64,000 bases of DNA from Mesorhizobium sp. B4-1-4 (lineage in GTDB: Bacteria > Pseudomonadota > Alphaproteobacteria > Rhizobiales > Rhizobiaceae): NCBI RefSeq assembly GCF_006439395.2, contig NZ_CP083950.1, positions 2,604,001-2,668,000 of the forward strand, read 5' to 3'. Position 1 is the first letter of the stretch, and every line of letters begins with the position of its first letter. The notes under the pieces are model-generated. The model made no database searches. It saw nothing but the letters and a program-made list of their open reading frames with translations, and was not told the origin of the DNA. Of the stretch, positions 1-64,000 are shown piece after piece. The position numbers and the translations under genes were made by a program.

Positions 1-409
1 GGCCAACCTGCTTGCCGTTGACCTGGGCCAGCTTCAGGATCGTGTCGGAGAAGCCGAGCTCCGCCATGTTGCCTTCCTTCTTGACCATCGGGCCGAGATC
101 GACGGCGACGTTGCGCTCGTTGAGCATGCGCAGGCGGTTGAGGCCGATGAAGGTGATGTCGGGCATTTCGTCGGTGCCGGCCTGGCGAAGAATGGTCTGG
201 ATACCCTCCTCATAGGTCGCCGACGGGCTGGCGAACTGGATCTTGATGTCGGGATTTTCTTCCATGAACTTCTTCGAGATCGTGTCCATCACGTTCTTGA
301 AGAAGCCTGGCATCGGATAGTGAACCGTCAGCGTCGTTTCGGCATAGGCCGGAAGGGCCGCCGCCAGCGACAGCGCCGTTGCGGCAAAGATCCTTGAGAA
401 ATGCTTCAT
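1..409 (-). CDS. ABC transporter periplasmic sugar-binding protein (N-terminal part, cut by window edge)
   Basis: The first about 136 residues of a family-1-type extracellular solute-binding protein (UgpB/MalE class) are visible; the rest lies outside the window. It starts MKHFSRIFAATALS with a classic Sec signal peptide ending near AYAET, followed by a fold-typical stretch in which the segment FMEENPDIKIQF is characteristic. It would capture the substrate in the periplasm for the two permeases and the ATPase encoded just upstream. It is the last visible gene of the operon, whereas binding proteins are often first. The substrate is not readable from the sequence; sugar or glycerol phosphodiester is inferred from the neighbours. 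Confidence 0.85.
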   Translation of the reverse strand, partial: MKHFSRIFAATALSLAAALPAYAETTLTVHYPMPGFFKNVMDTISKKFMEENPDIKIQFASPSATYEEGIQTILRQAGTDEMPDITFIGLNRLRMLNERNVAVDLGPMVKKEGNMAELGFSDTILKLAQVNGKQVG

Positions 410-433
410 TGCTCGTGCTCCTTGTTGGTCCGG

Positions 434-1270
434 TCAGCCTTTGAGACCGGTCATGGTGATCCCTTCGACGAACCGCTTCTGCGCGAGCAGGAAGGCGGCG
501 ACGAGAGGAAGGGTGATGATCAGCGTGGCGGCCATCAGCGCGCCATAGTCGTCGCCGGCCTCGGCGGCCCGGAAATACATCAGGCCGAGCGGCGGCGTGG
601 CGTAGGCCTGCTTGCTGACGACGATCAGCGGCCAGTAGAGATCGTTCCAGTGCGCAACGACGGAAAAGATCGCGAATGCGGTGACGGCCGGCCATGCATT
701 GGGCACGATGACGCGCGCGACGATGCCGAGCTCGGACATTCCGTCGAGCCGTGCCGCGTGTAGCAGGTCGTCGGGCATGGCGCGGAAGGACTGCAGGAAC
801 ATGAAGATCGCGAACACCGATATGGTGAACGGCGCCACCAGCGCGGTGTAGCTGTTGAGCAGGGACAGTCTGTCGAAGGCGACATAAAGCGGCAGCGCCG
901 TCGCATGGATCGGCACCAGCAGGCCGAGCATGACCAGCACCATCATCAGCCGCGCGGCCCGGAACTTCAGCTTGGCCATGGCGTAGGCACAAGGAATCGC
1001 GACCGCGACCTGGAAGAAGAAGATCAGGCCGCACACCACCACGCCGTTCCACAAAAGCGTTGCCATGGGCACCTTGTTGAGCGCCTTGGCGAAATTCTCG
1101 GCGAAGTAGAAATGCTGGGGGATGAGCGACAGCGACGACGTGAAGATGTCGCTCTGCGTCTTGCCCGCCGTCGAGATCATGAAGATGTAGGGCGCGAGGA
1201 TCATCAGCGCGCCAAGCGAAAGCAGCGCGAAGCGGATGATGCGGCCTGCGGGGATGGGGGTGCTTGTCAT
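434..1270 (-). CDS. Carbohydrate ABC transporter permease, MalG/UgpE type
   Basis: An inner-membrane permease of 278 residues, the usual size for the MalG/UgpE class, with about six predicted membrane segments. The EAA-loop region, which contacts the ATPase, is seen at LHAARLDGMSELGIV around residue 180. The start MTSTPIPAGR was chosen because its ATG overlaps the stop of the preceding permease as ATGA; the longer open frame upstream is a shadow of that permease. It ends with the family-typical GITMTGLKG. It should form the heterodimeric channel with the product of the upstream gene. Confidence 0.9.
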   Translation of the reverse strand: MTSTPIPAGRIIRFALLSLGALMILAPYIFMISTAGKTQSDIFTSSLSLIPQHFYFAENFAKALNKVPMATLLWNGVVVCGLIFFFQVAVAIPCAYAMAKLKFRAARLMMVLVMLGLLVPIHATALPLYVAFDRLSLLNSYTALVAPFTISVFAIFMFLQSFRAMPDDLLHAARLDGMSELGIVARVIVPNAWPAVTAFAIFSVVAHWNDLYWPLIVVSKQAYATPPLGLMYFRAAEAGDDYGALMAATLIITLPLVAAFLLAQKRFVEGITMTGLKG

Positions 1271-2190
1271 GTGTAGTGCACCCGCCGATCGAGCACGCGG
1301 TATTGCAGAAGCATCAGCACGACCAGGATCGCCAGGAAGACGACGGTCATCGCCGAGGCGTAGCCGACGCGCAGATAGACGAACCCTTCCTGATAGATGG
1401 TGAAGAGCAGCACTTCGGAGGCCTTGTTGGGGCCGCCATCGGTCAGCATCTTCACCGTTTCGAAAACCTTCACCGCATTGGTGATGCTGATGGTGACGAC
1501 GAACAGCGTCGTCGGTCCGAGCATCGGCCAAGTGACCAGGAAGAACCGGTCGAGCGCCGATCTCGCGCCGTCGACGTGAGCAGCGGCGTAGAGCTCGCGC
1601 GGGATCGCCGTCAGGCCGGCCAGGAACAGCACCATGTTGAAACCGACCGACTGCCAGATTCCGATGATCGACAGGCTGTAGAGGACAGTATTCGACGCGC
1701 CGAGCCAGTTCGGGCCGGGAATGCCGGCCAGCGAAAGCAGCGCGTTGAGCGGCCCGATCGTCGGGTGGAAGATATATTGCCAGACAGTCGCCATGGCGAC
1801 GATCAGCGAGGCGACGGGCAGGAAGTAAACGGTGCGGAAGAAGCCGCGCGCGCGCCCCTCGCCTTCGATCAGCAGGGCGACGCCCAGGCCAAGCACGATC
1901 GAGACCGGCGCGACGATCGCCGTATAGACCGATGTGTTCCACAGCGATCGACGAAAGGTGCGGTCGCCCAGCAGATGTGCGTAATTCTCGAAGCCGACCA
2001 GGCGAAACTTGCCATAGCCGAGCTCGAAATCGGTGAAGCCGAGGAAGATGACGGCGGCCACGGGCAAGAGCACGAACAACAGCAACAGCACGATGGCCGG
2101 CAATGCCAGCAGCCAGGCGGTCCGGTCTTCGCTGCGCTGCCGAAGCGCGGCGGCACTCGGGACCCTGCCCGGCACCGCAACGCTAGACAT
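1267..2190 (-). CDS. Carbohydrate ABC transporter permease, MalF/UgpA type
   Basis: A 307-residue integral membrane protein with a cytoplasmic N-terminus (about 30 residues, basic), a first membrane segment LLALPAIVLLLLFVLLPV and an EAA-loop-like motif at ELYAAAHVDGARSALDRF. It belongs to the binding-protein-dependent transport inner-membrane family and would pair with the next permease. Its start at MSSVAVPG overlaps the end of the ATPase gene by 8 bp and its stop overlaps the next start by 4 bp, so the three genes are translationally coupled. Confidence 0.9.
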   Translation of the reverse strand: MSSVAVPGRVPSAAALRQRSEDRTAWLLALPAIVLLLLFVLLPVAAVIFLGFTDFELGYGKFRLVGFENYAHLLGDRTFRRSLWNTSVYTAIVAPVSIVLGLGVALLIEGEGRARGFFRTVYFLPVASLIVAMATVWQYIFHPTIGPLNALLSLAGIPGPNWLGASNTVLYSLSIIGIWQSVGFNMVLFLAGLTAIPRELYAAAHVDGARSALDRFFLVTWPMLGPTTLFVVTISITNAVKVFETVKMLTDGGPNKASEVLLFTIYQEGFVYLRVGYASAMTVVFLAILVVLMLLQYRVLDRRVHYT

Positions 2191-3340
2191 AGGCCGGCTC
2201 CTGCCGCGCGCCCGTCGTGCCGGCGATGCGCAGACGCCTTCCCTCCGGCCCAAAGACCATGGCCTGTTCGATGGGCACAAGGACGCCCACCGGCATTCCC
2301 GCGATCAGTTCCCTCGCCTCGTGCGGCACGAGCTTGGCGATGACGGTCTCGCCGGAGGCGTCGAGCCGGCAATGGGCAATGACTTCCGACCCGAGGAATT
2401 CGAGACGCTCGATCCGCCCGGCAATGCCGCTCCGCCCGTTCGGTGACAGCTTCACGAACTCAGGCCGAATGCCGAGGCTGACCGGACCGGTCGCCACCTT
2501 CTCCAGCAGGGCCAGCCGGATGCCCTCGAAGCCGACGCGGCCGCTTTCGGCCTGCGCCTGGACGATGTTGATCCTCGGCTGGCCGACGAAACGCGCGACC
2601 TCGATATGGGCGGGATCGTTGTATATCACATCGGGCGCGGCCAGCTGCAGCAGATTGCCGCCGATCATCACCGCCACACGGTCGGCCATCGAAAGTGCCT
2701 CGGCCTGGTCGTGCGTCACATAGAGCGTCGGCACGCCGGCGCGGCGGTGCAGTTCGACGATCTCGCCGCGCGCATGGACGCGCAGATTCGCGTCGAGGTT
2801 GGAAAGCGGCTCGTCCATCAGGAAGATGCTGGGCTGCCGCACCATGGCGCGCGCCAGCGCCACGCGCTGCCGCTGGCCACCCGACATCTGCCCCGGCTTG
2901 CGGTCGAGCAGATGATCGATCTTCAAGACAGTCGCCATTTCGCGCACGTCGCGTGAAATACCGGCGCGAATATCTTTCTGGCCGGGCAGCAATGAGCCGA
3001 TCACCGGCAAGCGCTGCGCCCCGCTCAGCCGCTTCATGGCCAAGGGAACCGCGATGTTCTGGCCGGCGGTGAGATGCGGATAGAGCGCGTAGGACTGGAA
3101 CACCATGGCGATGTTGCGGTCGGCCGCGGCGACCGGCGACATGTCCTTGCCGCCGACGACGATTTCGCCGCTGTCGGCATGGTCGAGCCCTGCCAGGATA
3201 CGCAGCAAGGTGCTCTTGCCGCACCCCGAAGGACCGACGAGAGCAATGAACTCGCCGGGTTCCACATCGAGGCTGATTCCATTCAGGATGGCGTTGCCGC
3301 CAAACGACTTCTTCAGGCCGCGAAGCGAGAGCGCGCTCAT
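2183..3340 (-). CDS. ABC transporter ATPase, UgpC/MalK type
   Basis: A 385-residue ATPase of the CUT1 class that energises sugar import. Walker A GPSGCGKST sits at residues 36-44, the signature MSGGQRQRVALARA is near 150, Walker B is IFLMDEPLSNLD, and the switch histidine lies in YVTHDQ. The C-terminal third is the OB-fold regulatory domain typical of MalK/UgpC. It carries roughly 25 extra residues (SGAQRLPVIGSLLPGQKDI) between the Q-loop region and the signature compared with usual members. The gene overlaps the phosphoesterase upstream (ATGA) and the permease downstream. Confidence 0.93.
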   Translation of the reverse strand: MSALSLRGLKKSFGGNAILNGISLDVEPGEFIALVGPSGCGKSTLLRILAGLDHADSGEIVVGGKDMSPVAAADRNIAMVFQSYALYPHLTAGQNIAVPLAMKRLSGAQRLPVIGSLLPGQKDIRAGISRDVREMATVLKIDHLLDRKPGQMSGGQRQRVALARAMVRQPSIFLMDEPLSNLDANLRVHARGEIVELHRRAGVPTLYVTHDQAEALSMADRVAVMIGGNLLQLAAPDVIYNDPAHIEVARFVGQPRINIVQAQAESGRVGFEGIRLALLEKVATGPVSLGIRPEFVKLSPNGRSGIAGRIERLEFLGSEVIAHCRLDASGETVIAKLVPHEARELIAGMPVGVLVPIEQAMVFGPEGRRLRIAGTTGARQEPAYV

Positions 3341-4173
3341 GACGCGACCCGCTTTCGAACCTTGTGCGCCTCGTGCGGATAGACCTCCTCGACCACATCG
3401 TCGAGGACGTGAATGGTCATGCCTGGAATAGCGACGATCTCGCTGGAGACCGTGTCGCCGAAATCATGCATGACAGCGCCGAGCAGCCGCTCGCCCGGCA
3501 TATCGCGTTCCATGTCGCCGACGACGAAGGCCGCCGATGGGCCCCACACCAGCGACGTGTTATCGTATTTGCCTTGCCACGCCCGGTGCAGGTGACCGCT
3601 TGCAAACAGCGCGACATCGTGAGCGGCGATCAGATCGTAGAGGCGTTGGCGGTGTGCCGGGCGGACGCTCCAGTAGCCGGTATCGCCCTCACCCGGTTCG
3701 TCGATAAAGAGCGGCTTGTGGGCGAAGAGCGCGACGCGCCGGCCGCCGCGGCTTTCCAGCATGGTCCGCAGCCATTCGAACTGCGCCTCTTCCTCGGCGT
3801 CGTCGAAACCCATCAGCAGGCTGTCGATCCCGACGAGCCGCCAGCTTCCGGCGTCCTCCATCCAGTAGTCGGGGCCGACCAGCCGGCGCCAGCGATCGAG
3901 CCGCCCGGCATTGACCGGCTGCAGCGATCCGGGCAGATGGCCAACATCGTGATTGCCGGGCACGATCAGCATCGGCTTCGAGATTTCCTGCATCAGATCC
4001 ATGCAGAAGGCGATGTCATCGTCCCTGTCGGCGCCGTCGACACTGAGGTCGCCGGTGTGGATGACAAGGTCGGCGCCGCTCTGCTCGATCCAGGCCGCCA
4101 GCGGCTGCCAATTGCCATTGAAGTGTGGCTTCGTCGGGCTGAAATGGGTGTCGGTGATCTGAACGATTTTCAT
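3337..4173 (-). CDS. Calcineurin-like metallophosphoesterase (CpdA/GpdQ class)
   Basis: A 278-residue class III phosphodiesterase. The binuclear metal motifs are all present in order: DTHF near residue 8, GDLSVDG near 42, GNHDVGH near 74, a histidine in FAHKPLF, and GHLHRAW near 190. This family hydrolyses cyclic nucleotides or glycerophosphodiesters in the cytoplasm. It is the first gene of a tightly overlapping ABC operon, which suggests that the enzyme acts on the imported compound, possibly a glycerophosphodiester. That substrate is inference. A GGAG ribosome site lies 5 bases before the ATG. Confidence 0.85.
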   Translation of the reverse strand: MKIVQITDTHFSPTKPHFNGNWQPLAAWIEQSGADLVIHTGDLSVDGADRDDDIAFCMDLMQEISKPMLIVPGNHDVGHLPGSLQPVNAGRLDRWRRLVGPDYWMEDAGSWRLVGIDSLLMGFDDAEEEAQFEWLRTMLESRGGRRVALFAHKPLFIDEPGEGDTGYWSVRPAHRQRLYDLIAAHDVALFASGHLHRAWQGKYDNTSLVWGPSAAFVVGDMERDMPGERLLGAVMHDFGDTVSSEIVAIPGMTIHVLDDVVEEVYPHEAHKVRKRVAS

Positions 4174-4357
4174 GACGGCTCCACTGCGGGGCCGACGCTG
4201 GAGAACCCCAGGCGACCACTTCGCGTGAGGCTTCCATAGTGCCGTTACATGTCACTTCCTTAACAGCATGGGGACAAAAGTTCCCGCCGTGCATATCGGC
4301 CGGCTGGCGGCGTGATGCTGATCCCTTCTCCCTTTGTGGGAGATGGGAAGCCTCATC

Positions 4358-4618
4358 TCACTTCACTTCGAATTGCGGATCGACCGGAATCTGCATCCCG
4401 TAACCAGATGATTGGTCTGGGCGGCCAGCCGATGATCGAACCAGCTCGCCATGCCGCGCCTCGGTCATGCCCATGGCCCGCGCCGCCGCCGTGTGCGAGT
4501 AGACACAGTACGTGTGCGAGCGGACACAGTAGGAGCAATCATTCGCCGTCGACACCGGATCATTGGCCAGCCCGCGCCAGAAATTGTTGACGAGATCGGG
4601 ATGCGCGAAAGCATCGCA
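4358..4618 (-). pseudogene. Remnant of a carboxymuconolactone decarboxylase/AhpD-family gene
   Basis: Reading the minus strand gives HPDLVNNFWRGLANDP, then after a deletion ANDCSYC...SHTAAARAMGM and finally IPVDPQFEVK. These are recognisable start, active-site (CxxC...H) and end pieces of a carboxymuconolactone-decarboxylase-like protein. The central helices are missing and no proper start codon with a ribosome site is seen. A 21-bp near-perfect tandem duplication (4490-4510 and 4511-4531) doubles the CVxSHT segment at the active site. I read it as a decayed gene; some of the frame is still open (65 codons). Confidence 0.6.
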
Positions 4619-4673
4619 TCAAGGCAAACGATCGGTGCGGAATTCACCTACGCGTCGACTGGAAAATTCGATT

Positions 4674-6119
4674 TCAATTCCTCGCCGCGTGACCGGAAAC
4701 CTCGGCACCTGCCCCTTGCGGCAGCACGAGGAAACGCAGCGCCGCCACCAGCCCGATGGCGCCGATCGCGAGGAAGGCGATTCGAAAATCGACGAGGTCG
4801 AGTGCCGGCCCATCCCTGGCGATCTGGGACAGGTTGAGGGTCGCCGCCGCCACCGCCACGCCGAACAGCATCGCCACCTGCTGCAGCATCGACGACAGCG
4901 TCGCCGCCGAACTGCGCTGCGCCGCGGCGATATCGGCAAAGGCCAGCGTGTTGAGCGCGGTGAACTGCATCGAACGCGACAGACCGGCGATCAGCATCAG
5001 CACGACAACCAGGGCCTGCGGTGTCTGCGGCGAGATCGCCGCGCAGGCCATGATCGAGGCCGAGGCGGTGATGCCGTTGACGACCATCACCGAGCGAAAA
5101 CCGAAACGCCGCAGCGTCGGCGTCGTCACCGTCTTCATGCCAAGATTGCCGAGAAAATAGGCCAGGATCATCATGCCGGCATCTACGGGCGAGAGGCCGA
5201 AGCCGACCTGGAACAAAAGCGGCAGCAGGAACGGCGTCGCGTTGATCGCCACCCGGAAGATGGTGCCGGCGGCCAGCGTCGAGATGGCGAAGGTCTGCAC
5301 CTTGAACGAGGACAGGTCGAGCAATGGGTGCGGGGCGCGCCGGAGATGCCGCACCGCCAGCCAGCCGACGACGATCCCCGCCGCGATCAGCAGCACCGTC
5401 GGCAGCATGCCATCCTCGGGATGCGCGAAGCGCTCGAGGCCATAGAGCAGGCAGGCGAGCCCGAGCGAGGTCAGGAAAAAACCCGGCCAATCGAGCGGCT
5501 TGGGATCGGCCTCACGGTCGCCGGGGACGAAGCGGGCGACAAGCCCCAGCCCGATCAGCCCAAGCGGGATGTTGATGAAGAAATTCCAGTGCCAGGACAG
5601 ATAGGTGGTGATGAAGCCGCCAAGCACAGGCCCGACCACGGGCGCGAACAGCGCCGGCCAGGTGATCAGCGCGGTGGCGTTGAGCAGTTCGGATTTCGAC
5701 GCATTGCGCAAGACAAGAATGCGCCCGACCGGCGTCATCAGCGCGCTGCCCAGGCCCTGCACGGCGCGTGCGGCGACGAATTCTGTCAGGTCCCGGGAGA
5801 AGCCGCAGGCAAGCGAGGCCAGCGTGAACAGCGCGATCGCGACGAGGAAAATGTTGCGCGCGCCGAACCGGTCGGCGAGCCAGCCCGATAGCGGCACGAA
5901 CACCGCCATGGTCAGCATGTAGACGGTGATGCCGATGCTCATCGCCACTGCCGGCACGCCGAAGGAGGCGCCCATCTGCGGCAGCGACGTCGAGATGATC
6001 GTCGAATCCAGCAGTTGCATGAAGAAGGCGATGGCAACGATCAGCGCCACGCGCCGCGCGTTTGTTGCTGCTGTCGTCGTGGGTTGAGGTGGGGCTTCGT
6101 CTTGGGAAAGAGCAGTCAT
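4674..6119 (-). CDS. MFS multidrug exporter, DHA2 (EmrB/QacA) family
   Basis: A 481-residue 14-helix drug:proton antiporter. The DHA2 hallmarks are visible: LLDSTIISTSLPQM in helix 1 (motif D1), GWLADRFGARN in the loop after helix 2 (motif A), and GPVLGGFI in helix 5 (motif C). It should export toxic compounds through the inner membrane without a dedicated outer-membrane partner gene in view. The start MTALSQDEAP is preferred over an upstream in-frame alternative because hydrophobic helix 1 begins at about residue 24. It is divergent from the cyclodeaminase gene at 6237. Confidence 0.9.
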   Translation of the reverse strand: MTALSQDEAPPQPTTTAATNARRVALIVAIAFFMQLLDSTIISTSLPQMGASFGVPAVAMSIGITVYMLTMAVFVPLSGWLADRFGARNIFLVAIALFTLASLACGFSRDLTEFVAARAVQGLGSALMTPVGRILVLRNASKSELLNATALITWPALFAPVVGPVLGGFITTYLSWHWNFFINIPLGLIGLGLVARFVPGDREADPKPLDWPGFFLTSLGLACLLYGLERFAHPEDGMLPTVLLIAAGIVVGWLAVRHLRRAPHPLLDLSSFKVQTFAISTLAAGTIFRVAINATPFLLPLLFQVGFGLSPVDAGMMILAYFLGNLGMKTVTTPTLRRFGFRSVMVVNGITASASIMACAAISPQTPQALVVVLMLIAGLSRSMQFTALNTLAFADIAAAQRSSAATLSSMLQQVAMLFGVAVAAATLNLSQIARDGPALDLVDFRIAFLAIGAIGLVAALRFLVLPQGAGAEVSGHAARN

Positions 6120-6236
6120 GACGACCCGGTTTGAACAGCATCCGGCTGGCTCAGTCCATAGGTTATCCAACAAACTTTCGTATCGCCTGTTTGCCTGTTA
6201 TGGAGGGAGTGGGGGCTCCCGAGGAACAGTGCGCGC

Positions 6237-7238
6237 ATGAAGCCCATCTATATCGACTATCTCAATGCCTTCGACATCGACGCCCTTGCCATGACCGATG
6301 CGGAAATCATCGGCGCGGTCGAGGCCGGGCTCGTGGCGCAGGGCAAGGGCCAGACGGTGATCGAGCCGCGCGTCCACCTGGAGCCCGACCCGTCCTTCCA
6401 CGGCCATTTCAACGTGCTGCGCGGCTATGTGGCGCCGCTCGATGCGGCGGGCGTGAAGATTGTCGGCGATTATGTCGACAACTATCTGCACGGACTGCCG
6501 TCCGAGTTCGGCATCCTCAATCTGTTGGATCCGCGCACCGGCACGCCGCGCGCCATTCTCGACGCCACCGTCATCACCGACATGCGCACCGGCGCGGTCA
6601 CCGCCATCGGCGCCAAGCATCTGGCGCGCAGGAATTCCAAGGTGCTGGCCCATATCGGCGCGCGCGGCACTGCCTATTGGAACGTGCGGCTGCTCGACCA
6701 TCTCTGCGACTTCGACGAGATCCGCGTCCATTCGCGCCGCCCGGAAAGCCGCGACGGCTTTGCCGCCAAACTGTCGGCCGATCTCGGCAAGACGGTAACG
6801 GCGGTGGCCGACTGGGAAGGCTGCGTCAAGGGAGCGGACATCGTCGTCGAGGCCTCGCGTCTGCCGGAGCCGCAGCCGCTACTCAAGACCGAATGGATCA
6901 AGCCCGGCGCGCTTGTGGTACCCTATGGCACGATGAGCGCGGTGGAACTGTCGCTGACCGACATCATGCAGAAGATGGTCGTCGACGATTGGGGCCAGTG
7001 CAAGGGCGGCAAGTTCGGCTCGCTGCGGGCCCATGTCGAGACCGGGCGGCTCAGCGAAAAGACGCTGCATGCCGAGCTTGGCCAGATCGCCGCCGGTCTA
7101 AAGCCGGGTCGCGAAAGCGACGACGAAACAATCCTGTTCTGGCATCGCGGCCTGTCGCTCTCCGACATTGCGCTCGGAAAGGCGATGCTGTCCAAGGCGC
7201 AAGCCCAAGGCATCGGCCAGAGGCTGCGCTTCGCATGA
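6237..7238 (+). CDS. Ornithine cyclodeaminase/mu-crystallin family enzyme
   Basis: A 333-residue NAD(P)-dependent enzyme of the ornithine cyclodeaminase family. Family features include VKIVGDYVDNYLHGLP (the substrate-binding lysine segment), ILDATVITDMRTGAVTAI near residue 115, and a Rossmann turn written IGARGTA instead of the usual GxGxQA. Members make proline from ornithine, or reduce cyclic imines such as pyrroline-2-carboxylate, in the cytoplasm. The stop overlaps the start of the lyase-like gene (ATGA), so the two are coupled. Which of the family reactions applies cannot be told here. Confidence 0.82.
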   Translation: MKPIYIDYLNAFDIDALAMTDAEIIGAVEAGLVAQGKGQTVIEPRVHLEPDPSFHGHFNVLRGYVAPLDAAGVKIVGDYVDNYLHGLPSEFGILNLLDPRTGTPRAILDATVITDMRTGAVTAIGAKHLARRNSKVLAHIGARGTAYWNVRLLDHLCDFDEIRVHSRRPESRDGFAAKLSADLGKTVTAVADWEGCVKGADIVVEASRLPEPQPLLKTEWIKPGALVVPYGTMSAVELSLTDIMQKMVVDDWGQCKGGKFGSLRAHVETGRLSEKTLHAELGQIAAGLKPGRESDDETILFWHRGLSLSDIALGKAMLSKAQAQGIGQRLRFA

Positions 7239-8746
7239 GCGCGCTGGTCCTCACCGGAGCCCGCATCGGCACAGGCGATGTCGCCGCGGTCGCCCGTGAA
7301 GCGCGCAAGGTGGAAATCGGACCCGATGTCATCGGCAGGTTGGAAGAGGCGCGAAAAGTGCTCGATCATGCCGCCGCCTCTGGCCAGCATATCTATGGCC
7401 TGAACACCGGACTTGGCGCCAATCTCGGCACGACGGTCGAAGGCGACGCCAGCGCTTTCCAGCGCCAATTGCTGGAAGGGCGCAGCGGAGCGGTCGGCGA
7501 AACGCTGCCGACCGAGACTGTCCGCGCCACCATGGTCGCGCGCGCATCGATGCTTTCGGCCGGTGGCTCCGGCCTTTCGCCTGCCGTGTTCGTCGCTTTG
7601 GTCGACGCCCTCAATGCCGGTGTCCATCCGGTGATGCCGTCGCTCGGTTCCATCGGCGCCGGCGACCTCGTGCTGATGACCGCGCTCGCCCGCCTGCTGA
7701 TCGGTGAAGGCGAGGCCGATTATCAGGGACGACGAATGCCGGCGGCAAAGGCGCTGATGATGGCCCGCCTTGCCCCGATCCGCCTAGCGCCCAAGGACGG
7801 GCTGTCGCTCGTCAACGCCTCGGCGGTCTCCGCCGGCAGCGGCGCGCTCGTGGTGACGGATACGCTGTCGGCCCTTGTCCAGCAGCAGCAGGCCGGCGCG
7901 CTGACCATGGAAGGCATCGGCGCCAACCGCACCATCCTTGATCCGCGCCTGCACATGGCACGCCCGGCGGCCGGCCAGCAGGAAGCCGCCAAGGCGCTGC
8001 ATGATCTTCTCGCCCGCGACGAGGCACCGGCGCCGACAACCCTGCAGGACCCGCTCTCGATCCGCTGCATGCCATCGATCCACGGTGCGCTGATCGACGC
8101 AATCGCCCAGGCAAAGCGGGCCGTCGAGATCGAGCTCAATGCCGCGGCCGACAACCCGCTGGTGCTCGGCGACGACGGCGTGGTGATGTCGACAGGCAAT
8201 TTCCACACGGCTGCCCTGTCGCTCGCCTTCGAGACGCTCAGTCTGGCGATCGCGCAATGCGCCGCGGCGAGTGCGGCCCGCTTCATCCAGCTCACCGGTT
8301 CCGGTCGTAACGGCCTGCCAAAATATCTCTCCCCGGTCGGCGGCGCGTCGGCTGGTTTCGTGCCGCTGCAAAAGACGGTGACCTCGATCCTGGCCGCCAT
8401 CCGCCACAAGGCCAATCCGGTGATGCTCGATTTCCTGCCCATCTCGGAAGGCGTCGAGGACCACGCGACCCAGTCGCCGCTCGCCGTTGCGAAATGCGCC
8501 GGGATGATCATGCTGTGGCGGCGGTTGATCGCCTTCGAACTGATGGCCGCCGCCCAGGCCGTCGACCTGCGTGAAGGGCTGGTGCTGGCACCACGTATAT
8601 CGGCCGTCCACGCGGGGATCCGTGCGCTCGTCCCGGTGCTGAAGGAGGACAGGCCGCTCGGCATCGACGCCGAAGCGCTCCATGCCGCGCTTGCCAGCGG
8701 GAATTGGACCTTACATCAGGCTGACCTTGTCCAGGAACAGGCGTAG
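7235..8746 (+). CDS. HAL/PAL-family aromatic amino acid lyase homologue lacking the MIO triad
   Basis: A 503-residue protein of the histidine/phenylalanine ammonia-lyase family. The N-terminal YGLNTGLG (residues 54-61) matches the catalytic tyrosine loop, and later blocks (QDPLSIRCMPSIHG, NPLVLGDDG, SGRNGLPKYLSP) fit the fold. The cofactor-forming Ala-Ser-Gly is missing: the site reads GSIGAGDL (residues 138-145) where active lyases have GSVGASGDL, one residue shorter. Without the MIO electrophile, classical ammonia elimination is unlikely. The ATG was chosen for its overlap with the upstream stop; the longer frame is out of register with the cyclodeaminase. It ends by overlapping a convergent gene by 36 bp. 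Confidence 0.85.
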   Translation: MSALVLTGARIGTGDVAAVAREARKVEIGPDVIGRLEEARKVLDHAAASGQHIYGLNTGLGANLGTTVEGDASAFQRQLLEGRSGAVGETLPTETVRATMVARASMLSAGGSGLSPAVFVALVDALNAGVHPVMPSLGSIGAGDLVLMTALARLLIGEGEADYQGRRMPAAKALMMARLAPIRLAPKDGLSLVNASAVSAGSGALVVTDTLSALVQQQQAGALTMEGIGANRTILDPRLHMARPAAGQQEAAKALHDLLARDEAPAPTTLQDPLSIRCMPSIHGALIDAIAQAKRAVEIELNAAADNPLVLGDDGVVMSTGNFHTAALSLAFETLSLAIAQCAAASAARFIQLTGSGRNGLPKYLSPVGGASAGFVPLQKTVTSILAAIRHKANPVMLDFLPISEGVEDHATQSPLAVAKCAGMIMLWRRLIAFELMAAAQAVDLREGLVLAPRISAVHAGIRALVPVLKEDRPLGIDAEALHAALASGNWTLHQADLVQEQA

Positions 8747-9511
8747 CTCGGCCGGATCCATGTGCACGATGTGCCTGTCCTCGGGATAGGCGCCGCTGTT
8801 GACGTCGGCGACATATTCGGAGAATGCGGCGACCCGCTCCGCTTGCAGCCGGTCACACTCGGCGGCGAAGTTGCGATAGACTTTGGAATGGCGGGGCATG
8901 TGACCACGGTTCTGGCCAAGAATATCCTCGGCGAACAGATATTGCGCGTCGCAGCCCGTGCCCGCCCCCATCGACAGCATGATGAGCGGAGTACGCTCCG
9001 AGATCGCCTTCGCCACCTCGACCGGCACCACTTCGATCTCGGCGCCGATGGCGCCGGCCGCCTCCAGTTGCTTCACCGCCTCGAAAACCTGCATGGCGGC
9101 GTCGGCGGTCTTGCCGACGGCCTTGAAGCCACCGGTCCAGGTCGCGCGCGATGGAATGAGGCCGACATGGCCGATAACGGGGATAGCATCGTCGGCCATC
9201 CGCTTGATGGTGGCGTAGCCGGCGCTGCAATAGACCGCGTCGGCGCCGGCCTTGTAGAGGCGGAAGGCCCAGCGGACGAAATCATCCGCCGTGCCGATCT
9301 CGAAGAAATTCTCGCCCGGCATGGTGAACAGGCTGGGGGCTGCATCGCGGTATTGCGGGTTGAGCACCAGTTCGGGCGGCACCGAGACGATGTCGACCCC
9401 TGCCCGTTCGGCGGCCTCGGCCTCGTCCAGGGTCAGAACACGCAGCATGGTCAGTTGGCGCTTACCCTTCATCGCGCGCAGATCGGCGACGGTCGGTCTC
9501 TTTCGGCTCAT
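8711..9511 (-). CDS. PanB-superfamily (ketopantoate hydroxymethyltransferase-like) protein
   Basis: A 266-residue TIM-barrel protein that resembles PanB in GHVGLIPSRATWTGGFKAVGKT and in EVVPVEVAKAI with the following GAGTGCDAQYL. The PanB magnesium ligands known from E. coli (Asp45, Asp84, Glu114 in GDS, ADLPF and IEGG) are not visible: the matching stretches read VSVPPEL and YCSAG. It is therefore probably not a pantothenate enzyme but a lyase or aldolase with another substrate. The start at MSRKRPT was chosen because AAGGA lies 10 bases upstream; an ATG six codons earlier is weaker. It is the last gene of the catabolic run. Confidence 0.75.
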   Translation of the reverse strand: MSRKRPTVADLRAMKGKRQLTMLRVLTLDEAEAAERAGVDIVSVPPELVLNPQYRDAAPSLFTMPGENFFEIGTADDFVRWAFRLYKAGADAVYCSAGYATIKRMADDAIPVIGHVGLIPSRATWTGGFKAVGKTADAAMQVFEAVKQLEAAGAIGAEIEVVPVEVAKAISERTPLIMLSMGAGTGCDAQYLFAEDILGQNRGHMPRHSKVYRNFAAECDRLQAERVAAFSEYVADVNSGAYPEDRHIVHMDPAELRLFLDKVSLM

Positions 9512-9555
9512 CGAACTTTGTTCCTTCATTGTGTTGGGGATGCCATGTCGGCCGA

Positions 9556-9870
9556 TCAGTCGATCTCGATCATCACCTTACCGGCCTCGACCTTGACCGG
9601 ATAGGTCTTGAGATTGACGCAGACCGGCGCGCCCTTGGCCTGGCCGGTCTTGTAGTTGAAACGGCCATTGTGTTTCGGGCATTCGATGATGTCGTCCATC
9701 ACCAGCCCGTCGGCCAGATGCGCCTTCTCATGCGTGCAATAGCCGTCGGTGGCGAAGAACTCGTCATCCGGCGAACGGTAGACCGCGAAGGTGCGGCCGC
9801 CATGATCGAAGCGAATGACATCCTCTTCCTCGACGTCGTCCACCGCGCACGCTTCAACCCAATTGGCCAT
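9556..9870 (-). CDS. Rieske-type [2Fe-2S] ferredoxin, MocE-like
   Basis: A 104-residue soluble Rieske protein. The cluster ligands are Cys45-x-His47 (CTHEKAHLADG) and Cys64-x2-His67 (CPKHNGRF), the exact two-loop pattern. Its size fits stand-alone Rieske ferredoxins that deliver electrons to oxygenases, such as MocE of the rhizopine pathway. It lies 28 bp downstream of a membrane diiron hydroxylase gene, so it is the likely electron donor for that enzyme. No ferredoxin reductase (MocF) is encoded beside it; one must come from elsewhere. Confidence 0.88.
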   Translation of the reverse strand: MANWVEACAVDDVEEEDVIRFDHGGRTFAVYRSPDDEFFATDGYCTHEKAHLADGLVMDDIIECPKHNGRFNYKTGQAKGAPVCVNLKTYPVKVEAGKVMIEID

Positions 9871-9898
9871 CTCGGGCTCCTCACGACATTGGCGATCG

Positions 9899-10978
9899 CT
9901 ACTCGGCCGCCGCCGACATATCGGCCCCATGGAACTCGCCGCGATAGGGTCTGGCCGTCGGCGGCAGTTCACGCTTGAGGTAATAGTCCTCGTATCTCAG
10001 CTGCCTGAGCAGCACCGGCCAGACCTCGCGATAGGCATGCCACATCGACGGGTTCGGCTCCGGCAAATCGTGCTTGATCAGTTCGTGCAGCCTTGGCAGC
10101 GCGTGATAGGGCACCATCGGGAACATGTGGTGTTCGACATGGTAGTTCATGTTCCAGTAGATGAACCGGCTGATCGGGTTCATGTAGACGGTGCGGGTGT
10201 TGAGCCGGTGATCGACGACATTGTCGGCAAGGCCGATATGCTGCAGCAGGCCGGTCGTCACCATATGCCAGGTGCCGTAGAGGCGCGGCACACCGATCAG
10301 CACCAGCGGCACCCATGATCTAAGCCCGATCGCGAGAGCGATCGTCGCGACATAGATGGCGACATGCCAGCGGGCCGCGACCACGGCCTTGGGCTGTTCC
10401 ATCTCCGGGATGTAGCTCTTCTCGTCGTCAGACAGCGTGCCGAAAGCCTGGCGCACAAGCGTCGGCAGCGAATAGCGGAAGTCGAGAATGCCGGTGAAGG
10501 CCAGCGCCGCCTTCAACAGGTCCGGCGGACGCATGACGGCAATCTCGGCATCGCGGCCGACGATGATGGTGTCGGTGTGGTGGCGGGCATGGCTCCAGCG
10601 CCATTGCACGGGATTGCGCATCAGCATGAAGGAGGCGATGTGGTAAACCACGTCGTTCATCCAGCGCGTGCGGAACGCCGTGCCGTGGCCGCATTCATGC
10701 CAGCGCGAGTCGCTGGACGAGCCGTAGAGCACGCCGTAGACGAACAGGAACGGCACCACCCACCCCGAGCCCCAGAACCAGACGATCCCGGCGGCCGAGC
10801 CCAGGATCGCCGCGAGCCAGATCGCCGTGTCGCGGATCGCCGGGCCGTCGCAGCGCCGCATCAACTCCTTCATCGCCTTGCGCGGCACGTCGGTGTGATA
10901 CCACTCGGCCGAGGCCAGGCCGGTCTCGATCGCGATCCGTGTGCTTTCGCCGACCAGGCTGTAGTCGCGCTTCGCCAT
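9899..10978 (-). CDS. Membrane diiron hydroxylase/fatty acid desaturase family, MocD-like
   Basis: A 359-residue integral-membrane oxygenase with the three histidine boxes of the desaturase/hydroxylase family: HECGH (94-98), HARHH (130-134) and HVEHH (280-284), plus an extra histidine at QHIG (247). Four or so membrane segments are visible. The family uses O2 and electrons from a ferredoxin. In rhizopine degraders the homologue MocD acts with MocE in demethylating 3-O-methyl-scyllo-inosamine; a lipid substrate is equally possible. Gene order next to the Rieske ferredoxin favours a small-molecule hydroxylase. Confidence 0.85.
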   Translation of the reverse strand: MAKRDYSLVGESTRIAIETGLASAEWYHTDVPRKAMKELMRRCDGPAIRDTAIWLAAILGSAAGIVWFWGSGWVVPFLFVYGVLYGSSSDSRWHECGHGTAFRTRWMNDVVYHIASFMLMRNPVQWRWSHARHHTDTIIVGRDAEIAVMRPPDLLKAALAFTGILDFRYSLPTLVRQAFGTLSDDEKSYIPEMEQPKAVVAARWHVAIYVATIALAIGLRSWVPLVLIGVPRLYGTWHMVTTGLLQHIGLADNVVDHRLNTRTVYMNPISRFIYWNMNYHVEHHMFPMVPYHALPRLHELIKHDLPEPNPSMWHAYREVWPVLLRQLRYEDYYLKRELPPTARPYRGEFHGADMSAAAE

Positions 10979-10996
10979 CGTCTTCTCCCGCTGGCC

Positions 10997-11911
10997 TCAA
11001 AGGCCGTTGGCGCGGAATTTCCCGTCCAGAAATGTCTTGGCGCGCGGCACGTCGTCCTCGGTCAGATGCTCGATGATGACAGGGATGTTCGGGTGCTTCT
11101 CGCTGAGCCGTCTGAGATAGAGATCGTAGTTGAGCGAGCCGAGACCAGGAGCGGGCAGTTCGATCTCGCCGACGCCACGGAATGTCAGCCCCTCATGGGC
11201 GTTCTCGTCGCCGATGTCCGCATGCTTTTCCGACTTGTCGCCGCCCGAGCGCTTGACGTCCTTGGCGTGCGCGATCCTGATCTTTTCGGCCAGCGTGTCG
11301 AACACCTGGTTCAGCACCTGGTCCATGCGATCGATGTTGTGGGCCTCGAAATAATTGGTCGGGTCCATCAACAGGCCGAGCCCGGGGTGATCGACCTGCG
11401 CGAACATTTTCACCGTCTCCTCGACCGAGCCGACGACATTGTTGACATAGGTTTCGAGCAGGAACACCGCGCCGTGGTCATAGGCCGTCCGGGCAAGGTC
11501 GGAGATCACCTTGCGGCATTCCTCGAAACCCTCTTCGGTCTTGTTCCTGGGATGATGCACCCAGTCGGATTCGGTGTTGTAGGTGCCGGTTTCGGAGATC
11601 ACATAGGGCGAGCCGAAATCGCGCGCGTTGCGGATGATCTCCTTGAGATAGCCGACGCGCCTTTCGCGCTCGGCTTTGTCGGGATGGATGATGTTGGTGT
11701 AGCCTGAAATGCAGCAGACCGGCAGATTGTGGTCGCGGAATGTATCGCGGACCTTTTTTGCCTTATCCCTGGTGATCTGTCCCGCCGACAGGTCGATATC
11801 CCTGAAATGCAGGTCGAGCTGCACGGTGTTGAAACCGAGCCCGCGGATGCGCCTGGCGGCCTCATCCAGCTCGTAAGGAAAATAGCCTGTAAAGATACCT
11901 GCCTGCATCAT
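10997..11911 (-). CDS. Sugar phosphate isomerase/epimerase-like TIM-barrel protein (MocC/IolE-like)
   Basis: A 304-residue AP-endonuclease-2-like TIM barrel. Metal-binding positions of the family are seen at ETGTYN near residue 123, ETYVNN near 167, MDPTNYFE near 194, HAKDVKR near 226 and a final VIIEHLTEDD. Relatives isomerise, epimerise or dehydrate sugars and inositols; MocC and IolE belong to this superfamily. It is placed between a MocA-like dehydrogenase and a MocD-like hydroxylase. A GGGAGGA site precedes the start, 9-10 bases before MMQAGIF. Confidence 0.82.
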   Translation of the reverse strand: MMQAGIFTGYFPYELDEAARRIRGLGFNTVQLDLHFRDIDLSAGQITRDKAKKVRDTFRDHNLPVCCISGYTNIIHPDKAERERRVGYLKEIIRNARDFGSPYVISETGTYNTESDWVHHPRNKTEEGFEECRKVISDLARTAYDHGAVFLLETYVNNVVGSVEETVKMFAQVDHPGLGLLMDPTNYFEAHNIDRMDQVLNQVFDTLAEKIRIAHAKDVKRSGGDKSEKHADIGDENAHEGLTFRGVGEIELPAPGLGSLNYDLYLRRLSEKHPNIPVIIEHLTEDDVPRAKTFLDGKFRANGL

Positions 11912-11968
11912 GGGGTGAAGTCCTCCCGGTAAGCGATTCAGTGGCCATACTAATCCGTGGCCGGATGT

Positions 11969-13057
11969 TCAGTCGGTCGAGATTTCGGAGAGCCTGACGG
12001 TGCGGCCTTTTGCCATCGAGCGATAGCCGGCTTCGACCAGCGCCATGGTCTTGACGTTGTCGGCGACCGACAGCGCCGGCGGCGTGCCGGTCTTTACGGC
12101 ATATTGAAGCTGCTCCATCACGCCGATGAAGGCGTGCGGGAACCACATCGTGTCCCAGCTCGGACTGACCCATTCTCCGCCGGTCGTCTCGGTCGAGGCA
12201 TAGGTCAAGGTCGATGCCACGCCTGTCGGCCAGCCGATCGTGCCCTTGGCGACACCCTTGGTGCCGTCGACGCGCCAGTTGATGTGCTGATCGTCTCGAT
12301 AGCCCTGCTGACGGGGCCCGGACCACACATCCTCCAGCGACACAGCGAGCACGCCGGAAGGGAACCGCAAGGTCGACACCGTGATGCCATCGGAATGCTC
12401 GAACGTCGTGCGCGGATCCTTGCGCGTTAACGTGGTGATCTCCAGGGGATCACCGAACAGGAAGCGCAGCACGTCGAGATGATGCACGCTCATATTGGCA
12501 AGTGTGAGCCGGTCGTAATCGGCGAGGAAGGCTTGCCAGTGCGGGATCGCGTGCATGTCGATCTGCGCGAAGACGATGTCGCCGAGCGCGCCACTGTGGA
12601 TGATCTGCTTCAGCACGCGCATCGACTGGTCGTAGCGCATGTTCTGGTTGACCGAGAGGATCTTGCCTGAAATCGCCGCCTCGTCGCGCAGCTTGACGGC
12701 TTCCTCGACTGACAGCGCCAACGGCTTCTGCGCCAGGATCGCCTTGATGTGCTTCTGCTTGAGCGCGTGGCGGATCAACGCCGGCTGCTGGTCGGGAGGA
12801 AAGGCAAGGTCGACGATCTCGACATTGTTGTCTTCGATCAGCTGCTCCGGCGTGTCATGCACGGTCGGGATGTCCCAGCGTGTGGCGACCTTCTCGGCGC
12901 TGGCCTTCGTCCGCGACGCGATCGCCACCACTGGAAATTCGGCCTGGGCGTAAGCGCCCAGGTGGCACTCGGCCATGATCATACCGGCGCCGACGCAGCC
13001 GATCCGGTATTCCCTGGCGCGCACCTTGACGTCCGGCTCGAAACCCATGCTCGCCAT
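11969..13057 (-). CDS. Gfo/Idh/MocA-family oxidoreductase
   Basis: A 362-residue NAD(P)-dependent dehydrogenase. The Rossmann motif is RIGCVGAGMIMAECHL, and the family catalytic motif AQKPLALSVEEA (usual EKP, here QKP) comes near residue 110. MRYDQSMR and the histidine in ANMSVHHLDVLRF follow as expected. Enzymes of this type oxidise inositols, sugars or amino sugars. The start MASMGFEPD was chosen because GGGAGGA lies 6-7 bases upstream; the longer frame has no ribosome site. A 57-bp gap separates it from the epimerase gene. Confidence 0.87.
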   Translation of the reverse strand: MASMGFEPDVKVRAREYRIGCVGAGMIMAECHLGAYAQAEFPVVAIASRTKASAEKVATRWDIPTVHDTPEQLIEDNNVEIVDLAFPPDQQPALIRHALKQKHIKAILAQKPLALSVEEAVKLRDEAAISGKILSVNQNMRYDQSMRVLKQIIHSGALGDIVFAQIDMHAIPHWQAFLADYDRLTLANMSVHHLDVLRFLFGDPLEITTLTRKDPRTTFEHSDGITVSTLRFPSGVLAVSLEDVWSGPRQQGYRDDQHINWRVDGTKGVAKGTIGWPTGVASTLTYASTETTGGEWVSPSWDTMWFPHAFIGVMEQLQYAVKTGTPPALSVADNVKTMALVEAGYRSMAKGRTVRLSEISTD

Positions 13058-13217
13058 CCAATCCTCCCCGAGAAACTGGATATAACGCCATGGCCCCGGC
13101 ATCGGCCAAGGCCTGCACCATCATTTCCCATCAGCACAATGGAGGTGAGAGCCGCGAAGGTTCAAATGCAAAAAGGACGGCTCAGTTGGGCGCGGCGTCG
13201 AAGAGTGATGTTCTATC

Positions 13218-13667
13218 TTATTGAACCTCAGCGACCGCGGCATCGACAAAGCTGACGACCGCCCCGCCATCCTCGCCAGCACCGATCGCAATGCGCCCGC
13301 CGGAGGCGATGCCCGCAATGTCGCAAACCACGAGCGGCATACTGATCCCGTAAAGAAACTCGGCGACGATGGCGCCGACGGCGAGGATCGGGTCCGGCCT
13401 CTCCAGAAGGATACCTGCGGGCGCCGTGCCCCGGCGGATCGCCTCGGCCAGGACAGAGGACGAGGAAGACGACCCACGCCCGCTCGGCATGACGAGGATC
13501 TTGCCGGCGACGTTCTGGCCGAGGCCGGGGTGCGAATGATCTGTTATGTCGCCGGTTTCGGCATCTATGCCACCCCAGAAGCTGAGCGGCTGCGAAAACA
13601 CCAAGCTGTGTCCCTCTGCTGCGCCGATCAGTTGGAAGCTGCCTGCTCGTTCGATCAGCTTGCTCAT
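13218..13667 (-). CDS. Aconitase X small (swivel) subunit, DUF126
   Basis: A 149-residue swivelling-domain protein. It shows SFWGGIDAETGDITDHSHPGLGQ near residue 30, then VMPSGRGSSSSSSVLAEAIRRG, which is the conserved phosphate/substrate loop of DUF126. It forms a heterodimer with the large aconitase X subunit. Its ATG overlaps the large-subunit stop (ATGA), so both are made in a fixed ratio. Characterised bacterial two-subunit aconitase X enzymes dehydrate cis-3-hydroxy-L-proline to pyrroline-2-carboxylate; that specificity is a family-based guess here. Confidence 0.85.
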   Translation of the reverse strand: MSKLIERAGSFQLIGAAEGHSLVFSQPLSFWGGIDAETGDITDHSHPGLGQNVAGKILVMPSGRGSSSSSSVLAEAIRRGTAPAGILLERPDPILAVGAIVAEFLYGISMPLVVCDIAGIASGGRIAIGAGEDGGAVVSFVDAAVAEVQ

Positions 13668-14914
13668 GACGTACCTCGCACGACATGCCCGACAGCGGCG
13701 GAACGGATGCAATCCCTCATCTCGGCGAAAGCGACAGTCACGCCGATATTGCCCGGCGCGTAATGTGCCCATTTGCCGGAATTAGTCATAACCACGCCGT
13801 CGAGCCGTTCGAGGATCGCGGTGACATAGGTGCAGGTGTCGGCGACGGGGATCAGGCCGAACGCCTCCATGCCGTCAAGCGCGCCCTCCTCCTGCAGCCG
13901 CGTCAGCGTCGCCCGCCCGGTGCTGACATAGATCGGAATGCCCTTGCCAGGCGCGACCTCGCGCAGCATGGGCAACAGGCGCATCCATTCTTCGTGGGAA
14001 AAGTGCGGCGTGCCCAGCGACACGGCCGAGAGCGGCGCACCGTCGGCCACTCCAGACAGCCTGGCCAACGCATGATCGACGTCGGCACGGCTGATACGGA
14101 TAGTCTCCTCGGGCGCCATGCCCTGGAATGCGTCATCAAGCGTTTCCGCTTCCGGCGTGATGCCGACCGCATGAAACAGCGCCACGGCGCCGGTCGTTGC
14201 GGCCGCGGCACCCAGCGCCTTCAACTGGTCCTCGTCGCGCGGTTGCGGCAGGCCAGTGACAACCGGGACACGATCGCCGCTTGCTTGCCCGATGATCAGC
14301 CCGACGCCGACAAACAGGCTGTCGCTCGGTTCCGGATCGGCAACCGCCAGTTCGAACAGGATGCGCCCGCGCCGGTTTTCGCTGAGATGCAAGCCCCAGG
14401 CCGGCGCGCGTCCGGTCATGGCGCAGCACAGATCGATGAAGTCGCCATAGCGGTTGGTACGCGCGCCGATGACCGAATTGGCGAAGACGATGGCGTTGGA
14501 TTCGCCCCAGGCTATCTGCTGCCCGAATTCGGGCCGGAACCGCGTCTGGTAGGGCGCGCAGGTGAAGGTCGCCTGGCAGCCAAGCTCCAGATGCGCCTTC
14601 ATCAGCCGTCGCGCTGGCACTTCCTCCGCTGCCGCCATCTTCACCATGCCTGGATGGATGAGGTCGAACGAGCCGACATTGAGCGTCGTCGGTACCAGCA
14701 CGCGGCCGCCGCCCTCGACCAGCCGTTCGACGAAATCGAGCCCTGCCTTGCCGTGATAGAGACAGCCATCGATATGGGCGCCGGTGATGTCGAGCAGGCT
14801 GCCTGCTCCGACGGCTTTGGAGAAGGCGACGAGGGTTTTCATGGCGGCTGCGGCCGATGGACCTTGCTCGCCGTCGAGCATGGATTGATCTCCGACAGTC
14901 AATTCCAAAGTCAT
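13664..14914 (-). CDS. Aconitase X catalytic (large) subunit, DUF521
   Basis: A 416-residue protein matching the aconitase X catalytic domain, with SLLDITGAHIDGCLYHGKAG near residue 40, VLVPTTLNVGSFDL near 72, AWGESNAIVFANSVIGARTNRYGD near 135, and C-terminal DTCTYV and MTNSGKWAHYAPG. The family dehydrates hydroxy acids or, in the mevalonate-related archaeal branch, phosphomevalonate; bacterial stand-alone pairs act on cis-3-hydroxyproline. It leads the lower part of the catabolic run and is preceded by a 190-bp inverted repeat separating it from the transporter genes. Confidence 0.85.
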   Translation of the reverse strand: MTLELTVGDQSMLDGEQGPSAAAAMKTLVAFSKAVGAGSLLDITGAHIDGCLYHGKAGLDFVERLVEGGGRVLVPTTLNVGSFDLIHPGMVKMAAAEEVPARRLMKAHLELGCQATFTCAPYQTRFRPEFGQQIAWGESNAIVFANSVIGARTNRYGDFIDLCCAMTGRAPAWGLHLSENRRGRILFELAVADPEPSDSLFVGVGLIIGQASGDRVPVVTGLPQPRDEDQLKALGAAAATTGAVALFHAVGITPEAETLDDAFQGMAPEETIRISRADVDHALARLSGVADGAPLSAVSLGTPHFSHEEWMRLLPMLREVAPGKGIPIYVSTGRATLTRLQEEGALDGMEAFGLIPVADTCTYVTAILERLDGVVMTNSGKWAHYAPGNIGVTVAFAEMRDCIRSAAVGHVVRGTS

Positions 14915-14940
14915 CGGTACTCCAGAAGCTTACTCGACAG

Positions 14941-15130
14941 TATGGCGGGACAGCGCCCCCCTCTGCCCTACCGGACATCTCCCCCACGAGGGGGGAGATT
15001 GGCAGCTTCGGCCTTATTGCACTTTTTGCAACGTGGAATTCCGCGAAACCGGCGATAACAGCCGATCTCCCCCCTCGTGGGGGAGATGTCCGGCAGGACA
15101 GAGGGGGGCGCGAAGGAACGCCAGCGGCCC
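14941..15130. repeat. Paired palindromic intergenic repeat (type A, two inverted arms)
   Basis: Two arms of about 60 bp face each other. Left arm: GGGACAGCGCCCCCCTCTGC followed by CCGGACATCTCCCCCACGAGGGGGGAGATT. Right arm: the inverse, GATCTCCCCCCTCGTGGGGGAGATGTCCGGCAGGACAGAGGGGGGCGC. Each arm has its own hairpin around CTCCCCC...GGGGGAG. It fills the gap between the transporter ATPase and aconitase X genes. Related copies occur at 28188-28405, 38510-38590, 53868-54527 and 55890-56105. Confidence 0.85.
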
Positions 15131-15146
15131 ATCTATCGACAGCGAC

Positions 15147-16214
15147 CTAATCCCCCGCGATCAGCACCGTGCTCTCCGGCGACCAGCGCAGCACCACGTC
15201 CTGCCCTTCCGCCAGCCGGTCCACGCCGGTGTTCTGCACGATGACCTTCAGCGTCTGGCCGGCACGCTCGACGAAATAGGTGCTGTTGTTGCCGGCAAAG
15301 ATGCGCTTCGACACCTGTCCCCTGAGCATATTGGCATTGGCGGCATCCATGGCCTCGGCATCGGTGTCGATGCGGATGCGCTCGGGCCGCACCGCACAAC
15401 TTGCCTTGGCGCCGGCTGGCAACCGGTTACCCGCGCCGGCCGCGATGGCCGTACCGTCCGGCAGGCGGATACCGTTGCCGGTCGCGTCGCCGCGAAAGAT
15501 GTTGGCGTCGCCGAGGAAGGTGGCGGCGAATTCGCTCTTTGGCCGGTCGTAGATTTCCTCCGGCGGTCCTTCCTGCACCAGCCGGCCGTCGCGCAGAATG
15601 CCGATGCGGTCGCTCATCGTCAGCGCTTCTTCCTGGTCGTGGGTGACGAAGATGGTGGTGATGCCGATCTCGCGCTGGATGCGCTTCAACTCGATCTGCA
15701 TGTCGACGCGCAGCGCCTTGTCGAGCGCGCCGAGCGGCTCGTCGAGCAAAAGCACGCGCGGCTTGGTGACGATCGCGCGCGCCAGCGCCACGCGCTGGCG
15801 CTGGCCGCCGGAGAGCTGGTGCGGGCGCCGGGCGCCAAGCTTGCCGAGTTGCACGAGGTCGAGCGCGCGCTGCACTTCCGTGGCGATCACAGCCTTCGCC
15901 GCGCCGCGCACCGACAGGCCGAAGGCGATATTGTCGGCGACACTCATATTGGGAAACAGCGCATAATTCTGGAACACCATGCCGATGCGCCGCTTTTCCA
16001 CCGGCACCCGCTCGACGCTCTCACCGCCGATGGAAATACGGCCCGAGTCGGGAAAGTCGAAACCGGCGATCTGGCGCAGCAGCGTGGTCTTGCCGCTGCC
16101 GGACGGGCCAAGCAGGGCATAGAAGCCGCCATCGGCGAAATCGATGGAGACATCGTCCAGCGCCTTGTGCGCGCCAAAGCTGCGCGAGACGTTCGATACC
16201 TGCACGCCGGCCAT
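15147..16214 (-). CDS. ABC transporter ATPase, PotA (polyamine/Fe3+) type
   Basis: A 355-residue ATPase with Walker A GPSGSGKTT near residue 37, Q-loop MVFQNYALFPNM, signature LSGGQRQRVALARA, Walker B VLLLDEPLGALD and H-loop FVTHDQEEA. The C-terminal TOBE domain (from about 240, with SCAVRPERIRI) is typical of spermidine/putrescine and related importers. The start MAGVQVSN overlaps the TAA of the upstream permease by one base; the much longer frame through the permease is a shadow. It energises the two downstream-named permeases encoded upstream in the operon. Confidence 0.92.
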   Translation of the reverse strand: MAGVQVSNVSRSFGAHKALDDVSIDFADGGFYALLGPSGSGKTTLLRQIAGFDFPDSGRISIGGESVERVPVEKRRIGMVFQNYALFPNMSVADNIAFGLSVRGAAKAVIATEVQRALDLVQLGKLGARRPHQLSGGQRQRVALARAIVTKPRVLLLDEPLGALDKALRVDMQIELKRIQREIGITTIFVTHDQEEALTMSDRIGILRDGRLVQEGPPEEIYDRPKSEFAATFLGDANIFRGDATGNGIRLPDGTAIAAGAGNRLPAGAKASCAVRPERIRIDTDAEAMDAANANMLRGQVSKRIFAGNNSTYFVERAGQTLKVIVQNTGVDRLAEGQDVVLRWSPESTVLIAGD

Positions 16215-17002
16215 TATTTCTCTCCGCCGAATTTGAAGAAGCGCGCCGTAAGCAGCATCAGCGCCATCGACACGACGATGATGATCGTCGAGACCGCATT
16301 GATCTCGGGCGTGAAACCCTTGCGGATCGCGGCATAGATTTCGACCGGCAGCGTCGTCTGTCCGGGCGTCGACAGGAAGTAGGAGACGACGAACTGGTCG
16401 AACGAAACGGCGAACGCGAACAGCCCGCCGGCGATGACGCCCGGCATGATCCAGGGCAGCGTGACGCGCATCGTCACCTGCCACTGATTGGCGCCAAGCG
16501 AGCGCGCCGCCTCTTCCAGCTCCGGCGCGAAGGTCTGCAGCCGGGCCGAGACGACGACGATGACATAGGGCAGCGCCAGCGCGACATGGCCGAGCAGGAT
16601 GGCGAACAGGCCGCGCCCGATGCCGACGCCGAAGAAGAAGATCAGCATCGCCGTGCCGGTGATCAGCCACGGAATGGCGATCGGTGGAAACAGCAGCGCC
16701 TGCAGCAATTTCTTGCCGCGAAACTCGTAACGAAAGAGCGCCAGCGACGCGGCCGTGCCAAGAACCACACAGATGACTGTCGTGATGACGGCGATCTCGA
16801 TGCTGTTCCAGGTCGCCGCGATCAGTTGGTCGTTCTGCCAGAGCGAGGCGTACCACTCGGTCGTCCACTCGAACGGCAGCTGATAGAAGGGCGAGACGTT
16901 GAACGACATCAACGCCATGATGATGATGGGCAGATAGAGGAAGGCCAGCAGCAGCAAGATATAGAGCCGGCCGAGCCATTCGAGGATACGTGTCGTCGCC
17001 AT
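16214..17002 (-). CDS. ABC transporter permease, PotC type
   Basis: A 262-residue inner-membrane permease with six membrane segments. The N-terminal hydrophobic segment YILLLLAFLYLPIIIMALMSFN is typical for PotC-class proteins, and the EAA motif reads LEEAARSLGANQWQVTMRVTLP around residue 165. It pairs with the adjacent PotB-type permease. Its start overlaps the stop of that gene (ATGA) and its stop overlaps the ATPase start by one base. Confidence 0.9.
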   Translation of the reverse strand: MATTRILEWLGRLYILLLLAFLYLPIIIMALMSFNVSPFYQLPFEWTTEWYASLWQNDQLIAATWNSIEIAVITTVICVVLGTAASLALFRYEFRGKKLLQALLFPPIAIPWLITGTAMLIFFFGVGIGRGLFAILLGHVALALPYVIVVVSARLQTFAPELEEAARSLGANQWQVTMRVTLPWIMPGVIAGGLFAFAVSFDQFVVSYFLSTPGQTTLPVEIYAAIRKGFTPEINAVSTIIIVVSMALMLLTARFFKFGGEK

Positions 17003-17871
17003 CACGTCGCCCTCCGCAGCACCGGCGACGCGATCGCCAGGATGACCAGCACGACGGCCAGCAGGATGAAGGACAGCGCCGCCCCAAGCGGCCAGTTGAA
17101 CACGGCGACGAACTGGTCCTCGATGATGGTGCCGTAGAAAGTGCCAGTGCGTCCGCCGAGGATGCGCGGCTCCATGAAGGAGCCGACGACCGGCACGAAG
17201 ATGAGCGCGGCGCCCGCCACAAGACCGGGCATCGACAGCGGGATGATCACCCGCTTCAGCACCTGAAGACGCGAGGCGCCGAGCGAGCGCCCGGCCTCGA
17301 TCAGCGAGTCGTCGATGGCTTGCAGCGTGAGATAACAGGTCAGCACCATATAGGGCACATAGGAGTGCACCAGTCCGATGATGACCGCCGGATAGGAATA
17401 CATGAGGTCGATGTTGATCTTGAACGGCAGCACGGCATTGAGCGCAGTGTCGAGGATGCCGCCCTCGCGCAAAACCATCGCCCAGGAGAAGATGCGCACC
17501 AGCCCGTTCGACCAGAACGGCAGGATGACAAGCAGGAAGATCGCCTCGCGGCTTCTGCCCTTCAGTACCTTGGCCAGCACGTAGGCCGCCGGATAGCCGA
17601 TGACGATGCACCACAGCGTCACTTCAAGGCCGAGGCGCAGCGAGGCCAGGAGCAATGTCAGATAAAGGCTCTGCGAGAAGAATGCGGCATAGTTGCCAAG
17701 CGTGAAGGCCCATGGCTTTCCCGACAAAGGCAAGTCGGTCATGAAGGAGAAAAAGACCATGGCGGAAAGAGGCAGGAAGATCGCCACCGTCAGCCAGAGA
17801 TAGGCCGGCGCCAGCAATGGCAGCGCCGATCTCAGCCCGCCGCGTGACGCAACTGCCCCCTGCACTGCCAT
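17002..17871 (-). CDS. ABC transporter permease, PotB type
   Basis: A 289-residue permease with six predicted membrane segments. Family marks are FFSFM in the first periplasmic boundary, SNGLVRIFSWAMVLREGG around residue 120, and the EAA loop LIEAGRSLGASRLQVLKRVIIPLSMPG near 195. It forms the channel with the PotC-type partner. It is separated by 67 bp from the binding-protein gene upstream. Confidence 0.9.
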   Translation of the reverse strand: MAVQGAVASRGGLRSALPLLAPAYLWLTVAIFLPLSAMVFFSFMTDLPLSGKPWAFTLGNYAAFFSQSLYLTLLLASLRLGLEVTLWCIVIGYPAAYVLAKVLKGRSREAIFLLVILPFWSNGLVRIFSWAMVLREGGILDTALNAVLPFKINIDLMYSYPAVIIGLVHSYVPYMVLTCYLTLQAIDDSLIEAGRSLGASRLQVLKRVIIPLSMPGLVAGAALIFVPVVGSFMEPRILGGRTGTFYGTIIEDQFVAVFNWPLGAALSFILLAVVLVILAIASPVLRRAT

Positions 17872-17938
17872 GATAACCCTCCTCCCCAGGATTGAAGGAC
17901 CAGCCGGCGCGAGTTGCCGGCTGGTCCGGATGTGGGTG

Positions 17939-19000
17939 CTACTTCACGTCGACCTTGAGTTGCTGCCAGAGCGCCAGATAGGCTTCGCGCTGGGCGTCGG
18001 TGATCGGCGCCTGGAACTGGATGCGCTTGGCCACCGCCGGATCACCCATCACCTTGCGATTGAAAGCGTCCTCCGGCAGTGCATCCACGGCCTTGGTGTT
18101 GGCGGAGACGGGAGCACCGACCTTGGTGACCCATTCGACGTAGAATTTCGGGTCGATCATGTAGTTGATGAAGGCCTCAGCGCCGGCGACGTTCTTCGAA
18201 CCGACCGGAATGGAAAAGGCGTCGAGCCAGGCGACGGCGCCTTCCTGCGGGATGACCAGCGAGACCGGCAGCTTGAAGTGGGTCTTGGCGCGGTCGGCCG
18301 AGCCGCTCCAGTAGGTGCCGATATCGATCTGGTTAGAGGCGACCATCTGGTTCCAGTCGTTTTCCGAGCTCCAGAAGGTCTTGATCTGCGGCATCAGCGA
18401 GGTGAGCTTGGTCTTGACCGCACCCATATCCTTGATGTCGTTGATGTTCTGGCCGGTGGCGATGGCGCCGAACTGTACCGCCTCGACAGCATCGTCGCGG
18501 ATGATGACGCGGCCCTTGTGCGCCGGATTCCACATCTCGGCGATCGACGTCGGCGGCTTGTCGAAGGATTTTTCGTTGATGGCGAGCGCCGTCAGGCCCC
18601 AGACCCACGGCACGCCATAGACCTTGCCGTCATGGTCGAGCATCGGCGACCCGGCCTTGTCCTTGCTGATGTCGGCATAGTTCGGCAGCTTCGAGGTATC
18701 GATCGGCTGGATCAGCTTTTCCGCCATCGCCTGGTCGTTGAAGGCGGCGTTGATCATGACGACGTCGTAGAGACCCGGATTGGTGCGGATCTTGGTCAGC
18801 ATTTCCTGTTCGGAATTGAAGAAGTCGTTGACGACCTTGTTGCCGGTCGCCTTTTCGAACGCCTCGATGGCCCAGGGTTCGTCGGCGCCATAACCCTTCC
18901 AGTTGAGCACATGCACTTCACCAGCGTTGGCGGCGAAGGCGAAGGCGGAGGTGACGACGGCGGTCGCCGTCAGCAAAGCAGTCAAATTGAGCATGCGCAT
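17939..19000 (-). CDS. Periplasmic substrate-binding protein, PotD/polyamine type
   Basis: A 353-residue secreted protein. The signal peptide ends near AFAANAGE, and the mature part starts with VHVLNWKGYGADEPW, the classic PotD-like opening (usually LNWxxY). Later blocks YDVVMIN, GVPWVWGLTALAINE and SADRAKTH fit the fold. It delivers substrate to the PotBC-type channel. GAGAGGAAC stands just upstream of the chosen ATG. The longer frame upstream reads through the kinase gene in another register and is spurious. Confidence 0.9.
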   Translation of the reverse strand: MRMLNLTALLTATAVVTSAFAFAANAGEVHVLNWKGYGADEPWAIEAFEKATGNKVVNDFFNSEQEMLTKIRTNPGLYDVVMINAAFNDQAMAEKLIQPIDTSKLPNYADISKDKAGSPMLDHDGKVYGVPWVWGLTALAINEKSFDKPPTSIAEMWNPAHKGRVIIRDDAVEAVQFGAIATGQNINDIKDMGAVKTKLTSLMPQIKTFWSSENDWNQMVASNQIDIGTYWSGSADRAKTHFKLPVSLVIPQEGAVAWLDAFSIPVGSKNVAGAEAFINYMIDPKFYVEWVTKVGAPVSANTKAVDALPEDAFNRKVMGDPAVAKRIQFQAPITDAQREAYLALWQQLKVDVK

Positions 19001-19040
19001 GGTTCGTTCCTCTCTTTGGTTTGCCCGGTTCCCGGGCTTG

Positions 19041-20015
19041 TCAGGCTGTCTGATGGGCCTTCTGTACCTGGCCGGGCGCGCCGGCCACGCCCTCGCCCAG
19101 GAAAGTCTGGATTTCGGCGTTGGTCGGCGCCGACGAACCGCCATGACGGGTGACCGAAATGGCGGCCGCCGCATTGGCGTAGCGCGCCGCCTCGAACGGC
19201 GGAACACCCCTCGACAGCGCGCTGACGAAAGCGCCGATATGGGTGTCGCCGGCGCCATTGGTGTCGACGACCGCGACCTTGAAGCCGGGAATGGTCTGGG
19301 CGGAACCATCCGCCAATCGTACATGGCAGCCCTTGGCGGCGCTGCGAATGATGACGCCGTCGGCTTTCGGGCAATGGTCCGCAAGCAGTCGCTCCGCGAG
19401 TGCCTCGATGTCACCGGGGCCGGCAATCTCGGCGGCCTCCGTCGCGTTGCAGCTTAGCCAAGTCGTACGAGCAAGCACTCGCGACAGGATAGGACACGGA
19501 ATGTGCGAGATGACCGGGGTCGGGTCAAAGACGAAAGGGGTCTGCGCAGGCAGCGCCTCGATCCATTCGGTGAGCGCCTCGCGGCTTCCGGGATAGCTCA
19601 GCGTATAGCCCGAGGTGAACACCCAGTCGCCCGGCGAGACAACCACGGGCGCCATCATGTCGAGGCTAAGAATGCTCTCCGCACCAGGCCAGGACACGAA
19701 GGTGCGTTCGGCATCGCTTGAGATCATCGCGACGCAATTGCCGCTGTCCATGGCAGGCGATGGCGGCGTCAGCGTTTCGATGCCGTCGGCGGCAAAGGCG
19801 GAGCGCAGGAAATCGCCATTCGGCCCGCTGCCGAGCTGGCCGCCAAACGCCACTGTCATGCCGGTCCGGCTGGCCGCGACCATCATGTTGAAGCCGCCGC
19901 CAGCGACCTGGTCATAGCTCGACGCCGTCTTCTCCGTGCCCGGCGCCGGCAAGGCATCGATGCGGTAGACGTAGTCGACCACCGCGCTGCCGATATGGAC
20001 GAGCCGCCCACTCAT
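19041..20015 (-). CDS. PfkB-family carbohydrate kinase
   Basis: A 324-residue ribokinase-type kinase. The N-terminal pattern GGGFNMMVAASRTG near residue 39 is the substrate-side PfkB signature, and DTNGAGDTHIGAF near 250 is the second signature with the catalytic aspartate and anion hole. It phosphorylates a sugar or nucleoside with ATP in the cytoplasm. Its start overlaps the stop of the ADP-ribosylglycohydrolase-like gene (ATGA), which suggests that the sugar it uses is released by that hydrolase; this link is inferred. Confidence 0.88.
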   Translation of the reverse strand: MSGRLVHIGSAVVDYVYRIDALPAPGTEKTASSYDQVAGGGFNMMVAASRTGMTVAFGGQLGSGPNGDFLRSAFAADGIETLTPPSPAMDSGNCVAMISSDAERTFVSWPGAESILSLDMMAPVVVSPGDWVFTSGYTLSYPGSREALTEWIEALPAQTPFVFDPTPVISHIPCPILSRVLARTTWLSCNATEAAEIAGPGDIEALAERLLADHCPKADGVIIRSAAKGCHVRLADGSAQTIPGFKVAVVDTNGAGDTHIGAFVSALSRGVPPFEAARYANAAAAISVTRHGGSSAPTNAEIQTFLGEGVAGAPGQVQKAHQTA

Positions 20016-21052
20016 GCCGCCGCATCCTTGCCGGAGCCGGTTTTCGCGAATCGCGCCGCGACGAGGTCGCCGGCGAGTTCGCGAACTTGCTCGACGTCGA
20101 TGCCAAGGAGGCGCGCGACGTGCTGTCGCGGCAACTTCGAAAGACCAGTGCAGGCGCCCCCCATGCCGGCCGCAATAGCGCCGATCGTGTCGGTGTCGCC
20201 GCCGAGATTGGCGCTGATGACCGCCGCTTGCCAGGGATCGCCGCCGGTGACTTCCAGCACCGCGAAGGCGGCCGGAACGGACTCCTGGCTGGCGACGCCG
20301 GTGCCGACCAGGTCGGTGATCAGCCGGATCGCGTCCCTCGTCGCTTTGCCACGCACCAGATCCTGCGCCCAGACGATACGCGCGGCGATATCGCCGCCGG
20401 TCACCCAGTAGCCGAGCGTCGCTCCTCGCCCCGCCGCCACGACGGCACTGTCGGAGGCGGCGCGCCAGTCACCGCCGGAAACGCCGCAGCTGACAGCGGC
20501 CGCGACGGCAGCGGCCGAGGCAACAGCGATCGAGGTGTTGTGTGTCGCCCGGCAGGTCTCGGCCACCTTGGCGACCAAAGCCTCCAGCGCTTCGACCGGC
20601 ATCATGATGCCGACCGGCGCGATGCGCATGGCTGCACCATTGGTGTCCCCGCCACGCCCCGCGTCCTCGGCTGGCACACCATTGTTGATGGCGTCGATGG
20701 CGCGCTTGGTGGACGGCCCGAGCAGATCGTAGCTGCCGCGCGCCTTGACGTCACGCTCCCAGTCGAGCAGCGCATTGACCCAGCGCGTGTGGTCGAAGCG
20801 GCCGCCCGATTCGATGAGGATGCGGCCAAGCAGCAGCGCCTGTTCGGTATCGTCGGTGATGGTGCCGGCCGCCAGCCCCTTCGACACCGGATGGTCGGCA
20901 ACGGGCGCTACGAAATCCTCGACATGACCGTACAGCTCGGCGATCCGCGCCGGCGACAGAAGCTGGGTCGGCATGCCGAGCGCATCTCCCAGCGCCCCGC
21001 CGATGAGAGCGCCCATGGCGCGGTCGATCATGTCCGTCGCTTTGTCCGACAT
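20012..21052 (-). CDS. ADP-ribosylglycohydrolase (ARH/DraG) family hydrolase
   Basis: A 346-residue all-helical dinuclear-magnesium hydrolase. GALIGGALGDALGMP opens the fold; metal ligands are seen in TDDTE (about 66-70), in GGDTNGAAMR (about 134) and in GGDTDTIGAIAAGM (about 293). The family splits N- or O-glycosidic ADP-ribosyl bonds; members that lie in transport operons probably act on small N-ribosyl compounds rather than on proteins. It is co-transcribed with the PfkB kinase and the GntR regulator, 3 bp after the latter. Confidence 0.88.
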   Translation of the reverse strand: MSDKATDMIDRAMGALIGGALGDALGMPTQLLSPARIAELYGHVEDFVAPVADHPVSKGLAAGTITDDTEQALLLGRILIESGGRFDHTRWVNALLDWERDVKARGSYDLLGPSTKRAIDAINNGVPAEDAGRGGDTNGAAMRIAPVGIMMPVEALEALVAKVAETCRATHNTSIAVASAAAVAAAVSCGVSGGDWRAASDSAVVAAGRGATLGYWVTGGDIAARIVWAQDLVRGKATRDAIRLITDLVGTGVASQESVPAAFAVLEVTGGDPWQAAVISANLGGDTDTIGAIAAGMGGACTGLSKLPRQHVARLLGIDVEQVRELAGDLVAARFAKTGSGKDAAA

Positions 21053-21055
21053 CGC

Positions 21056-21781
21056 TCAGAACCTCATATGCAGCGCGAAATGCGCTGGGTTGAGCAGACT
21101 GGTGACATATTCGATCGGCCGGTCATCAGCGGCACGGGTCAACCGGCGGCCACGCAGGAATGGCGTGCCCTCAGGGCAGCCGAGGATGGCCGCGTCCTCG
21201 GCATTCAGCATCTCGATCCCGATCCACTCCTCGCCATGGTCGGGCACGAGCCCGGCGGCGCGCAGCGTCTGGTGCAGCGATCCCTCGCGCAGGCCGCGCA
21301 GCGGAACGTCTTCGAGTTCCGGCGACAGCGGCAGGCGGCTGCGCTCGATGGAGATCGCATGACCGTCTCTGGCATTGGTGCGTACACGATCGACGGCGAT
21401 GAAGAACGGGCTTTCGATCTCAAGCAGCGCGGCAAGCCCCGCATCTTCGATCACCTCGAGCCGCAGCGTCCTTGTCTCGGCATTGGCGCCGGCATTGGCC
21501 AGCGCCCGCGACCAGCCGATCGCGTCGTCGACCGGCTTGCCGTCGAAAGTGACGAAGGAGCCGATACCGACCTTGGTGGTGATCAGCCCGCGGCTGGACA
21601 GTTCCTCAAGGCCCTTGCGGACCGTGTTGCGGCTGACGGAGAAGCGCTGGACGAGTTCATTCTCGCTTTGCAGGCGATCGCCGAAGCCGAGCACGCCGGA
21701 GCGGATTTCATGCTCCAGAACGGTGGCGATCTGCTCGGGCTTGCCCGTACCGGGAGAGAGCTGAATCGCGCCGCGCTTCAT
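21056..21781 (-). CDS. GntR-family regulator with UTRA sensor domain (HutC subfamily)
   Basis: A 241-residue transcription factor. Residues about 10-75 are the winged helix (LQSENELVQRFSVSRNTVRKGLEELSSRGLI) and the remainder is a UTRA ligand-binding domain ending with EYVTSLLNPAHFALHMRF. It is the first gene of the run of transporter and catabolic genes and should control them in response to a small ligand. I prefer the ATG start MKRGAIQL; a GTG 13 codons upstream would place the start inside the likely operator. Confidence 0.87.
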   Translation of the reverse strand: MKRGAIQLSPGTGKPEQIATVLEHEIRSGVLGFGDRLQSENELVQRFSVSRNTVRKGLEELSSRGLITTKVGIGSFVTFDGKPVDDAIGWSRALANAGANAETRTLRLEVIEDAGLAALLEIESPFFIAVDRVRTNARDGHAISIERSRLPLSPELEDVPLRGLREGSLHQTLRAAGLVPDHGEEWIGIEMLNAEDAAILGCPEGTPFLRGRRLTRAADDRPIEYVTSLLNPAHFALHMRF

Positions 21782-21796
21782 ATGGGCACCTGTCCA

Positions 21797-21820
21797 GTGA
21801 ACCTGTATAATCCTGTTCAC
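21797..21820 (-). promoter_or_regulatory. Candidate GntR operator with upstream -35 box
   Basis: On the minus strand GTGAAC and GTTCAC form an inverted repeat with a 12-base AT-rich spacer (AGGATTATACAG), 16 bases before the chosen gntR start. A perfect TTGACA lies upstream at 21840-21845. No convincing -10 box is spaced from it, so the promoter is only tentative. Autoregulation by the adjacent GntR protein is inferred. Confidence 0.35.
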
Positions 21821-21978
21821 TACTCTGACGCGGCAGCTCTGTCAACGATCAAGCGATGAATGCCCCCCGCATCAACGCAGGCAAGCTGAGAGCACGGACT
21901 GGCAGGCAGCCACCGCCAAGCAGGCAACGCTCGACATCCACGGCGCCAAGGTCGGCAAGGCGTCGACACCGTGTCCAG

Positions 21979-22016
21979 AGAAAAAGAAAGCCCGCTCCGG
22001 GAAGCCGGGGCGGGCC
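21979..22016 (-). terminator. Rho-independent terminator of the DUF3309 gene
   Basis: On the minus strand GCCCGCCCCGG-cttc-CCGGAGCGGGC forms an 11-bp hairpin followed by TTTCTTTTTCTC. It stands about 180 bases past the small DUF3309 gene and before the gntR promoter. The rest of 21821-22197 shows no gene. Confidence 0.7.
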
Positions 22017-22197
22017 TTGGAGGAGGATAAGGGGTGGGACCCTCTCCTCTTGTTTCCACGGGGGGTGTGGACCGCCACCACCATACCTGAATCTCGCGCG
22101 ATACCGGATCACAAGCTGGCTTTTTCCATCACAATCCGGTGCGCAACGATATCGATACGGTCACGAAATCGCGATCACCATGGATCGAATCGCGCCT

Positions 22198-22362
22198 CTA
22201 GATGCGTCCGAGCACGACAAGGATGATGACGATCAGCAGCACAAGTCCGAGTCCGCCGCCCCCATAATAGCCGGTTCCGTAGAACGGCCCGCCGCCGAGT
22301 CCGCTGAAGCCGCCAAGTAACGCAAGGACTAGAAGGATGATGAGTATGGTGCCTAAGCTCAT
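22198..22362 (-). CDS. Small membrane protein, DUF3309 family
   Basis: A 54-residue protein, MSLGTILIILLVLALLGG then a Gly/Tyr-rich turn (GGPFYGTGYYGGGG) and a second hydrophobic segment LGLVLLIVIILVVLGRI. This two-helix hairpin with a glycine-rich loop matches the DUF3309 small proteins common in Rhizobiales. Its function is unknown. AAAGGAG lies 9 bases upstream of the ATG, and a strong terminator follows. Bases 22363-22684 upstream hold no gene that I can support. Confidence 0.75.
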   Translation of the reverse strand: MSLGTILIILLVLALLGGFSGLGGGPFYGTGYYGGGGLGLVLLIVIILVVLGRI

Positions 22363-22684
22363 GATTCCCGCTCCTTTGTGCGCTCGTGCGCCGGTTAGAC
22401 ATCGCTTGCTGCGATGTTCGAAGATGAGAACGCTCGAGCGGCCTTACCGTTCCGCCCCCGCGAGGATCGCCAAGCAAGAAGGGTTCGTCAAATGAGTTAG
22501 CTCCACCCTCTTGGCGCCGTGATAGGTTGCGGATCCAAGGCGAGGAGCGATCATTCGGGGCGACCTGAGAAGACCCAATGACGCGGAAAGCCCGCCAGGA
22601 GCGACGGACTTTCCGACCGGCCGGAGGCTAGGAGAGTGCGCTTGAAAGCCTCGCGGCTGGTTCCGCACTGCTCATCCTGAGGGC

Positions 22685-23248
22685 TCAGCGGCGGGCGATC
22701 AACAGGCAGAGTTGGCGCAGGTCGCGATCGTAAGCGCCCTCGTTGCTCAGCACGTCGACACAGCGCTTCTTCATGCGAACCACCTGGCTGTTAGACATCT
22801 GGGCCACGGTGCCGGACAAGCTCGTTTGGCTGGGATTGGTGGGGTTTGACAGGCTGCTCGGATTGGCTCCGCCGATGCCGATGCCGCTCGTGTCGCCAAC
22901 ATTGGCGCCAAGCCCGGCGGTGATGCCGCTCGTGCCGCCGACATTGGCGTTCGCGCCGATGCCGTTGCTGCCGCCGATGGAGGCACTGAGCCCAGCATTG
23001 CCATTCGAGCCGCCGGCACCGGTACCAAGACCGGCATTGACGCCGTTGCTGCCGCCAACGGAAGCGCCGACGCCAGCATTGCCACCCCCGCCACCGCCTC
23101 CATTGGCGCCGACACCAGCGTTGACACCGCCGCTACCACCCACCGAGGCGCTGACACCTAGCCCCGCTGCACTCACCGGCATCGAAAGGACGACGACTAT
23201 CGCACTTCCCGCCAACACACTGGCGACTGTCTTGATAGTAAAAGTCAT
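22685..23248 (-). CDS. Secreted glycine-rich repeat protein
   Basis: A 187-residue exported protein of unknown function. A signal peptide (TIKTVASVLAGSAIVVVLSMPVSAAG) is followed by about 100 residues of imperfect repeats around the pattern GVGASVGGSNGVNAG, rich in Gly, Ala, Asn and Ser. The last about 50 residues (SNSQVVRMKKRCVDVLSNEGAYDRDLRQLCLLIARR) look folded, with two cysteines. CAGGAGAG precedes the start. The 345-bp AT-rich stretch upstream (23249-23593) is a probable promoter region and contains no gene. Confidence 0.7.
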   Translation of the reverse strand: MTFTIKTVASVLAGSAIVVVLSMPVSAAGLGVSASVGGSGGVNAGVGANGGGGGGGNAGVGASVGGSNGVNAGLGTGAGGSNGNAGLSASIGGSNGIGANANVGGTSGITAGLGANVGDTSGIGIGGANPSSLSNPTNPSQTSLSGTVAQMSNSQVVRMKKRCVDVLSNEGAYDRDLRQLCLLIARR

Positions 23249-23593
23249 AACACTCTCCTGTTGCGCTAAGGCAGTCGGCGCACCGCCGATTGCAATCACA
23301 GCTACGTCGGAGATGATCTTTGGTTCAAAGCGGGGTATATTTGTAAATATGATGGTATTTATTGCTTGAATGGGGAACTTATAAAAATAATAAAAATGCA
23401 CCATACTCGCAGAAAATATTTCTTGGTCGAAACCGATGTTATCGGTATTATCATTTATTCGGAAAGAAAAGCGATTTTAGCCGCTGAGGAGATCCCGTCA
23501 TTGTCGGTGTGCGGCTCCGCGGATAGCACGAAAATCGCGTGCCGGTCGCCGGAAGGCGACCAATCAATCCAAACAGGTCGGCTAACCTTGCCT

Positions 23594-24319
23594 TCAGAAT
23601 ATCCGTTGGAACAGCCTGTAGCGCACACGTTCCATATAGGCGCGATACTCCGGCTCGGCGGCCAGCAGGGCCTCCTCGCGTAGTATCCGATACAACTGCA
23701 TGTAGGTGATGACCGCATAGACCGCGAGATTGTGGAAGGAAAAGGCCGACAGCAGGTAGAGCACGTGTCCGGCAAGATAGCCGGCGTAAATCGGGTGCCG
23801 CACAAGCCGGTAGGCGCCGCCCGTCATCACGCCGCGATTGGCAGGCAGGATGGCAAAGGAGCGGCCCAGCGATATCTTGCCCCAGATGACAAACAACAAC
23901 GCGATCACCTGCAGCGGTGCGGCGATGTAGACTGGAACAAGCGCCATGCCAGGTTTGAGGCTGATCAACGCTACTCCAAAACTTGCGGTCACGGAGACGA
24001 TGACCGCAAGCGGATTCCAGTCACGCGTCACCGGACGCCGCGACAAAAGCAGCCAGGTGAAGGTGAGTATCTCGGAAATCGCAACCAGCGCGACGTTGAG
24101 CCGGGTCGGATCCTCCAGCAGTTGATAGACGCCGCGATAGACGAACAGTCCCGCGCAGGCCAGGGCGCAGGCGCGAAAGAAGCCTTCGCGCAGGTCGGTC
24201 AGGATCTCGCGCTTGCGCGCTTCGGACAAAACCCCGTCCCGGTTGGCACGCGAGAGCGCTTCACTTTTTGGCATAAGCAAGGCAAACACCCCGATGATCC
24301 CTCGCGGCGACCTTTGCAC
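23594..24319 (-). CDS. Isoprenylcysteine carboxyl methyltransferase-like membrane protein
   Basis: A membrane protein of up to 241 residues. The C-terminal signature GGAYRLVRHPIYAGYLAGHVLYLL with a later EEALLAAEPEYRAYMERVRYRL is the SAM-binding half of the ICMT/PEMT methyltransferase family. About five membrane segments are visible. In bacteria such proteins methylate lipids or small isoprenoid thiols, but the substrate is unknown. The start is unsure: a GTG at 24319 or the ATG at MPKSEALSR (24274) are both possible and neither has a strong ribosome site. Confidence 0.72.
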   Translation of the reverse strand: MQRSPRGIIGVFALLMPKSEALSRANRDGVLSEARKREILTDLREGFFRACALACAGLFVYRGVYQLLEDPTRLNVALVAISEILTFTWLLLSRRPVTRDWNPLAVIVSVTASFGVALISLKPGMALVPVYIAAPLQVIALLFVIWGKISLGRSFAILPANRGVMTGGAYRLVRHPIYAGYLAGHVLYLLSAFSFHNLAVYAVITYMQLYRILREEALLAAEPEYRAYMERVRYRLFQRIF

Positions 24320-24532
24320 GCAACCATTGCCGGGCGGTTAACCGGCAAGGTCAGATCGGGATTGAACGGGAAGCAACGCCCTCAACCAGCGAGCGGGCTG
24401 CGGGAACCGCGATGCAAACTGTGTCTGCTATATTGCAATTTATGCTTGCATTGCGGAACAAATAAAGAACAATAGGCGGATTACCGCTGAAGTGGACCAG
24501 GGTTTTCGGGGGAGGACCAGCCAAATGGCGAG

Positions 24533-25556
24533 TTGGAAGGGTGCGGGGCTAGTCGCCGCTGCTATCATATCATTCGTGCAGGCGAAGACCTCCTCAAACG
24601 GCGGCAATTGGCTGGGCTTGCGGTTATCCTTGCGCTGAACGCACCGGCCCTCGCGTCAGAGAAGGACTATGCAGCCTGCATTGGCGAGAGTGTCGAGCCG
24701 GACAAGCGCATAGCCGCCTGCACGGCGATTGCCGAGGACACCGCGGAGCCGCCGAGCATCCGCGCCACCGCATACATCTATCGGGCCGTCGCCCGGGACG
24801 ACAAGCAGGATTACGATCGGTCGATCGCCGATTACAGCGAGGCGATTGCGTCGATAACAAGCAGGCTTCGGCATACTTCAGATCTCTACGAGACGGTGGC
24901 GAGGCCGCCCCAGCCGAGGACCACCGCCGACGTCGATGCCGAGATCCGGAAGCAGGGCCTCCAGATATTCAAGGCGATCGCCCGGGAATTTCCGGACGAT
25001 TACGATGCGATGCTGCGCAAGATCACTGCCGCGGCCCAGACCGGAAGTGGAACAGAAGTGCGCAATGTCAGCAGACAGGCGGTCGCCGATCTGAGGCAAA
25101 GATATACACCGCTCCTGACTTCAGCGCCGGACAGCGAGGTCTCGCAAGCGCTTTCCGCGCAGCTCGACATGCTCAATCATGTCATGGCACGAGAAACGCC
25201 TGCCACGTGCAACAATTACCTGCGCAATGGGCCGGACGCGATCAGCGCGCCCGGCCACGATTTCCTGGCTCACCCGGACAAGATTGGTGCCACGCTGTTC
25301 AACGCCTTCGGCGCAGCCAAAAAGAAGCGGTTTGCCGGCGGCCATGCCCAGCGATCAGGACTGGTCGCTGGTCGCCGACGCCTTCATCAGAAGCGGCGGC
25401 ACGCCGGTCGAGATGGACGCCATCGCGAACGTAGACCAGGACTTTGAGGGTCTCTGCCCCGCCGTCGCGAAGTTCTACGCCGCCGCCCTGTCGCTGCAAG
25501 GCGAGCCTGGGTGGCACATCAAAACCGCCCTGCTCTACGCCATCGCGAAGAATTAG
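24533..25556 (+). pseudogene. Frameshifted secreted protein with TPR-like repeats
   Basis: Two reading frames together make one protein. The first (24533-about 25323) holds a signal-like segment GLAVILALNAPALASEKD and helical repeats with DYAACIGESVEPDKRIAACTAI, as in TPR/Sel1-like proteins. The second frame (about 25324-25556) continues with SDQDWSLVADAFIRSGG and ends LYAIAKN. One extra base, best placed in the AAAAA run at 25319-25323, would explain the shift. The N-terminus also lacks a clear start in frame, and a competing ATG frame begins at 24524. It is probably a decayed gene, or a sequencing error. Function unknown. Confidence 0.55.
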
Positions 25557-25600
25557 GCGCGGCGGCTGACGTGTCTTGACCGGACGCCGCGTTCCTTCGC

Positions 25601-26626
25601 TCAGGCGCCTACAAACTCGTTGGTGAAATACCCCTCGAAATCCGGCTTTTGCTTCAGCGCCTTGCCATTGCCATCGAGCAGTATTCCCGACGAGAACAAA
25701 TACCCGCCCATCGCCTCGACCTTGGCCTTGTCGATGGTGCCGATAGCGCCGGCGGCACTCTTCAGGAAATGACCGTCGTTCAGCGCCTTCAGCGAGGCTT
25801 GGATCAAAGCCGGATTGGTGAGCGTATCCTTGTTCGCGGTAATCAAGAGGTCGCCGGCCTCTTGCGGCTGGTCGACGGCGAACTCGTAGCCGCGCCGTGT
25901 CGCCTGCACGAAGGCGGCGGCCGCCTTTGGATTAGCCGACAGGAACGCATTGCTGGAAGCGATGAAGGTGGTGTGCTCGTCCGGCACGCCGTAGTCGGCG
26001 TAGCGGAAGCTGCGCTGCTTCAGGCCCTTGAGCCCGGCCTCCACGCCTTCCCAGGTCGAGACTTCCAGCGTGAAATCCACGGCGCTGCTCGCCAGCGCAT
26101 CATAAGTCGAGGTACCGAGCGTCACTGTCTTGAAATCGCCCTTGCCGCCGTCGTGGCGGATGATGGTCGAGATCAGCGCGTTCTCCCAGGCGCTGCCGAA
26201 ACCGCCATAGGTCAGGCCGTCAAGATCCTTCGGGCTCTTGATAGCGGCGCGGTCGGCGTTGAAGACGACGCGGCCGGTCTCCGACTGGACGACGGCATAG
26301 ACCGCCTTGAGATCCGCGCCCGCGCTCTTCTGCGTGAACAGGCCGAGCGCGCCGGAAATGCCGAAATCAGCGACGCGGTTGGCGACCAGCGTGCCCGAGC
26401 CGGTATCGCCATAGGGCAGGATTTCGACATCGAGCCCGGCATCGCGGTAGAAATCCTTGTCGCGAGCGACGAACAGACCGATGTGGTTGGTGTTGACAGT
26501 CCAGTCGAGCGCGACGGTGATTTTTTGCGCTTCCGCCCTGGCGCGTGCGGCCCCGGCGAGCGAAGCCAGCGGCAGGCCGGCGGCCAAAGCCAGGAGCAGC
26601 GCCTGGCGGCGGTTGAGTTCAGTCAT
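25601..26626 (-). CDS. thiY: Thiamine-precursor ABC transporter substrate-binding protein (NMT1/THI5-like)
   Basis: A 341-residue periplasmic protein. After a twin-arginine-like leader (NRRQALLLALAAGLPLASLAGAARA), the mature part starts with ITVALDWTVNTNHIGLFVA, the hallmark of the NMT1/THI5-like family that binds hydroxymethylpyrimidines. GDTGSGTLVANRVADFGI and SAWENALIS complete the pattern. It is the last gene of a TPP-riboswitch operon, so uptake of thiamine or its pyrimidine moiety is well supported. GGAGAG 5 bases upstream fixes the start at MTELNRRQ. Confidence 0.88.
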   Translation of the reverse strand: MTELNRRQALLLALAAGLPLASLAGAARARAEAQKITVALDWTVNTNHIGLFVARDKDFYRDAGLDVEILPYGDTGSGTLVANRVADFGISGALGLFTQKSAGADLKAVYAVVQSETGRVVFNADRAAIKSPKDLDGLTYGGFGSAWENALISTIIRHDGGKGDFKTVTLGTSTYDALASSAVDFTLEVSTWEGVEAGLKGLKQRSFRYADYGVPDEHTTFIASSNAFLSANPKAAAAFVQATRRGYEFAVDQPQEAGDLLITANKDTLTNPALIQASLKALNDGHFLKSAAGAIGTIDKAKVEAMGGYLFSSGILLDGNGKALKQKPDFEGYFTNEFVGA

Positions 26627-26653
26627 TTTTCTCTCCATCAAACAATCGGGCCA

Positions 26654-27418
26654 TCAAACGATCGGGAATTCGGTTCGGCCTGCCCCCAGCAGCGTGTCGA
26701 GGATGCTGGCCTCGATTGCCGCCGCCTCGCGGGCGAGCGCTGCACTTTCGGTGCGCGGGCGCGGTAGCGGCACGGCCACTTCGGCAACGACACGCGCAGG
26801 CCGCTCCGACAGCACATAGATGCGGTCGGACAGAAGCACCGCCTCGCGCACGTCATGGGTGATGAGCAGCGCCGTCCAGCGATGGCTCGCCCACATCTTC
26901 TCCAGCCAGCGCTGCATGGCCGTGCGGGTGAGCGCGTCGAGCGCGCCGAAAGGCTCGTCGAGCAGAAGCATGTCGCGCTGCTGCACCACGGTGCGCAGCA
27001 AGGCGGCGCGCTGGCGCATGCCGCCGGACAGTTCGGCCGGCCAGGCGCGCTCGAAGCCGGCAAGGCCGAACTCGGCGAACAGGGGCGCGACCCGCTCGCG
27101 CGCGGCCCGGCGCCTCATGCCCTGCACCTCCAGTCCAAGCGCGGCGTTGTCGATGACGCGCCGCCATGGCATCAGCGCGTCGCGCTGCGGCATGAAAGCG
27201 AAATGGCGGCCGTGATCGTCCAGCGGCGCGCCGTCGAAGCGCATCTCGCCCTCGCCCGCAATCGCACCGGTCAGCAACTGGAGGAGCGTCGACTTGCCGG
27301 CGCCGGACGGCCCGAGGATAGAGACGAACTCGCCATCGTCCACGGTCATCGAGATGCCGGAGAGCACCTCGAGCGCGCCGAAGTTCTTGCGCACGTCGCG
27401 GAGTTCCAGCCGGGTCAT
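26654..27418 (-). CDS. thiZ: Thiamine-precursor ABC transporter ATPase
   Basis: A 254-residue ATPase of the SsuB/TauB/ThiZ type, with Walker A GPSGAGKST near residue 37, signature LSGGMRQRAALLR, Walker B MLLLDEPFGALD and ITHDVREAV. It drives the neighbouring permease. The ATG overlaps the stop of the permease gene by 4 bp, and the larger in-frame extension upstream is repeat and permease shadow. Taken with the riboswitch, it serves HMP or thiamine import. Confidence 0.9.
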   Translation of the reverse strand: MTRLELRDVRKNFGALEVLSGISMTVDDGEFVSILGPSGAGKSTLLQLLTGAIAGEGEMRFDGAPLDDHGRHFAFMPQRDALMPWRRVIDNAALGLEVQGMRRRAARERVAPLFAEFGLAGFERAWPAELSGGMRQRAALLRTVVQQRDMLLLDEPFGALDALTRTAMQRWLEKMWASHRWTALLITHDVREAVLLSDRIYVLSERPARVVAEVAVPLPRPRTESAALAREAAAIEASILDTLLGAGRTEFPIV

Positions 27419-28251
27419 GGCCGGTCCTCCTCGGTCGGCTCCGGCTTTGCATCGCACCCAGCCCTTTCCCACGGCATGGCAAGGCGCTGGATAAGCACCG
27501 CCAGTCCGAACAAGGCAAGCGTCAGCGCCGAGCTGACGGCGACCGCGGCGAGCACCAGGTCGGGCCGAAAATTGTTCTTGGCGCTGAGCATGTAGATGCC
27601 CAGCCCCTTCGCCGCGCCGGCATATTCGGCGAAGATCGCGCCGACCACGGCATAGGTGATGGAAATGCGCAGGCCGGCAAAGAAATAGGGCAGCGCCGAA
27701 GGCAGGCGAGCCAGCCAGAAAATGCGCCAGCGCCTCGCCCCCATGGCGGCGAGCATCTGGGCAATCTCTTTGCTGGTCGACGCATAGCCTTCGACCAGTG
27801 CCACCATCATCGGGAAGAAGGTGACCAGCGCGACGAGCAGGATCTTTGGCAGCAGCCCGAAGCCGAACCACAGCACCACCAAGGGCGCGATCGCCACCAG
27901 CGGCAAGGTCTGGCTGGCGATCAGGATCGGGAACAGCGCACGCCGCAGCCTCGGCAGGAAATCGACCACCGTTGAAAGCACGAAAGCGGCGGCGAGCGAG
28001 CAGGCAAAGCCGGCCAGCGTGGCGCGAATGGTGGGCAGCGTGTTGTCGGCCAGCGCTGCGCGGTTCTCCCACGCCTGCGCCAGCACGCGCGACGGCGCCG
28101 GCAGCACGGTGGGCGCGATGCCGCCGAAGCGGGCGTAGAGCTCCCAGGCGGCAAGCAGCAGGGCGAAAGCGAGGGCCGCGGGGGCTGCTCTGGCGAAAGC
28201 GGCGGTGACAGCCGATCTCCCCCCTTGTGGGGGAGATGTCCGGCAGGACAA
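27415..28251 (-). CDS. thiX: Thiamine-precursor ABC transporter permease, N-terminus altered by a genomic repeat
   Basis: An SsuC/ThiX-type permease. The conserved part runs from AAPAALAFALLLAAWELY to LAVLIQRLAMPW, with the EAA-like loop MLAAMGARRWRIFWLARLPSALP. The frame continues without a stop through a type A repeat to a TTG at 28509 directly after ykoF. The residues just before helix 1 (RTSPPQGGRSAVTAAFARA) are themselves encoded by the repeat arm. I list the TTG at 28251 (278 residues); 28509 would give 364. No good ribosome site marks either, so the real start is unknown. Confidence 0.75.
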   Translation of the reverse strand: MSCRTSPPQGGRSAVTAAFARAAPAALAFALLLAAWELYARFGGIAPTVLPAPSRVLAQAWENRAALADNTLPTIRATLAGFACSLAAAFVLSTVVDFLPRLRRALFPILIASQTLPLVAIAPLVVLWFGFGLLPKILLVALVTFFPMMVALVEGYASTSKEIAQMLAAMGARRWRIFWLARLPSALPYFFAGLRISITYAVVGAIFAEYAGAAKGLGIYMLSAKNNFRPDLVLAAVAVSSALTLALFGLAVLIQRLAMPWERAGCDAKPEPTEEDRP

Positions 28252-28405
28252 AGGGGGGCGCGAAGGAACGCCATCCTTCGAGACTTGTGCTGAAGGTGCT
28301 GAGCGTAACCACCTGATAGGTCGGCGGGACAGCGCCCCCCTCTGCCTTGCCAGGCATCTCCCCCACAAGGGGGGAGATCGGCCGTCATCGCCGCCTTCGC
28401 CAATC
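28188..28405. repeat. Paired type A palindromic repeat inside the thi operon
   Basis: Two inverted arms (28188-28275 and 28322-28405) start with TGGCGAAAGCGGCGGTGACA and its inverse and share the hairpin CTCCCCCCTTGTGGGGGAG plus GTCCGGCAGGACAAAGGGGGGCGC. It is the same element as at 14941-15130. It sits between ykoF and the permease domain and extends into the permease reading frame. Confidence 0.8.
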
Positions 28406-28516
28406 ACCAACGGCTTCGCTGCTCCCTGTGGCAGACGCCTGGGCGTAGGAGCACCTTTCCCAGGCGGATCAAACGAACCAACCACGACAATATCCTCGAC
28501 GGCGGCCAAGCGCCGC

Positions 28517-29125
28517 TCAAACCCCGGTCGGGCTGTTGGCCGAAATGGTGATGTCGAGGGTCACGTGGCCGGCGCCCGGGCCGAAGCGGCAGAAAGCTTC
28601 GTTGAGCGTGGCGAAGATCGCGCCGGCATCGCCGCGCAGCTTGGTGCAGAAATGCTTGGAGCGCTCGAAGACGCCCGACTGCTTCAGGAAGTCGATGCAG
28701 CCATAGATCTCGTCCATGTGGTCGCCGGTGCCCATCACATAGAGCGAGAATTGCGCGGCCGCCGGCTGGTCGGTCGAAGCTGTCGACTGCACGGCGCGGA
28801 TCGCGGCCAGCTTGCGCTCGTCGAGCGGGATCGTCGGGCCGCCGATCTCGTCGGAGCGGCAGATCGGATCGTCCGGCTCGCCCGGGCAGCCGCGTGAGAC
28901 GGCGGCGGACAGTACGCAATGCTTGCCGCTTCTCGCCGCCGCCACGAACAGATCGCGCATGGCCGGAAACAGCACTTCGGGCGGCCCGACCAGCAGCGTC
29001 GCGATGTCGTCGGTCTCGATCCGCAGCCTGTCCCGGTAGGGATCGAGCGCGTCGAGCGCGCCCAGGATGACGCCGACGAAATCGTCGGCCATGGGATATA
29101 GGGAAATCTGTGCGCCTGAAAACAT
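28517..29125 (-). CDS. ykoF: YkoF-family thiamine/HMP-binding protein
   Basis: A 202-residue cytoplasmic protein made of two similar halves: ISLYPMADDFVGVILGALDAL...TLLVGPPEVLFPAMRDLFVAA and FSLYVMGTGDHMDEIYGCIDFL...GDAGAIFATLNEAF. This tandem fold is typical of YkoF, which binds thiamine or hydroxymethylpyrimidine and partners ThiXYZ-type importers. It is the first gene behind a TPP riboswitch. The ATG lies only a few bases after the aptamer, so its ribosome site is inside the riboswitch. Confidence 0.88.
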   Translation of the reverse strand: MFSGAQISLYPMADDFVGVILGALDALDPYRDRLRIETDDIATLLVGPPEVLFPAMRDLFVAAARSGKHCVLSAAVSRGCPGEPDDPICRSDEIGGPTIPLDERKLAAIRAVQSTASTDQPAAAQFSLYVMGTGDHMDEIYGCIDFLKQSGVFERSKHFCTKLRGDAGAIFATLNEAFCRFGPGAGHVTLDITISANSPTGV

Positions 29126-29222
29126 CGCCCGCCTCGCTCCGCTGGTATTACCCAGATCAGCTTCTAGGGTCTGTGGGCTTGCCGCCCCCGTCTCAGCCCC
29201 GACCGTACGGAGCACCCCTGTG
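29126..29222 (-). ncRNA. TPP riboswitch (thi box)
   Basis: On the minus strand the conserved elements occur in order: GGGGTGCTCC, GGGGCTGAGACGGG, ACAGACCCTAGAAGCTGATCTGGGTAATACCAGCG and the closing GGAGCGAGG. These are the pyrimidine-sensing (CTGAGA) and pyrophosphate-sensing (CTGATCTGG...ACCAGCG) halves of a thiamine pyrophosphate aptamer. The closing strand GGAGCGAGG is also the only ribosome-binding site for ykoF, so translation block by TPP is the likely mode. Confidence 0.93.
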
Positions 29223-29412
29223 GATGAGCGCGTTAAAGCACCATTCGATCGATTGGGGAAGCGGTTTTTTTCGGCGAGCTGCGCCAAAAGCGTTGCGCCA
29301 GAGCAGTGGCAGTGGGCTGCGCCGGCGCGAAATTTTCCGGGAACCTTCACCAGGTCGAGAGGTTGTCCCGCCAGTCGCTACGCGACAAGTTCACGGAAAA
29401 TGGAGACCAGCC

Positions 29413-29721
29413 ATGTTCATGAAAATCCTCGCAGCTTCGGCGCTCACTGTCGCTCTTGCCAGTTCCGCGATGGCGCAAAGCAATAGCGCGAGCGGCACCG
29501 ATGGCTCTGGCGGCAGCGGCAAGTCGGTCACTGTAGAACCGAGTACGCCAGCTTCGCCTGATACGCTCGATCCGGCAATGACCAACAGCACGACCATCGC
29601 GCCGGGCGACATGAACTCCAATGCGGACCGGAATTGCCCGACCAACCCGCAAGGTGCGCAGTCCGATGCCAGTGGCAACGCCACGGCGCCGACCTTGAAC
29701 GACAAGAACTGCGGCAAATAA
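29413..29721 (+). CDS. Small secreted Ser/Asn-rich protein
   Basis: A 102-residue protein, MFMKILAASALTVALASSAMAQ being a clear signal peptide. The mature 80 residues are low in hydrophobic residues, rich in Ser, Thr, Asn, Asp and Pro, and hold two cysteines (DRNCPTNPQG and DKNCGK) that could pair. GGAGA lies 6 bases upstream of the start. A strong terminator follows. No known family is recognised; similar small periplasmic proteins are common in Mesorhizobium. Confidence 0.65.
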   Translation: MFMKILAASALTVALASSAMAQSNSASGTDGSGGSGKSVTVEPSTPASPDTLDPAMTNSTTIAPGDMNSNADRNCPTNPQGAQSDASGNATAPTLNDKNCGK

Positions 29722-29734
29722 GTCATTGCCCAAA

Positions 29735-29777
29735 CAGAGAAAGCCGCCGGGCGGATGCCTGGCGGCTTTCTCTGTTT
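29735..29777 (+). terminator. Rho-independent terminator after the small secreted protein gene
   Basis: CAGAGAAAGCCGCC and GGCGGCTTTCTCTG form a perfect 14-bp stem around GGGCGGATGCCT, followed by TTTC. It starts 13 bases past the stop codon at 29721. Confidence 0.85.
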
Positions 29778-29893
29778 CGATATCGTTCCCAACGCTCCCG
29801 AAAGGGATTTGCACCGGATCAGGGATCCCGCTCGGTATCGACCGAAGCGTCCTTCTGGACGTAACTAAGGTTCGATGCCTTGTGCCCGAAACG

Positions 29894-30412
29894 TTAGGAT
29901 GCTGCCTTTTCGCGAACCGGCAGCTTCCAGCCGGGCCTGACGAAATGGCAGGTATAGCCGCTGGGATACTTCTCCAGATAGTCCTGATGCTCGGGTTCGG
30001 CCTCCCAGAACGCACCGGCCGGCGCGACTTCGGTGACGACCTTGCCCGGCCACAGGCCGGAAGCATCGACGTCGGCGATGGTGTCTTCAGCGACGCGCTT
30101 CTGCTCGTCGCTGGTATAGTAGATCGCCGAACGGTAGCTCATCCCGACATCGTTGCCCTGCCGGTTGCGCGTCGTCGGATCGTGGATCTGGAAGAAGAAT
30201 TCCAGCAAGGTGCGGTAGCTGATCCTGGCCGGATCGAAATTGATCTCGATTGCCTCGGCGTGGGTACCATGATTGCGATAGGTGGCATTCGGCACATCGC
30301 CGCCACTGTAGCCAACCCGGGTGGAAAGGACACCCGGGAAGCGCCGGATCAGATCCTGCATGCCCCAGAAGCAGCCGCCGGCAAGTACCGCTCGTTCGCT
30401 CGAAGTCGCCAT
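29894..30412 (-). CDS. msrA: Peptide methionine sulfoxide reductase A
   Basis: A 172-residue enzyme that reduces methionine-S-sulfoxide in proteins using thioredoxin. The active-site motif AGGCFWG puts the catalytic cysteine at residue 14; [24 protein letters not shown] and [27 protein letters not shown] are diagnostic. [17 protein letters not shown] near the end carries a further cysteine that could resolve the disulphide. It stands alone, convergent with the secreted protein gene. Confidence 0.95.
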
Positions 30413-30568
30413 GTTTCGTCTCCCAAAAAGCAATTCCGGCTGTTTGACGTCCCGTCAGGAATTGCGCAAAGAAAATTGAGTTGCCCCATAAATGGGCATT
30501 GCCGCCCGTTTCGTCCAGTCGCCTGGGAATGGGCGGCGGCCTCGGCCAGTGGAACCGGACGACAGGCT

Positions 30569-32122
30569 TCAGCCGCGCGGATACTGCGTGCCGGGCGGAA
30601 TGACAGCAAAGTTGATGGCTATTGGCGGCGCCCCGCGCGACCAGTTGAAAAGAACGGTCTTGACCGGGATGTTGCCCAGCCATGCCTGCAGCGGCAACGG
30701 TACGCCGCGACCAGACCAGACCATCAGCATGCCGTGGTCATGCAGCCGCTGGCTTGTGATCCAGGGCGCGAACTTCATATTCAGGTCGGTGAAGATCGAC
30801 GGCTTGTCATACGCATTGAGGCCGGCCAGCATGGCCAGATTGGTATCGCCGCCGACAATGTCGAGCCGGCCAGGTGCCGCTGCGTGCCAGATCGTCTCCG
30901 CCTCGTCAGAGATGGGCTGCGCCGGCCAGCAGACAGCATCCATGCGCCCCCTTATGTTGCAATTCGTCCAGCGAATGGCCGCATAGGCGCCTGACATGGT
31001 GAGGATGCAGATGAAGGCGCAGATCGCCAGCCTTCGCATCTCGACGGCGCCAAGCCGATGGCCAAGGAAAGCGAGCACCACGACGCCAATGAGATTGTAC
31101 ATCGGCGCGCCCCAGGACTCGCCGGTGCCGGTGAACAACGAGGCGACCATGATCAGCATCGCCGGCCCGAGCCCCATCCACACGAGATAGGCGAGCTTGC
31201 CGCGCTCGACGGGCTCTTGTGGAGCTGGCGTGCGCCGCAGCAGCCCCGATATGGCCAGCACCAGGAGGAAGCCTGAGAGCCCGGCCAGTTGGACACCGAT
31301 ATAATAGAGGCGCGCACGGTGTTCGGTCACCCACGCGTCGCGGTAGGCGAAATAGGTCAGCGGCAAGAAATCGATGCGATAGAGCTCAATGGCCAGCGGC
31401 GCGGCCACGGCGAGAAAAACGGCAAGACCAAGCCATGGCCAAGGCGTGGCCAACCGGCTGCGCGCACGTGCGTCGCACAGCAGCCAGAGTGCACCGAAGG
31501 CAAGCAGCAGGCCGGTGGAGAACTTGGCATAGAGCCCGACGCCCGACACCAGTCCGAGCGCCAGCCACCAGCCCGGCCCGCCGCCGCGGCCGGCGCGCCA
31601 GAGCAGCCAGCAGATAGCCGCCCAGAACGGCATCTGCGCGTAGTCATGATTGAATTGCGGGGTTGGCCAGCCGAAGAAATAGACCGACGGCAGCAGCAAG
31701 ACGGCAGCCAGCGCACGGTTTCGCCCCAGCATGTCGCGGGCCAGCAGATAGACCAGGACGAAAGTCGTGGAGATCGTCAGCTGGGCAAGCAGATATTGCG
31801 GCCAGCGGAACGATCCGGTCAGAAGATGGCTGGTCTCGAGCAGCCAGGCGGGAAGCTGCGGATGCTTGTAGGTCAAAAGCACCCATTCGCGGCCCCACAT
31901 GAAGCCTTCCACGACGTCGCCAGGCGGCGCGGGATTGACCAGCGATGGCACCACCGTCCAGCACAGGATCTGCGCCAGGCACAAAAGCGCCAGCAAATAC
32001 CAGGGATGACGAAGCAGGCCACGCCAGACCGATGACAAGTCCAGGCCCGTGCCGGGCAGTCCTGCCGGCACCCAACGATCCATGGAGTCATCTATTCCCA
32101 CCATGCGGCGCTTAAACCACAT
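30569..32122 (-). CDS. GT39/ArnT-like membrane glycosyltransferase
   Basis: A 517-residue polytopic protein with about ten to twelve membrane segments. It resembles the dolichyl-phosphate-mannose or ArnT class: an early acidic periplasmic loop (PPGDVVEGFMWGREWVLL) after helix 1, aromatic-rich FRWPQYLLAQL, and FGWPTPQFNHDYAQMPFWA. A C-terminal periplasmic domain of about 110 residues follows. Such enzymes transfer a sugar from a polyprenyl phosphate to lipid A or envelope acceptors. The start could be MWFKRR, MVGIDDS or MDRWVPAG; none has a decisive ribosome site. Confidence 0.78.
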   Translation of the reverse strand: MWFKRRMVGIDDSMDRWVPAGLPGTGLDLSSVWRGLLRHPWYLLALLCLAQILCWTVVPSLVNPAPPGDVVEGFMWGREWVLLTYKHPQLPAWLLETSHLLTGSFRWPQYLLAQLTISTTFVLVYLLARDMLGRNRALAAVLLLPSVYFFGWPTPQFNHDYAQMPFWAAICWLLWRAGRGGGPGWWLALGLVSGVGLYAKFSTGLLLAFGALWLLCDARARSRLATPWPWLGLAVFLAVAAPLAIELYRIDFLPLTYFAYRDAWVTEHRARLYYIGVQLAGLSGFLLVLAISGLLRRTPAPQEPVERGKLAYLVWMGLGPAMLIMVASLFTGTGESWGAPMYNLIGVVVLAFLGHRLGAVEMRRLAICAFICILTMSGAYAAIRWTNCNIRGRMDAVCWPAQPISDEAETIWHAAAPGRLDIVGGDTNLAMLAGLNAYDKPSIFTDLNMKFAPWITSQRLHDHGMLMVWSGRGVPLPLQAWLGNIPVKTVLFNWSRGAPPIAINFAVIPPGTQYPRG

Positions 32123-32279
32123 CGCCCAGTTTGCCGAACAGCCCTAACATCAAAGCTTACAAAAAAGTATACCTGCGTGCCATTGCGACACCAAGATTGA
32201 GCAGGAATTTCGGCGTAACACCGCCTCCCCGAGCAACCAGCCCGCACACCCGATCCCCTCCGAACTTCCCGGACACTCG

Positions 32280-32987
32280 ATGCGTCACCAGCATGCCGTC
32301 ATCCACCATCGCGCGCTCGACTTCTGGCTGGCGCGTGCCGCGGTGCTTGTCATCATCTGCCTGCAGCTTCTGGTCATCAACGATCTTTCCTTCGGCCCGC
32401 GCTGGCTGGCGCCGGCCCTGGAAGCTGCCCTGCTGGTGCCCCTGTCGGTTGCTACTGCCTGGACGCAGGTCGCCACCCAGAAGGCGGTCGAGGAGGAGCA
32501 CTGGTATCTGGTCGGCCGGTTTCGCGTCATGATCCGCAGGACAGCCCTGGTGATGACCGGCGTCATCAGCGTCATGAATTGCGGTTCACTGGTGTTCCTG
32601 GTGCGCGCGCTGCTGGCGGGCCATGCCGGCTCGAGCGGGCAGACGCTGTTGGTCGATGCGCTCAACATCTGGGTCACAAATGTCATCGTCTTTGCCTTGT
32701 GGTTCTGGAGCACCGACCGCGGCGGGCCGCCGACCTGCGGCCTTGTCACACGCGCGCATTCCGATTTCCTGTTCCCGCAAATGACCCTGAGCGACCGCGA
32801 GATCCGCGACTGGCTGCCGGGCTTCGTCGACTATTTCTTCCTGGCCTTCACCAACGCGACGGCGTTTTCGCCGACCGACACCTTGCCGCTCTCGCAACGC
32901 GCCAAGCTGCTGATGATGGCGGAGGCGATGATCTCGCTGCTGACGATCGCGCTGGTCGCGGCCCGCGCCGTCAACATCCTCGCCTGA
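32280..32987 (+). CDS. Integral membrane protein with an ion-channel-like C-terminus (DUF1345-like)
   Basis: A 235-residue protein with about six membrane segments. The C-terminal part FVDYFFLAFTNATAFSPTDTLPL...AKLLMMAEAMISLLTIALVAARAVNIL looks like the end of DUF1345-type and two-helix channel proteins, in which a pore-like turn (here FTNATAFSPTD) precedes the last helix. No function can be assigned. It is divergent from the GT39 gene and followed by a strong terminator. Confidence 0.6.
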   Translation: MRHQHAVIHHRALDFWLARAAVLVIICLQLLVINDLSFGPRWLAPALEAALLVPLSVATAWTQVATQKAVEEEHWYLVGRFRVMIRRTALVMTGVISVMNCGSLVFLVRALLAGHAGSSGQTLLVDALNIWVTNVIVFALWFWSTDRGGPPTCGLVTRAHSDFLFPQMTLSDREIRDWLPGFVDYFFLAFTNATAFSPTDTLPLSQRAKLLMMAEAMISLLTIALVAARAVNILA

Positions 32988-33061
32988 TGCAACTCCAGCC
33001 GGATGCGGGCGGGGCCCTCAGCGCCGGGATATGGCAGCGGCCGATCAGGAGCCACAAACGC

Positions 33062-33097
33062 AAAAAAGCCCGCCCCGGCGAACCGAGGCGGGCTTCC
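33062..33097. terminator. Hairpin terminator, probably bidirectional
   Basis: AAAAAAGCCCGCCCCGG-cgaa-CCGAGGCGGGCTT forms a stem of about 12 bp with an A run on one side and a short T run on the other. It lies between the membrane protein gene (plus) and the prophage-remnant genes (minus). Confidence 0.7.
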
Positions 33098-33145
33098 AAT
33101 CGACCGGGCCATCAGGCACGGTTGTCGACGCTGGTAGAACGGGGG

Positions 33146-33466
33146 CTATTCCTCCGGGGCTGGCCTGAATTTCCGAACGATCACCTCGAACAGAATATCC
33201 GAGATCCACATGGCGCAGACGCCGATGAGAAAAGCCGCCGCCAGCGTGGTCGTGTCGTCATTGGCCAGCGGCAGGCCCGTGGCGCGGGAATACTGGACCA
33301 AGGGCAGCGTCAGATAGGCGGCGGCGAGCGCGCCGCAGATCGGCGACGCCACCATCTCGCGCAGCTTGTACCGATGCCGCGACAGCGCGCGCAGCACGCC
33401 CCCGGCAAGACCGGCGGCGACGACCGGTCCCTTGATGCCGAGCAGATCGAAGAAGTCATGCATCAT
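33146..33466 (-). CDS. Small phage-type membrane protein, holin-like
   Basis: A 106-residue protein with about three membrane segments (VVAAGLAGGVLRAL, ICGALAAAYLTLPLV, LAAAFLIGVCAMWISDILFEVIV) and a charged C-terminus. This size and layout, next to a lysis cassette on the same strand, suggest a holin or related phage membrane protein. No diagnostic motif was recognised. It is the last gene of the prophage remnant. Confidence 0.5.
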   Translation of the reverse strand: MMHDFFDLLGIKGPVVAAGLAGGVLRALSRHRYKLREMVASPICGALAAAYLTLPLVQYSRATGLPLANDDTTTLAAAFLIGVCAMWISDILFEVIVRKFRPAPEE

Positions 33467-33565
33467 TTCATCGTCCTCGCGATGAGGAAGTCGAAGGTCG
33501 ATCCGGCGCCGAAAAAGCCAATACGCCGAGCAGCATGGCTGGATCCAGGGGAAGTGCCACGACCG

Positions 33566-33760
33566 TCATGGCTTCCACCCGCACAGTTTCTCGCCCTTGC
33601 GGTTGTGCGCCAGCAGCGCCTTGACCTCGGCGTCCGACAGCGCATCGACGGCGTCCGCCGACAGGCGCAGCGGGCTGGATACCGCGCAGAACCCGCCCTT
33701 GACGGTTGTGCAGCCGGCCATCACGGCCAGGACCGACACCAGCATCAATCCCTTGCCCAT
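33566..33760 (-). CDS. Small lipoprotein, outer-membrane spanin candidate
   Basis: A 64-residue lipoprotein: MGKGLMLVSVLAVMAGC ends in a lipobox (VMAGC) with the lipidated cysteine at 17. Its position right after, and overlapping by 16 bp, a small protein with one membrane helix and a charged helical tail is the classic arrangement of phage Rz (inner) and Rz1 (outer) spanin genes. The mature part is not very proline-rich, so the assignment is moderate. If right, it would fuse the outer membrane to the inner one at lysis. Confidence 0.5.
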   Translation of the reverse strand: MGKGLMLVSVLAVMAGCTTVKGGFCAVSSPLRLSADAVDALSDAEVKALLAHNRKGEKLCGWKP

Positions 33761-33984
33761 GATTTGAGCTCCTTTCGCGCTGTGGCGGCCGGCAGCGCGC
33801 CGATATCGTTCTGGACCTGGTCGGCGATTTCGCGCGCAGCGGCCTCGGCGGCGGCCTGCCGGGCAAGCTCGCTGCGTTCGCCGGCCAGCCGCTGGCGAAC
33901 GCCCCAACCGAGTGCCGCGAGGACGGCCGCTCCGATGCCCAGAATGGTTGGACTGCCGAGCAGGAAAGCGAGGAGCGCGCTCAT
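33745..33984 (-). CDS. Small membrane protein with helical tail, inner-membrane spanin candidate
   Basis: A 79-residue protein with one N-terminal membrane segment (LLGSPTILGIGAAVLAALGW), then a highly charged Ala/Arg/Glu helix (ERSELARQAAAEAAAREIADQVQNDI). This matches an Rz-type inner spanin. Its start overlaps the stop of the holin-like gene (ATGA), and its end overlaps the lipoprotein gene in another frame. Part of a four-gene lysis cluster. Confidence 0.5.
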   Translation of the reverse strand: MSALLAFLLGSPTILGIGAAVLAALGWGVRQRLAGERSELARQAAAEAAAREIADQVQNDIGALPAATARKELKSWARD

Positions 33985-34181
33985 TGGTTCGGTGCGTCCT
34001 TGACCAGATAGCCGACGGCAAAGACGGCGATCGGCAGAAGCGTGGCCCACGTCTCGGCGTCATACCAGGCTGGCCAGATGTTGCGCACGAAGACGCCGGA
34101 AACCGAGACTGCCGCGGCGGCGATGGTCGCGGCCGTCAGCTTGTTGGTCGGACGGATGGTCGGCTGGATGACGGTGGCCAT
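33981..34181 (-). CDS. Small two-helix membrane protein, holin candidate
   Basis: A 66-residue protein with two likely membrane segments (LTAATIAAAAVSVSGVFV and WATLLPIAVFAVGYLV) and a short charged C-terminus. It begins 2 bp after the endolysin-fusion gene and ends overlapping the spanin-like gene, the normal place for a holin. No family signature is visible. Confidence 0.5.
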   Translation of the reverse strand: MATVIQPTIRPTNKLTAATIAAAAVSVSGVFVRNIWPAWYDAETWATLLPIAVFAVGYLVKDAPNQ

Positions 34182-34183
34182 GA

Positions 34184-35341
34184 TCAGAATATCCCTTGCA
34201 GGGCGACGGTGATGTGGTGCCAGGCGGCATAGGCAAGCAGCAGGCAGGCGGCGACGAACCCACCTGTCTTTGCGGCAAGCGGGATGCCGGGGCGGTGAGG
34301 TTCCGGCGATACCGGTTCGGCCGCGGGCGCCTCGCCAGCGGGTGTTTCGACTCGAGGCGATCGCTGGACCGGTTCAGGCGCGGGCGCCGGCTTTGCAGGC
34401 TGCACCGGCGCGGGCACTGTCGCGGGGGCCGACATCAGCAGGGCCTGGGCCCGCACCGACCTGACGCGATCGGACCAGCCGCGCCCGAATGTCGCCCATG
34501 TCGGCAATCGCCTGAGAAACGCCAGTCGCGCATCGCAGAGTTGGTCAATGACGACGCCGGCCGGCTTTGCCCTGACTGCCGCGAGCGTCGCCGGCCCGAT
34601 GCGTCCGTCCTGGGAGACGCCTATGGTTGCCTGAAAGTATTTGGCCGCCCTGCCCGGCCCACTGTTCACCGCGAAATCGAACACGGCGTAGTCGACGCCA
34701 TCAGGCAGCTCGGCACCGAGCACAGCGTCCCAATAGAACCGCCGATAGAGCCTGAACTCCTCGAACCAGTCCATCAAGGTGGAAAACACCTTGAAGCGGC
34801 CGGATTGCATGCGGTCGAGCATCTCCATCAGACCGGCCTCGACCGAGACCGAGCCGTCGGCAAAGCGGGCGTGGCCGGGCAGCATGTTGAGCCCATGCGC
34901 GGCATATTGCTTCGCCAGCGCGGTGCCCGCGCCCTCCAGCGTTTCGCGGCGGCCGTCGCGCGGCCATGCCCAGGGCAGCCAAGCGCCCCAGGGCTTCAGC
35001 GTCAGTGTCTGCATGGCGGGTGTTTGCTGCGAAGCTCTGGCGGCCTTGGTGACATAGACGACATCGGTCTCCGTATCCCAGGCGAGCTCGACCGCGGCCG
35101 AGGGATGGTCCCAGCCGAAATCGAGCGCCCCGATGCGCGGCCAGTAGCGCGGCAGCCGGAACGGCTCGCAGGCGATCAGCGCCTCGGCTACCGGAAAGAT
35201 GCGGCCCGAACCCAGCACCGGAATGCCGCGCGCCCGCGCCTCGCGCTCATGCGCGGGGTAGGCGGCGACGATCGCGGCGCGCTGCTCGGCGCTGTAGTGA
35301 GCGGCGTCGTCAATGGTCATGAAGGTGACGTGACGGGACAT
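34184..35341 (-). CDS. In-frame fusion: terminase large-subunit C-terminus joined to endolysin peptidoglycan-binding domain
   Basis: A 385-residue chimera. Residues 1-200 are the C-terminal (nuclease) part of a phage large terminase, with GSGRIFPVAEALI, RIGALDFGWDHPSAAVELAWD and FKVFSTLMDWFEEFRLYRR. From about residue 201 (RFYWDAVLGAELPDGVDYAVFDFAVNSG...DGRIGPATLAAV) it is the C-terminal part of a GH108-type phage muramidase, without the catalytic N-terminus. A Pro/Ala-rich linker and a terminal membrane helix follow. A deletion joining the terminase and lysis genes explains it. The start MSRHVTF lies in former terminase coding sequence, cut off from the 5' half by the IS element. Probably non-functional in both roles. 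Confidence 0.8.
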   Translation of the reverse strand: MSRHVTFMTIDDAAHYSAEQRAAIVAAYPAHEREARARGIPVLGSGRIFPVAEALIACEPFRLPRYWPRIGALDFGWDHPSAAVELAWDTETDVVYVTKAARASQQTPAMQTLTLKPWGAWLPWAWPRDGRRETLEGAGTALAKQYAAHGLNMLPGHARFADGSVSVEAGLMEMLDRMQSGRFKVFSTLMDWFEEFRLYRRFYWDAVLGAELPDGVDYAVFDFAVNSGPGRAAKYFQATIGVSQDGRIGPATLAAVRAKPAGVVIDQLCDARLAFLRRLPTWATFGRGWSDRVRSVRAQALLMSAPATVPAPVQPAKPAPAPEPVQRSPRVETPAGEAPAAEPVSPEPHRPGIPLAAKTGGFVAACLLLAYAAWHHITVALQGIF

Positions 35342-35429
35342 GGGGAGTTCCGGAATCAGCTTGCTAAGCCTTGGCTGTATCGCTCTGTGAAGGCGTTATC
35401 TTTTGCGGTTGGCGCGGCAGCGTTCCCTC

Positions 35430-36970
35430 CCCCTTGTGGGCTAGCGTGCGCACACATTTGATTTGGCGGTGGTCAGTATGGGTTTGCAAGGACGAAGCCC
35501 TCAACAATGGCGTGGAAGCGTTTGAGGCCGTTGCTGAAGGTGACCGGGCCCGGCGGGCGCTCCTTTGGATAGCCGTTCCAGCCGCCGAGCCGGGCAATGC
35601 ACCAGGCCGCCCAAGCGAGCGTGTGTGGCGGATGCGGGTTCTTCTGCGTTTGGGTCTTGCCTTCCAGCCTGGCGACCAGCGCGTCCAGAACGGCGATCTC
35701 GGCGGGATTGAAGAGGCGTGTGGCCCTGAGGGTCTGGCCGGCCGCGTCGCGCCCGTGCACGAGTTGCATAACCCTGGTGGCCACGATCAGCGCGGTTGCA
35801 GCCAGACGTTCGAGTGCATCGCCATCGGCGATGAGGCTTTCCTCCAGATCGATGGCCTGCGACTTCAAGGTCCGGAACAACTGCTCGATGGTCCAGCGCG
35901 ACCGGTAGAGATCGACGATGGCGATGGCATCGGCGAGTGTCTTGACGGTGTGGGTTGTCAACAGCCGCCAGATCACCGCGTCCTTGGGCGAAGGCGGATC
36001 GATCTCGCGCACTTCCACGATATTGAGCCTGACCGCGCGCGGATCGCGGCGGTCGGCCCCAAGGCGCGGCTGGCGCAAGGTGACCTCGGCGAAGCGAACG
36101 GCCAGGTGCACCTTGCGTCCCGGCCGGCCGGGACGCGCCTGCAGATCGAAGGCGATGCGGCCGGCTTCCGGCGTCTTGGCTATCTCGCCGAACAAGCGGC
36201 CGCCCTCTTCCCCCAGCGCCCGATCGCGCACAGCGCGCATGAGCACATGCGTGCGCTCGTCAGGCAGCCTTGCCAGCACCTCGTAGATGTCGGCCTCGCG
36301 GTCGCCGATCACGGTGAGGAGCGGCGTGTCGGTCAGCGCCTGGCGGGCCGCCGTGGCGGTGGCGATCCATTTGTAGCTTTCCTTGGCTTCGATCGGCAGG
36401 GCCTGGTAGTCGTCCGCCTTCTGCCCCCGGCGCCGCCAGATCGTGGCCGCCGCAAGGCCCAGCACCGACCCGTCGCCGGCATCCACGGCCAGAGCCGGGT
36501 GTACGAACAGCCCGATATCCTTGCCGTTGCCGACACATCCGAGGCCGCGCTTGCGCGAGGCCTTGGCCTGATAGTTGATCTCGCTGCTGTCCTCGATGAT
36601 CAGCACATGACGGCCGGCCGCCGCCTTGGCCGTTTGCGCCGCCGCCGTGCGCACGATCTCCTGCACCGTCACGTTGGGATTGCCAAACAGCCGCGTGAAC
36701 GCAACCTGTTCCGCGCGTGTATCGGCCAGCCGACGCATGCCCGCGCTGATGCGCATGCACATGCGCTCCAGCACCATGCTCCCCTTTTTTGCAAGCGCAG
36801 GTCGCCGAAGTATCCAAGCAGCGGTGCCATCGTCGAAATCTCCCGAATCAACAATGGCAGCTACAGAATCACACACGATTCCAACCCTTCAAGCCCCATC
36901 TGCCGCCCGGCCAATACGTCCCTTGACACCCCTCCGAAGCAGATGTGTGCGCACGCTAGCCCACAAGGGG
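35430..36970. mobile_element. IS4-family insertion sequence inside a prophage terminase gene
   Basis: Perfect 28-bp inverted repeats (35430-35457 and 36943-36970), made of CCCCTTGTGGG plus CTAGCGTGCGCACACAT, flank one transposase gene. The outer 11 bp equal the core of the genomic palindromic repeat, so the true IS tips may be the inner 17 bp. No direct target duplication is visible; the two flanks carry different repeat types. It separates the 5' and 3' parts of a phage terminase. Confidence 0.85.
35473..36876 (-). CDS. IS4-family transposase (IS50/Tn5-like group)
   Basis: A 467-residue DDE transposase. The first aspartate lies in VLIIEDSSEINYQ, the second in LTVIGDREADIYE, and the glutamate in the YREK-like segment LYRSRWTIEQLFRTLKSQAIDLEESLI. 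The N-terminal LADTRAEQVAFTRLFGNPNVTVQEIV matches the DNA-binding region of Tn5-like enzymes. Length and frame are intact, so the element may be active. It fills the IS completely between the inverted repeats. Confidence 0.92.
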   Translation of the reverse strand: MCDSVAAIVDSGDFDDGTAAWILRRPALAKKGSMVLERMCMRISAGMRRLADTRAEQVAFTRLFGNPNVTVQEIVRTAAAQTAKAAAGRHVLIIEDSSEINYQAKASRKRGLGCVGNGKDIGLFVHPALAVDAGDGSVLGLAAATIWRRRGQKADDYQALPIEAKESYKWIATATAARQALTDTPLLTVIGDREADIYEVLARLPDERTHVLMRAVRDRALGEEGGRLFGEIAKTPEAGRIAFDLQARPGRPGRKVHLAVRFAEVTLRQPRLGADRRDPRAVRLNIVEVREIDPPSPKDAVIWRLLTTHTVKTLADAIAIVDLYRSRWTIEQLFRTLKSQAIDLEESLIADGDALERLAATALIVATRVMQLVHGRDAAGQTLRATRLFNPAEIAVLDALVARLEGKTQTQKNPHPPHTLAWAAWCIARLGGWNGYPKERPPGPVTFSNGLKRFHAIVEGFVLANPY

Positions 36971-36986
36971 AGAAGGAAGAGAGCGT

Positions 36987-37751
36987 TCACCCCTTGCCCA
37001 TCTTCTCCACCTCACCCGCCGACAAAAACAGCAGCACCACATCGCTCATGCCGAGCAGCGGGGTGAAGGTGACGATGGTGATGCCGCCAGTCGCATTGGT
37101 GCGCGTCAGGCCTTCGGAATAGATGTCGAGCGGCGGCTCCTCGTCGAACCAGACGCCGTGCAGCGTCTCGCCCTGCCATTTCTCGCGGCCCTTTTCGAAG
37201 CTCTTGAACGACAGCACGCTCTCGCCCGCCTGCAAATCGCCGCCGCCGCCATGGCGCACCACGACGCTGTCGAGGGCGCCCGGCGCGCCGCGGCCCATGA
37301 TGGTGTCGGCGATGGCATCGGCCGGGATCATGCCGGTGCCCCAGGCCGCCTGCTGCTGCGGCGGGCCGACCAGCACGCGCTGCGGGTTGTCGCGCGTGCC
37401 TTCGCCGGTCACGCCGGCGGCCCACAGGCGGACCGGCGTCTCGAAGACCTTGCCTTGCCACCAGCCGGGGTAGCGGCCGGTCAGATGCATGGCCCATTCC
37501 GCGCCGCCGGCCCGGGTCTTGCCGAGCTGGTTGCCGGCCATGAACAGTCTTTCGCGGTTTTGGGCGCCGGCCGCGTGAAATTCCGCCTGGCGTCTGTACG
37601 GCTCATAAGAGGCCAGTTGGTTGGAGCGACGTCGGCGGTCAAGCTCCGCCAGCAGCGCCAGATATTCCGCCTGTGCCGAGCTCAGCAGTTTCGTCGAGGA
37701 ACGGCCTGAGGACGGCCTCGAGGGCGCGGATGCGGCTGCGGATCTCCTCAT
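36987..37751 (-). pseudogene. 5' part of phage terminase large subunit, cut by repeat and IS
   Basis: About 250 residues of the ATPase half of a large terminase: LASYEPYRRQAEFHAAGAQNRERLFMAGNQLGKTRAGG carries the adenine-binding and Walker A regions, and LHGVWFDEEPPLDIYSEGL the Walker B. After ITIVTFTPLLGMSDVVLLFL the frame runs into repeat sequence and stops just before the IS. The missing nuclease half is found beyond the IS in the fusion gene at 34184-35341. The start is uncertain because the frame overlaps the upstream small-terminase gene; it may begin near LLSSAQAEYL. Confidence 0.8.
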
Positions 37752-38025
37752 CGCTCAGGGCATCCAGTTGGTTGACGGCAACATCGAAATCCTTAGGCAG
37801 CACGGAAAGCACGATCTTCAGATACTGGTCCGGTTTGTCGGCCCGCACCTCGGCGATGACGCCGGCGCCGTGCGCGCGGAAATCGGCCCGCACCGCGGTC
37901 AGGAAATCATCGCCGAGCGTTTTCTTCGTCCGCTTGGGGCGGGACTTTGGGGCAGAGGCCGGGTTGGCGACGGATTTACGCCTTGCTTTGCGCCGTGCCG
38001 GCCTGGCGGCGACTTCATCAGCCAT
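37639..38025 (-). CDS. Putative terminase small subunit-like phage protein
   Basis: A 128-residue protein with a strongly basic N-terminus (RPARRKARRKS...KSRPKRTKKT) followed by a helical domain DDFLTAVRADFRAHGAGVIAEVRADKPDQYLKIVLSVLPKDF. This helical core is found in small phage proteins encoded directly before large terminases and is thought to be the DNA-recognition subunit. It overlaps the large-terminase frame by about 110 bp and the upstream gene by 8 bp. Confidence 0.6.
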   Translation of the reverse strand: MADEVAARPARRKARRKSVANPASAPKSRPKRTKKTLGDDFLTAVRADFRAHGAGVIAEVRADKPDQYLKIVLSVLPKDFDVAVNQLDALSDEEIRSRIRALEAVLRPFLDETAELGTGGISGAAGGA

Positions 38026-38401
38026 TGGCCTCGCCTATCGCCTTTACTGCGGTATCGCTGGCGGAGACCGCCCTGCCCGCCTTCGGCACCCGCCTTGCCG
38101 GTTTCCTCGATCGGGCGGGCTTCTTCCTGCGCTTCCTCGGCTTTGCCGTCCCGGCGGGCTTCGTCGCCTTGGTTCGGGCCCTGAGCCCCGCCAGGGTAAG
38201 GCCAGCAAGGCGCGCGCCGCTGCCCGGCTGCGGAAAGCAAAAGCCACCGGCCGCGTCCCACAGCATGCCGATCAGCACGCCGGATGCGACTTGCTCGATC
38301 CGCCACAGGCGCGCTTGCGGCGCCGCGCCCTCGAACTCGCCAATGGCGCTGACGACCTCGCGGCCGTCATCGTCGGTGATGATGGTGGCGTAACGTGGCA
38401 T
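38018..38401 (-). CDS. Hypothetical phage-associated protein with basic C-terminus
   Basis: A 127-residue protein. The N-terminal 65 residues (MPRYATIITDDDGREVVSAIGEFEGAAPQARLWRIEQVASGVLIGMLWD) look folded; the C-terminal 60 are very rich in Lys, Arg, Pro and Ala (PRKRRKKPARSRKPARRVPKAG), which suggests nucleic-acid binding. No family was recognised. It overlaps the terminase-small-like gene and is the first gene of the prophage remnant. Confidence 0.5.
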   Translation of the reverse strand: MPRYATIITDDDGREVVSAIGEFEGAAPQARLWRIEQVASGVLIGMLWDAAGGFCFPQPGSGARLAGLTLAGLRARTKATKPAGTAKPRKRRKKPARSRKPARRVPKAGRAVSASDTAVKAIGEANG

Positions 38402-38897
38402 GAGGGTTCTCACATCTCGCAGAAGTTCTGTCGCGCCCCCTTTGTCCTGCCTCCCCTTCTGGGGGGAATTGCGGTTCGGGCGCCTCGCCCGATCTGGCGG
38501 CTTGGGCGATTGGCGAAAGCCGGGATGACGGCCAATCTCCCCACCGGTGGGGGAGATGTCCGGCAGGACAGGGGGGGCGCCGGAGAGCGCTGGCGCACAA
38601 GTTGCAGCCGAGGTCCCAAAGCGCCAGAAACACAAAACCCGCCTCGGCGGCGGGTCGTTGGCGCAAATCAGCACCATGGCCGAATATGTAGCATGGCTGC
38701 CCTCAGCCGGTCAACGATTTCCTAGGAAAAAATTCACATCGCGTCGAACCGGCGTGATCCGAATCTGACATGCATGCCGGCCTTTCAGCAGCCCGGGAAA
38801 AGTGCGCGGCCGGTTTCCGCCCGGATTGCGTAAAACCGGCGAGATGGCGCACGATCCCGAATGGTGGATCCGGCCCCGACGCTGTTGCACCCCAGTG
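38402..38897. repeat. Gene-free stretch with a type A repeat arm and a REP-like palindrome
   Basis: Bases 38510-38590 hold one type A arm (TGGCGAAAGCCGGGATGACG, then the hairpin TCTCCCCACCGGTGGGGGAGA and GTCCGGCAGGACA). Bases 38789-38838 hold a copy of the smaller REP-like palindrome (GGGAAAAGTGCGCGGCCGGTTTCCGCCCGGATTGCGTAAAAC). No gene is supported between the phage remnant and the PEBP-family gene. Confidence 0.7.
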
Positions 38898-39266
38898 TCA
38901 CGGAAAACGCTTTCGCGCCTTCGCCGTGGCGAGAATCTTGCCGCTGTCATCGAGCGCCGTCACCGAGATCTCGTAGGTGTGCGGTTTGGGCGGGCATGGC
39001 CCGCGATAGCTGAAGGTTCCGTAGGGCAAGGTTTTCTGGCCGGCGAAGGCCACCTGCCCACCGCCATGCTTGAAGTCGGGCGCGTCCAGGTCGGTCATCC
39101 TGAACGCCAGGGTCTTCGTCCCGGCGGGAACGCCCGAGAGTGTTATCGGCGGCGATTTCGGATCAAAACACTTGGCTGTCGGCCCCCATTCGAACGTCAT
39201 CGTCATGCCGGCGGACGCGGCCGTCGTCATCGCCATGATAAAACCAAAGGCTAGAGCAAGTCGCAT
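38898..39266 (-). CDS. Secreted YbhB/YbcL-family (PEBP-like) protein
   Basis: A 122-residue exported protein. The signal peptide MRLALAFGFIMAMTTAASAG precedes a phosphatidylethanolamine-binding-protein-like core: SPPITLSGVPAGTKTLAFRMTDLDAPDFKHGGG, where DxDAP is the family ligand-site motif, and YGTFSYRGPCPPKPHTYEISV, which holds the PCPP variant of the usual GPCPPxG motif. It is shorter than typical members. AGGAGG 5 bases before the ATG fixes the start. Function of bacterial members is unclear. Confidence 0.8.
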   Translation of the reverse strand: MRLALAFGFIMAMTTAASAGMTMTFEWGPTAKCFDPKSPPITLSGVPAGTKTLAFRMTDLDAPDFKHGGGQVAFAGQKTLPYGTFSYRGPCPPKPHTYEISVTALDDSGKILATAKARKRFP

Positions 39267-39456
39267 ACACACCTCCTGCTTCCTACCCGGCCCGCGCCAT
39301 CATAGTCTCTTTTCCCGCACAAGGCATCGCGGACACGCGGCTCCATCGCGGCGCGCCCGATGGAACGTCAGCCGCCCGATCAAGGGGACATCGCACCGTC
39401 ATCCGGATCGGAATAGGCCTTCATGCGTTTGGAATCCATCGAATGGGAGCAAAACC

Positions 39457-39762
39457 ATGAACGTCGCCAATCTGCAAATCGAAGGTCTGCTGATGGCCAT
39501 CGCCGCCATCAACCACGCCCTTGTCCGAAAGGGGGTACTGTCGGCCGAGGAAATCGACATCGCCTTGCGTAAAGCCGAAGCCAGCGAGACCAGCGAGGAA
39601 CGATCCGAAGGCATGTCGTCGTCGAGCAGGGACGCCGTCAATTTTCCCATCAGGCTGCTGGAGCTGGCCAACCAGTGTCAGCCGGAGGCTGACATACCCT
39701 CCTTTTCGAAGCTGGCCCGCATGGTGGGCCAGATGAAAGAGGCCTATAACGACCAGATGTGA
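39457..39762 (+). CDS. Conserved hypothetical small helical protein
   Basis: A 101-residue soluble protein, starting MNVANLQIEGLLMAIAAINHALVRKGVLSAEEIDIALRKAEA, which resembles a small helical bundle, and ending with LARMVGQMKEAYNDQM. Serine-rich middle section (SEGMSSSSRDAVNF). No family name is recognised. A GGGAGC site lies 8 bases upstream of the ATG. It stands alone. Confidence 0.6.
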   Translation: MNVANLQIEGLLMAIAAINHALVRKGVLSAEEIDIALRKAEASETSEERSEGMSSSSRDAVNFPIRLLELANQCQPEADIPSFSKLARMVGQMKEAYNDQM

Positions 39763-39810
39763 ACCCAGACCGGCCTGGGCCGTATCGGCCGGGGGACAGC
39801 GGTCTCGGCC

Positions 39811-40239
39811 TCACGCCCTCCCCGGCCATCCCAGGTTCAGCGCCAGCATCCTTCCCGGTCCGTGCACCGCCGCAAACAGCAGGCCGGCCAGGAAGGAAAA
39901 ATGGTCGACGAAAAAGCCGAACTCGGCCTGGTTGCCGGCCCAGTGGCTGGGGCCGTGGAAGGCAAAGGCCAGGAACAGCACATAGGCCGCGGCGATAAGG
40001 GCCGCCTGCGAGAAGAAGGCTCCGCTGAGGAAACACAGCACCAGCGCAACCTCCAGGATCGCCGCGCACCAGGCGAGCAAGAGCGGAAACGGAAAACCGG
40101 CGGCGGCGATGTAGCCCGCGGTGGCACCCATGCCCATGAACTTGAAGGTCACCGCCATGAGGAAGACGGCGGCGAAGATCAGGCGGGCAATGAGAAGGGC
40201 CGCGGTCTGCCACGACGATTGAGCGATTTGCGAAGGCAT
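39811..40239 (-). CDS. DoxX-family membrane protein
   Basis: A 142-residue protein with four membrane segments. The N-terminal LLIARLIFAAVFLMAVTFKFMGMGATAGYIAAAGFPFP and the following LAWCAAILEVALVLCFLSGAF match the DoxX/SURF4-like family; the C-terminal FFVDHFSFLAGLLFAAVHGPGRMLALN fits too. DoxX proteins have been linked to redox balance and thiosulphate or oxidative stress, without a settled mechanism. Start at MPSQIAQSS. Confidence 0.82.
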   Translation of the reverse strand: MPSQIAQSSWQTAALLIARLIFAAVFLMAVTFKFMGMGATAGYIAAAGFPFPLLLAWCAAILEVALVLCFLSGAFFSQAALIAAAYVLFLAFAFHGPSHWAGNQAEFGFFVDHFSFLAGLLFAAVHGPGRMLALNLGWPGRA

Positions 40240-40941
40240 GGTCGTTCTCCAGTTTGGTTCGCCCACAGGACGTGCCGCCGGGCACCGATCCGACAGGCCT
40301 CGGCAAATTTTTCCCCGGCTGTCCCCCTGGCCAATCCGACACAACCGATTCCGGTTTGCCAGCTGATGTACCCCAGCGTTCAAGGGAAGGATCAGGCCTG
40401 GCCAAGGCCTTGGCCATCGGCGCGCCGCGTCATGCGGCGCTGACGAAATCACGAACTTGTCCGTAACCATGATCGTGCTATGGTCAAGGCGGGGCTAATG
40501 CACTGGTATAACCGGTGCAGTGTTGGGTGGATAAAAAAATTGGGCGCGAGCGTCAGATTGGGGATGGTGTCCCCTCTGGTCCGGTCACCGGTTATGGAAT
40601 GCAGTGGCTGCGGTGGCACCGGGCAGGTTTTCCAATGCCCGCGCTGGACGAGTTCCAATGGCCTTTGCTGCCCGGCCGGCACGCACCAGCGCGGCTGCCC
40701 TGGCGTAAGCGCGCCTTGCGCCGAATGCGGCGACGCCAGCCGGCACGACGCCGACCCCGTCTGCCCCTCGGCCTGAACCGGATCGCTTGCGACCGGCGCC
40801 AGGCAGACCTTATCCGGTCCGTCCGCCGCCTTCCATGGAACCAGCGGCGTCGATCGCTGTTATGTCTGACCGCGGCATCGCGTGGCGAACCAGGGGTTCG
40901 ACGCCTTCGCGACCGGCCGCGGACGGAAAGCGAGGCCTGGC
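40240..40941. other. Stretch without a supported gene
   Basis: About 700 bases between the DoxX and DUF3606 genes. Several overlapping open frames exist, one of them cysteine-rich (40480-40776, CSGCGGTGQVF), but none has a good ribosome site or recognisable domain. It may hold promoters or a decayed gene; nothing can be named. Confidence 0.4.
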
Positions 40942-41121
40942 ATGCCCGACGACAAATCGAAGATCAAACAGGACCGCAAGCAGGTTTCGAGCGAGGAGAC
41001 CTACGAGGTCGCCGCCTTCGCCCGCAAATACGGCATCCCGCAGAGCGAAGCCCAGACCATCATCAAGCGCTACGGCCCTTCGAGGAAGAAGCTTGACAAC
41101 CACATGGCCGCGCGCGGATAG
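40942..41121 (+). CDS. Small protein, DUF3606 family
   Basis: A 59-residue protein: MPDDKSKIKQDRKQVSSEETYEVAAFARKYGIPQSEAQTIIKRYGPSRKKLD. The MPDDKSK opening and the helix pair with SEAQTIIKRYGPSR are the DUF3606 pattern found in many alphaproteobacteria. It is a soluble, basic, helical protein of unknown function. The start was chosen by family similarity; no strong ribosome site is visible. Confidence 0.75.
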   Translation: MPDDKSKIKQDRKQVSSEETYEVAAFARKYGIPQSEAQTIIKRYGPSRKKLDNHMAARG

Positions 41122-41200
41122 CCGGCGGCATGCCAGGCTGATGAAGCCAGAGTGACGGGGCCAGCCTGACGGAGGCCAGACTGACGGAGGAGCCGCTATC

Positions 41201-41644
41201 ATGTCCGACACCACACGCAGGACCGGCAGTTGCCTGTGCGGCGGCGTGCAGTTCGTTGTCACCGGCCGGCCGTCGCGGGTCGGTCTTTGCCACTGCAAGG
41301 ACTGCCGCAAGGCGGGCGGCTCGGTCTATTCGGCCTTTGCCATCTGGCCGCGCGACGCTTTCGAGACATCGGGCGAAGTTGCCTCCTATGGCACGCGCAG
41401 CTTTTGCCCGACCTGCGGCGGCCGCCTTGCCTGGGTTAGCGACAAGGAGGCCGAGGTGATGCTTGGCAGCCTCGACGTCGCGCCGACCGACCTTACTCCC
41501 GAGTACGAATTGTGGATCGGCCGGCGCGAGGCCTGGCTGCATGCCTTGCCCGGCACCGAACAGTTCGAGCATGACCGGCCGGAGGCGCCAGACGCCGATT
41601 TGCCGGCGGCCAGACCTCTGTCGGACGTCGTCGCGCACGACTGA
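41201..41644 (+). CDS. GFA/CENP-V-like zinc protein
   Basis: A 147-residue protein of the glutathione-dependent formaldehyde-activating-like family. The zinc ligands appear in order: GSCLCGGV, LCHCKDCRKAGGSVYS and FCPTCGGRL. The family is named for Gfa, which condenses formaldehyde with glutathione, but many members have other or unknown roles. It lies alone with a GGAG site upstream of the ATG. Confidence 0.85.
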   Translation: MSDTTRRTGSCLCGGVQFVVTGRPSRVGLCHCKDCRKAGGSVYSAFAIWPRDAFETSGEVASYGTRSFCPTCGGRLAWVSDKEAEVMLGSLDVAPTDLTPEYELWIGRREAWLHALPGTEQFEHDRPEAPDADLPAARPLSDVVAHD

Positions 41645-41766
41645 AAATTGATTTTTCGGGATTGGAACCCTCCGTTGTCGGCGGCGTTATCCGCCGCCCT
41701 TCCTGCATGGCGTTCTCCAGAAAACGCAGCTCGGCTGGGCGACATTACCAGTCACGGAGACCACCG

Positions 41767-42003
41767 TTGAACGACAAGATGTTTCCCCGACCAATCCGCC
41801 TGAAATTCGCCCCCGAGCGGGAGCGCGTGGTGCGCAGCGCCTGGGAGGGTCTGGAATGCCTCGGCGACTGGCCGGCCGGTCGGGGCCGGCGATACCGGGC
41901 GGCGTGGCGCAGCTGCCGCGATGCATTGGACGGCTGGACGGCGCCGGAAAAGGCGATGGAGGCAATGATCGACGCCGCGCGCGAAGCGCGGATCCTGCAA
42001 TAG
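41767..42003 (+). CDS. DUF982 small protein, copy 1
   Basis: A 78-residue protein with the DUF982 layout: beta strand PIRLKF, an aspartate/glutamate-rich helix (SAWEGLECLGDWPAGRGRRYRAAWRSCRDALDGW) and C-terminal PEKAMEAMIDAAREARIL. The TTG at 41767 is favoured as start since GGAG lies 7 bases before it; an ATG four codons later (41779) lacks a site. DUF982 proteins are small rhizobial proteins of unknown function. Another member follows 12 bases downstream. Confidence 0.75.
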   Translation: MNDKMFPRPIRLKFAPERERVVRSAWEGLECLGDWPAGRGRRYRAAWRSCRDALDGWTAPEKAMEAMIDAAREARILQ

Positions 42004-42015
42004 CGGGCAAAACCA

Positions 42016-42261
42016 ATGGCCGATTTGATGCTGCCGACCCCGATGCGGGTCAAGCCCCACGGCTCGGACACGATCCGTGAGGTGACCACGCTTCAGGACG
42101 CCAGTGAAATCCTGATCGACTGGCCGCATGCCAAGCGCGGTCCCTTCTATCAGGCCGCGCGCGAAAAGATCGAGGCGGCGCTCGAAAGCAATGCCGGCGC
42201 GGCCCAGGCACAGGAGGCCTTCACGGCGCTGTGCGATCACGCCGGCCTTCTCGTTCGTTAG
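42016..42261 (+). CDS. DUF982 small protein, copy 2
   Basis: An 81-residue DUF982 protein (MRVKPHGSDTIREVTTLQDASEILIDWPHAKRGPFYQAAREKIEAAL...AQEAFTALCDHAGLLV). It is clearly related to the protein encoded just upstream and to that at 44461, though sequence identity is low. It is probably co-transcribed with copy 1. Function unknown. Confidence 0.72.
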   Translation: MADLMLPTPMRVKPHGSDTIREVTTLQDASEILIDWPHAKRGPFYQAAREKIEAALESNAGAAQAQEAFTALCDHAGLLVR

Positions 42262-42320
42262 AGCAGTTCCAGGAAAATTGCGTAGCGGTTTCCGTCCGCA
42301 ATCGCGCCAGGACAAAGAAA
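42262..42320. repeat. REP-like palindrome (copy 2 of 4)
   Basis: GAGCAGTTCCAGGAAAATTG followed by CGTAGCGGTTTCCGTCCGCAATCGCG. Related copies are at 38789-38838, 43499-43542 and 44294-44345. The two halves GCGTAGCGG and CCGTCCGC can fold into a short hairpin. It sits directly behind the DUF982 pair. Confidence 0.65.
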
Positions 42321-42390
42321 CAGTCCGGTTTCAAGAACAGAAAGGCAGGCCAATTCCCGCCTGCCTTTTCTGTTGCCGAACCGCTCCTGA

Positions 42391-42525
42391 TTATGGGGAA
42401 GGCAGATCGCCGCTCACGATCGGATGGGAGGTCTCGAACCCGAAACTCTTCGGCGCCATCAGCATCAAGGCGATCACGATGGCGATGGAAGCAAGAAACG
42501 TGGCGGTGATGACAATATCTCTCAC
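42391..42525 (-). CDS. Small single-helix membrane protein
   Basis: A 44-residue protein, too short for usual gene calling: GTG start, then RDIVITATFLASIAIVIALMLM, a membrane helix, then the polar tail APKSFGFETSHPIVSGDLPSP. The ribosome site GAAAGGAAC lies 5-10 bases before the GTG. The hydrophobic stretch with a clean start and stop supports a real gene, but there is no family recognition. It may be an inner-membrane small protein. Confidence 0.5.
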   Translation of the reverse strand: MRDIVITATFLASIAIVIALMLMAPKSFGFETSHPIVSGDLPSP

Positions 42526-42612
42526 GATCCGTTCCTTTCAAATCCAATTGTCAAAAGAAACGTTTGGCATTGTACGAGGTTCCTCCGCCCAGCAATGCAG
42601 ACGAATTGGCTT

Positions 42613-42909
42613 TTACTTCTGGGGCGGCTGCGCCGGCACTTCGCCCGGCTTGATGATCGGTGTATTGCCTTCGTCAGGCGCCGGCGTGGCCATGCCCTGG
42701 TCGCCGGTGGGCGGCGGCTTCAGCACGCCGCCGCAATCATTGAGTTTTTCGGTCAAATTGCCGCCGCCAAGCGGCTGTTTGCCGCCTTGATCCGTCTGTG
42801 CACGGCACTTGTCGGTCTGTTTCGCCTGGCTGTCGGTGTTCGGCTGCGTCTGCGCCGCCGCCGGCATTGCCAGCGCCAACATCAGGGACGCGATGGCGAG
42901 AGGTTTCAT
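42613..42909 (-). CDS. Small secreted Pro/Gln-rich protein
   Basis: A 98-residue protein. Signal peptide MKPLAIASLMLALAMPAAAQ, then a low-complexity polar mature part with two cysteines (DKCRAQTD and LNDCGGVL) and a proline-rich end (KPPPTGDQGM, IIKPGEVPAQPPQK). It resembles the secreted protein at 29413 in style: short, exported, two cysteines. AGGAGG lies 5 bases before the start. Function unknown. Confidence 0.65.
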   Translation of the reverse strand: MKPLAIASLMLALAMPAAAQTQPNTDSQAKQTDKCRAQTDQGGKQPLGGGNLTEKLNDCGGVLKPPPTGDQGMATPAPDEGNTPIIKPGEVPAQPPQK

Positions 42910-43206
42910 CCCGGCCTCCTTTTCTAACGCGGCCGCCCACGGCGGCCTTCCTTTCGCAGGAACAACGTCCATCGGCCGAAAAGGTTGGCCACTTCCCTCC
43001 CGCCAGCTGGAAGCGTCGCTGGCGCCGGCAAGGCCGTCAGCCGATCCGGACAACGCGCGGCCGTCACGTTGACTGAAGGCATGCCTGGCCCTACTCGCCG
43101 ACCGCGTCCGCAACAGCGTGCCGGGAACCCGAGGCCAGGGCATCATGCCCATGCGGCCATGTCTGATCTGATGTGGTGCAAGTTTTCGCAACGGGCCATG
43201 GCCGGG

Positions 43207-43377
43207 TCAGCAAGATCTTACCGCGTCATCCTCGGACGTCGTGGCAGGCGGATCGGCCCTTTGCGGGCATTCCTCGTAGCGGTGGTCGCGACCGCCGCAG
43301 AAGGAACAGCACATAGCTTCGCGGCCTTCATTTCCGGGCCGCCATTGGGGTGTTTCGTAAGGCTTCCTGCCGTCCAT
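43207..43377 (-). CDS. Candidate small zinc-knuckle (CCHC) protein
   Basis: A frame of 56 residues or more that contains CSFCGGRDHRYEEC, an exact Cys-x2-Cys-x4-His-x4-Cys zinc knuckle, within EGREAMCCSFCGGRDHRYEECPQRADPP. The start shown (MDGRKPYETP) is one of three candidates (others at 43398 and 43425); none has a strong ribosome site. Zinc knuckles bind single-stranded nucleic acid and are rare in bacteria. The exact motif spacing makes the call worth recording, but this could be chance. Confidence 0.4.
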   Translation of the reverse strand: MDGRKPYETPQWRPGNEGREAMCCSFCGGRDHRYEECPQRADPPATTSEDDAVRSC

Positions 43378-43581
43378 GCCCAGCAATGCGCGAGGCATGA
43401 TTTGGTTGCGCGGGAGCCCCGCCATGCGCAACGCACAGCCTGTCGCGGAACTGGCGGACAGATAATGGGTTTTATGCGACAATGCATGTCCGCTCGGGCA
43501 ACTCCCGGAAGGTGTGAAGCGGTCTTGCGCCCGCAGTTGCCTCGAGAGCCCGACACCGCGTCAGAACCAAGAGAAACCGCC

Positions 43582-43878
43582 ATGTCCGCTCGCGTTCGAA
43601 TCCTGTTGATGACCCTGGTCCCCATGCTCGCGGCGACCAATCTGGCCGAGGCCCGGCCCGACAGCCGCGGCATGAGCTGCACCGAGATCCGCGCCATGAT
43701 CCAGAGCCATCGCGCCGTGGTGCTGACCACTGGTCCGAACACCTATGACCGCTATGTCAGGCAGTTCGGCAATGAATGCGACTGGCCGGAAGTGCCGATG
43801 TCGGCCTATATCCCGTCCCGCGACGGGCATTGCCCGGTCTATCACTGCGAAGAGCCGGTCAACAACTTCCCGAATTGA
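43582..43878 (+). CDS. Small secreted cysteine-containing protein
   Basis: A 98-residue exported protein. MSARVRILLMTLVPMLAATNLAEARP is a signal peptide; the mature part holds four cysteines (GMSCTEIR, NECDWPEV, GHCPVYHCEEP) and a conserved-looking NTYDRYVRQFGNECDW. The cysteines could form two disulphides in the periplasm. The long open frame upstream (from 42985) lacks coding features and is spurious. Family not recognised. A REP-like palindrome lies just upstream. Confidence 0.65.
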   Translation: MSARVRILLMTLVPMLAATNLAEARPDSRGMSCTEIRAMIQSHRAVVLTTGPNTYDRYVRQFGNECDWPEVPMSAYIPSRDGHCPVYHCEEPVNNFPN

Positions 43879-43915
43879 CGCTCCGCCGCGCCGGCGTCAT
43901 AACCGTTCTCGCTTC

Positions 43916-43989
43916 TCCCGCTTCGTCTAATGGTAGGACAGCGCCCTTTGAAGGCGTGAATCGTGGTTCGAGCCCATGAGCGGGAACCA
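43916..43989 (+). tRNA. tRNA-Gln (anticodon UUG), CCA encoded
   Basis: A full cloverleaf is visible. Acceptor TCCCGCT pairs with AGCGGGA; the D arm is GTCTAATGGTAGGAC; anticodon stem GCGCC/GGCGT encloses CTTTGAA with anticodon TTG; the T arm is CGTGG-TTCGAGC-CCATG; discriminator A and CCA follow. The D-arm sequence is typical of alphaproteobacterial tRNA-Gln, but the acceptor stem (U1-A72, C2-G71, C3-G70) differs from the common TGGGGCG type. Confidence 0.88.
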
Positions 43990-44090
43990 GCCCTTCATCA
44001 GGGCAGCACCGGTTTTGCGCCGCCCCTCCTGAAACCATTCGATGGACCCGGCGTTGACGATTGGGGGCATGGCTAGACAGGAGACATTCC

Positions 44091-44294
44091 ATGACCGTCA
44101 ACTGCCGTATATCCATCGACAACCGGCCGGCCACCAACGCCATTTTCCAGGCGGTGCCGCGGATTGGAGAAAGGGTTTCCTTGTCGGTCGACGGAAGTCC
44201 CCAGGACCTGCGGGTCTCGCGCGTCGTGCACGTCCCCGACGGCAAACTGGAAGCTGCCGCGATCATCGTCGAGGTGACGACCAACATCCTTTGA
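44091..44294 (+). CDS. Conserved hypothetical small beta-rich protein
   Basis: A 67-residue protein, MTVNCRISIDNRPATNAIFQAVPRIGERVSLSVDGSPQDLRVSRVVHVPDGKLEAAAIIVEVTTNIL. The alternating hydrophobic pattern suggests a small beta barrel, with PRIGERVSL...GSPQDLRVSRVVH like a KOW or PilZ-type strand pair. Family not recognised. A REP-like palindrome follows immediately. Confidence 0.55.
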   Translation: MTVNCRISIDNRPATNAIFQAVPRIGERVSLSVDGSPQDLRVSRVVHVPDGKLEAAAIIVEVTTNIL

Positions 44295-44460
44295 AGCATT
44301 CCAGGAAAAGCGTGAAACGGTTTTGCGACCGCAATTGCGTCAAACAGGCCTTGAGCCATGCCACGGGCGGATGCTCCCTGGCCTCACGCTAGAGTGATTG
44401 CAGGCATGAAACCACCTGCCGCGGTATGCGTTCTAAGCCCGCAACCTTGTCGAGGTTCCA

Positions 44461-44706
44461 ATGCAAACCGCGTGGTTTTCCAAGCCCGTGGTGGTTTCGG
44501 TCGGCGTCACCGGGGCCACCCGCAACCTGTCCAATACACAGCAGGCCATCGAATTGCTGACGACACATTGGCGCGACGCCGGTAGCCCGAAGCATCAGTC
44601 GGCACTGCGCGCCTGCCGCCGTGCGACAAGTGGCGACGTCTCTCCCGATACTGCCAGGGAAGCTTTCGTCGAGGCCGCGCGCGAGGCGCATATCCTGGTC
44701 GAGTGA
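44461..44706 (+). CDS. DUF982 small protein, copy 3
   Basis: An 81-residue DUF982 protein: FSKPVVVSVGVTGATRNLSNTQQAIELLTTHWRDAGSPKHQSALRACRRATSGDVSPDTAREAFVEAAREAHILVE. The conserved C-terminal TAREAFVEAAREAxIL matches the other two copies in this window. Function unknown. It begins 2.2 kb from the tandem pair, beyond the tRNA gene. Confidence 0.75.
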   Translation: MQTAWFSKPVVVSVGVTGATRNLSNTQQAIELLTTHWRDAGSPKHQSALRACRRATSGDVSPDTAREAFVEAAREAHILVE

Positions 44707-44904
44707 GTTGCCCCGCCACTCGTCTTGGCGCCGAGGCGGGCTGTTGGAACGGCCTTTCGAATGGTCCGTCCCACCCCGCCGGCCTGGTTTCGCGAGGCAC
44801 TCACGGATCGTCGCCATCGTTCACAATGTCGTGACCAATGGAACTGCCTGAAACCACAGGCGTTTTTTTCGCAGACGTTTGTCAGGCAACATCAGGAGGC
44901 GTCT

Positions 44905-45135
44905 ATGCGTGTCATGAACCTCGTCACTCTCGCCCTCATCATCCTTGGCGGTCTCAACTGGCTGGTCATGGGTTTGACGGGCCATGACGTGATCGGCATG
45001 GTTTTCGGGGGAGCTACCCTGGCTCGCCTGGCCTATGTAATCATCGGCCTTGCCGCCATATGGCAGTTGATGCCGGGATTCCAGAGCTTCACGGTTGGAG
45101 AAGTCGATGCCGAAAGGCATCTCCATCATCCGTGA
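44905..45135 (+). CDS. DUF378 membrane protein
   Basis: A 76-residue protein with two membrane segments. MRVMNLVTLALIILGGLNWLVMGLTGHDVIGMVFGG and LARLAYVIIGLAAIWQLMP are the DUF378 pattern (GGLNWGLxG...GxxxLxRxxYxxxGxxxxxxL). AGGAGG lies 6 bases before the ATG, and the longer upstream frame is spurious. Small inner-membrane protein of unknown function found widely in bacteria. Confidence 0.85.
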   Translation: MRVMNLVTLALIILGGLNWLVMGLTGHDVIGMVFGGATLARLAYVIIGLAAIWQLMPGFQSFTVGEVDAERHLHHP

Positions 45136-45272
45136 CCGGTAAGGTGGGGCGGTGGGAAGCCCGCCGCCCCACCCGTATGAGGCCGCTTAAGCGGCACTGA
45201 ACAAAACCGTGATTGCCCCGTCGCGACCGACACGGCTCCCGACGGCCAGACCAGCGTCAACCGGGACGCTCT

Positions 45273-46379
45273 TCAGGGGCCGAAGCCCGCCGCGGCGTCG
45301 TTGTCGGCCTCGGAGCCGACTTGCGGCACGATAATCGAGGTCAGCGGCGCGTTGAGACGCCAACTGAGATGACCGGGCAATCGCTCCAGGACGGCGGAGC
45401 CGCCGAGTGACTGCGGCGCTACCCGCTTCAGCACGACCGTGCCGAAACCCTTGCGCGCGGTCTCGTCGCGCCTGGTTCCTGGGCGGGGCTTGGATGTCTC
45501 CTCCCACAATAGCTGGAATTCCCGTTCGCCTGAAGCACGCGAACCCTGGTCACCCGGGCCGATCGTCCAGGTGATCTCGACCCGGCCCTCTTCGGTGCCC
45601 AGCGCGCCGTATTTGGACGAATTCGTGCCAAGCTCATGGAAAGCCATGCCGAGATTCTGCACCGCGTTCGACTGCAGCGTCAGAACCGGGCCGGAGAGCG
45701 TTATCTGTTCCTCGCGGCCGAAAGGCTTCAAATGTTCCTGGATCAAGTCGAAGAGGCTGGCGCCCGCCCATTCCGAGGTCACAAGCAGGTCATGTGAGCG
45801 CGACAGCGCCATGATGCGGGCACGGATCAGTTCCTCGAACTCACGCGGATCGCTCGAACGCTTGCTCGTCTCCCTCACCATCGACAGGATGACGGCGAAC
45901 TGGTTCTTGACGCGATGGTTGACCTCGCGCATCAGCAGCCTGATCCGGCGCTCGCTCTCCTTGGCGGCGGAAATGTCGCGCGCGATCTTCGAGGCGCCGA
46001 CGATCTCGCCATGCGCGTTCTTGATCGGCGACACGGTCAGCGAGACGGCGATGAGCACGCCATCCTTGCGCCGCCGGGTCGTCTCATAGCTTGCCACCTG
46101 TCCGCCACTGCGAACCCGGCTGATGATCTCGGTTTCCTCGCCCTTGAGGTGATCGGGGATAAGCATGAGGATCGATTGGCCGATCGCTTCCTCGGCGCTG
46201 TAGCCGAACATGCGCTCGGCCGCCGAGTTCCAGCTGGTGATGATGCTGTTGAGATCCTTGCTGATGATGGCGTCGAAGGAGGAATCGACAATGGCCGCGA
46301 GACGCGCATCGGCGGTCGCGTCCTGCCTCTCATCGTCCACAATGCCGGTTACCGCCGCCACGATTTCGCTCATTGCCAT
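45273..46379 (-). CDS. PAS-domain HWE-family sensor histidine kinase
   Basis: A 368-residue soluble sensor kinase. Residues about 25-140 are one PAS domain (AIVDSSFDAIISKDLNSIITSWNSAAERMFGYSAEEAIGQ...EIVGASKIARDISAAK). The phosphoacceptor is the histidine in LMREVNHRVKNQFAVILSMV, and the ATP domain has FHELGTNSSKYGAL and the WEE-like LLWEETS typical of the HWE subfamily, common in Rhizobiales and often linked to light or general stress signalling. No PAS cofactor cysteine (NCRFLQ) is present, so it is not a LOV kinase. No response regulator is adjacent. Confidence 0.88.
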   Translation of the reverse strand: MAMSEIVAAVTGIVDDERQDATADARLAAIVDSSFDAIISKDLNSIITSWNSAAERMFGYSAEEAIGQSILMLIPDHLKGEETEIISRVRSGGQVASYETTRRRKDGVLIAVSLTVSPIKNAHGEIVGASKIARDISAAKESERRIRLLMREVNHRVKNQFAVILSMVRETSKRSSDPREFEELIRARIMALSRSHDLLVTSEWAGASLFDLIQEHLKPFGREEQITLSGPVLTLQSNAVQNLGMAFHELGTNSSKYGALGTEEGRVEITWTIGPGDQGSRASGEREFQLLWEETSKPRPGTRRDETARKGFGTVVLKRVAPQSLGGSAVLERLPGHLSWRLNAPLTSIIVPQVGSEADNDAAAGFGP

Positions 46380-46448
46380 GAGGTAGCGCGCAAACGGATC
46401 AAGGCAATCGCTCCCCGTGCAGTTGGCGCATGTCAGCCGAAGCGCCCC

Positions 46449-46715
46449 TCACTCCGACGACCGATCGGCCGCTTTACCGGGCTGATCGGTTACCTTGCCG
46501 TTCCCGCTGTCGGGCATGAGAACGCCGAATTCCTGTGACTTGACGCCATGCTCCGCCGTCAGGAAGCCTTCGGAGGCAAGACCGCGCCGCAGCAACTCCC
46601 TGACCGCCGCCGAACGGCTCGGCATGCGCTTTTCGAAGCGCCAGTTTTCCAGGGCCGCCAGCTCGTCCGCGGTGAGCATGATCTGCAATCGTTCCGGGCG
46701 TTCCAGTTCAGCCAT
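46449..46715 (-). CDS. Ribbon-helix-helix DNA-binding protein
   Basis: An 88-residue protein whose first 55 residues are a ribbon-helix-helix domain: RPERLQIMLTADELAALENWRFEKRMPSRSAAVRELLRRGLASEG. The strand RLQIML and the two following helices match CopG/MetJ-type repressors. The tail is polar. No toxin gene lies beside it. The AT-rich stretch upstream (46741-46790) with two TAGTTAG repeats may be its operator. Confidence 0.78.
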   Translation of the reverse strand: MAELERPERLQIMLTADELAALENWRFEKRMPSRSAAVRELLRRGLASEGFLTAEHGVKSQEFGVLMPDSGNGKVTDQPGKAADRSSE

Positions 46716-46987
46716 TGCGCGTTTCCTCGCTCAGGACTAAAAATACGCTTAGTTAGTATTTATCTCATTTAGCTCATAGTTAGGATTGCTCCCATCCTGC
46801 GTCAAGTCCTGCCAATGGGTGAACAGCGCAACCCGCGCATGATGGGGATCAGACGTTGGTTGCACGTTTGCATGAATGTGCTAACTGGCTGATTTATTTG
46901 CACATTTTCAAATTTCCACTTGTCAGGGGTCGGCCATGGGTGCATGCTCCCACCAAAATAGAAACCGATCGCCTGTGGGAGGCTTCG

Positions 46988-47293
46988 ATGCGGTACAACT
47001 TCTCCATGCGCCTGCGCGATGACGTCAATTCGGCCGTCCGGACGGCATTCCACAGGGGCATCGTCAACATCACCGCGGTGGCCGAGCAGGTCAGGGTCAG
47101 GAACCTTGTGGAAAACGTCGCCCTTGAGGATATCGAATATCTGGTCCTGCAGGCCGCCCAACTGTTTGGCGCGCCGATAGAATTCGACGCTCAAGGCAAT
47201 GGATTGGCTTTGCCTGGAAATGGTTTCGCCGAGGATGGTGGCGAGGGCGCGATGGTCCCGCCCGATCTTCGTCAACATGTCTCGGTGCAATAG
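46988..47293 (+). CDS. Hypothetical small protein
   Basis: A 101-residue soluble protein: MRYNFSMRLRDDVNSAVRTAFHRGIVNITAVAEQVRVRNLVENVALEDIEYLVLQAAQLFGAPIEFD, mostly helical, then a polar tail. GGGAGG 6 bases before the ATG supports this start over a longer frame from 46856. No family was recognised. The upstream 130 bases are AT-rich (promoter-like). Confidence 0.55.
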   Translation: MRYNFSMRLRDDVNSAVRTAFHRGIVNITAVAEQVRVRNLVENVALEDIEYLVLQAAQLFGAPIEFDAQGNGLALPGNGFAEDGGEGAMVPPDLRQHVSVQ

Positions 47294-47456
47294 TCCGGCG
47301 AACGCCAAATCGGGCGGCGGGTCAAGGCGCTGGGCAAATGGACACCGCCGCCGCCGGCCTGCCACTTCTATTGCCCAGCCGGCCTTCAAACTGCTGGTCG
47401 ATGCCTTGCGCTACCAGCCATGACCGGGAGGACATGCTCCCGAACGGGATCGACCG

Positions 47457-48536
47457 TCAGCGCGTCGCATACCTGGCCAGCGCGTGCTCGATCAGCACGT
47501 CGATGATCTGGCTGTAGCCGATGCCCGTTGCCGCCAGCGCCTTGGCGTACATCGAAATGTCGGTGAAGCCGGGAAGCGTGTTGACCTCGTTGACCAGCAG
47601 CGAACCGTCGGCGCGCAGGAAGAAATCGACGCGTGCCATGGCCTCGCAGCCGAGCGCCCGGAAAGCCCGCGTGGCCCTGTCCCTCGCCCCGTCGGCAATC
47701 GCGGCCGGCACATCGGCGGGCACCTTGACCACCGCGCCGTCGGCGTCGAGATATTTCGCCTCATAGGTGTAGAAGCCATGTTTGCCGGCCGGGATGATCT
47801 CGCCGGGCAGCGACACCGTGAGCGAGCCGTCGGCCCGCTCCAGCACCGAACACTCGATCTCGCGCCCTTCGACGAACTCCTCGACCAGCACCTTGCCGTC
47901 GTAGCGGAAAGCCGTTTCGACGGCCTCGTCGAAACCGTCCCTGTCATTCACCTTGCTCACCCCGAAGGACGAGCCCTGGCGCGCCGGCTTGGCGAAGAAC
48001 GGCAGTCCAAGCATCCCGGCGATCTCCTGGAACGAACCGACATCGTTTCGATGCACGGTGACGGAGCGGGCAACCGCAAGCCCCGCCTCGCGCATCAGCC
48101 GCTTGGCGACATCCTTGTCCATGGCGGCGGCCGAGGCGAGGATGCCGCAGCCGACATAGGCGACATCGGCAATTTCGGCGTAGCCCTGCACCGAGCCATC
48201 CTCGCCGAACGGACCGTGCAGCACAGGAAAGACAACTTCGACCGGCGGCAGTTCAGGCTGCGCTCCATCCTGCGGCGCGGCCACCAGCCTGCCCTTGCCG
48301 CCGGGCAGCAGCGCGACCTCGAGGCCATCCTCCGACAGCGGAGCCCCTGCCCCGTCGCCGATGGCATCGGACGACGGTTGCAGCAGCCATTTGCCCTCCC
48401 TGGAAATGCCGATCGGGACCACTTCGTAGCGCGTCCGGTCGATCGCCTTCAGCACATTGGCCGCCGACAGGCGCGAGACGTCATGCTCGGCCGAGCGTCC
48501 GCCATAGAGGATGGCAACCCTGATCTTGTCCTTCAT
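47457..48536 (-). CDS. ddl: D-alanine--D-alanine ligase-type ATP-grasp enzyme
   Basis: A 359-residue ATP-grasp ligase. GGRSAEHDVSRLSAANVL near the start, VFPVLHGPFGEDGSVQG, LPFFAKPARQGSSFGVSKV, FVEGREIECSVLE, YTYEAKY and MARVDFFLRADGSLLVNEVNTLPGFT are all diagnostic of Ddl. The size fits the DdlA (longer) class. It joins two D-alanines, or another D-amino acid pair. It is not near other mur or fts genes but is the last gene of an operon with a C39-like peptidase and an aminotransferase, so a role outside normal wall synthesis is possible. Confidence 0.9.
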   Translation of the reverse strand: MKDKIRVAILYGGRSAEHDVSRLSAANVLKAIDRTRYEVVPIGISREGKWLLQPSSDAIGDGAGAPLSEDGLEVALLPGGKGRLVAAPQDGAQPELPPVEVVFPVLHGPFGEDGSVQGYAEIADVAYVGCGILASAAAMDKDVAKRLMREAGLAVARSVTVHRNDVGSFQEIAGMLGLPFFAKPARQGSSFGVSKVNDRDGFDEAVETAFRYDGKVLVEEFVEGREIECSVLERADGSLTVSLPGEIIPAGKHGFYTYEAKYLDADGAVVKVPADVPAAIADGARDRATRAFRALGCEAMARVDFFLRADGSLLVNEVNTLPGFTDISMYAKALAATGIGYSQIIDVLIEHALARYATR

Positions 48537-48551
48537 GGAAATCCCTCGAAC

Positions 48552-49169
48552 TCAAATGGCGACGGCAATGCCGCGATTGGCAAAGAAGCGGTCGAAATCG
48601 GATGGCGCCAACACTGCGTTTGCCTGTGTGGCGCTGGTATGGCCGGACGGGTTGTGGAAGCGAAAACCCTGATCGGATGCCGAAGTGACCAGCACCAGGT
48701 GACCGCCCTTCGATCGCGGCTCGCGCTCGGGCCAGCGGATCGAGCTGCTGACCGAGGCGATGAAGAAGCGCGAGCGGGTAAGGATCGCCGGAATGTCCGC
48801 TGTCGCGACACCGGTCATCGCCTCGGCGTCCAGGCCGAACTCCGCCTTCACGAAAGTGACGAAGGGCGCGTAGATCAGCCCCTTGATCGATCCCTCGCTG
48901 ACGACATAGCCGCCATATCCAGTGCATTGCCTGGCGAGTTCGACCGTCGGCACGATCTCGCCGCGCGTCGCCAGGATCATCTTGAGACACGCCATGCCGC
49001 AGATGTTGGCGGCCCAGAGAGCGTATTCGTCGAACGTTTCAGCACCCGAACCCCGCCACAACGGATCCCGCCGCAGCGCGATGTCGGCCCCTTCGGCGAG
49101 CACGGCCAGTGTCATGTCGGGCGTCTCCCATTGGCTGAAAAACGGTACGGCTTCAGGCAATGGTTTCAT
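48552..49169 (-). CDS. C39-like (papain-fold) cysteine peptidase-family protein
   Basis: A 205-residue cytoplasmic protein without signal peptide. The catalytic cysteine lies in AANICGMACLKMIL (near residue 60), the histidine in SKGGHLVLVTS (near 155) and the Asn/Asp partner in FRFHNPSGH (near 175). This is the C39-like_2 pattern. Such proteins cleave or transfer peptide bonds. GAGGAG lies just before the start. It stands 15 bp before the ddl-type gene and 108 bp after the aminotransferase gene, so the three probably work on one D-amino-acid-containing peptide; this is inferred. Confidence 0.75.
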   Translation of the reverse strand: MKPLPEAVPFFSQWETPDMTLAVLAEGADIALRRDPLWRGSGAETFDEYALWAANICGMACLKMILATRGEIVPTVELARQCTGYGGYVVSEGSIKGLIYAPFVTFVKAEFGLDAEAMTGVATADIPAILTRSRFFIASVSSSIRWPEREPRSKGGHLVLVTSASDQGFRFHNPSGHTSATQANAVLAPSDFDRFFANRGIAVAI

Positions 49170-49277
49170 GCGGCTCCTCGGGTGCGGCCCAATCCAATCT
49201 CGTATACGAGATACGAAGAAAAAAGGCGGCAGCATCAAGGGCACGCACAACGGCCCTGGACCTCTGGCGCGGCGGGA

Positions 49278-50486
49278 TTACCCCTTCAGCAGGGCCGCCA
49301 ACCTTGGGATGCCCTCGGTCACCGCGCGGCGGTCGGCCAGCGTGAAGGACAGCCGCAGCGTGTTGCGTCCGCTGCCGTCGGCATAAAAGGCATTGCCGGG
49401 CACGAAGGCGACGCGCGCCTCCTTCACCGACCGTGCCAGCAGCTCGGTGGCGTCGGTCCCTTCCGGCAACGTCACCCAGACGAACATGCCGCCTTCCGGG
49501 CGGCTCCAGGTCACGCCGTCGGGCATGTTGGCCTCGAGCGCGGCAAGCAGGCCGTCGCGGCGCTCGCGATAGGCGCCGATCAGCTTTTCCACCTGGTCGT
49601 CGAACACCGATTCGGCAACGCGGTGCATGACCAGCTGATTGATCGACGGGCTGTGCAGGTCGGAAGCCTGCTTCATTAGCACCAGCTTCTCCACCACATG
49701 GCGCGGCGCGCACACCCAGCCGACGCGCATGCCCGGCGACAGGATCTTCGAGAACGAGCCGCAATAGAGCGTGCGCGCCTTGTCGATGCCGCCGGACCTG
49801 ATGCAGTCGAGCGCCAGGATCGGCGGCACGCCCTCCCCGTCATAGCGCAACGCGCGGTAGGCGGCATCCTCGATGACGGCGATGTCGAGTTCGCCTGCGA
49901 GGTCGAGCACGGCCTCGCGCTGCTTCCGGTCCAGCGTGTTGCCGGTCGGGTTGGCGAAGTCGGGCACCAGATAGGCGAACTTGACCTTGCCGCCATTCGC
50001 AGCCGCCGCCGCGCGGTAGGCATCAGGCGTCATGTTGCCGCCTTCCGGCCGCAGCCGGTCATAGCGCGGCTCGTAGGCGTTGAAGGCCTGCAGCGCGCCG
50101 AGATAGGTCGGCCATGTCACCAGCGCGGTGTCGCCGGGCGACAGGAACAGCTTGCCGAGATAATCCAGCGCCTGCTGCGAGCCGGAGGTGATGAAGATGT
50201 TGGCTTCGTCGCAGGCGACGCCAAGCTTGCCCATCTGCCCGGCGAGCCAGCGCCGCAGCGGCAGATAGCCTTCCGAGACCTGGTACTGCAGCGCCGCCCC
50301 CGCCTCCGCGCCGCCGAGCACTTCGGCATAGGCATCGCGGATGGCATCGGCCGGAAACAGTGACGGATCGGGGATGCCGCCGGCGAAGGAGATGATATCA
50401 GGCTGGTCGAGCAGCTTCAGCAGTTCGCGGATTTCGGAAGCCTTCATGCGCGAGGAGCGCGAAGCCAACAGGTTCAAAAGGGTCAA
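49278..50486 (-). CDS. PLP-dependent aminotransferase, LysN/MocR-like class I
   Basis: A 402-residue fold-type I aminotransferase. IISFAGGIPDPSLFP near residue 30, TSGSQQALDYLGKLFLSPGD near 110, PDFANPTGNTL near 180, and the PLP lysine in YCGSFSKILSPGMRVGW near 248 are typical of 2-aminoadipate/alpha-amino-acid aminotransferases. The start is TTG with GGGGAGG six bases upstream. A perfect palindrome lies 24 bases upstream of it. It heads an operon with the C39-like and ddl-type genes. Confidence 0.87.
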   Translation of the reverse strand: MTLLNLLASRSSRMKASEIRELLKLLDQPDIISFAGGIPDPSLFPADAIRDAYAEVLGGAEAGAALQYQVSEGYLPLRRWLAGQMGKLGVACDEANIFITSGSQQALDYLGKLFLSPGDTALVTWPTYLGALQAFNAYEPRYDRLRPEGGNMTPDAYRAAAAANGGKVKFAYLVPDFANPTGNTLDRKQREAVLDLAGELDIAVIEDAAYRALRYDGEGVPPILALDCIRSGGIDKARTLYCGSFSKILSPGMRVGWVCAPRHVVEKLVLMKQASDLHSPSINQLVMHRVAESVFDDQVEKLIGAYRERRDGLLAALEANMPDGVTWSRPEGGMFVWVTLPEGTDATELLARSVKEARVAFVPGNAFYADGSGRNTLRLSFTLADRRAVTEGIPRLAALLKG

Positions 50487-50510
50487 GACACGCCTCCCCG
50501 GATGTTTCGA

Positions 50511-50537
50511 ATATAGGTCAACTTAGCTGACCTATAT
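50511..50537 (-). promoter_or_regulatory. Perfect palindromic operator upstream of the aminotransferase operon
   Basis: ATATAGGTCA-acttagc-TGACCTATAT: two perfect 10-bp arms with a 7-base spacer. It ends 24 bases before the TTG start, right at the expected transcription start. The regulator is unknown; the symmetry suits a dimeric repressor or activator. Confidence 0.65.
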
Positions 50538-50714
50538 CCCTCTTGCCGGCAAATTGAATAGAGCCTGAAAGAATTCCCGCATACGCCAGCCGCTGACGAC
50601 CCGGGACGGACGACGCGCGAGAAGCCGGGCAGCGCCCAGCGGATCGTCGGCGAGCTTGGCGACAATGGCTGGCAGGTCGGAGGCTTGCGCCTTGCGGAAC
50701 TGGATGTCGGTCAT
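50532..50714 (-). pseudogene. N-terminal fragment of a GNAT acetyltransferase
   Basis: The first 30 residues, MTDIQFRKAQASDLPAIVAKLADDPLGAAR, are the conserved opening of a GNAT-family N-acetyltransferase. The next 30 (LLARRPSRVVSGWRM...) do not fit, and the frame stops inside the operator palindrome. The acetyl-CoA-binding half is absent. It was probably truncated by a deletion that placed the aminotransferase operon next to it. Confidence 0.6.
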
Positions 50715-50787
50715 GGTGGATGAGATACGGCCAGGGGGCGGCAACGGCAAGCGGAAGAGGTTGGAGATCAAGGGTAAAGGCTTGCGC

Positions 50788-50968
50788 TGCCCCTCATCCG
50801 CCTGCCGGCACCTTCTCCCCGTATAGTGACGGGGAGAAGGACGCTCTCGCCGCTGATTTCGCCAATTATCAACGCTGCGGAAAGGACGCCGGCGTCGCGG
50901 CCGGCGCCTTTCTCCCCGTCACTATACGGGGAGAAATGTCCGGCAGGACAATGAGGGGCGGCGCGACC
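50788..50968. repeat. Long inverted repeat (type A variant with TATAGTGACGG arms)
   Basis: The left arm GCCCCTCATCCGCCTGCCGGCACCTTCTCCCCGTATAGTGACGGGGAGAAGG and the right arm CTTTCTCCCCGTCACTATACGGGGAGAAATGTCCGGCAGGACAATGAGGGGC are inverse to each other, with about 70 bases between. Each arm is also a hairpin (CTCCCCGT...ACGGGGAG). It lies between a GNAT fragment and a secreted-protein gene and contains no gene. Confidence 0.8.
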
Positions 50969-50976
50969 TTTCAGAC

Positions 50977-51471
50977 TCAATCCGCATCATCGGCCGGCTT
51001 GGTCTTGCCGCACTGCGCCAGCACCTTGCCGATGGCCCCGCCCGAGCCCTTCAGCGGAAAGCTGTTCGCACCATACTTGTCCGCGCTCACGCTCACCTCG
51101 CCCTTCCCGCGCAACAGGTCGAGCAGCGGATCGGTCTTGGCCAGGTCCGCCACGAAATAATTGTACATGGCTTCAAGCTGCAGTGTCTTGGTCACCGTCT
51201 TGCCGTCGGCCTTGAAATCGAAGGCGCCGCTGATGCCGGGCTCCAGTTGCTGGCCGCCGGCGCCCAGATCATAGCTCAGCACCGGATTATCGAAGCAGGT
51301 CAGCATCAGGCGCGCATCGGCTTTCGGCCCGCCGCAGACCGAGGCGGTCAGCACGCTGCCGCCCTCGTCTTCCTCCATCTTCGCGTTCCAGCCGCTGCAC
51401 GATGCGGCAGCAGCCGGTTGCGCGGCCTGCAATACGGTCATGGCACAAACGAAGAAGTATCCCGCTTTCAT
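50977..51471 (-). CDS. Secreted protein of unknown function
   Basis: A 164-residue exported protein. Signal peptide MKAGYFFVCAMTVLQAAQPAAAAS, then a mature domain with four cysteines (CSGWN, SVCGGPKADARLMLTCFDN and a final AQCGKTKPADD) and a beta-rich pattern (SVLTASVCGG, LMLTCFD, TVTKTLQLEAMYNYFVADL). It could be a periplasmic binding or inhibitor-like protein; no family is recognised. It is divergent from the DUF922 protease gene, with which it may share a promoter. Confidence 0.6.
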   Translation of the reverse strand: MKAGYFFVCAMTVLQAAQPAAAASCSGWNAKMEEDEGGSVLTASVCGGPKADARLMLTCFDNPVLSYDLGAGGQQLEPGISGAFDFKADGKTVTKTLQLEAMYNYFVADLAKTDPLLDLLRGKGEVSVSADKYGANSFPLKGSGGAIGKVLAQCGKTKPADDAD

Positions 51472-51575
51472 GACTTCCCTCGCACATTGCAGCACCCGCC
51501 GGCAGCATATAGGAAAAGCAGTCCGGCGACATTGCCCTGTTCGGCAAAACATCCGGTCCCGATTTGGAGAGAGTG

Positions 51576-52178
51576 GTGCCGAGAAACCATGTTCATCTGC
51601 GTCTTTTGCCGGTCGCGCTGATGGCCTGGCCCCTGGCAGCCGCCGCGGCCGGCTGGAAGCCGGTCGAGACGGTGGAGACCTATGCCATATCGGGCCAGTC
51701 GGGGCTGGAGCTCTACCGGTCGATCGGCGAGAACGGGCCGAATGTTGGCATTGCCCGCGCCATCGCACACACCAATTTCAAGCTGACCTGGACCAGGGAC
51801 TATCAGGCGCGTGGCGGGGCCTGCGTGCTGGTGTCGGCCAAGCCGAAGCTGATCATCACCTACACCTTGCCCAGTCCCACCGCGCCGCTGCCGTCAGCCG
51901 TCCAGAAGAACTGGGAGGTTTTCCTCGCCGGCGTCAGCGCCCATGAGAAAGTGCATGGCGCGAGCATTGTCGACATGGTGCGCAAGATCGAGGCGGCGAC
52001 CGTCGGCCTCACGGTCCCGGATGATCCCCAATGCAGCAAAATCCGGACTGAAATGACCAAGCGCCTGTCCGAACTCTCGCAGGCGCAGCGGCAGTCCAGC
52101 CGCGATTTCGACCGCGTCGAACTCGGTCAGGGCGGCAATCTGCAGAAGCTCATTCTTGCCTTGGTCACTGGCGGCTGA
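51576..52178 (+). CDS. Secreted zinc protease-like protein, DUF922 family
   Basis: A 200-residue exported protein. After a signal segment (LLPVALMAWPLAAAAAG), the mature part has the DUF922 core with SAHEKVHG (HExxH zinc motif near residue 130) and upstream TNFKLTWTRDYQARGGACVLVSAKPKLIITYTLP. Members are predicted periplasmic metallopeptidases. The GTG at 51576 is chosen since GGAGA lies 5 bases before it; TTG 51564 and GTG 51573 are also open. Confidence 0.8.
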   Translation: MPRNHVHLRLLPVALMAWPLAAAAAGWKPVETVETYAISGQSGLELYRSIGENGPNVGIARAIAHTNFKLTWTRDYQARGGACVLVSAKPKLIITYTLPSPTAPLPSAVQKNWEVFLAGVSAHEKVHGASIVDMVRKIEAATVGLTVPDDPQCSKIRTEMTKRLSELSQAQRQSSRDFDRVELGQGGNLQKLILALVTGG

Positions 52179-52222
52179 GAGGGGCCTTCGCGACGCGATG
52201 GCCCCTTTTGCCTCGGCCGCCT

Positions 52223-53755
52223 TTACCGGTTCAGGTCAAGTGCCGCGCTCAGATCCCCCATCGGCGGCTCGCCATTCACGGCAAGCGCCTTGTCACGGGC
52301 GACGATGCCGGAGAGCACCGGCAAGTCGTAACGCGCCGTGATGAAGCGCAGGATCGACGTCGTGTCATACTGCGTGTGGTCGACCGTGCCCATTTTCGCA
52401 TAGGGCGAGATGATGAAGGCTGGGACGCGGTTGCCCGGGCCCCAGCGATCGGCCTTGGGCGGCGCGACATGATCCCAGAAGCCGCCATTCTCGTCATAGG
52501 TGATGACCACCAGCATGTGGCTCCATTGCGGGCTCTTCTCCAGATGCGAAACGAGATCGGCAAGGTGCTGGTCGCCGCTGGTGACATCGGTGTAGCCGCC
52601 ATGCTCGTTGAGGTTGCCCTGCGGCTTGTAGAAGGCGACAGCCGGAAGCTTGCCCTCGTCGATCACCTTGATGAACTCGGAGCCCCCCATGCCACCATCC
52701 TTGAGGTGTTCGGTCCGCGCAGCGGTGCCGGGCGCGTAGGCCGTGAAATAGTTGAACGGCTGATGGTGGAACTGGAAATTCGGCACCGGCGTCGCGTTCT
52801 TGCCGTCGAGCGTGGCCTGCCAGGCACCGGCATACCAGGCCCAGTCGATGCCTTTCAGCGACAGGAGGTCGCCGATGGTGATGTCGTGCTGCGGCGGCAG
52901 CGTGCTCGGCTGCGCCGGGTCGGCAAGCGCCTTGTCGCCGCCTTCGACCGGCTTATTGGCACTCGGCTGATAGGGCGGCTGCATGGTGTTGACGGCGTAG
53001 AAATCGGGCGTGATGGCGCCGTCATTGACGAATTTCGGCGCCCCGCCCAATGCCGAGGCCGGCGAATTGTCGGCTACCTTCAGCGTCTTGCCGTCGGCCT
53101 CGACGGCCGCGATCTGCCCCTTCGCCGGGCTGGTGTCGGCATGCGGATAGAACGGCGCGCAGGCGCAGGCGAGTTGGAAGTGGTTGAGGAAGGAGCCGCC
53201 GAACGCGCCCTGGAAGAAATTGTCGGCCAGCACATATTTTTTCGCCACCGACCACATCGGCAGGCTGGAGCCATCATAATGGCCCATCACCAGGCCGCCG
53301 GAATCAGCCCAGGCGGCGAACTTGTCGTTCTTTCCGCCATCGATCTGCATCTGCTCCTGATAAAAGCGGTGCCAGAGGTCGCGGGTGACGACCGCCATAT
53401 TCTCGTTGAAACCCTTGGGGTCGTCGATCGAGAAGACGGCATTCGCGAGATGCGCGGTCTGGGCCTCCGTCATCGCCGGCGTCACGCCCTTGCCGGTCAG
53501 CCCGCCCCAGGCCGGCGGCAGTTCCGCAAGCGGCTTGCCGTCACGGTCGAGCTGGCGCGCCTGGTCGGCCGAAACATTGGCGAGCCCGTCGGCGCCGGGG
53601 AAGCCGCCATAAAGATTATCGAAGCTGCGGTTCTCGGCATAAATGACGACGACTGTGTCGATCTTGTCGTAGCCGGGAGGGGCGGCGTGGGCAGCGCCAG
53701 CGAACGATGCCAGCGCCGTGGAGGCGAGGCAGAGAGAAAGGAAGGATCGGGTCAT
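52223..53755 (-). CDS. Secreted phosphoesterase, acid phosphatase AcpA/phospholipase C family
   Basis: A 510-residue exported enzyme. The signal peptide ends at AGAAHAAPP. The N-terminal VVVIYAENRSFDNLYGGFPGADGL is the metal-binding motif of the AcpA/PLC phosphoesterase family; later WADSGGLVMGHYDGSSLPMW, ADNFFQGAFGGSFLNHFQLA, NEHGGYTDVTSGDQHLADL and TYDENGGFWDHVAPP supply further ligands. It hydrolyses phosphomonoesters or phospholipids in the periplasm or outside. No twin-arginine motif is obvious in the leader. Confidence 0.9.
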   Translation of the reverse strand: MTRSFLSLCLASTALASFAGAAHAAPPGYDKIDTVVVIYAENRSFDNLYGGFPGADGLANVSADQARQLDRDGKPLAELPPAWGGLTGKGVTPAMTEAQTAHLANAVFSIDDPKGFNENMAVVTRDLWHRFYQEQMQIDGGKNDKFAAWADSGGLVMGHYDGSSLPMWSVAKKYVLADNFFQGAFGGSFLNHFQLACACAPFYPHADTSPAKGQIAAVEADGKTLKVADNSPASALGGAPKFVNDGAITPDFYAVNTMQPPYQPSANKPVEGGDKALADPAQPSTLPPQHDITIGDLLSLKGIDWAWYAGAWQATLDGKNATPVPNFQFHHQPFNYFTAYAPGTAARTEHLKDGGMGGSEFIKVIDEGKLPAVAFYKPQGNLNEHGGYTDVTSGDQHLADLVSHLEKSPQWSHMLVVITYDENGGFWDHVAPPKADRWGPGNRVPAFIISPYAKMGTVDHTQYDTTSILRFITARYDLPVLSGIVARDKALAVNGEPPMGDLSAALDLNR

Positions 53756-53867
53756 GGGGAAGATGCCTCGTGGCTGGGGATGGCTGGAGGAACTGTTCGA
53801 CGCTAGGGCCGGCGCTTGTCAGCTTTGTGACAGGACAAGGATGACGCAAGGAGGCACGAAGAAAGCT

Positions 53868-54527
53868 GGCGGGACAGCGCCCCCTCTATTCTGCCGAACA
53901 TCTTCCCGCATGGGGCACGGCAATCGCATATGGAAAGCCGAGGCTTTCGCCCTACGAATACCCCCACCCCTAACTTGCCGGGGCGAGCCACGGGTCTCGC
54001 CCGTCCTTCGGACCCCCACAAGGGGGAGGGAGACTTCCGTTGACGCCGATCCTGGCAAAATTGAGCATGGTTTTCGATCCCAAGGCGTAAGTAAAGGTGC
54101 GCGCGGCAGCATTCCCTCCCCCTTGTGGGGAGGGTTAGGGTGGGGGTCCCTCTTCGCAAGACTCCATACGCGATAGCCGTGCCACAAGGGAGAGGGAGAC
54201 TCTGTGGGCGCTGATCTCGGCAGATTGCCGAAGCTCGGCACTAAAATAGGATCAAAGGGCGCGCGGCAGCATTCCCTCCCTTTTGTGGGGGTCCGTAGGA
54301 CGGGCGAGACCCGTGGCTCGCCCCGGCAAGTTAGGATGGGGTCCTTCTGCGTAAGAATCCTTCTGCGCTCGCCCTGCCCACAAGGGGTGACAGCCGCCTC
54401 TGCCAATCACCAAAGTTTGAAGGGAGCTGCCGCTAAACCTACCGATCTCCCCCCTTGCGGCCTCTTGCGGGGGGCAGGGTAATCGCATGTGGATTCTTGC
54501 GAAGAGGGACCCCCACCCTAACCCTCC
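53868..54527. repeat. Cluster of palindromic repeats
   Basis: No gene is supported here. Blocks include a type A arm (GGCGGGACAGCGCCCCCTCT), several CCCTCCCCCTTGTGGGGAGGG units, and two 60-65-bp inverted copies of GACGGGCGAGACCCGTGGCTCGCCCCGGCAAGTTAG (53965-54030 and 54273-54335). The last block is interrupted at 54527 by the IS481-family element and resumes at 55890. Confidence 0.75.
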
Positions 54528-55889
54528 TGTTTGTGCCGGAGACAAGGTGGACAGGTGTTCGGGGACATCGTGGACACATTTTTTCATCATGATGAGACGG
54601 GTTGTTTTTGTTGTTGTTTGGGGTGTGGACCCTGTGGGCAAGGCTTAGCGTTGTCCACAAGTCCACAGGCCTCCCTGTCGGTGGAGCGCAGGTCAAGGGT
54701 GGCAATCCGATGCGAGCAGTAGTGCACGCTGAAGAGGCCATCCTGGTCAGTGGAGCGAAGTGCCACCAGCTCGCCGCGGAAGGCCTTGCCGATCCGCCAA
54801 GGTCGGTTCCTGAAGCTGATGAAGCCATCGCTGTCGACCTTGCGGACCTTGTCACCTGGTCCGTATTCGATCGCGGGCAACACCTCAGGGAAGCAGCGTG
54901 GGCTCGGCCGGTACCGCTCGGCCGGCGTCGCCATGTCGAGTGCCTCGTGCGGCCGTTCGTGGTTATAACGCGGACGCCATTGGTCGAAGGCCCGCTGACA
55001 ATCGGCGAGATCGCCGAAGCTTCGCCCGCTGATCACTTCGGCTTTCAGCGTGCGATGGAAGCGCTCTTCCTTGCCTTGCGTCTGGGGGTGGCGCGGTCGA
55101 CCGTGCAGGACGCGGATGCCAAGCCGCAACAACCAAACGCTGAACACGGTGTAGGGCTCGCCGCCGGGATCGCTCCACGGCGGGCCGCCATCCATCAGCA
55201 TCGCCAGCGGCAAACCATAGTGGCGAAAGGCAATCTCCAGCTCCCCGCGCACCGTTCGGCCCTGCTCATTGCCGCAGGCAGAAAGCACCAGGTTGAAGCG
55301 CGAATGGTCGTCGAGCGTGGTGAGCGGATGGCAGCGGCCGCTATGGATGGCAAAGTGACCCTTGAAGTCCATTTGCCACAGCTCGTTGGGGGTCTCCCGC
55401 TCGAAGCGCTGCCATGGTCCCGGATGTTGCGCCGCTCCAGCCTCCGTCAGCCGCTCGTGACGGCGCAGGATCGCGGTGATCGTGCTTGCCGCCGGGATTT
55501 CGAGCTCACTATCCTTCTCCAGCGCCCCCTTGATCTTGCGGCCGCCCCAGACGTTGTTGCTCTTGTCGCGTACCTCCAACACCTTCGCCTCAACCTGCCA
55601 AGCGGTGCGCTGCGGACTCGAGTGCGGGCGGCGCGATCGCTCGGTCAGCCCGGCCAGCCCTTCCGCCTGATACCGCTCGATCCATTTGTAGCCGGTCGTC
55701 GGACTGATCCCGAACCGTCGACAAAGCTCTCGAACGTTCGCCCCCTCATTCAAGGCAAACATCACGAACTCTCGCTTCTGAGCCATCGCGGACACCTCGC
55801 AAAACGGCATTCCGTCCCTCCCGATTCGATGCTCGGGAAGTGTCCACGATGTCTCCGAACGCCTGTCCACCATCTCCCCGGTCTCTACA
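54528..55889. mobile_element. IS481-family insertion sequence (1362 bp) with 6-bp target duplication
   Basis: Both ends begin with TGT: left TGTTTGTGCCGGAGACAAGG, right (reverse) TGTAGAGACCGGGGAGATGG, then both continue GTGGACAGGyGTTCGGrGACATCGTGGACAC, giving imperfect inverted repeats of about 55 bp. The flanks CCCTCC (54522-54527 and 55890-55895) are a direct duplication of a repeat that reads TAACCCTCCCCACAAG when intact. One transposase gene lies inside. Confidence 0.88.
54587..55810 (-). CDS. IS481-family transposase
   Basis: A 407-residue DDE transposase. An N-terminal helix-turn-helix (FALNEGANVRELCRRFGISPTTGYKWIERYQAEG) is followed by the integrase core: first Asp in NELWQMDFKGHF, second in MLMDGGPPWSD and Glu in HPQTQGKEERFHRTLKAE. 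YNHERPHEALDMATPAERY is the family's usual C-terminal block. The start MPFCEVSAMAQK is preferred over an upstream frame that runs into the inverted repeat. It is intact, so possibly active. Confidence 0.93.
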   Translation of the reverse strand: MPFCEVSAMAQKREFVMFALNEGANVRELCRRFGISPTTGYKWIERYQAEGLAGLTERSRRPHSSPQRTAWQVEAKVLEVRDKSNNVWGGRKIKGALEKDSELEIPAASTITAILRRHERLTEAGAAQHPGPWQRFERETPNELWQMDFKGHFAIHSGRCHPLTTLDDHSRFNLVLSACGNEQGRTVRGELEIAFRHYGLPLAMLMDGGPPWSDPGGEPYTVFSVWLLRLGIRVLHGRPRHPQTQGKEERFHRTLKAEVISGRSFGDLADCQRAFDQWRPRYNHERPHEALDMATPAERYRPSPRCFPEVLPAIEYGPGDKVRKVDSDGFISFRNRPWRIGKAFRGELVALRSTDQDGLFSVHYCSHRIATLDLRSTDREACGLVDNAKPCPQGPHPKQQQKQPVSS

Positions 55890-56105
55890 CCCTCCCCACA
55901 AGGGGGAGGGAACGCTGCCGCGCGCCTAGTTGATCATATTCAGCGCCGAACTTGGGAAATTGTCGAGATCGGCGTTTACGAGATTCCCCTCCCCCTTGTG
56001 GGGAGGGGTTAGGGGCGGGGGTATTCGTAGGGCGACGCCATATGCGATTGCCCTGCTTGCGGGGGGGAGATGTCCGGCAGGACAGAGGGGAAGGAACGCT
56101 GCCGA
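55890..56105. repeat. Continuation of the repeat cluster after the IS
   Basis: CCCTCCCCACAAGGGGGAGGG, then CCCTCCCCCTTGTGGGGAGGGGTTAGG and a type A arm CGGGGGGGAGATGTCCGGCAGGACAGAGGGG. No gene is supported up to the peroxidase start at 56191. Confidence 0.75.
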
Positions 56106-56190
56106 TCTGGACAAAGCGGTCGGGACGCACGGTCATCAAGCCGTAGCAATGCCGATCCCAGATTGACGGACCAGAAACGGACCAGCCGAG

Positions 56191-57447
56191 ATGCCAGTCG
56201 CACAATGGAAGAACCGCGCCGTCGCCGCTTCGCTATTGGCCATCGCCGCGATCTTCTCTGCAACCATCGTCCGCGCGGGCGCCGGCAGCGTTCATCCCGG
56301 GCCGCTATCATGCGCGCAAGCCTTCGCGCGGGCCGAGGCCCTGACCGCGCTCGGTCGCAAAATGTTCTTCGAACCCTCGCTGTCGGCATCGGGCAAGCAG
56401 GCCTGTTCGTCATGCCATGACCCGCGCCACGCCTTCGGCCCGGCTTCGGCCGCGCCGGTCGAGATGGGCGGGCTGAACCTGGACCGGCCGGGCGTCCGCG
56501 CGGTCCCCTCGCTGCGCTATCTGCAGGCGGCGCCCGCCTTCACCGAGCATTTCCACGATTCCGAGGATGAGGGCGACGAGAGCGTCGACAATGGCCCGAC
56601 CGGCGGCCTGACCTGGGACGGCCGCGCCGACCACGGCAAGGACCAGGCGAAGATCCCCCTGCTCTCGCCTTTCGAGATGGCCAACAAGGATGAAGCCGCC
56701 GTCGCCGCGGTCTTGCGCAAGGCCGCCTATGCCGACGAACTCAAGGCGGCCTTCGGCGACGACGTGTTCGACCGCCCGGACGATGCTTTCGGCGCCGCCG
56801 TCGAGGCGCTCGGCACTTTCGAGCAGAGTGCCGCCGACTTCTATCCCTATTCCAGCCGCTACGACGCCTTCCTCGCCGGCAAGGCAACACTCTCCGCCCG
56901 GGAATTGCGCGGCCGCGCGCTGTTCGAGGACGAAGCCAAGGGCAATTGCGCCAGCTGTCATCTCAGCGAGCCCGCCAATGACGGCGAGCCGCCGCAATTC
57001 ACCGATTTCGGCCTGATCGCCATCGCCGTGCCGCGCAATCCGGCCATTCCGGCCAATGCCGATCCCGCCTACGCCGATCTTGGCCTGTGCGGCCCGCTAC
57101 GCACCGATTTCAAGGGCCGCACCGAATATTGCGGCCTGTTCGAGACGCCGACGCTGCGCAACGTCGCACTGCGGAAGAGCTTCTTCCACAATGGCCGCTT
57201 CCACACGCTGCGCGACGCGGTGGCCTTCTACGCCAGCCGCGACACCGATCCGGGCCACTGGTATCCGAGCAACGCCGACGGCACTGTCAACAAATATGAC
57301 GATCTGCCAAAGGCTTATTGGCCAAACCTCAACCGGGAGCCGCCCTTCAACGGCAAAAAGCCTGGCGGCAAGCCGGCGCTGACCGATGCCGAGATCGACG
57401 ATATCGTCGCCTTTCTCGGCACGCTGACCGACGCGGACCAGCGGTGA
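56191..57447 (+). CDS. Dihaem cytochrome c peroxidase/MauG family protein
   Basis: A 418-residue periplasmic dihaem protein. Signal segment AASLLAIAAIFSATIVRAGA; first haem motif CSSCH near residue 72 (SGKQACSSCHDPRHAFG), second CASCH near 252 (KGNCASCHLSEPAN). TPTLRNVALRKSFFHNGRF near 325 is the typical CCP/MauG block. Members either reduce peroxide or, MauG-like, oxidise protein residues. TLRDAVAFYASRDTDPGHWY contains tyrosine/tryptophan typical of the second group. No amine dehydrogenase gene is near. Confidence 0.9.
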   Translation: MPVAQWKNRAVAASLLAIAAIFSATIVRAGAGSVHPGPLSCAQAFARAEALTALGRKMFFEPSLSASGKQACSSCHDPRHAFGPASAAPVEMGGLNLDRPGVRAVPSLRYLQAAPAFTEHFHDSEDEGDESVDNGPTGGLTWDGRADHGKDQAKIPLLSPFEMANKDEAAVAAVLRKAAYADELKAAFGDDVFDRPDDAFGAAVEALGTFEQSAADFYPYSSRYDAFLAGKATLSARELRGRALFEDEAKGNCASCHLSEPANDGEPPQFTDFGLIAIAVPRNPAIPANADPAYADLGLCGPLRTDFKGRTEYCGLFETPTLRNVALRKSFFHNGRFHTLRDAVAFYASRDTDPGHWYPSNADGTVNKYDDLPKAYWPNLNREPPFNGKKPGGKPALTDAEIDDIVAFLGTLTDADQR

Positions 57448-57484
57448 CGCCCTTGCCTTCTCTCCTTGAGGGAGAGGGGGATCC

Positions 57485-57528
57485 CTACTGCCCTACTGCC
57501 CTACTGCCCTACTGCCCTACTGCCCTAC
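57485..57528. repeat. Short tandem repeat, 8-bp unit CTACTGCC x5.5
   Basis: Five perfect copies of CTACTGCC plus CTAC, in the gap between the convergent peroxidase and dehydrogenase genes. The unit is not a multiple of three and lies outside both reading frames. It may vary in copy number between strains. Confidence 0.9.
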
Positions 57529-57529
57529 C

Positions 57530-58234
57530 TCACAGCGCCCTAATAACACCCCCATCCACGCGAATGTTCTGGCCGGTGATGTAGCCGGCGCCTTCCGATG
57601 CCAGGAAGGCGATGGTCGCTGCAATCTCCTCCGACGTGCCGTAGCGCTGCATCGGCACGCTGTCGCGGCGCTCCTCTGTGGTCGGCAGGCTGTCGATCCA
57701 GCCGGGCAGCACATTGTTCATGCGCACATTGTCTGCCGCATAGGTGTTGGCGAAGATCTTGGTGTAGGCGGCAAGGCCGGCGCGGAACACGGCCGACGTC
57801 GGGAACATCGCGTTCGGCTCGGCGACCCAGGCCGTCGAGATGTTGATGATGGCGCCGCCCTTCTGCTTGACCATCTGCGGCGCCACGATGCGCACCGGCC
57901 TGATGACGTTGAGCAGATAGACATCCATGCCGGTGTGCCATTGCTCGTCGGTGATGTCCAGGATCGGCGCGCGTGGCCCGTGGCCGCCGCTGTTGACCAG
58001 CACGTCGATGCGGCCATAGCGCTCCAATGTCAGGTCCGCGAGGCGCTGCAGGTCGTCGTTCGACTGGTTGGAGCCGGTGACGCCGAGCCCGCCCAACTCC
58101 ATGGCCAGCGCCTCGCCCTTGCCCGACGATGACAGGATGGCGACCTTGAACCCGTCGGCCGCCAGCCGCTTGGCCGCCGCCGCCCCCATGCCGCTGCCGC
58201 CGGCCACGATGACAGCTGTTTTTTCTGAACTCAT
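57530..58234 (-). CDS. Short-chain dehydrogenase/reductase with non-canonical active site
   Basis: A 234-residue SDR. The cofactor turn is VAGGSGMGAAAAKRL (residues 10-24); the NNAG equivalent reads NSGGHGP (81-87); the serine is kept in INISTAWVAE. At the YxxxK position the sequence is FPTSAVFRAGLAAYTK, so Ser147 and Arg151 replace Tyr and Lys. GWIDSLPT and the C-terminal NIRVDGGVIRAL fit the fold. It may be catalytically altered or use another acid. Substrate unknown. Confidence 0.85.
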   Translation of the reverse strand: MSSEKTAVIVAGGSGMGAAAAKRLAADGFKVAILSSSGKGEALAMELGGLGVTGSNQSNDDLQRLADLTLERYGRIDVLVNSGGHGPRAPILDITDEQWHTGMDVYLLNVIRPVRIVAPQMVKQKGGAIINISTAWVAEPNAMFPTSAVFRAGLAAYTKIFANTYAADNVRMNNVLPGWIDSLPTTEERRDSVPMQRYGTSEEIAATIAFLASEGAGYITGQNIRVDGGVIRAL

Positions 58235-58501
58235 TGGGTTTTCCTCTCGGGTTGGCCGGCAACGGAACTGCCGCCTCGGCGTCGATATAGCCGGTTTTAC
58301 CGGCCAGTTCGAACCGGAAAGACTGAATTCAGCCTGCAGAAAAACTCAACGCAATCCGGCGCCACCGGCCAGCCCTGAGCGAGCTGGGCAGCAACAGCCT
58401 TTATTGCTGATGTCCGAGGCCGCCCTATCTTTGCCCTCGCCGATTCCCGAACTCATCCGGCCAGGCGCCAATCGTTGCCCCAGCTTGCGGAGGACTATCC
58501 G

Positions 58502-58885
58502 ATGAATGAAGACGAGAAAGCCATCAGGCAGGTGGTCGACACCTGGATGAGTGCCAGCAAGAGCGGTGACATAACGACCGTTCTCTCGCTCATGACCGAT
58601 GACGTGGTCTTCATGGTTCCCGGCCGGGAGCCGTTCGGCAAGGCGGCCTTCGCCAAGGCCTCGCAAGGCATGGCCGACGCGAAGATAGACGGAACGAGCG
58701 AAATCGTGGAACTGCAATTGCTTGGGGACTGGGCCTTTATCCGCAACCGCATTGAAATGAGCGTCACCTCGCCGGATGGCAGCGTCCATCGTTCGGGATA
58801 TACGCTGACGCTGCTGCGCAAGGAGAAGGACGGCCAATGGCGCGTCGCGCGCGATGCGAACCTTCTTGCGACGAAAAAGGAATAG
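58502..58885 (+). CDS. SnoaL-like/DUF4440 family protein
   Basis: A 127-residue NTF2-fold protein: MNEDEKAIRQVVDTWMSASKSGDITTVLSLMTDDVVFMVPGREPFGKAAF...SEIVELQLLGDWAFIRNRIEMSVTSPDGSVHRSGYTLTLLRKEKDGQWRVARDANLL. This is the SgcJ/EcaC-type steroid-isomerase-like pattern. Such small proteins bind or isomerise small molecules; no substrate can be named. It is a single gene between two convergent or divergent neighbours. Confidence 0.82.
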   Translation: MNEDEKAIRQVVDTWMSASKSGDITTVLSLMTDDVVFMVPGREPFGKAAFAKASQGMADAKIDGTSEIVELQLLGDWAFIRNRIEMSVTSPDGSVHRSGYTLTLLRKEKDGQWRVARDANLLATKKE

Positions 58886-58958
58886 CCAGCATCGACAGGC
58901 ACGTATCCGGCATCGATAGCCGGATCACCTCCGATGACATGTCAGCGCTGCTGAGATG

Positions 58959-59261
58959 TCAGCGCCGGCTGCTGTCGGTGTCCAGCAGCAAGGCCAGATG
59001 GCGCGCCGCCGCACTCTCGATGATCAGTTGTTCGAGGTCGAAGTCGTTCAACTCGGTTTCGACCAGTTTTCGAACGGCCTCGATTGCGTGAGAGAGCGAG
59101 ATCGGTGCGAGCTTGGCCTGATCATCCAGGTAGCGGCCGATCTCGATGACTGCGTCCGCATCGACATTCCTTGGCAATTCTCGCACAGCCACCCCCATTC
59201 GGTTCGCCGACGAATAATAGCGCCGATTCGTTGTCCGCCGCATCATCTGTATGAATTCCAA
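58959..59261 (-). CDS. Hypothetical small helical protein
   Basis: A protein of up to 100 residues; the core is MGVAVRELPRNVDADAVIEIGRYLDDQAKLAPISLSHAIEAVRKLVETELNDFDLEQLIIESAAARHLALLLD, helical and acidic. The first 21 residues (MEFIQMMRRTTNRRYYSSANR) may not be translated if MGVAVRE is the real start. No family recognised. Convergent with the SnoaL-like gene. Confidence 0.5.
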   Translation of the reverse strand: MEFIQMMRRTTNRRYYSSANRMGVAVRELPRNVDADAVIEIGRYLDDQAKLAPISLSHAIEAVRKLVETELNDFDLEQLIIESAAARHLALLLDTDSSRR

Positions 59262-59287
59262 AACGCCGCCCCCGGAATAGGAAGCCC

Positions 59288-59905
59288 CTACCCATCCACC
59301 GTCTCCAGCACGCTGAGCAGCGTGCCTTCCATGTCGGGTTCGTCGCCGGAACAGACGCAGAGCATCTCGGCGTCGCCCTCGCCCACCGACAGGTAGGCGT
59401 GGCCCATGGTGGAATCGATGTAGACGCTTTCGCCCTCTCTCAGCCGCACCGGCGCGTACTGGTCGGTGTGCAGTTCGATCTCGCCCTTGAGCACGATCAG
59501 GAATTCCTCGCCGGCATGCCGGGTCAGCGGGCCGAATTCCTCCGGCGTGCGGGCGCGCGCATAGGCATGGATCGGCACCATGCGTTTGCGCACCAGGTCG
59601 GTGGCGAGATACCGGTAGTCGTAGTTGCGGGTGAGTTGGCGCAGCGTGTTGGACTGTGACGTCACCGAGCGGCGGGTGCGCGCCGCCGGCTGCTTGCGGT
59701 CGCCGCTGAGCAGCTCCGTCACATGGATGCCGAGCCCTTCGCAGATCTGCAAGAGCTTGTCATAGCTGAGCGACATCTGGTCGTTCTCGACCTTGGACAG
59801 CGTCGAAACCGCGACGCCGGTCAGCGCGCTGACTTCCTGCAAGGTCCAGCCATGCGTTTTTCTCAAGGCGCGCAGACAATCACCGAGGTTCGGTTGCTCC
59901 GACAT
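59288..59905 (-). CDS. XRE-family regulator with C-terminal cupin
   Basis: A 205-residue transcription factor. Residues 8-65 are a helix-turn-helix (LRALRKTHGWTLQEVSALTGVAVSTLSKVENDQMSLSYDKLLQICEGLGI), and the C-terminal half is a cupin (FGPLTRHAGEEFLIVLKGEIELHTDQYAPVRLREGESVYIDSTMGHAYLS). Such XRE-cupin proteins sense small ligands and commonly control amino-acid, putrescine or peptide catabolic genes. Start MSEQPNL has GGAG 6 bases upstream. It is divergent from the FAD oxidase gene and probably controls it. Confidence 0.87.
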   Translation of the reverse strand: MSEQPNLGDCLRALRKTHGWTLQEVSALTGVAVSTLSKVENDQMSLSYDKLLQICEGLGIHVTELLSGDRKQPAARTRRSVTSQSNTLRQLTRNYDYRYLATDLVRKRMVPIHAYARARTPEEFGPLTRHAGEEFLIVLKGEIELHTDQYAPVRLREGESVYIDSTMGHAYLSVGEGDAEMLCVCSGDEPDMEGTLLSVLETVDG

Positions 59906-59984
59906 TGTCAGCTCCATGGCGCGGCGATTCCGCCGCCTGTTCATTCTAGGTAGTCCAACTCCCCACCATCATCAACGACGCCAG

Positions 59985-60009
59985 CAATTTTCTTATATGC
60001 TAAATATTG
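59985..60009. promoter_or_regulatory. AT-rich imperfect palindrome in the divergent promoter region
   Basis: CAATTTTCTTATATGCTAAATATTG has arms CAATnTT/AAnATTG. It lies between the XRE-cupin gene and the FAD oxidase gene and overlaps a TTGACT (60007-60012) that may be the -35 box for the oxidase. A binding site for the XRE protein is inferred. Confidence 0.3.
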
Positions 60010-60041
60010 ACTGAATACGAAATTATTTTTACGACTGATGG

Positions 60042-61175
60042 ATGCGGTCGAATTCTCCCAAGAAAATCGTCGTCATCGGCGGCGGCATCGCCGGCCTGTC
60101 AGTGGCTGCCGCGGTGGCGAACTGGGCCGATGTTACCGTCCTCGAGCGCGAGCCGCATCTCGGCTACCACGCCAGCGGCCGCTCCGCCGCCCTGTTCACC
60201 GAGACCTACGGCAACCGGGTGGTGCGCGGGCTGACGCTGGCCAGCCGGCAGCGAATAGTCGCGGGCGGCTTCGTCGCCCATCAGCGCGGCGCGCTGCATG
60301 TCGGCTGGAGCGGCGATGACGCCGCCATCGACAGGCTGGCCGGCGAATTGCAGGCGCTGGTGCCAAGCGTGCGCCGCCTGACGTCGGCCGAACTCCACGC
60401 GCTGGTTCCGGTCATCGCCGCCGAGGCCACCTGCGGCGGCGTCTACGAGCCGGACGCGGTGGATGTCGATACCGGCAAGATGCTGGGGTCAAGCGCCTCG
60501 GCGCTCAAAGCCGGCGGCGGCATCATCCGCACCGGCGAGGAGGTCCGCGCCATCTCGCCCGATGGCGGCGGCCTGCGGGTAGAGACGAATGCGGGTGTCT
60601 ATACGGCCGATATCGTCGTCAACGCCGCCGGCGCCTGGGTCGATGTCGTCGCCGGCATGGCGGGGCTCTCCGGCCTCGGCTTCCAGCCGAAAAGGCGCAC
60701 CGCCTTCCTGTTCGACCCGCCCGCCGGCATGGACATATCCGGCTGGCCGCTGGTCGTCGACCTGCACGAACAGTTCTACTTCAAGCCGGATGCCGGCAGG
60801 CTGATCGGCTCGCTGGCCGACGAAACCGATAGCGAGCCTTGCGACGCGTACCCGGAAGACATCGACGTCGCCATCGCCGTCGACCGCATCGAGCAGGCGA
60901 CGTCGATGCGCATCGGCCGCCCGTCGACGCCGTGGGCGGGCCTGCGCACCTTCGCGCCCGACCGCACGCCGGTCGCCGGCTTCGACCCGCGCCTGCCCGG
61001 CTTCTTCTGGCTCGGCGGACAGGGCGGCTACGGCTTCCAGGTGTCGCTGACACTGGCCAGGCTAAGCGCGGCGCTGATGCGCGGCGAGCCATTGCCTGCG
61101 GACGTCACGGCCCTTGGCGTCACTGCCGCAGCGCTGGCGCCCGACCGCTTCCTTGTCCCGGCGGCGACGCCATGA
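60042..61175 (+). CDS. FAD-dependent amine/D-amino-acid oxidase-like protein (DAO family)
   Basis: A 377-residue flavoprotein. The dinucleotide motif KIVVIGGGIAGLSVAAAVANWADVTVLERE opens the fold; YHASGRSAALFTETYGN follows, ADIVVNAAGAWVDVVAGMAG is near 195, and the C-terminal DRTPVAGFDPRLPGFFWLGGQGGYGFQ is the DAO flavin block. The HASGRSA pattern is typical of DadA- and glycine-oxidase-like enzymes. It oxidises an amino acid or amine in the cytoplasm. It stands upstream of a peptide-binding protein gene, suggesting amino acids released from peptides as substrates. Confidence 0.87.
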   Translation: MRSNSPKKIVVIGGGIAGLSVAAAVANWADVTVLEREPHLGYHASGRSAALFTETYGNRVVRGLTLASRQRIVAGGFVAHQRGALHVGWSGDDAAIDRLAGELQALVPSVRRLTSAELHALVPVIAAEATCGGVYEPDAVDVDTGKMLGSSASALKAGGGIIRTGEEVRAISPDGGGLRVETNAGVYTADIVVNAAGAWVDVVAGMAGLSGLGFQPKRRTAFLFDPPAGMDISGWPLVVDLHEQFYFKPDAGRLIGSLADETDSEPCDAYPEDIDVAIAVDRIEQATSMRIGRPSTPWAGLRTFAPDRTPVAGFDPRLPGFFWLGGQGGYGFQVSLTLARLSAALMRGEPLPADVTALGVTAAALAPDRFLVPAATP

Positions 61176-61224
61176 AGTTCATGCCCTTCCCTCAACCCGT
61201 AAAGTGTCATCAGGAGCGTTTGCG

Positions 61225-62829
61225 ATGAAATCCACCCTTCTGCGCGCAGTGCTTACCTCGACCCTTCTGGCTTCGTCCGTCCTTCTCGGCGGGCAGGCCT
61301 ATGCCAAAACGCTCGTCTATTGCTCCGAAGCCAATCCCGAAACCTTCAACCCGGCGATCGGCATCGCCGATTCCACCATGGACGCCGCCGCCAAGACGAT
61401 CTTCAACCGGCTGGTCGAGTTCAAGCCGGGCACGACCGAGATCGGGCCGGCGCTGGCCGAAAGCTGGGATGTCTCGCCCGATGGCAAGAGCTACACCTTC
61501 CACCTCAGGCACGGCGTGAAGTTCCAGTCGAACGAGCACTTTACGCCGACACGTGACTTCAACGCGGACGACGTGCTCTACACCTTCAACCGCCAGCGCG
61601 ATGCAAATAATCCCTATCACAAGCTCGGCGGCGGCTCTTACGAGTATTTCAATGCGCTCGGCATGGGCACGCTGATCGACAAGATCGACAAGGTCGACGA
61701 CTACACCGTGCGCTTCACGCTGACCGCGCCCAACGTCACCTTCCTCGCCGGCATCGCGCTCGACTATCTCTCCATCCTGTCGTTGGAGCAGACTGAGAAG
61801 ATGGTCGCGGCCGGCACGCCGGAGCTGATCGACAGCATGCCGGTCGGCACCGGGCCGTTCGTGCTTCAGGCCTATGTGCCCGACAGCCAGGTCCGCTATG
61901 CCGCCAACAAAAATTACTGGCGCGGCGCGCCGAAGATCGACACGCTGGTCTTCGCCATAACGCCCGAGCCGACCAGCCGCGTCGAGCGCATCAAGGCCAA
62001 CGAATGCCAGGTCGCCGCCCCGCCGCCGCCAAGCGCGGTCGCCGACCTGCGCAATGATCCCGACATCACCGTGCTCGACCTCAAGGGCCAGAACATCGGC
62101 ATCCTCGGCTTTAATGTCGAACACCAGCCGTTGGGCGACAAGCGCGTGCGCACCGCACTGGCCAAGGCCATCGATCGCAAGGCGATCGTCGAGGCCGTCT
62201 ATGCCGGCGCCGGCACCGTGGCCGGCAGCGTCGTGCCGCCGGCGCAGCTCGGCGCCGTCACCGATGCCGGCATCGACTATGATCCCGACGGTGCCAAAAA
62301 ACTGCTGAAGGAAGCCGGCCACGAGAGCGGCCTCAAGATCAGCCTCTGGGCGATGCCGGTGTCGCGCCCCTACAACCCCAACGCCAAGCGCATGGCCGAG
62401 ATGATCCAGGCCGACTGGGCGAAGGTGGGCGTCCAGTCCGAGATCGTCAGCTTCGAATGGGGCGAATATCTCAAACGCACCGCGGCGGGCGAACAGGACG
62501 CGTTTCTGCTCGGCGGCAGCAGCGACAATGGCGATCCCGACAACATGCTGAGCTATCTCCTGTCCTGCGACGGCGTGAAGGGCGGCTCCAACCGCTCGCG
62601 CTGGTGCGACAAGGACTTCGAAAAACTGCTGGATGAAGGCCGCGTCGCCGCCGACCCGAAGCAACGCGCGGCGATCTACGGGAAGGCGCAGGCGATCTTG
62701 AAGGACGAGGTGCCGGTGGCGCCGATCGCCCATTCGGTGGTGGCGATCCCGATCCGCAAGAGCGTGCTCAACTACGTGCTCGACCCCTTCGGCCGACAGA
62801 ATTTCGCCGCCGTCGACATGGCGGAGTAG
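61225..62829 (+). CDS. Peptide ABC transporter substrate-binding protein, DppA-like
   Basis: A 534-residue periplasmic protein of the SBP family 5. Signal peptide LLRAVLTSTLLASSVLLGGQAYAK; then TLVYCSEANPETFNPAIG, which is the DppA opening, and IFNRLVEFKPGTTEIGPALAESWDVSPDGKSYTFHLRHGVKFQ. Pairs of cysteines (LLSCDGVKGGSNRSRWCD) are as in dipeptide-binding proteins. It binds di- or oligopeptides; the permease and ATPase genes are not in the window and may follow. AGGAG lies 8 bases before the ATG. Confidence 0.92.
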   Translation: MKSTLLRAVLTSTLLASSVLLGGQAYAKTLVYCSEANPETFNPAIGIADSTMDAAAKTIFNRLVEFKPGTTEIGPALAESWDVSPDGKSYTFHLRHGVKFQSNEHFTPTRDFNADDVLYTFNRQRDANNPYHKLGGGSYEYFNALGMGTLIDKIDKVDDYTVRFTLTAPNVTFLAGIALDYLSILSLEQTEKMVAAGTPELIDSMPVGTGPFVLQAYVPDSQVRYAANKNYWRGAPKIDTLVFAITPEPTSRVERIKANECQVAAPPPPSAVADLRNDPDITVLDLKGQNIGILGFNVEHQPLGDKRVRTALAKAIDRKAIVEAVYAGAGTVAGSVVPPAQLGAVTDAGIDYDPDGAKKLLKEAGHESGLKISLWAMPVSRPYNPNAKRMAEMIQADWAKVGVQSEIVSFEWGEYLKRTAAGEQDAFLLGGSSDNGDPDNMLSYLLSCDGVKGGSNRSRWCDKDFEKLLDEGRVAADPKQRAAIYGKAQAILKDEVPVAPIAHSVVAIPIRKSVLNYVLDPFGRQNFAAVDMAE

Positions 62830-62876
62830 GATGCATCTTCTTCCTTCTCCCCCTTGTGGGAGAAGGGAAGAACGAA

Positions 62877-63998
62877 ATGACAAGCGAGACCACCATGCGT
62901 GAAAACCTAACCGCCCTTCTCAACCGCTACCTCGCCGATGGCGCGGTGGGTGCCTCGCTGGCCTATGCGCTCGATGGCGCGGCGCCAACAGCCCTCGCCG
63001 CCGGCCTCGCCGACCGGCAGCACAATGTCGCCGTCACATCGGACCAATTGTTCAAGATCGGCAGTTGCACCAAGGCCTTCGTCGCCGCGGCACTCGTCAA
63101 GCTTGCTCAAGACGGCAAGCTCGATCTCGGCGCGCCGATCGCCGCCTGGTTCCCGGACCTGCCGGGGGCGAAAGATATTTCGGTGCGCCAGTTGATCAAC
63201 CATCGCAGCGGCCTGCCGGAATTCGAATATTACATTCCGATGGATCCGAGCCGGCAATGGACACCCCGGCAATTGGTCGACATCGCCTTCGCCTCCGACA
63301 AGCAGAAGGCGCCGGGCGGCCCGGCCGTCTACAACAATACCGGTTATGTCCTGGCCGGCATGGTGATCGAGGCCGTTTCCGGACAGTCGCTCGGCGCCTA
63401 TGTCAGGAGCGCGATCCTGCAGCCGCTCGGCCTGGACAACACTTGGTCGCCGGCGACCGAAGCTTTTCCGGAAAAGTCGATGGTGCGCGGCTACTACCAC
63501 CGCCCGCCGCCGGCGCCGGACGCGCCCACCGACATCGCCTCGGGCGGCGAGATGTGGCGCATGGACGGCGTCCTGCCCTATTCCAACGAACTGCAGGATT
63601 CTTCCGACTCCTTCCCGTTCTCCGCCGCCTATGGCTGCGGCGACATGGTGTCGACGCCATCCGACATGGTGGGTTTCATGCGCGGCCTGTTCTCCGGCAG
63701 GCTGTTGTCGCCGCCTTTCTTCGCGGAGATGTTCGAACACCGCGTTCCCGCAAGCTTCCCCGGCACCCGCATGCGCGAGACGGGTGCGGGCATGTTTCAG
63801 AGCGCCTATGCCGATCGCGCCTTCTACGGCCACCAGGGCAGCATTCCGGGCTACGTCGCCGTCATGCTGCACGATCCCGCGTCAGGCCTCACCATCGCCA
63901 TGACCAGCAATGTCGGCTCCGGCAACCGCCTGTCCTTCCAGGCGAGCGGCATGCATCCGGTGGTGGATCAGGCGATCGCGACAATCTTGCGGCTGTGA
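62877..63998 (+). CDS. Beta-lactamase-fold serine hydrolase (class C / D-aminopeptidase-like)
   Basis: A 373-residue hydrolase. The nucleophile motif SxxK is in FKIGSCTKAFVAAALVKL (near residue 62), the YxN motif in VYNNTGYVLAGMVIEAVSG (near 150), and the third site in FYGHQGSIPGYVAVML (near 325), as in esterases and D-aminopeptidases of this family. No signal peptide is present. It probably cleaves a peptide or ester taken up by the DppA-like system. The start has GAAGGG upstream within a repeat palindrome (62843-62868). Gene complete; it ends two bases before the window edge. Confidence 0.87.
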   Translation: MTSETTMRENLTALLNRYLADGAVGASLAYALDGAAPTALAAGLADRQHNVAVTSDQLFKIGSCTKAFVAAALVKLAQDGKLDLGAPIAAWFPDLPGAKDISVRQLINHRSGLPEFEYYIPMDPSRQWTPRQLVDIAFASDKQKAPGGPAVYNNTGYVLAGMVIEAVSGQSLGAYVRSAILQPLGLDNTWSPATEAFPEKSMVRGYYHRPPPAPDAPTDIASGGEMWRMDGVLPYSNELQDSSDSFPFSAAYGCGDMVSTPSDMVGFMRGLFSGRLLSPPFFAEMFEHRVPASFPGTRMRETGAGMFQSAYADRAFYGHQGSIPGYVAVMLHDPASGLTIAMTSNVGSGNRLSFQASGMHPVVDQAIATILRL

Positions 63999-64000
63999 TC

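Follow-up and report, generated by a model that had tools for sequence, protein, structure and literature searches.

The fourteen genes at 8711-21820 of the window, the 64,000-nt stretch of the Mesorhizobium sp. B4-1-4 chromosome analysed here, most probably represent three stacked catabolic modules, each assembled independently of the others; a single pathway controlled by a single GntR protein, as a preliminary description had proposed, is unlikely. Gene content, gene order, conservation and residues are the data used, and from these we infer substrates, reactions, regulation and transcription.

All fourteen genes lie on the minus strand, and Pfam and NCBIfam searches agree with the domains named in the preliminary description: GntR/UTRA, ADP_ribosyl_GH, PfkB, SBP_bac_8 (PotD-like), two BPD_transp_1 and ABC_tran/TOBE_2 in module 1, and AcnX, AcnX swivel, GFO_IDH_MocA, AP_endonuc_2, FA_desaturase, Rieske and Pantoate_transf in the remainder. 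The tight packing reported there was also confirmed: with corrected starts (PotD near 19000, PotC near 17002, PotA near 16214, MocA at 13057), 11 of the 13 adjacent pairs overlap or are 3-67 nt apart, and the two wider gaps are PotA-AcnX (232 nt) and AcnX swivel-MocA (160 nt). The GntR gene may start at 21781 rather than at the GTG at 21820. Comparison with up to four relatives gave dN/dS values of 0.03-0.23, indicating purifying selection on the genes.

Modularity was assessed in 61 AcnX loci. Module 1 is found upstream of AcnX in 41 of the 50 Mesorhizobium loci with enough flank, and AcnX occurs without it in the other nine. At the 9 loci outside Mesorhizobium, no module 1 or module 3 genes were found near AcnX within the available flank. 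The gene following AcnX is one other than mocA in 42 of 49 loci. Module 1 stands alone on two plasmids, on a third plasmid without its GntR, and without AcnX or module 3 in two genome stretches (L140 and L144), while module 3, accompanied by a LacI and transporters of its own, is present in stretches that have neither module 1 nor AcnX. In a 297-genome order sample, with minimum identities of 49% set for the ADP-ribosylglycohydrolase (ARH) and 79% for MocD, both were found in 3 genomes outside Mesorhizobium, on different contigs in each; by the same criteria, the two are 10.2-26.9 kb apart in 5 Mesorhizobium genomes besides that of the window.

Module 1 and the aconitase X pair

Module 1 (15147-21781) comprises seven genes:

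21056..21781, minus strand: GntR/UTRA regulator (Pfam UTRA and GntR; 28% identity to E. coli YegW)
20012..21052, minus strand: ADP-ribosylglycohydrolase-family glycosidase (Pfam PF03747, 203 bits; E. coli YegU, 36%)
19041..20015, minus strand: PfkB sugar kinase, ribokinase-like (Pfam PF00294, 148 bits; top PDB match ribokinase 4x8f; E. coli YegV, 34%)
17939..19000, minus strand: PotD-like solute-binding protein (Pfam SBP_bac_8; NCBIfam PotD 159.5 bits, below the cut-off of 582)
17002..17871, minus strand: PotB-like permease (domain match BPD_transp_1)
16214..17002, minus strand: PotC-like permease (domain match BPD_transp_1)
15147..16214, minus strand: PotA-like ATPase (NCBIfam potA subfamily, 365.9 bits, cut-off 355.6)

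This set would be a GntR-controlled unit in which a polyamine-type ABC transporter imports a small glycoside, the ARH-family hydrolase cleaves the sugar bond and the ribokinase-like PfkB protein phosphorylates the freed sugar. A GntR-family regulator, an ARH-family hydrolase and a PfkB kinase are likewise grouped in E. coli yegTUV/yegW, which however has the MFS-type transporter YegT in place of a PotDBCA-type ABC transporter (no YegT homologue was matched by blastp at E <= 1e-5 in the window query set) and in which yegW and yegV are arranged tail to tail on opposite strands. GgaR (YegW) is described in PMC10819704 as sensing ADP-glucose and repressing yegTUV, genes presented there as having no clear function.

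Module 2 (13218-14914) is predicted to encode a heterodimeric, type-IIa-like aconitase X that dehydrates cis-3-hydroxy-L-proline:

13664..14914, minus strand: aconitase X large subunit (Pfam AcnX, 428.8 bits; aligned to AtAcnX 7cnp/7cnq)
13218..13667, minus strand: aconitase X small (swivel) subunit (Pfam AcnX_swivel_put; aligned to AtAcnX domain 4)

In the alignment, 11 of the 15 AtAcnX residues at the cluster and substrate sites are identical, among them Trp35, Asp203, Ser293, Lys530, Tyr534 and the catalytic Ser70; the changes include Thr72 to Ser, Ile206 to Leu and Cys71 to Ser. The substrate site is thus conserved as in type IIa (C3LHyp dehydratase), though incompletely because of the replacements of Thr72 and Ile206, both of which are conservative. 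The large and small subunits are separate (390 and 108 bits, respectively, with the NCBIfam model of the fused enzyme, whose cut-off is 700), and Cys510 of AtAcnX is absent, an absence implied for type IIa (PMC8184944). Mevalonate 5-phosphate dehydratase (type IIb), in which Leu27(S), Val64(S), Ala47(L) and Ser50(L) replace Trp35, Thr72, Asp203 and Ile206, was rejected, as the window pair has Trp, Ser, Asp and Leu at these positions.

The association of modules 1 and 2 at 41 loci fits some functional tie, and AcnX begins 63-100 nt after PotA in 27 of 44 related loci (of which L014 and L036 retain only a scrap of PotA), so that a transcript common to modules 1 and 2 is possible. A division into two units is therefore a possibility to be weighed: the nine genes from GntR to AcnX swivel would form a GntR operon for a single compound, such as a ribosylated molecule resembling hydroxyproline, and the five genes of module 3 would stand separately. 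We consider this rather unlikely: AcnX is absent from all three plasmid stretches bearing module 1, it persists at the nine loci without module 1, and the pairs outside Mesorhizobium have no module 1 within the available flank. Among these nine loci, clear deletion scraps of module 1 lie beside AcnX in three (L014, L031 and L036) and doubtful ones in two (L019 and L065). In the window, the PotA-AcnX gap is occupied by a repeat, and a similar palindrome was found in this gap in 17 of the 44 loci:

14953..15111, strand not assigned: inverted repeat in the PotA-AcnX gap, with arms of 51 nt

The core of the repeat recurs in the window at 28.2, 28.4 and 38.5 kb.

Module 3 and its boundary

Module 3 (8711-13133) consists of five genes and a conserved element in front of them:

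13077..13133, minus strand: conserved promoter/operator-like block, TGATGGGAAATGATG ... GGCCTTGGCC ... TATATCC (identified by conservation only)
11969..13057, minus strand: Gfo/Idh/MocA-type dehydrogenase (Pfam PF01408 and PF22725)
10997..11911, minus strand: xylose-isomerase-like TIM-barrel protein, 'MocC-like' (Pfam PF01261, 98.6 bits; weak PDB matches to D-tagatose 3-epimerase)
9899..10978, minus strand: FA_desaturase-type oxygenase, 'MocD-like' (Pfam PF00487, 121.7 bits)
9556..9870, minus strand: MocE-family Rieske ferredoxin (NCBIfam TIGR02377, 187.2 bits, cut-off 136.15)
8711..9529, minus strand: PanB-like protein lacking the Mg-ligand residues of PanB (Pfam PF02548; alignments; predicted fold)

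An oxygenase-initiated sugar or cyclitol pathway is proposed, in which MocD/MocE would hydroxylate or O-demethylate the substrate, MocA would then oxidise and MocC isomerise it, and the 2-keto product would probably be cleaved or rearranged by the PanB-like protein; a sugar or a (methylated) cyclitol is the best guess for the substrate. The names MocA and MocC apply at the family level only, the former scoring 89.3 bits where the inositol 2-dehydrogenase model requires 355 and the latter having IolO (20.9 bits) as its sole NCBIfam match at E <= 0.001. A LacI-MocD-MocE-ferredoxin reductase-PanB-like cluster in Rhizobium leguminosarum GLR17 resembles module 3 (MocD 72%, PanB-like 61% identity) and has its own LacI. 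It differs in having an FAD-dependent oxidoreductase between MocE and the PanB-like gene and in lacking an annotated MocA in the vicinity; on the far side of its LacI is a TIM-barrel gene, and the annotation of the cluster names generic families only.

In relatives, module 3 is accompanied by a divergent regulator of the LacI family and by either one or two ABC transporters for sugars. The form in the window is compact and is missing the LacI, both transporters and the DUF4432 gene of relatives, and no close relative of this LacI was found in the window's genome (best match 45%). These losses, together with a damaged gene in 2 of 9 compact loci (mocE in L011, the PanB-like gene in L022), might indicate a decaying remnant without function. 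We regard this as improbable, since all five genes are open in the window and under purifying selection (dN/dS 0.04-0.14 against compact relatives) and the compact mocA-mocC form, although a single clade, is present in several AcnX lineages.

The promoter-like element was sought in gaps of about 100 to 519 nt and was found in 36 of 36 LacI-SBP gaps, 4 of 5 LacI-MocA gaps, the one other gap and 7 of 8 AcnX-MocA gaps, the eighth being recognised by eye; the background rate was 41 in 4000 random 300-nt windows. As the compact form keeps this LacI-side element before mocA, the natural boundary is placed at about 13.1 kb and not, as previously drawn, at about 15 kb, between 15147-21781 and 8711-14914. 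No terminator-like site was found in the 160-nt AcnX-MocA gap and a sigma-70 scan of it gave no promoter, so readthrough from AcnX into module 3 is possible in this strain.

These observations also bear on the joint pathway of the preliminary description, in which PotDBCA would import a decorated ribosyl or amino compound, ARH would cleave it, PfkB would phosphorylate the sugar, the AcnX, Moc and PanB-like enzymes would process the rest, and GntR would control all genes. Common orientation and small gaps across the set speak for it, as does the adjacency of the whole set in the window and in six other Mesorhizobium loci of compact order that include module 1 (L009, L011, L020, L022, L025, L053). 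It is nevertheless very unlikely, given that the modules are apart in many genomes, that module 3 of relatives has its own LacI and transporters, and that the AcnX residues suit a proline-type substrate and not a sugar. The pieces do lie together in most of the Mesorhizobium loci examined, but other genes separate AcnX and mocA in 23 of the 30 in which both are in view. As far as gene order tells, the two parts are regulated independently in relatives, which the preliminary description had itself named as a ground for refutation, and the retained LacI-side element suggests the same for the window. The chemistry first suggested is reasonable module by module (glycoside cleavage and phosphorylation; oxygenation, sugar-type oxidation and isomerisation), but not as one joint route. 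Neighbouring catabolic modules can evidently pass for one pathway, and the tempting reading as a single island is corrected here.

It is highly improbable that module 3 is a genuine locus for the catabolism of rhizopine (3-O-methyl-scyllo-inosamine). Sinorhizobium meliloti L5-30 mocCABRDEF likewise combines MocA-, MocC-, MocD- and MocE-type proteins in one block, PMC10107442 lists mocA, mocC and mocDEF among the genes used by rhizopine loci, and the oxygenase pair is matched at the family level (FA_desaturase plus a ferredoxin above the MocE-family cut-off). A ribose-type binding protein beside module 3 in one relative (L120) has the rhizopine binding-protein model as its one NCBIfam match at E <= 1e-8, although with 66.9 bits against a cut-off of 420, and MocR exceeds its cut-off somewhere in the genomes of 4 of 7 other Mesorhizobium sampled. 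However, relatives have a LacI-family gene and not MocR beside module 3, and of the 297 genomes sampled, 55 have a MocD relative and 13 a MocR over cut-off. The window's genome, which is outside these 13, gave one match to the MocR model (E 5.5e-115), and none of the 5 best of 68 first-look candidates passed the MocR cut-off (NF052281, 650 bits). None of the 32 MocB candidates, all of which were scored, passed the cut-off of NF052284 (420 bits), the best reaching 275.3 bits. Unlike the S. meliloti block, module 3 has no ferredoxin reductase beside its genes, and its PanB-like protein is not part of the moc set as named in PMC6668481.

The PanB-like protein

The predicted structure of the PanB-like protein (AlphaFold2, pLDDT 83.7) has the TIM-barrel fold of PanB, and its 28 best Foldseek matches are all PanB chains (best E 4e-18). 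Asp45, Asp84 and Glu114, which we take to be the Mg ligands of E. coli PanB, are all replaced, by Pro, Gly and Ser, respectively; the two true PanB proteins of the genome have Asp, Asp and Glu. In all 8 PanB-like proteins compared, Asp84 is changed to Gly, Lys112 to Tyr and Glu114 to Ser, Ala or Gly, whereas His136 and Glu181 of E. coli PanB are retained.

Two further PanB-like gene clusters occur in the window's genome, both of which include a membrane oxygenase and a sugar transporter of the ribose type. Tentatively, module 3 and these paralogues, three clusters in one genome, might constitute an undescribed class of oxygenase-initiated sugar or cyclitol operons. The pathway would be opened by a MocD- or FA_hydroxylase-type membrane oxygenase together with a MocE-type ferredoxin, and a PanB-fold enzyme, its Mg site swapped for a Tyr-Cys/Glu-x-Glu set, would close it with new C-C bond chemistry; the compact Mesorhizobium mocA-mocC form, with LacI and transporters dropped and the operator kept, would have arisen once and spread between lineages by recombination. 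A testable unit is formed by PanB-like proteins that lack the PanB metal site and are repeatedly located next to membrane oxygenases and sugar transporters. Rhizobia encounter O-methylated cyclitols from legumes; if module 3 handles such a compound, a missing step of rhizosphere carbon use would be named, and PanB-like genes now annotated as vitamin-B5 synthesis would receive their correct role. The two ordinary PanB genes lie elsewhere in the genome. Most homologues of the PanB-like protein that were compared begin near the ATG at 9511.

Arrangement of the fourteen genes

In the window (bases 2604001-2668000 of a 6.27 Mb source genome consisting of a single contig), all fourteen genes between positions 8711 and 21820 are present, lie on the minus strand and belong to the families named in the preliminary description. 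They form three modules:

15147-21781, minus strand: module 1, genes for a GntR regulator, an ADP-ribosylglycohydrolase-family glycosidase (ARH), a PfkB kinase and PotD, PotB, PotC and PotA transporter proteins
13218-14914, minus strand: module 2, genes for the large and swivel subunits of aconitase X (AcnX)
8711-13133, minus strand: module 3, genes for MocA and MocC (family-level names only), MocD (FA_desaturase-type oxygenase), MocE (Rieske ferredoxin) and a PanB-like protein

Eleven of the 13 gaps between neighbours are overlaps or measure 3-67 nt; the PotA-AcnX gap measures 232 nt and contains an inverted repeat with 51-nt arms, and the gap between the AcnX swivel subunit and MocA measures 160 nt. 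A sigma-70 scan returned two promoter-like sites, neither preceding mocA (2.5 were expected by shuffling), and a terminator scan gave no useful module boundary. No published account of this gene set was found in the open-licence literature searched.

A palindromic repeat, TCTCCCCC....GGGGGAGAT, occurs at 14953-15111, 28215-28378 and 38535-38557 (10 strand-wise matches versus 0.03 expected). A like palindrome is found in the PotA-AcnX gap of 17 of 44 related loci.

The AcnX large subunit, which is 96% identical to that of Mesorhizobium sp. B2-4-15, was used to scan one genome per species, yielding 61 loci (52 from Mesorhizobium and 9 from others); genes were called by a simple script that missed some of them, e.g., the AcnX swivel subunit in several loci. 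Regarding the order of the gene set in other genomes, the part from module 1 to AcnX is largely kept: of the 50 Mesorhizobium loci with 7.5 kb or more of upstream sequence, 41 have module 1 upstream of AcnX and nine lack it, and in 27 of 44 loci PotA and AcnX are 63-100 nt apart. The part from AcnX to MocA is not. In the 49 loci whose downstream sequence reaches 9 kb or more, the AcnX pair is followed by MocA in seven, by an opposite-strand LacI gene in 21, by an opposite-strand siderophore-interacting-protein gene in 16 and by an AhpC-type gene in five; MocA is in view in 30, with other genes between it and AcnX in 23 of these. The nine AcnX loci from outside Mesorhizobium hold no module 1 or module 3 genes of at least 70% identity within the flank searched, which was shortened in some. 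Scraps of module 1 DNA lie beside AcnX in five of the nine Mesorhizobium loci that lack module 1, clear ones in L014, L031 and L036 (57-559 nt, 88-91% identity) and doubtful ones in L019 and L065 (74-89 nt, 78-82% identity), so module 1 was lost there while AcnX stayed.

Module 1 also occurs on its own. The full series GntR-ARH-PfkB-binding protein-permease-permease-ATPase is carried by plasmids of Mesorhizobium sp. B1-1-8 and Rhizobium sp. TH2, and the same series lacking the GntR gene by a Paracoccus albus plasmid; tblastn found no AcnX or module 3 genes in these three 19-kb plasmid stretches. The sample of 297 genomes from the order spans 122 genera, of which 6 contain ARH relatives (E <= 1e-30) and 27 contain MocD relatives. 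Besides the window's own genome, eight contain both ARH (at least 49% identity) and MocD (at least 79%). The distance between the two genes is 10.2, 18.1, 19.2, 21.1 and 26.9 kb in the five of these that are Mesorhizobium; in all three others the genes lie on separate contigs. Three further genomes of this sample have ARH alone and two the MocD type alone; neither was seen in two sampled Mesorhizobium genomes (G229 and G248). Of the stretches with ARH only, L140 and L144 contain a complete module 1, and L141 has GntR-ARH-PfkB without the Pot genes.

The fourteen genes had previously been read as one catabolic island serving a single pathway under one GntR/UTRA regulator, with two halves meeting near 15 kb. 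The single-pathway reading is not borne out, given the separate occurrence of the modules in related loci. The boundary at 15 kb was likewise abandoned, because AcnX is tied to module 1 by its spacing and module 3 begins at an element of its own at approximately 13.1 kb. Modules 1 and 2 may share one transcript; module 3 is predicted to retain its own control element. The remaining value of the finding lies in module 3 and the PanB-like family.

Module 3, its upstream element and the compact form

Outside Mesorhizobium, four loci (L120-L123) contain a LacI gene and, on the opposite strand, MocA-MocC-binding protein-permease-ATPase-DUF4432-MocD-(MocE)-PanB-like genes. In L124 a different sugar transporter precedes MocA, and the stretch examined excludes the LacI side. 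None of these five stretches yielded matches to AcnX, ARH or the module 1 GntR. Portions of the set are found as well: MocA-MocC with LacI, without MocD, MocE and the PanB-like gene, in Sinorhizobium, Pararhizobium and Pseudosulfitobacter plasmid stretches, and MocD-MocE-reductase-PanB-like with LacI on a Rhizobium leguminosarum plasmid. Within Mesorhizobium, 34 of the 49 loci with 9 kb or more of downstream sequence show LacI and its transporter.

The compact form, in which module 3 has neither LacI nor transporters, directly follows AcnX in the window and in seven other Mesorhizobium loci and is located farther from AcnX in L037. In a DNA alignment with two full forms, the compact form is missing LacI, the first transporter and everything between MocC and MocD; 36 nt of the LacI-transporter intergenic DNA survive just ahead of mocA. 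In the window, this element comprises TGATGGGAAATGATG, a palindrome-like core GGCCTTGGCC and a TATATCC stretch, a composite that occurs once in the whole genome. A search with its first 15 bases (at most two mismatches) found the element in all 36 LacI-transporter gaps, in seven of eight AcnX-MocA gaps, in four of five LacI-MocA gaps (the miss being L155) and in the L037 gap, versus 41 of 4000 random 300-nt windows; the eighth AcnX-MocA gap, that of L014, contains the exact element, which the script had placed inside a gene call. This conservation points to a putative promoter or control site of module 3.

The window's genome contains no close relative of the module 3 LacI (best 45%) or of the binding protein of the LacI-side transporter (best 35%). 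In L125 (5354000-5373000 of the same genome), a GATAGGAAATGATA site with two mismatches to the module 3 element lies between LacI and MocD; module 3 might be a further target of the L125 LacI protein.

The origin of the compact order was traced in FastTree trees of one or two genes each. The nine compact sequences group as a single clade in the MocA-MocC tree (support 1.0). In the AcnX tree, the last common ancestor of the compact loci spans 35 tips, and in the MocD-PanB tree, which has eight compact tips (L022, with low coverage, was omitted) and also unlabelled duplicates of two of them, the compact tips are not one clade. As judged from these topologies, a single origin followed by recombination would be the likeliest history; repeated loss is the less favored explanation. 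That the compact module 3 is a decaying remnant appears improbable: relative to up to four compact relatives, dN/dS is 0.03-0.23 for the fourteen genes and low for the five genes of module 3 (0.04-0.14; 0.07-0.08 for MocA), a comparison that omits the mocE gene of L011, present only as pieces. Slightly in favor of decay, damaged genes were found in two of the nine compact loci, namely this mocE gene in L011 and, in L022, a PanB-like gene split across two frames.

Predicted activities of modules 1 and 2

The ARH-PfkB enzyme pair and its regulator have a parallel in yegTUV/yegW of Escherichia coli (YegU-ARH 36%, YegV-PfkB 34% and YegW-GntR 28% identity). According to the excerpted text of PMC10819704 (2024), YegW (GgaR) represses yegTUV and senses ADP-glucose, and the yegTUV genes lack a clear function. 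A glycine-rich ORF (22685-23404) with GVGA/GGS repeats and no Pfam match lies a short distance upstream of the GntR gene; some relatives carry a similar glycine-rich ORF (cluster c26) ahead of module 1.

The AcnX pair is the sole AcnX of the genome. Residues of the Agrobacterium cis-3-hydroxy-L-proline (C3LHyp) dehydratase, as listed in the available portion of PMC8184944, were mapped on PDB alignments; a +10 offset was applied between the numbering of the chain and that of the paper, and all listed residues agree with it. Eleven of the 15 sites are identical (Trp35, Ser70, Asp203, Asn233, Cys273, Glu292, Ser293, Asn294, Cys508, Lys530 and Tyr534) and four are changed (Cys71 to Ser, Thr72 to Ser, Ile206 to Leu, and Cys510 missing); the archaeal mevalonate-type replacements were looked for in the pair and are absent. 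In the same portion of PMC8184944, type IIa AcnX proteins are described as C3LHyp dehydratases, possibly with only two of the cysteines, and their C3LHyp sites as completely conserved, whereas those of the window pair are not quite so. Because of this difference the pair is termed type-IIa-like, and its activity is a prediction.

Genes for an OCD/mu-crystallin protein and a histidine/aromatic ammonia-lyase (HAL) lie head to tail on the plus strand at 6237-8746, convergent to the fourteen genes, the HAL gene overlapping the 3' end of the PanB-like gene by 36 nt. Other Mesorhizobium loci likewise have the OCD-HAL pair beside module 3; L120-L124 showed no such pair, and in L052 the pair is located near AcnX without module 3, with three genes between. 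The OCD protein was considered as a pyrroline-2-carboxylate reductase partner of AcnX and could not be so named, because its scores fall short of all NCBIfam cut-offs listed (best 184.9 versus 409, archaeal alanine dehydrogenase).

The PanB-like family and the substrate of module 3

The best PDB relatives and the predicted fold of the PanB-like protein are those of PanB. Eight PanB-like proteins were compared, in one alignment, with the genome's two ordinary PanB proteins and that of E. coli. All eight have Asp84 replaced by Gly, Lys112 by Tyr and Glu114 by Ser, Ala or Gly; position 45 is Asp in one of the eight, in a region of uncertain alignment. Positions 45, 84 and 114 are presumably the Mg ligands of PanB. 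His136 and Glu181 are kept, and Tyr100, Cys101, His121, Glu164 and Glu166 (window numbering) are invariant across 20 family members.

Five Pantoate_transf genes are present in the genome, two ordinary and three PanB-like. The other two PanB-like clusters, L174 (222000-241900) and L175 (3058000-3077900), contain an FA_hydroxylase-type membrane oxygenase, TIM-barrel proteins and ribose-type sugar transporters, and one of them also a MocE-type ferredoxin and a Gfo/Idh dehydrogenase. In the class sample, 16 of 337 genomes encode PanB-like proteins. Regarding the 17 stretches around 18 PanB-like places outside the window's genome, six show an oxygenase homologue (L199, L202-L205 and L215), one (L201) shows MocE and no oxygenase, and ten show neither. 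In nine of these ten the proteins reach just 37-43% identity; in the remaining one, L200, identity is 55%, and the contig begins 221 nt upstream of the gene. Among close relatives the tie between PanB-like proteins and oxygenases is clear; across the wider family it is unproven. The 20 proteins that share the invariant residues were mostly found via MocD and are no test of it. In L202 and L203, from 1.4 Mb genomes of the same class, the PanB-like gene directly adjoins a MocD-like gene (36-38% MocD identity).

The second MocD-MocE pair of the genome (70% and 83% identity), in L125, is accompanied by LacI, a ferredoxin-reductase-type protein, a ribose-type sugar transporter and a Gfo/Idh protein above the inositol 2-dehydrogenase cut-off (423.8 versus 355); no PanB-like gene was seen in that stretch. 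Our best guess for the substrate of module 3 is a cyclitol or sugar, because the PanB-like loci hold sugar transporters and this second pair sits with an inositol 2-dehydrogenase. Binding proteins of L175 (one) and L174 (two) are the second to fourth best matches of the genome to the rhizopine binding-protein model, all below cut-off.

In the consulted extracts of PMC10107442 and PMC6668481, the known rhizopine genes, mocCABRDEF, are organized in four transcription units, and rhizopine-inducible expression acts through MocR. Module 3 was rejected as a rhizopine locus: in the window's genome no MocB exceeds its cut-off, nor does any MocR among the five best first-look candidates. MocR exceeds the rhizopine cut-off in four of seven other sampled Mesorhizobium genomes (G069, G105, G209 and G295).

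Elsewhere in the window, a phage remnant of three ORFs was found:

34184-37751: phage remnant
34184-35341: ORF with a terminase-domain end, plus Glyco_hydro_108 and PG_binding_3 matches
35473-36876: DDE transposase ORF
36987-37751: terminase large-subunit ORF (Terminase_6N)

Follow-up and report, generated by a model that had tools for sequence, protein, structure and literature searches.

A MIO-less, ergothionase-like member of the HAL/PAL family encoded together with an OCD-family oxidoreductase in Mesorhizobium

In histidine ammonia-lyase (HAL), an Ala-Ser-Gly triad cyclises to form MIO, and through this group NH3, which leaves poorly by itself, becomes a good leaving group; PAL, TAL and the aminomutases all require MIO as well. 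To our knowledge, ergothionase is the only structurally solved member of the branch of this family that does without it. In passages of PMC13405746, which cite Maurer et al. (2019) on this point, ergothionase is stated to have the HAL fold and to be MIO-free. As ergothioneine trimethylamine-lyase, ergothionase takes trimethylamine off a histidine betaine. PMC13405746 also cites Yan et al. (2022, ACS Catal. 12:4825) for an ergothioneine sulfonate catabolic pathway in Agrobacterium radiobacter.

The window analyzed here, a stretch of 64,000 nucleotides from Mesorhizobium sp. B4-1-4, encodes on its forward strand a 503 amino acid protein of the aromatic-amino-acid-lyase family (PF00221, 431 bits), whose intact frame runs from the ATG at 7235 to a stop ending at 8746. 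Residues 138-145 of this protein (7646-7669) read GSIGAGDL at the site where MIO enzymes have GSVGASGDL. Since the HutH of the same genome (G000:C1:1252334) has GSVGASGDL in the columns where the window lyase reads GSIGA-GDL, the latter is one residue short and lacks Ala-Ser-Gly. The initial annotation had described this motif, with one residue missing, the MIO serine absent and no MIO able to form, and the alignment with the host HutH bears it out on each point; the span it gave, 7652-7669, lies inside the motif and covers residues 140-145 of the full 138-145. The host genome (6.27 Mb) contains three PF00221 genes, namely the normal HutH, the window lyase and a second MIO-less paralogue. This paralogue reads GSIGAADL (L002; G000:C1:508482-509936, minus strand) and is flanked by D-2-hydroxyacid dehydrogenase-like and quinone-oxidoreductase-like genes.

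A scan of genome contigs recovered 80 related loci, nearly all from Mesorhizobium, together with Phyllobacterium-type relatives at 60-62% identity. The one-residue-short motif without the MIO triad is present in 80/80, mostly as GSIGAGDL, with GSIGDSDL in six Mesorhizobium and ASIGAGDL in three loci. Because all related loci share the same short motif, chance or sequencing error can be rejected, and a pseudogene is likewise ruled out by the occurrence of the short form in 80 genomes, the intact frame and the dN/dS values of the lyase (Nei-Gojobori), which were 0.10-0.20 against Mesorhizobium, 0.22 against the Phyllobacterium copy and 0.32 against the Rhizobium plasmid copy L116. The earlier description of a full-length protein under selection was thus correct.

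Several analyses place this protein beside ergothionase. In a single-sequence search the closest solved chain was ergothionase 6s7j (242 bits vs 227 for the next), and a profile of the branch searched against the PDB gave 525 bits for 6s7j and 450 for the next chain. An AlphaFold model of the window lyase, built from 31 loci sequences with plasmid rows left out (pLDDT 90.5, pTM 0.92), returned 6s7j at rank 1 in Foldseek (TM 0.93-0.94), HAL being nearly as close in overall fold. In an unrooted tree of 89 sequences, MIO-less and MIO members fell on opposite sides with the exception of one small clade, and in an unrooted 66-row tree calculated without the motif, Lys and 280 columns, a single branch with support 100 set off the main MIO-less set. 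The ergothionase of Treponema denticola falls within the MIO-less branch and the window lyase lies on its side of the tree. As the trees are unrooted, MIO may have been either lost in this branch or gained in the other. The initial annotation spoke of a deleted triad and proposed aligning the protein with its family; this alignment shows that the triad is indeed absent, but not through a deletion in a single gene, as the short form is common to the whole branch. The MIO-free state was already known from ergothionase, of the same fold, which had been overlooked. The triad-less form is a known enzyme type, represented here by an uncharacterised subfamily.

The exceptional clade (GSVGYL) also lacks the triad and is placed beside the MIO members. 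Within this aromatic-lyase family group, separate from the main MIO-less set, L204:7597-9042, L209:7587-9050 and L201:11481-13037 read GSVGYLTHMAH, a single Tyr replacing ASGDLAP, and have Tyr rather than Lys at the QKT site; the L201 member adjoins HutI. In three other HAL-family members (L103, L104 and L107) the motif is GSVGACGDL, with Cys in place of the MIO serine and Leu at position 280.

The catalytic columns of the window lyase distinguish it from MIO enzymes while retaining much of the HAL machinery. The YGLNTGLG loop (7394-7417) is kept, as had been reported, and carries Tyr54, the presumed base. The segment QDPLSIR (residues 271-277; 8045-8065) retains Gln271 and Arg277 and has Leu274 in place of HAL Tyr280, a position occupied by Leu, Ile, Val or Phe in 50/50 MIO-less representatives and by Tyr in 36/39 MIO representatives. 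Lys380 (LQKT; 8372-8374) is shared by 41/50 MIO-less representatives and was found in none of the 39 sampled MIO members, and Glu408-Asp-His (VEDH; 8456-8464) is equivalent to HAL Glu414 and ergothionase Glu411. Across alignments that comprise 31-40 sequences and share about 40% identity, Tyr54, Asp144, Gln271, Arg277, Lys380, Glu408 and Arg463 show no or almost no variation. The pocket of the window subfamily differs at residues 83 and 324, Arg83 corresponding to a His in both HAL and ergothionase, and GNFH to ANFE in ergothionase. Judged by these residues, the window lyase has machinery of the ergothionase kind but its own pocket. Elsewhere in the branch, a MIO-less member on S. meliloti pSymA (L120, 7929-9569) carries Ala in the Lys column and is three genes away from an annotated DMSP lyase (12244-12912). 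Two tandem PF00221 proteins of L237 (11445-14506, minus strand), still more distant, have GMDGE at the MIO site and retain the Lys; an OCD relative is encoded a few kb away.

Directly upstream, and overlapping the lyase gene by ATGA, lies an ORF for a 333 amino acid oxidoreductase of the ornithine-cyclodeaminase (OCD)/mu-crystallin family (6237-7238, forward strand; PF02423, 193 bits). This OCD gene precedes the lyase in 80/80 related loci and the ATGA overlap is found in 78/80, the alignment stopping short of the start in the other two. OCD homologues, 65-93% identical, also occur near other MIO-less lyases. A relative 59-76% identical is kept in alphaproteobacteria with no MIO-less lyase nearby (L233-L250), beside HutU or HutF-like, serine dehydratase, class IV aminotransferase or peptide-type ABC genes. 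The OCD relative therefore has a wider role and is ruled out as a marker specific to the lyase pathway.

An MFS transporter gene (4674-6173, minus strand) diverges from the OCD gene, is adjacent in 61/80 related loci and may be part of the unit in Mesorhizobium. The window lyase has the MFS and OCD genes as its neighbours, and no gene of the betaine transporter, Hut, MTTB or thiourocanate kind adjoins it. On the opposite strand downstream, positions 8711-13102 encode a PanB-like protein, a MocE-family ferredoxin (TIGR02377, over cut-off), a fatty-acid-desaturase-like oxygenase, a TIM-barrel isomerase and a Gfo/Idh/MocA oxidoreductase, a set that resembles rhizopine catabolism (moc) and is adjacent in most Mesorhizobium and unlinked to the lyase elsewhere. 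A part for these MocDE/TIM-barrel/Gfo-Idh and PanB-like genes in the lyase pathway is unsupported, as they are absent beside the pair in L067, L071, L076, L077 and L081-L083. Farther along the same strand, 13218-14914 encodes aconitase X divided between a swivel and a large subunit, close to cis-3-hydroxy-L-proline dehydratase (NF051439), and 29116-29229 holds a TPP riboswitch (RF00059, 60.3 bits).

Gene neighbourhoods across the MIO-less branch speak for betaines and methylamines. The nearest orthologues outside Mesorhizobium (L081-L083 and L114-L116; 58-62% identity) combine a glycine-betaine-type ABC transporter, two flavin monooxygenases, OCD and lyase; the monooxygenases, of the LLM flavin type (NtaA/DmoA subfamily, TIGR03860), lie directly upstream of the OCD-lyase pair, and a PhnD-like protein is present in some of these loci. 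In sister subclades the surroundings vary: an MTTB trimethylamine methyltransferase gene lies directly upstream of the lyase in L185 and L190-L192 and adjoins it in L174. L117 and L186 bring together a YeiH exporter, CoA-transferase, SDR, MaoC, lyase, betaine ABC transporter and OCD, and L201 has BCCT, HutU, HutI, HutG, lyase, OCD and a betaine ABC transporter. In L123 the lyase adjoins a hut operon, and in L121 a thiourocanate hydratase scoring above the curated cut-off. By gene content, these loci have in common betaine uptake and the processing of methylated amines and of acids resembling urocanate. The host genome itself carries seven MTTB-superfamily genes in seven places. No EgtD-family (PF10017) match was found in this genome, which speaks against the host as an ergothioneine producer.

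Based on these sequence comparisons, we propose that the window lyase is probably a MIO-independent 1,2-elimination lyase that removes a methylated amine from an aromatic amino-acid betaine and works with the OCD reductase. MIO would be dispensable because the amine of a betaine is already quaternary and could leave without it. Tyr54 would take the beta proton, and Lys380 and Glu408, standing in for MIO and Tyr280, would position and polarise the substrate. The products would be a methylated amine, probably trimethylamine, and an acrylate-type acid, after which the co-translated OCD-family enzyme would use NAD(P)H to reduce the product or an intermediate derived from it. The most likely substrate, an aromatic amino-acid betaine taken up from plant or fungal matter, is a candidate and the least supported step of the proposal. 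Counting against the proposal are the identity of only about 32-34% to ergothionase, the different sub-branch, the pocket differences at 83 and GNFH, the occurrence of the OCD relative away from any lyase, and the lack of betaine-type neighbours in Mesorhizobium itself.

It is also conceivable, if rather unlikely, that a MIO-free lyase of the ergothionase branch expels a leaving group other than a methylated amine, such as sulfur, phosphate or hydroxyl, and that OCD reduces the resulting imine or enamine. The NtaA/DmoA monooxygenases and the YeiH sulfate/sulfite-exporter-family gene of some loci would fit sulfur chemistry, as would the DMSP lyase annotation close to the member from S. meliloti, and the OCD protein is akin to alanine dehydrogenase and imine reductases; the MTTB, BCCT, betaine ABC and Hut neighbours nevertheless favour betaines, and we know of no MIO-free member with another leaving group.

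That the window lyase is ergothionase itself, converting ergothioneine to thiourocanate and trimethylamine, seems improbable. Fold and branch are common to both, as are the Lys and Glu, but the Treponema ergothionase clusters with L119-L121 and L123 in a separate sub-branch, and OCD, constant in the window subfamily, was not found near L120, L121 or L123. Ergothioneine would be an unlikely substrate in view of the distinct pocket of this clade, the presence of OCD and the lack, around the gene, of a thiourocanate hydratase of the kind seen in L121.

Still less credible is a HAL relative that has lost catalysis and is retained as a binding or regulatory protein. The absence of MIO would suit it, but the near-invariance of the catalytic-site residues at about 40% identity, the overlap with the oxidoreductase gene and the activity of ergothionase without MIO (as given in passages of PMC13405746) argue otherwise. 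Accordingly, where the initial annotation offered either a different reaction or a binding or regulatory role, the former is likely and the latter is disfavoured by the near-invariant Tyr54, Gln271, Arg277, Lys380 and Glu408. Finally, the hutH label of orthologues in public plasmid records would favour a conventional histidine/phenylalanine ammonia-lyase, whose MIO arises from different residues or is masked by a sequencing error; this reading is practically dismissed by the short motif of 80 genomes, the failed HutH cut-offs and the true HutH elsewhere in the genome.

The label itself is a misannotation of the window-lyase subfamily, and automatic annotation would say histidine ammonia-lyase. 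The window lyase scores 354.9 against a cut-off of 539 for TIGR01225 and 376.6 against 524 for NF006871, and of the Tyr53-loop and Tyr280 pair expected of HutH it keeps the first, as Tyr54, and has Leu274 for the second. Wherever the hutH label means the MIO-less form, histidine catabolism is wrongly predicted for rhizobia and their relatives. The absence of ASG, Leu/Ile at position 280 and the QKT lysine make up a three-site test that largely tells MIO-less from MIO members. Ergothionase-type enzymes were judged rare in PMC13405746 (2026) by BLAST, as only HAL/PAL/TAL-named matches came back, whereas in the present tree many HAL-named proteins are MIO-free and ergothionase-like. On a broader view, to which we give slightly less than an even chance, the MIO-free half of the HAL/PAL family would be large and mostly unrecognised in proteobacteria, and the window subfamily, with its conserved OCD reductase, would catalyse the first step of an undescribed rhizobial route that degrades some aromatic amino-acid betaine, though not ergothioneine. 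Were the betaine reading true, this would represent a new methylamine source and nutrient route in legume symbionts. A search of openly accessible literature on hercynine or thiourocanate returned nothing on this subfamily. The MIO-free HAL-fold lyase is known as a kind; the subfamily, its coupling to OCD and the breadth of the MIO-free branch are, on the evidence of the accessible literature, undescribed.

Among the known systems, PAL, TAL and the aminomutases (TIGR01226, TIGR04475, TIGR03832) share the fold (TM about 0.8-0.9 on the query) and give weaker sequence matches. HutH (TIGR01225/NF006871) has in common with the window lyase the fold, the Tyr54 loop, Gln271, Arg277 and Glu408, whereas the window lyase differs in having no ASG/MIO, in Leu274 for Tyr280, in Lys380 and Arg83, and in scores far under the cut-offs. 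The ergothioneine sulfonate pathway possibly corresponds to the L117/L186/L122/L201 type (lyase, OCD and betaine ABC transporter, some with YeiH or Hut), as gene content suggests; the window subfamily forms a clade of its own, and neither YeiH nor Hut genes adjoin the lyase in the Mesorhizobium locus. Ergothionase (Treponema denticola, PDB 6s7j/6s7q; Burkholderia sp. HME13) shares with the window lyase the HAL fold, Tyr53/54, LQDPLS, the QKT lysine and EDH, and the Treponema motif SSIGEGDI aligns in gap-free register with GSIGAGDL, both without the MIO triad. Unlike ergothionase, to which it is about 32-34% identical, the window lyase has no thiourocanate hydratase nearby, carries Arg83 instead of His and GNFH instead of ANFE, and is coupled to OCD.
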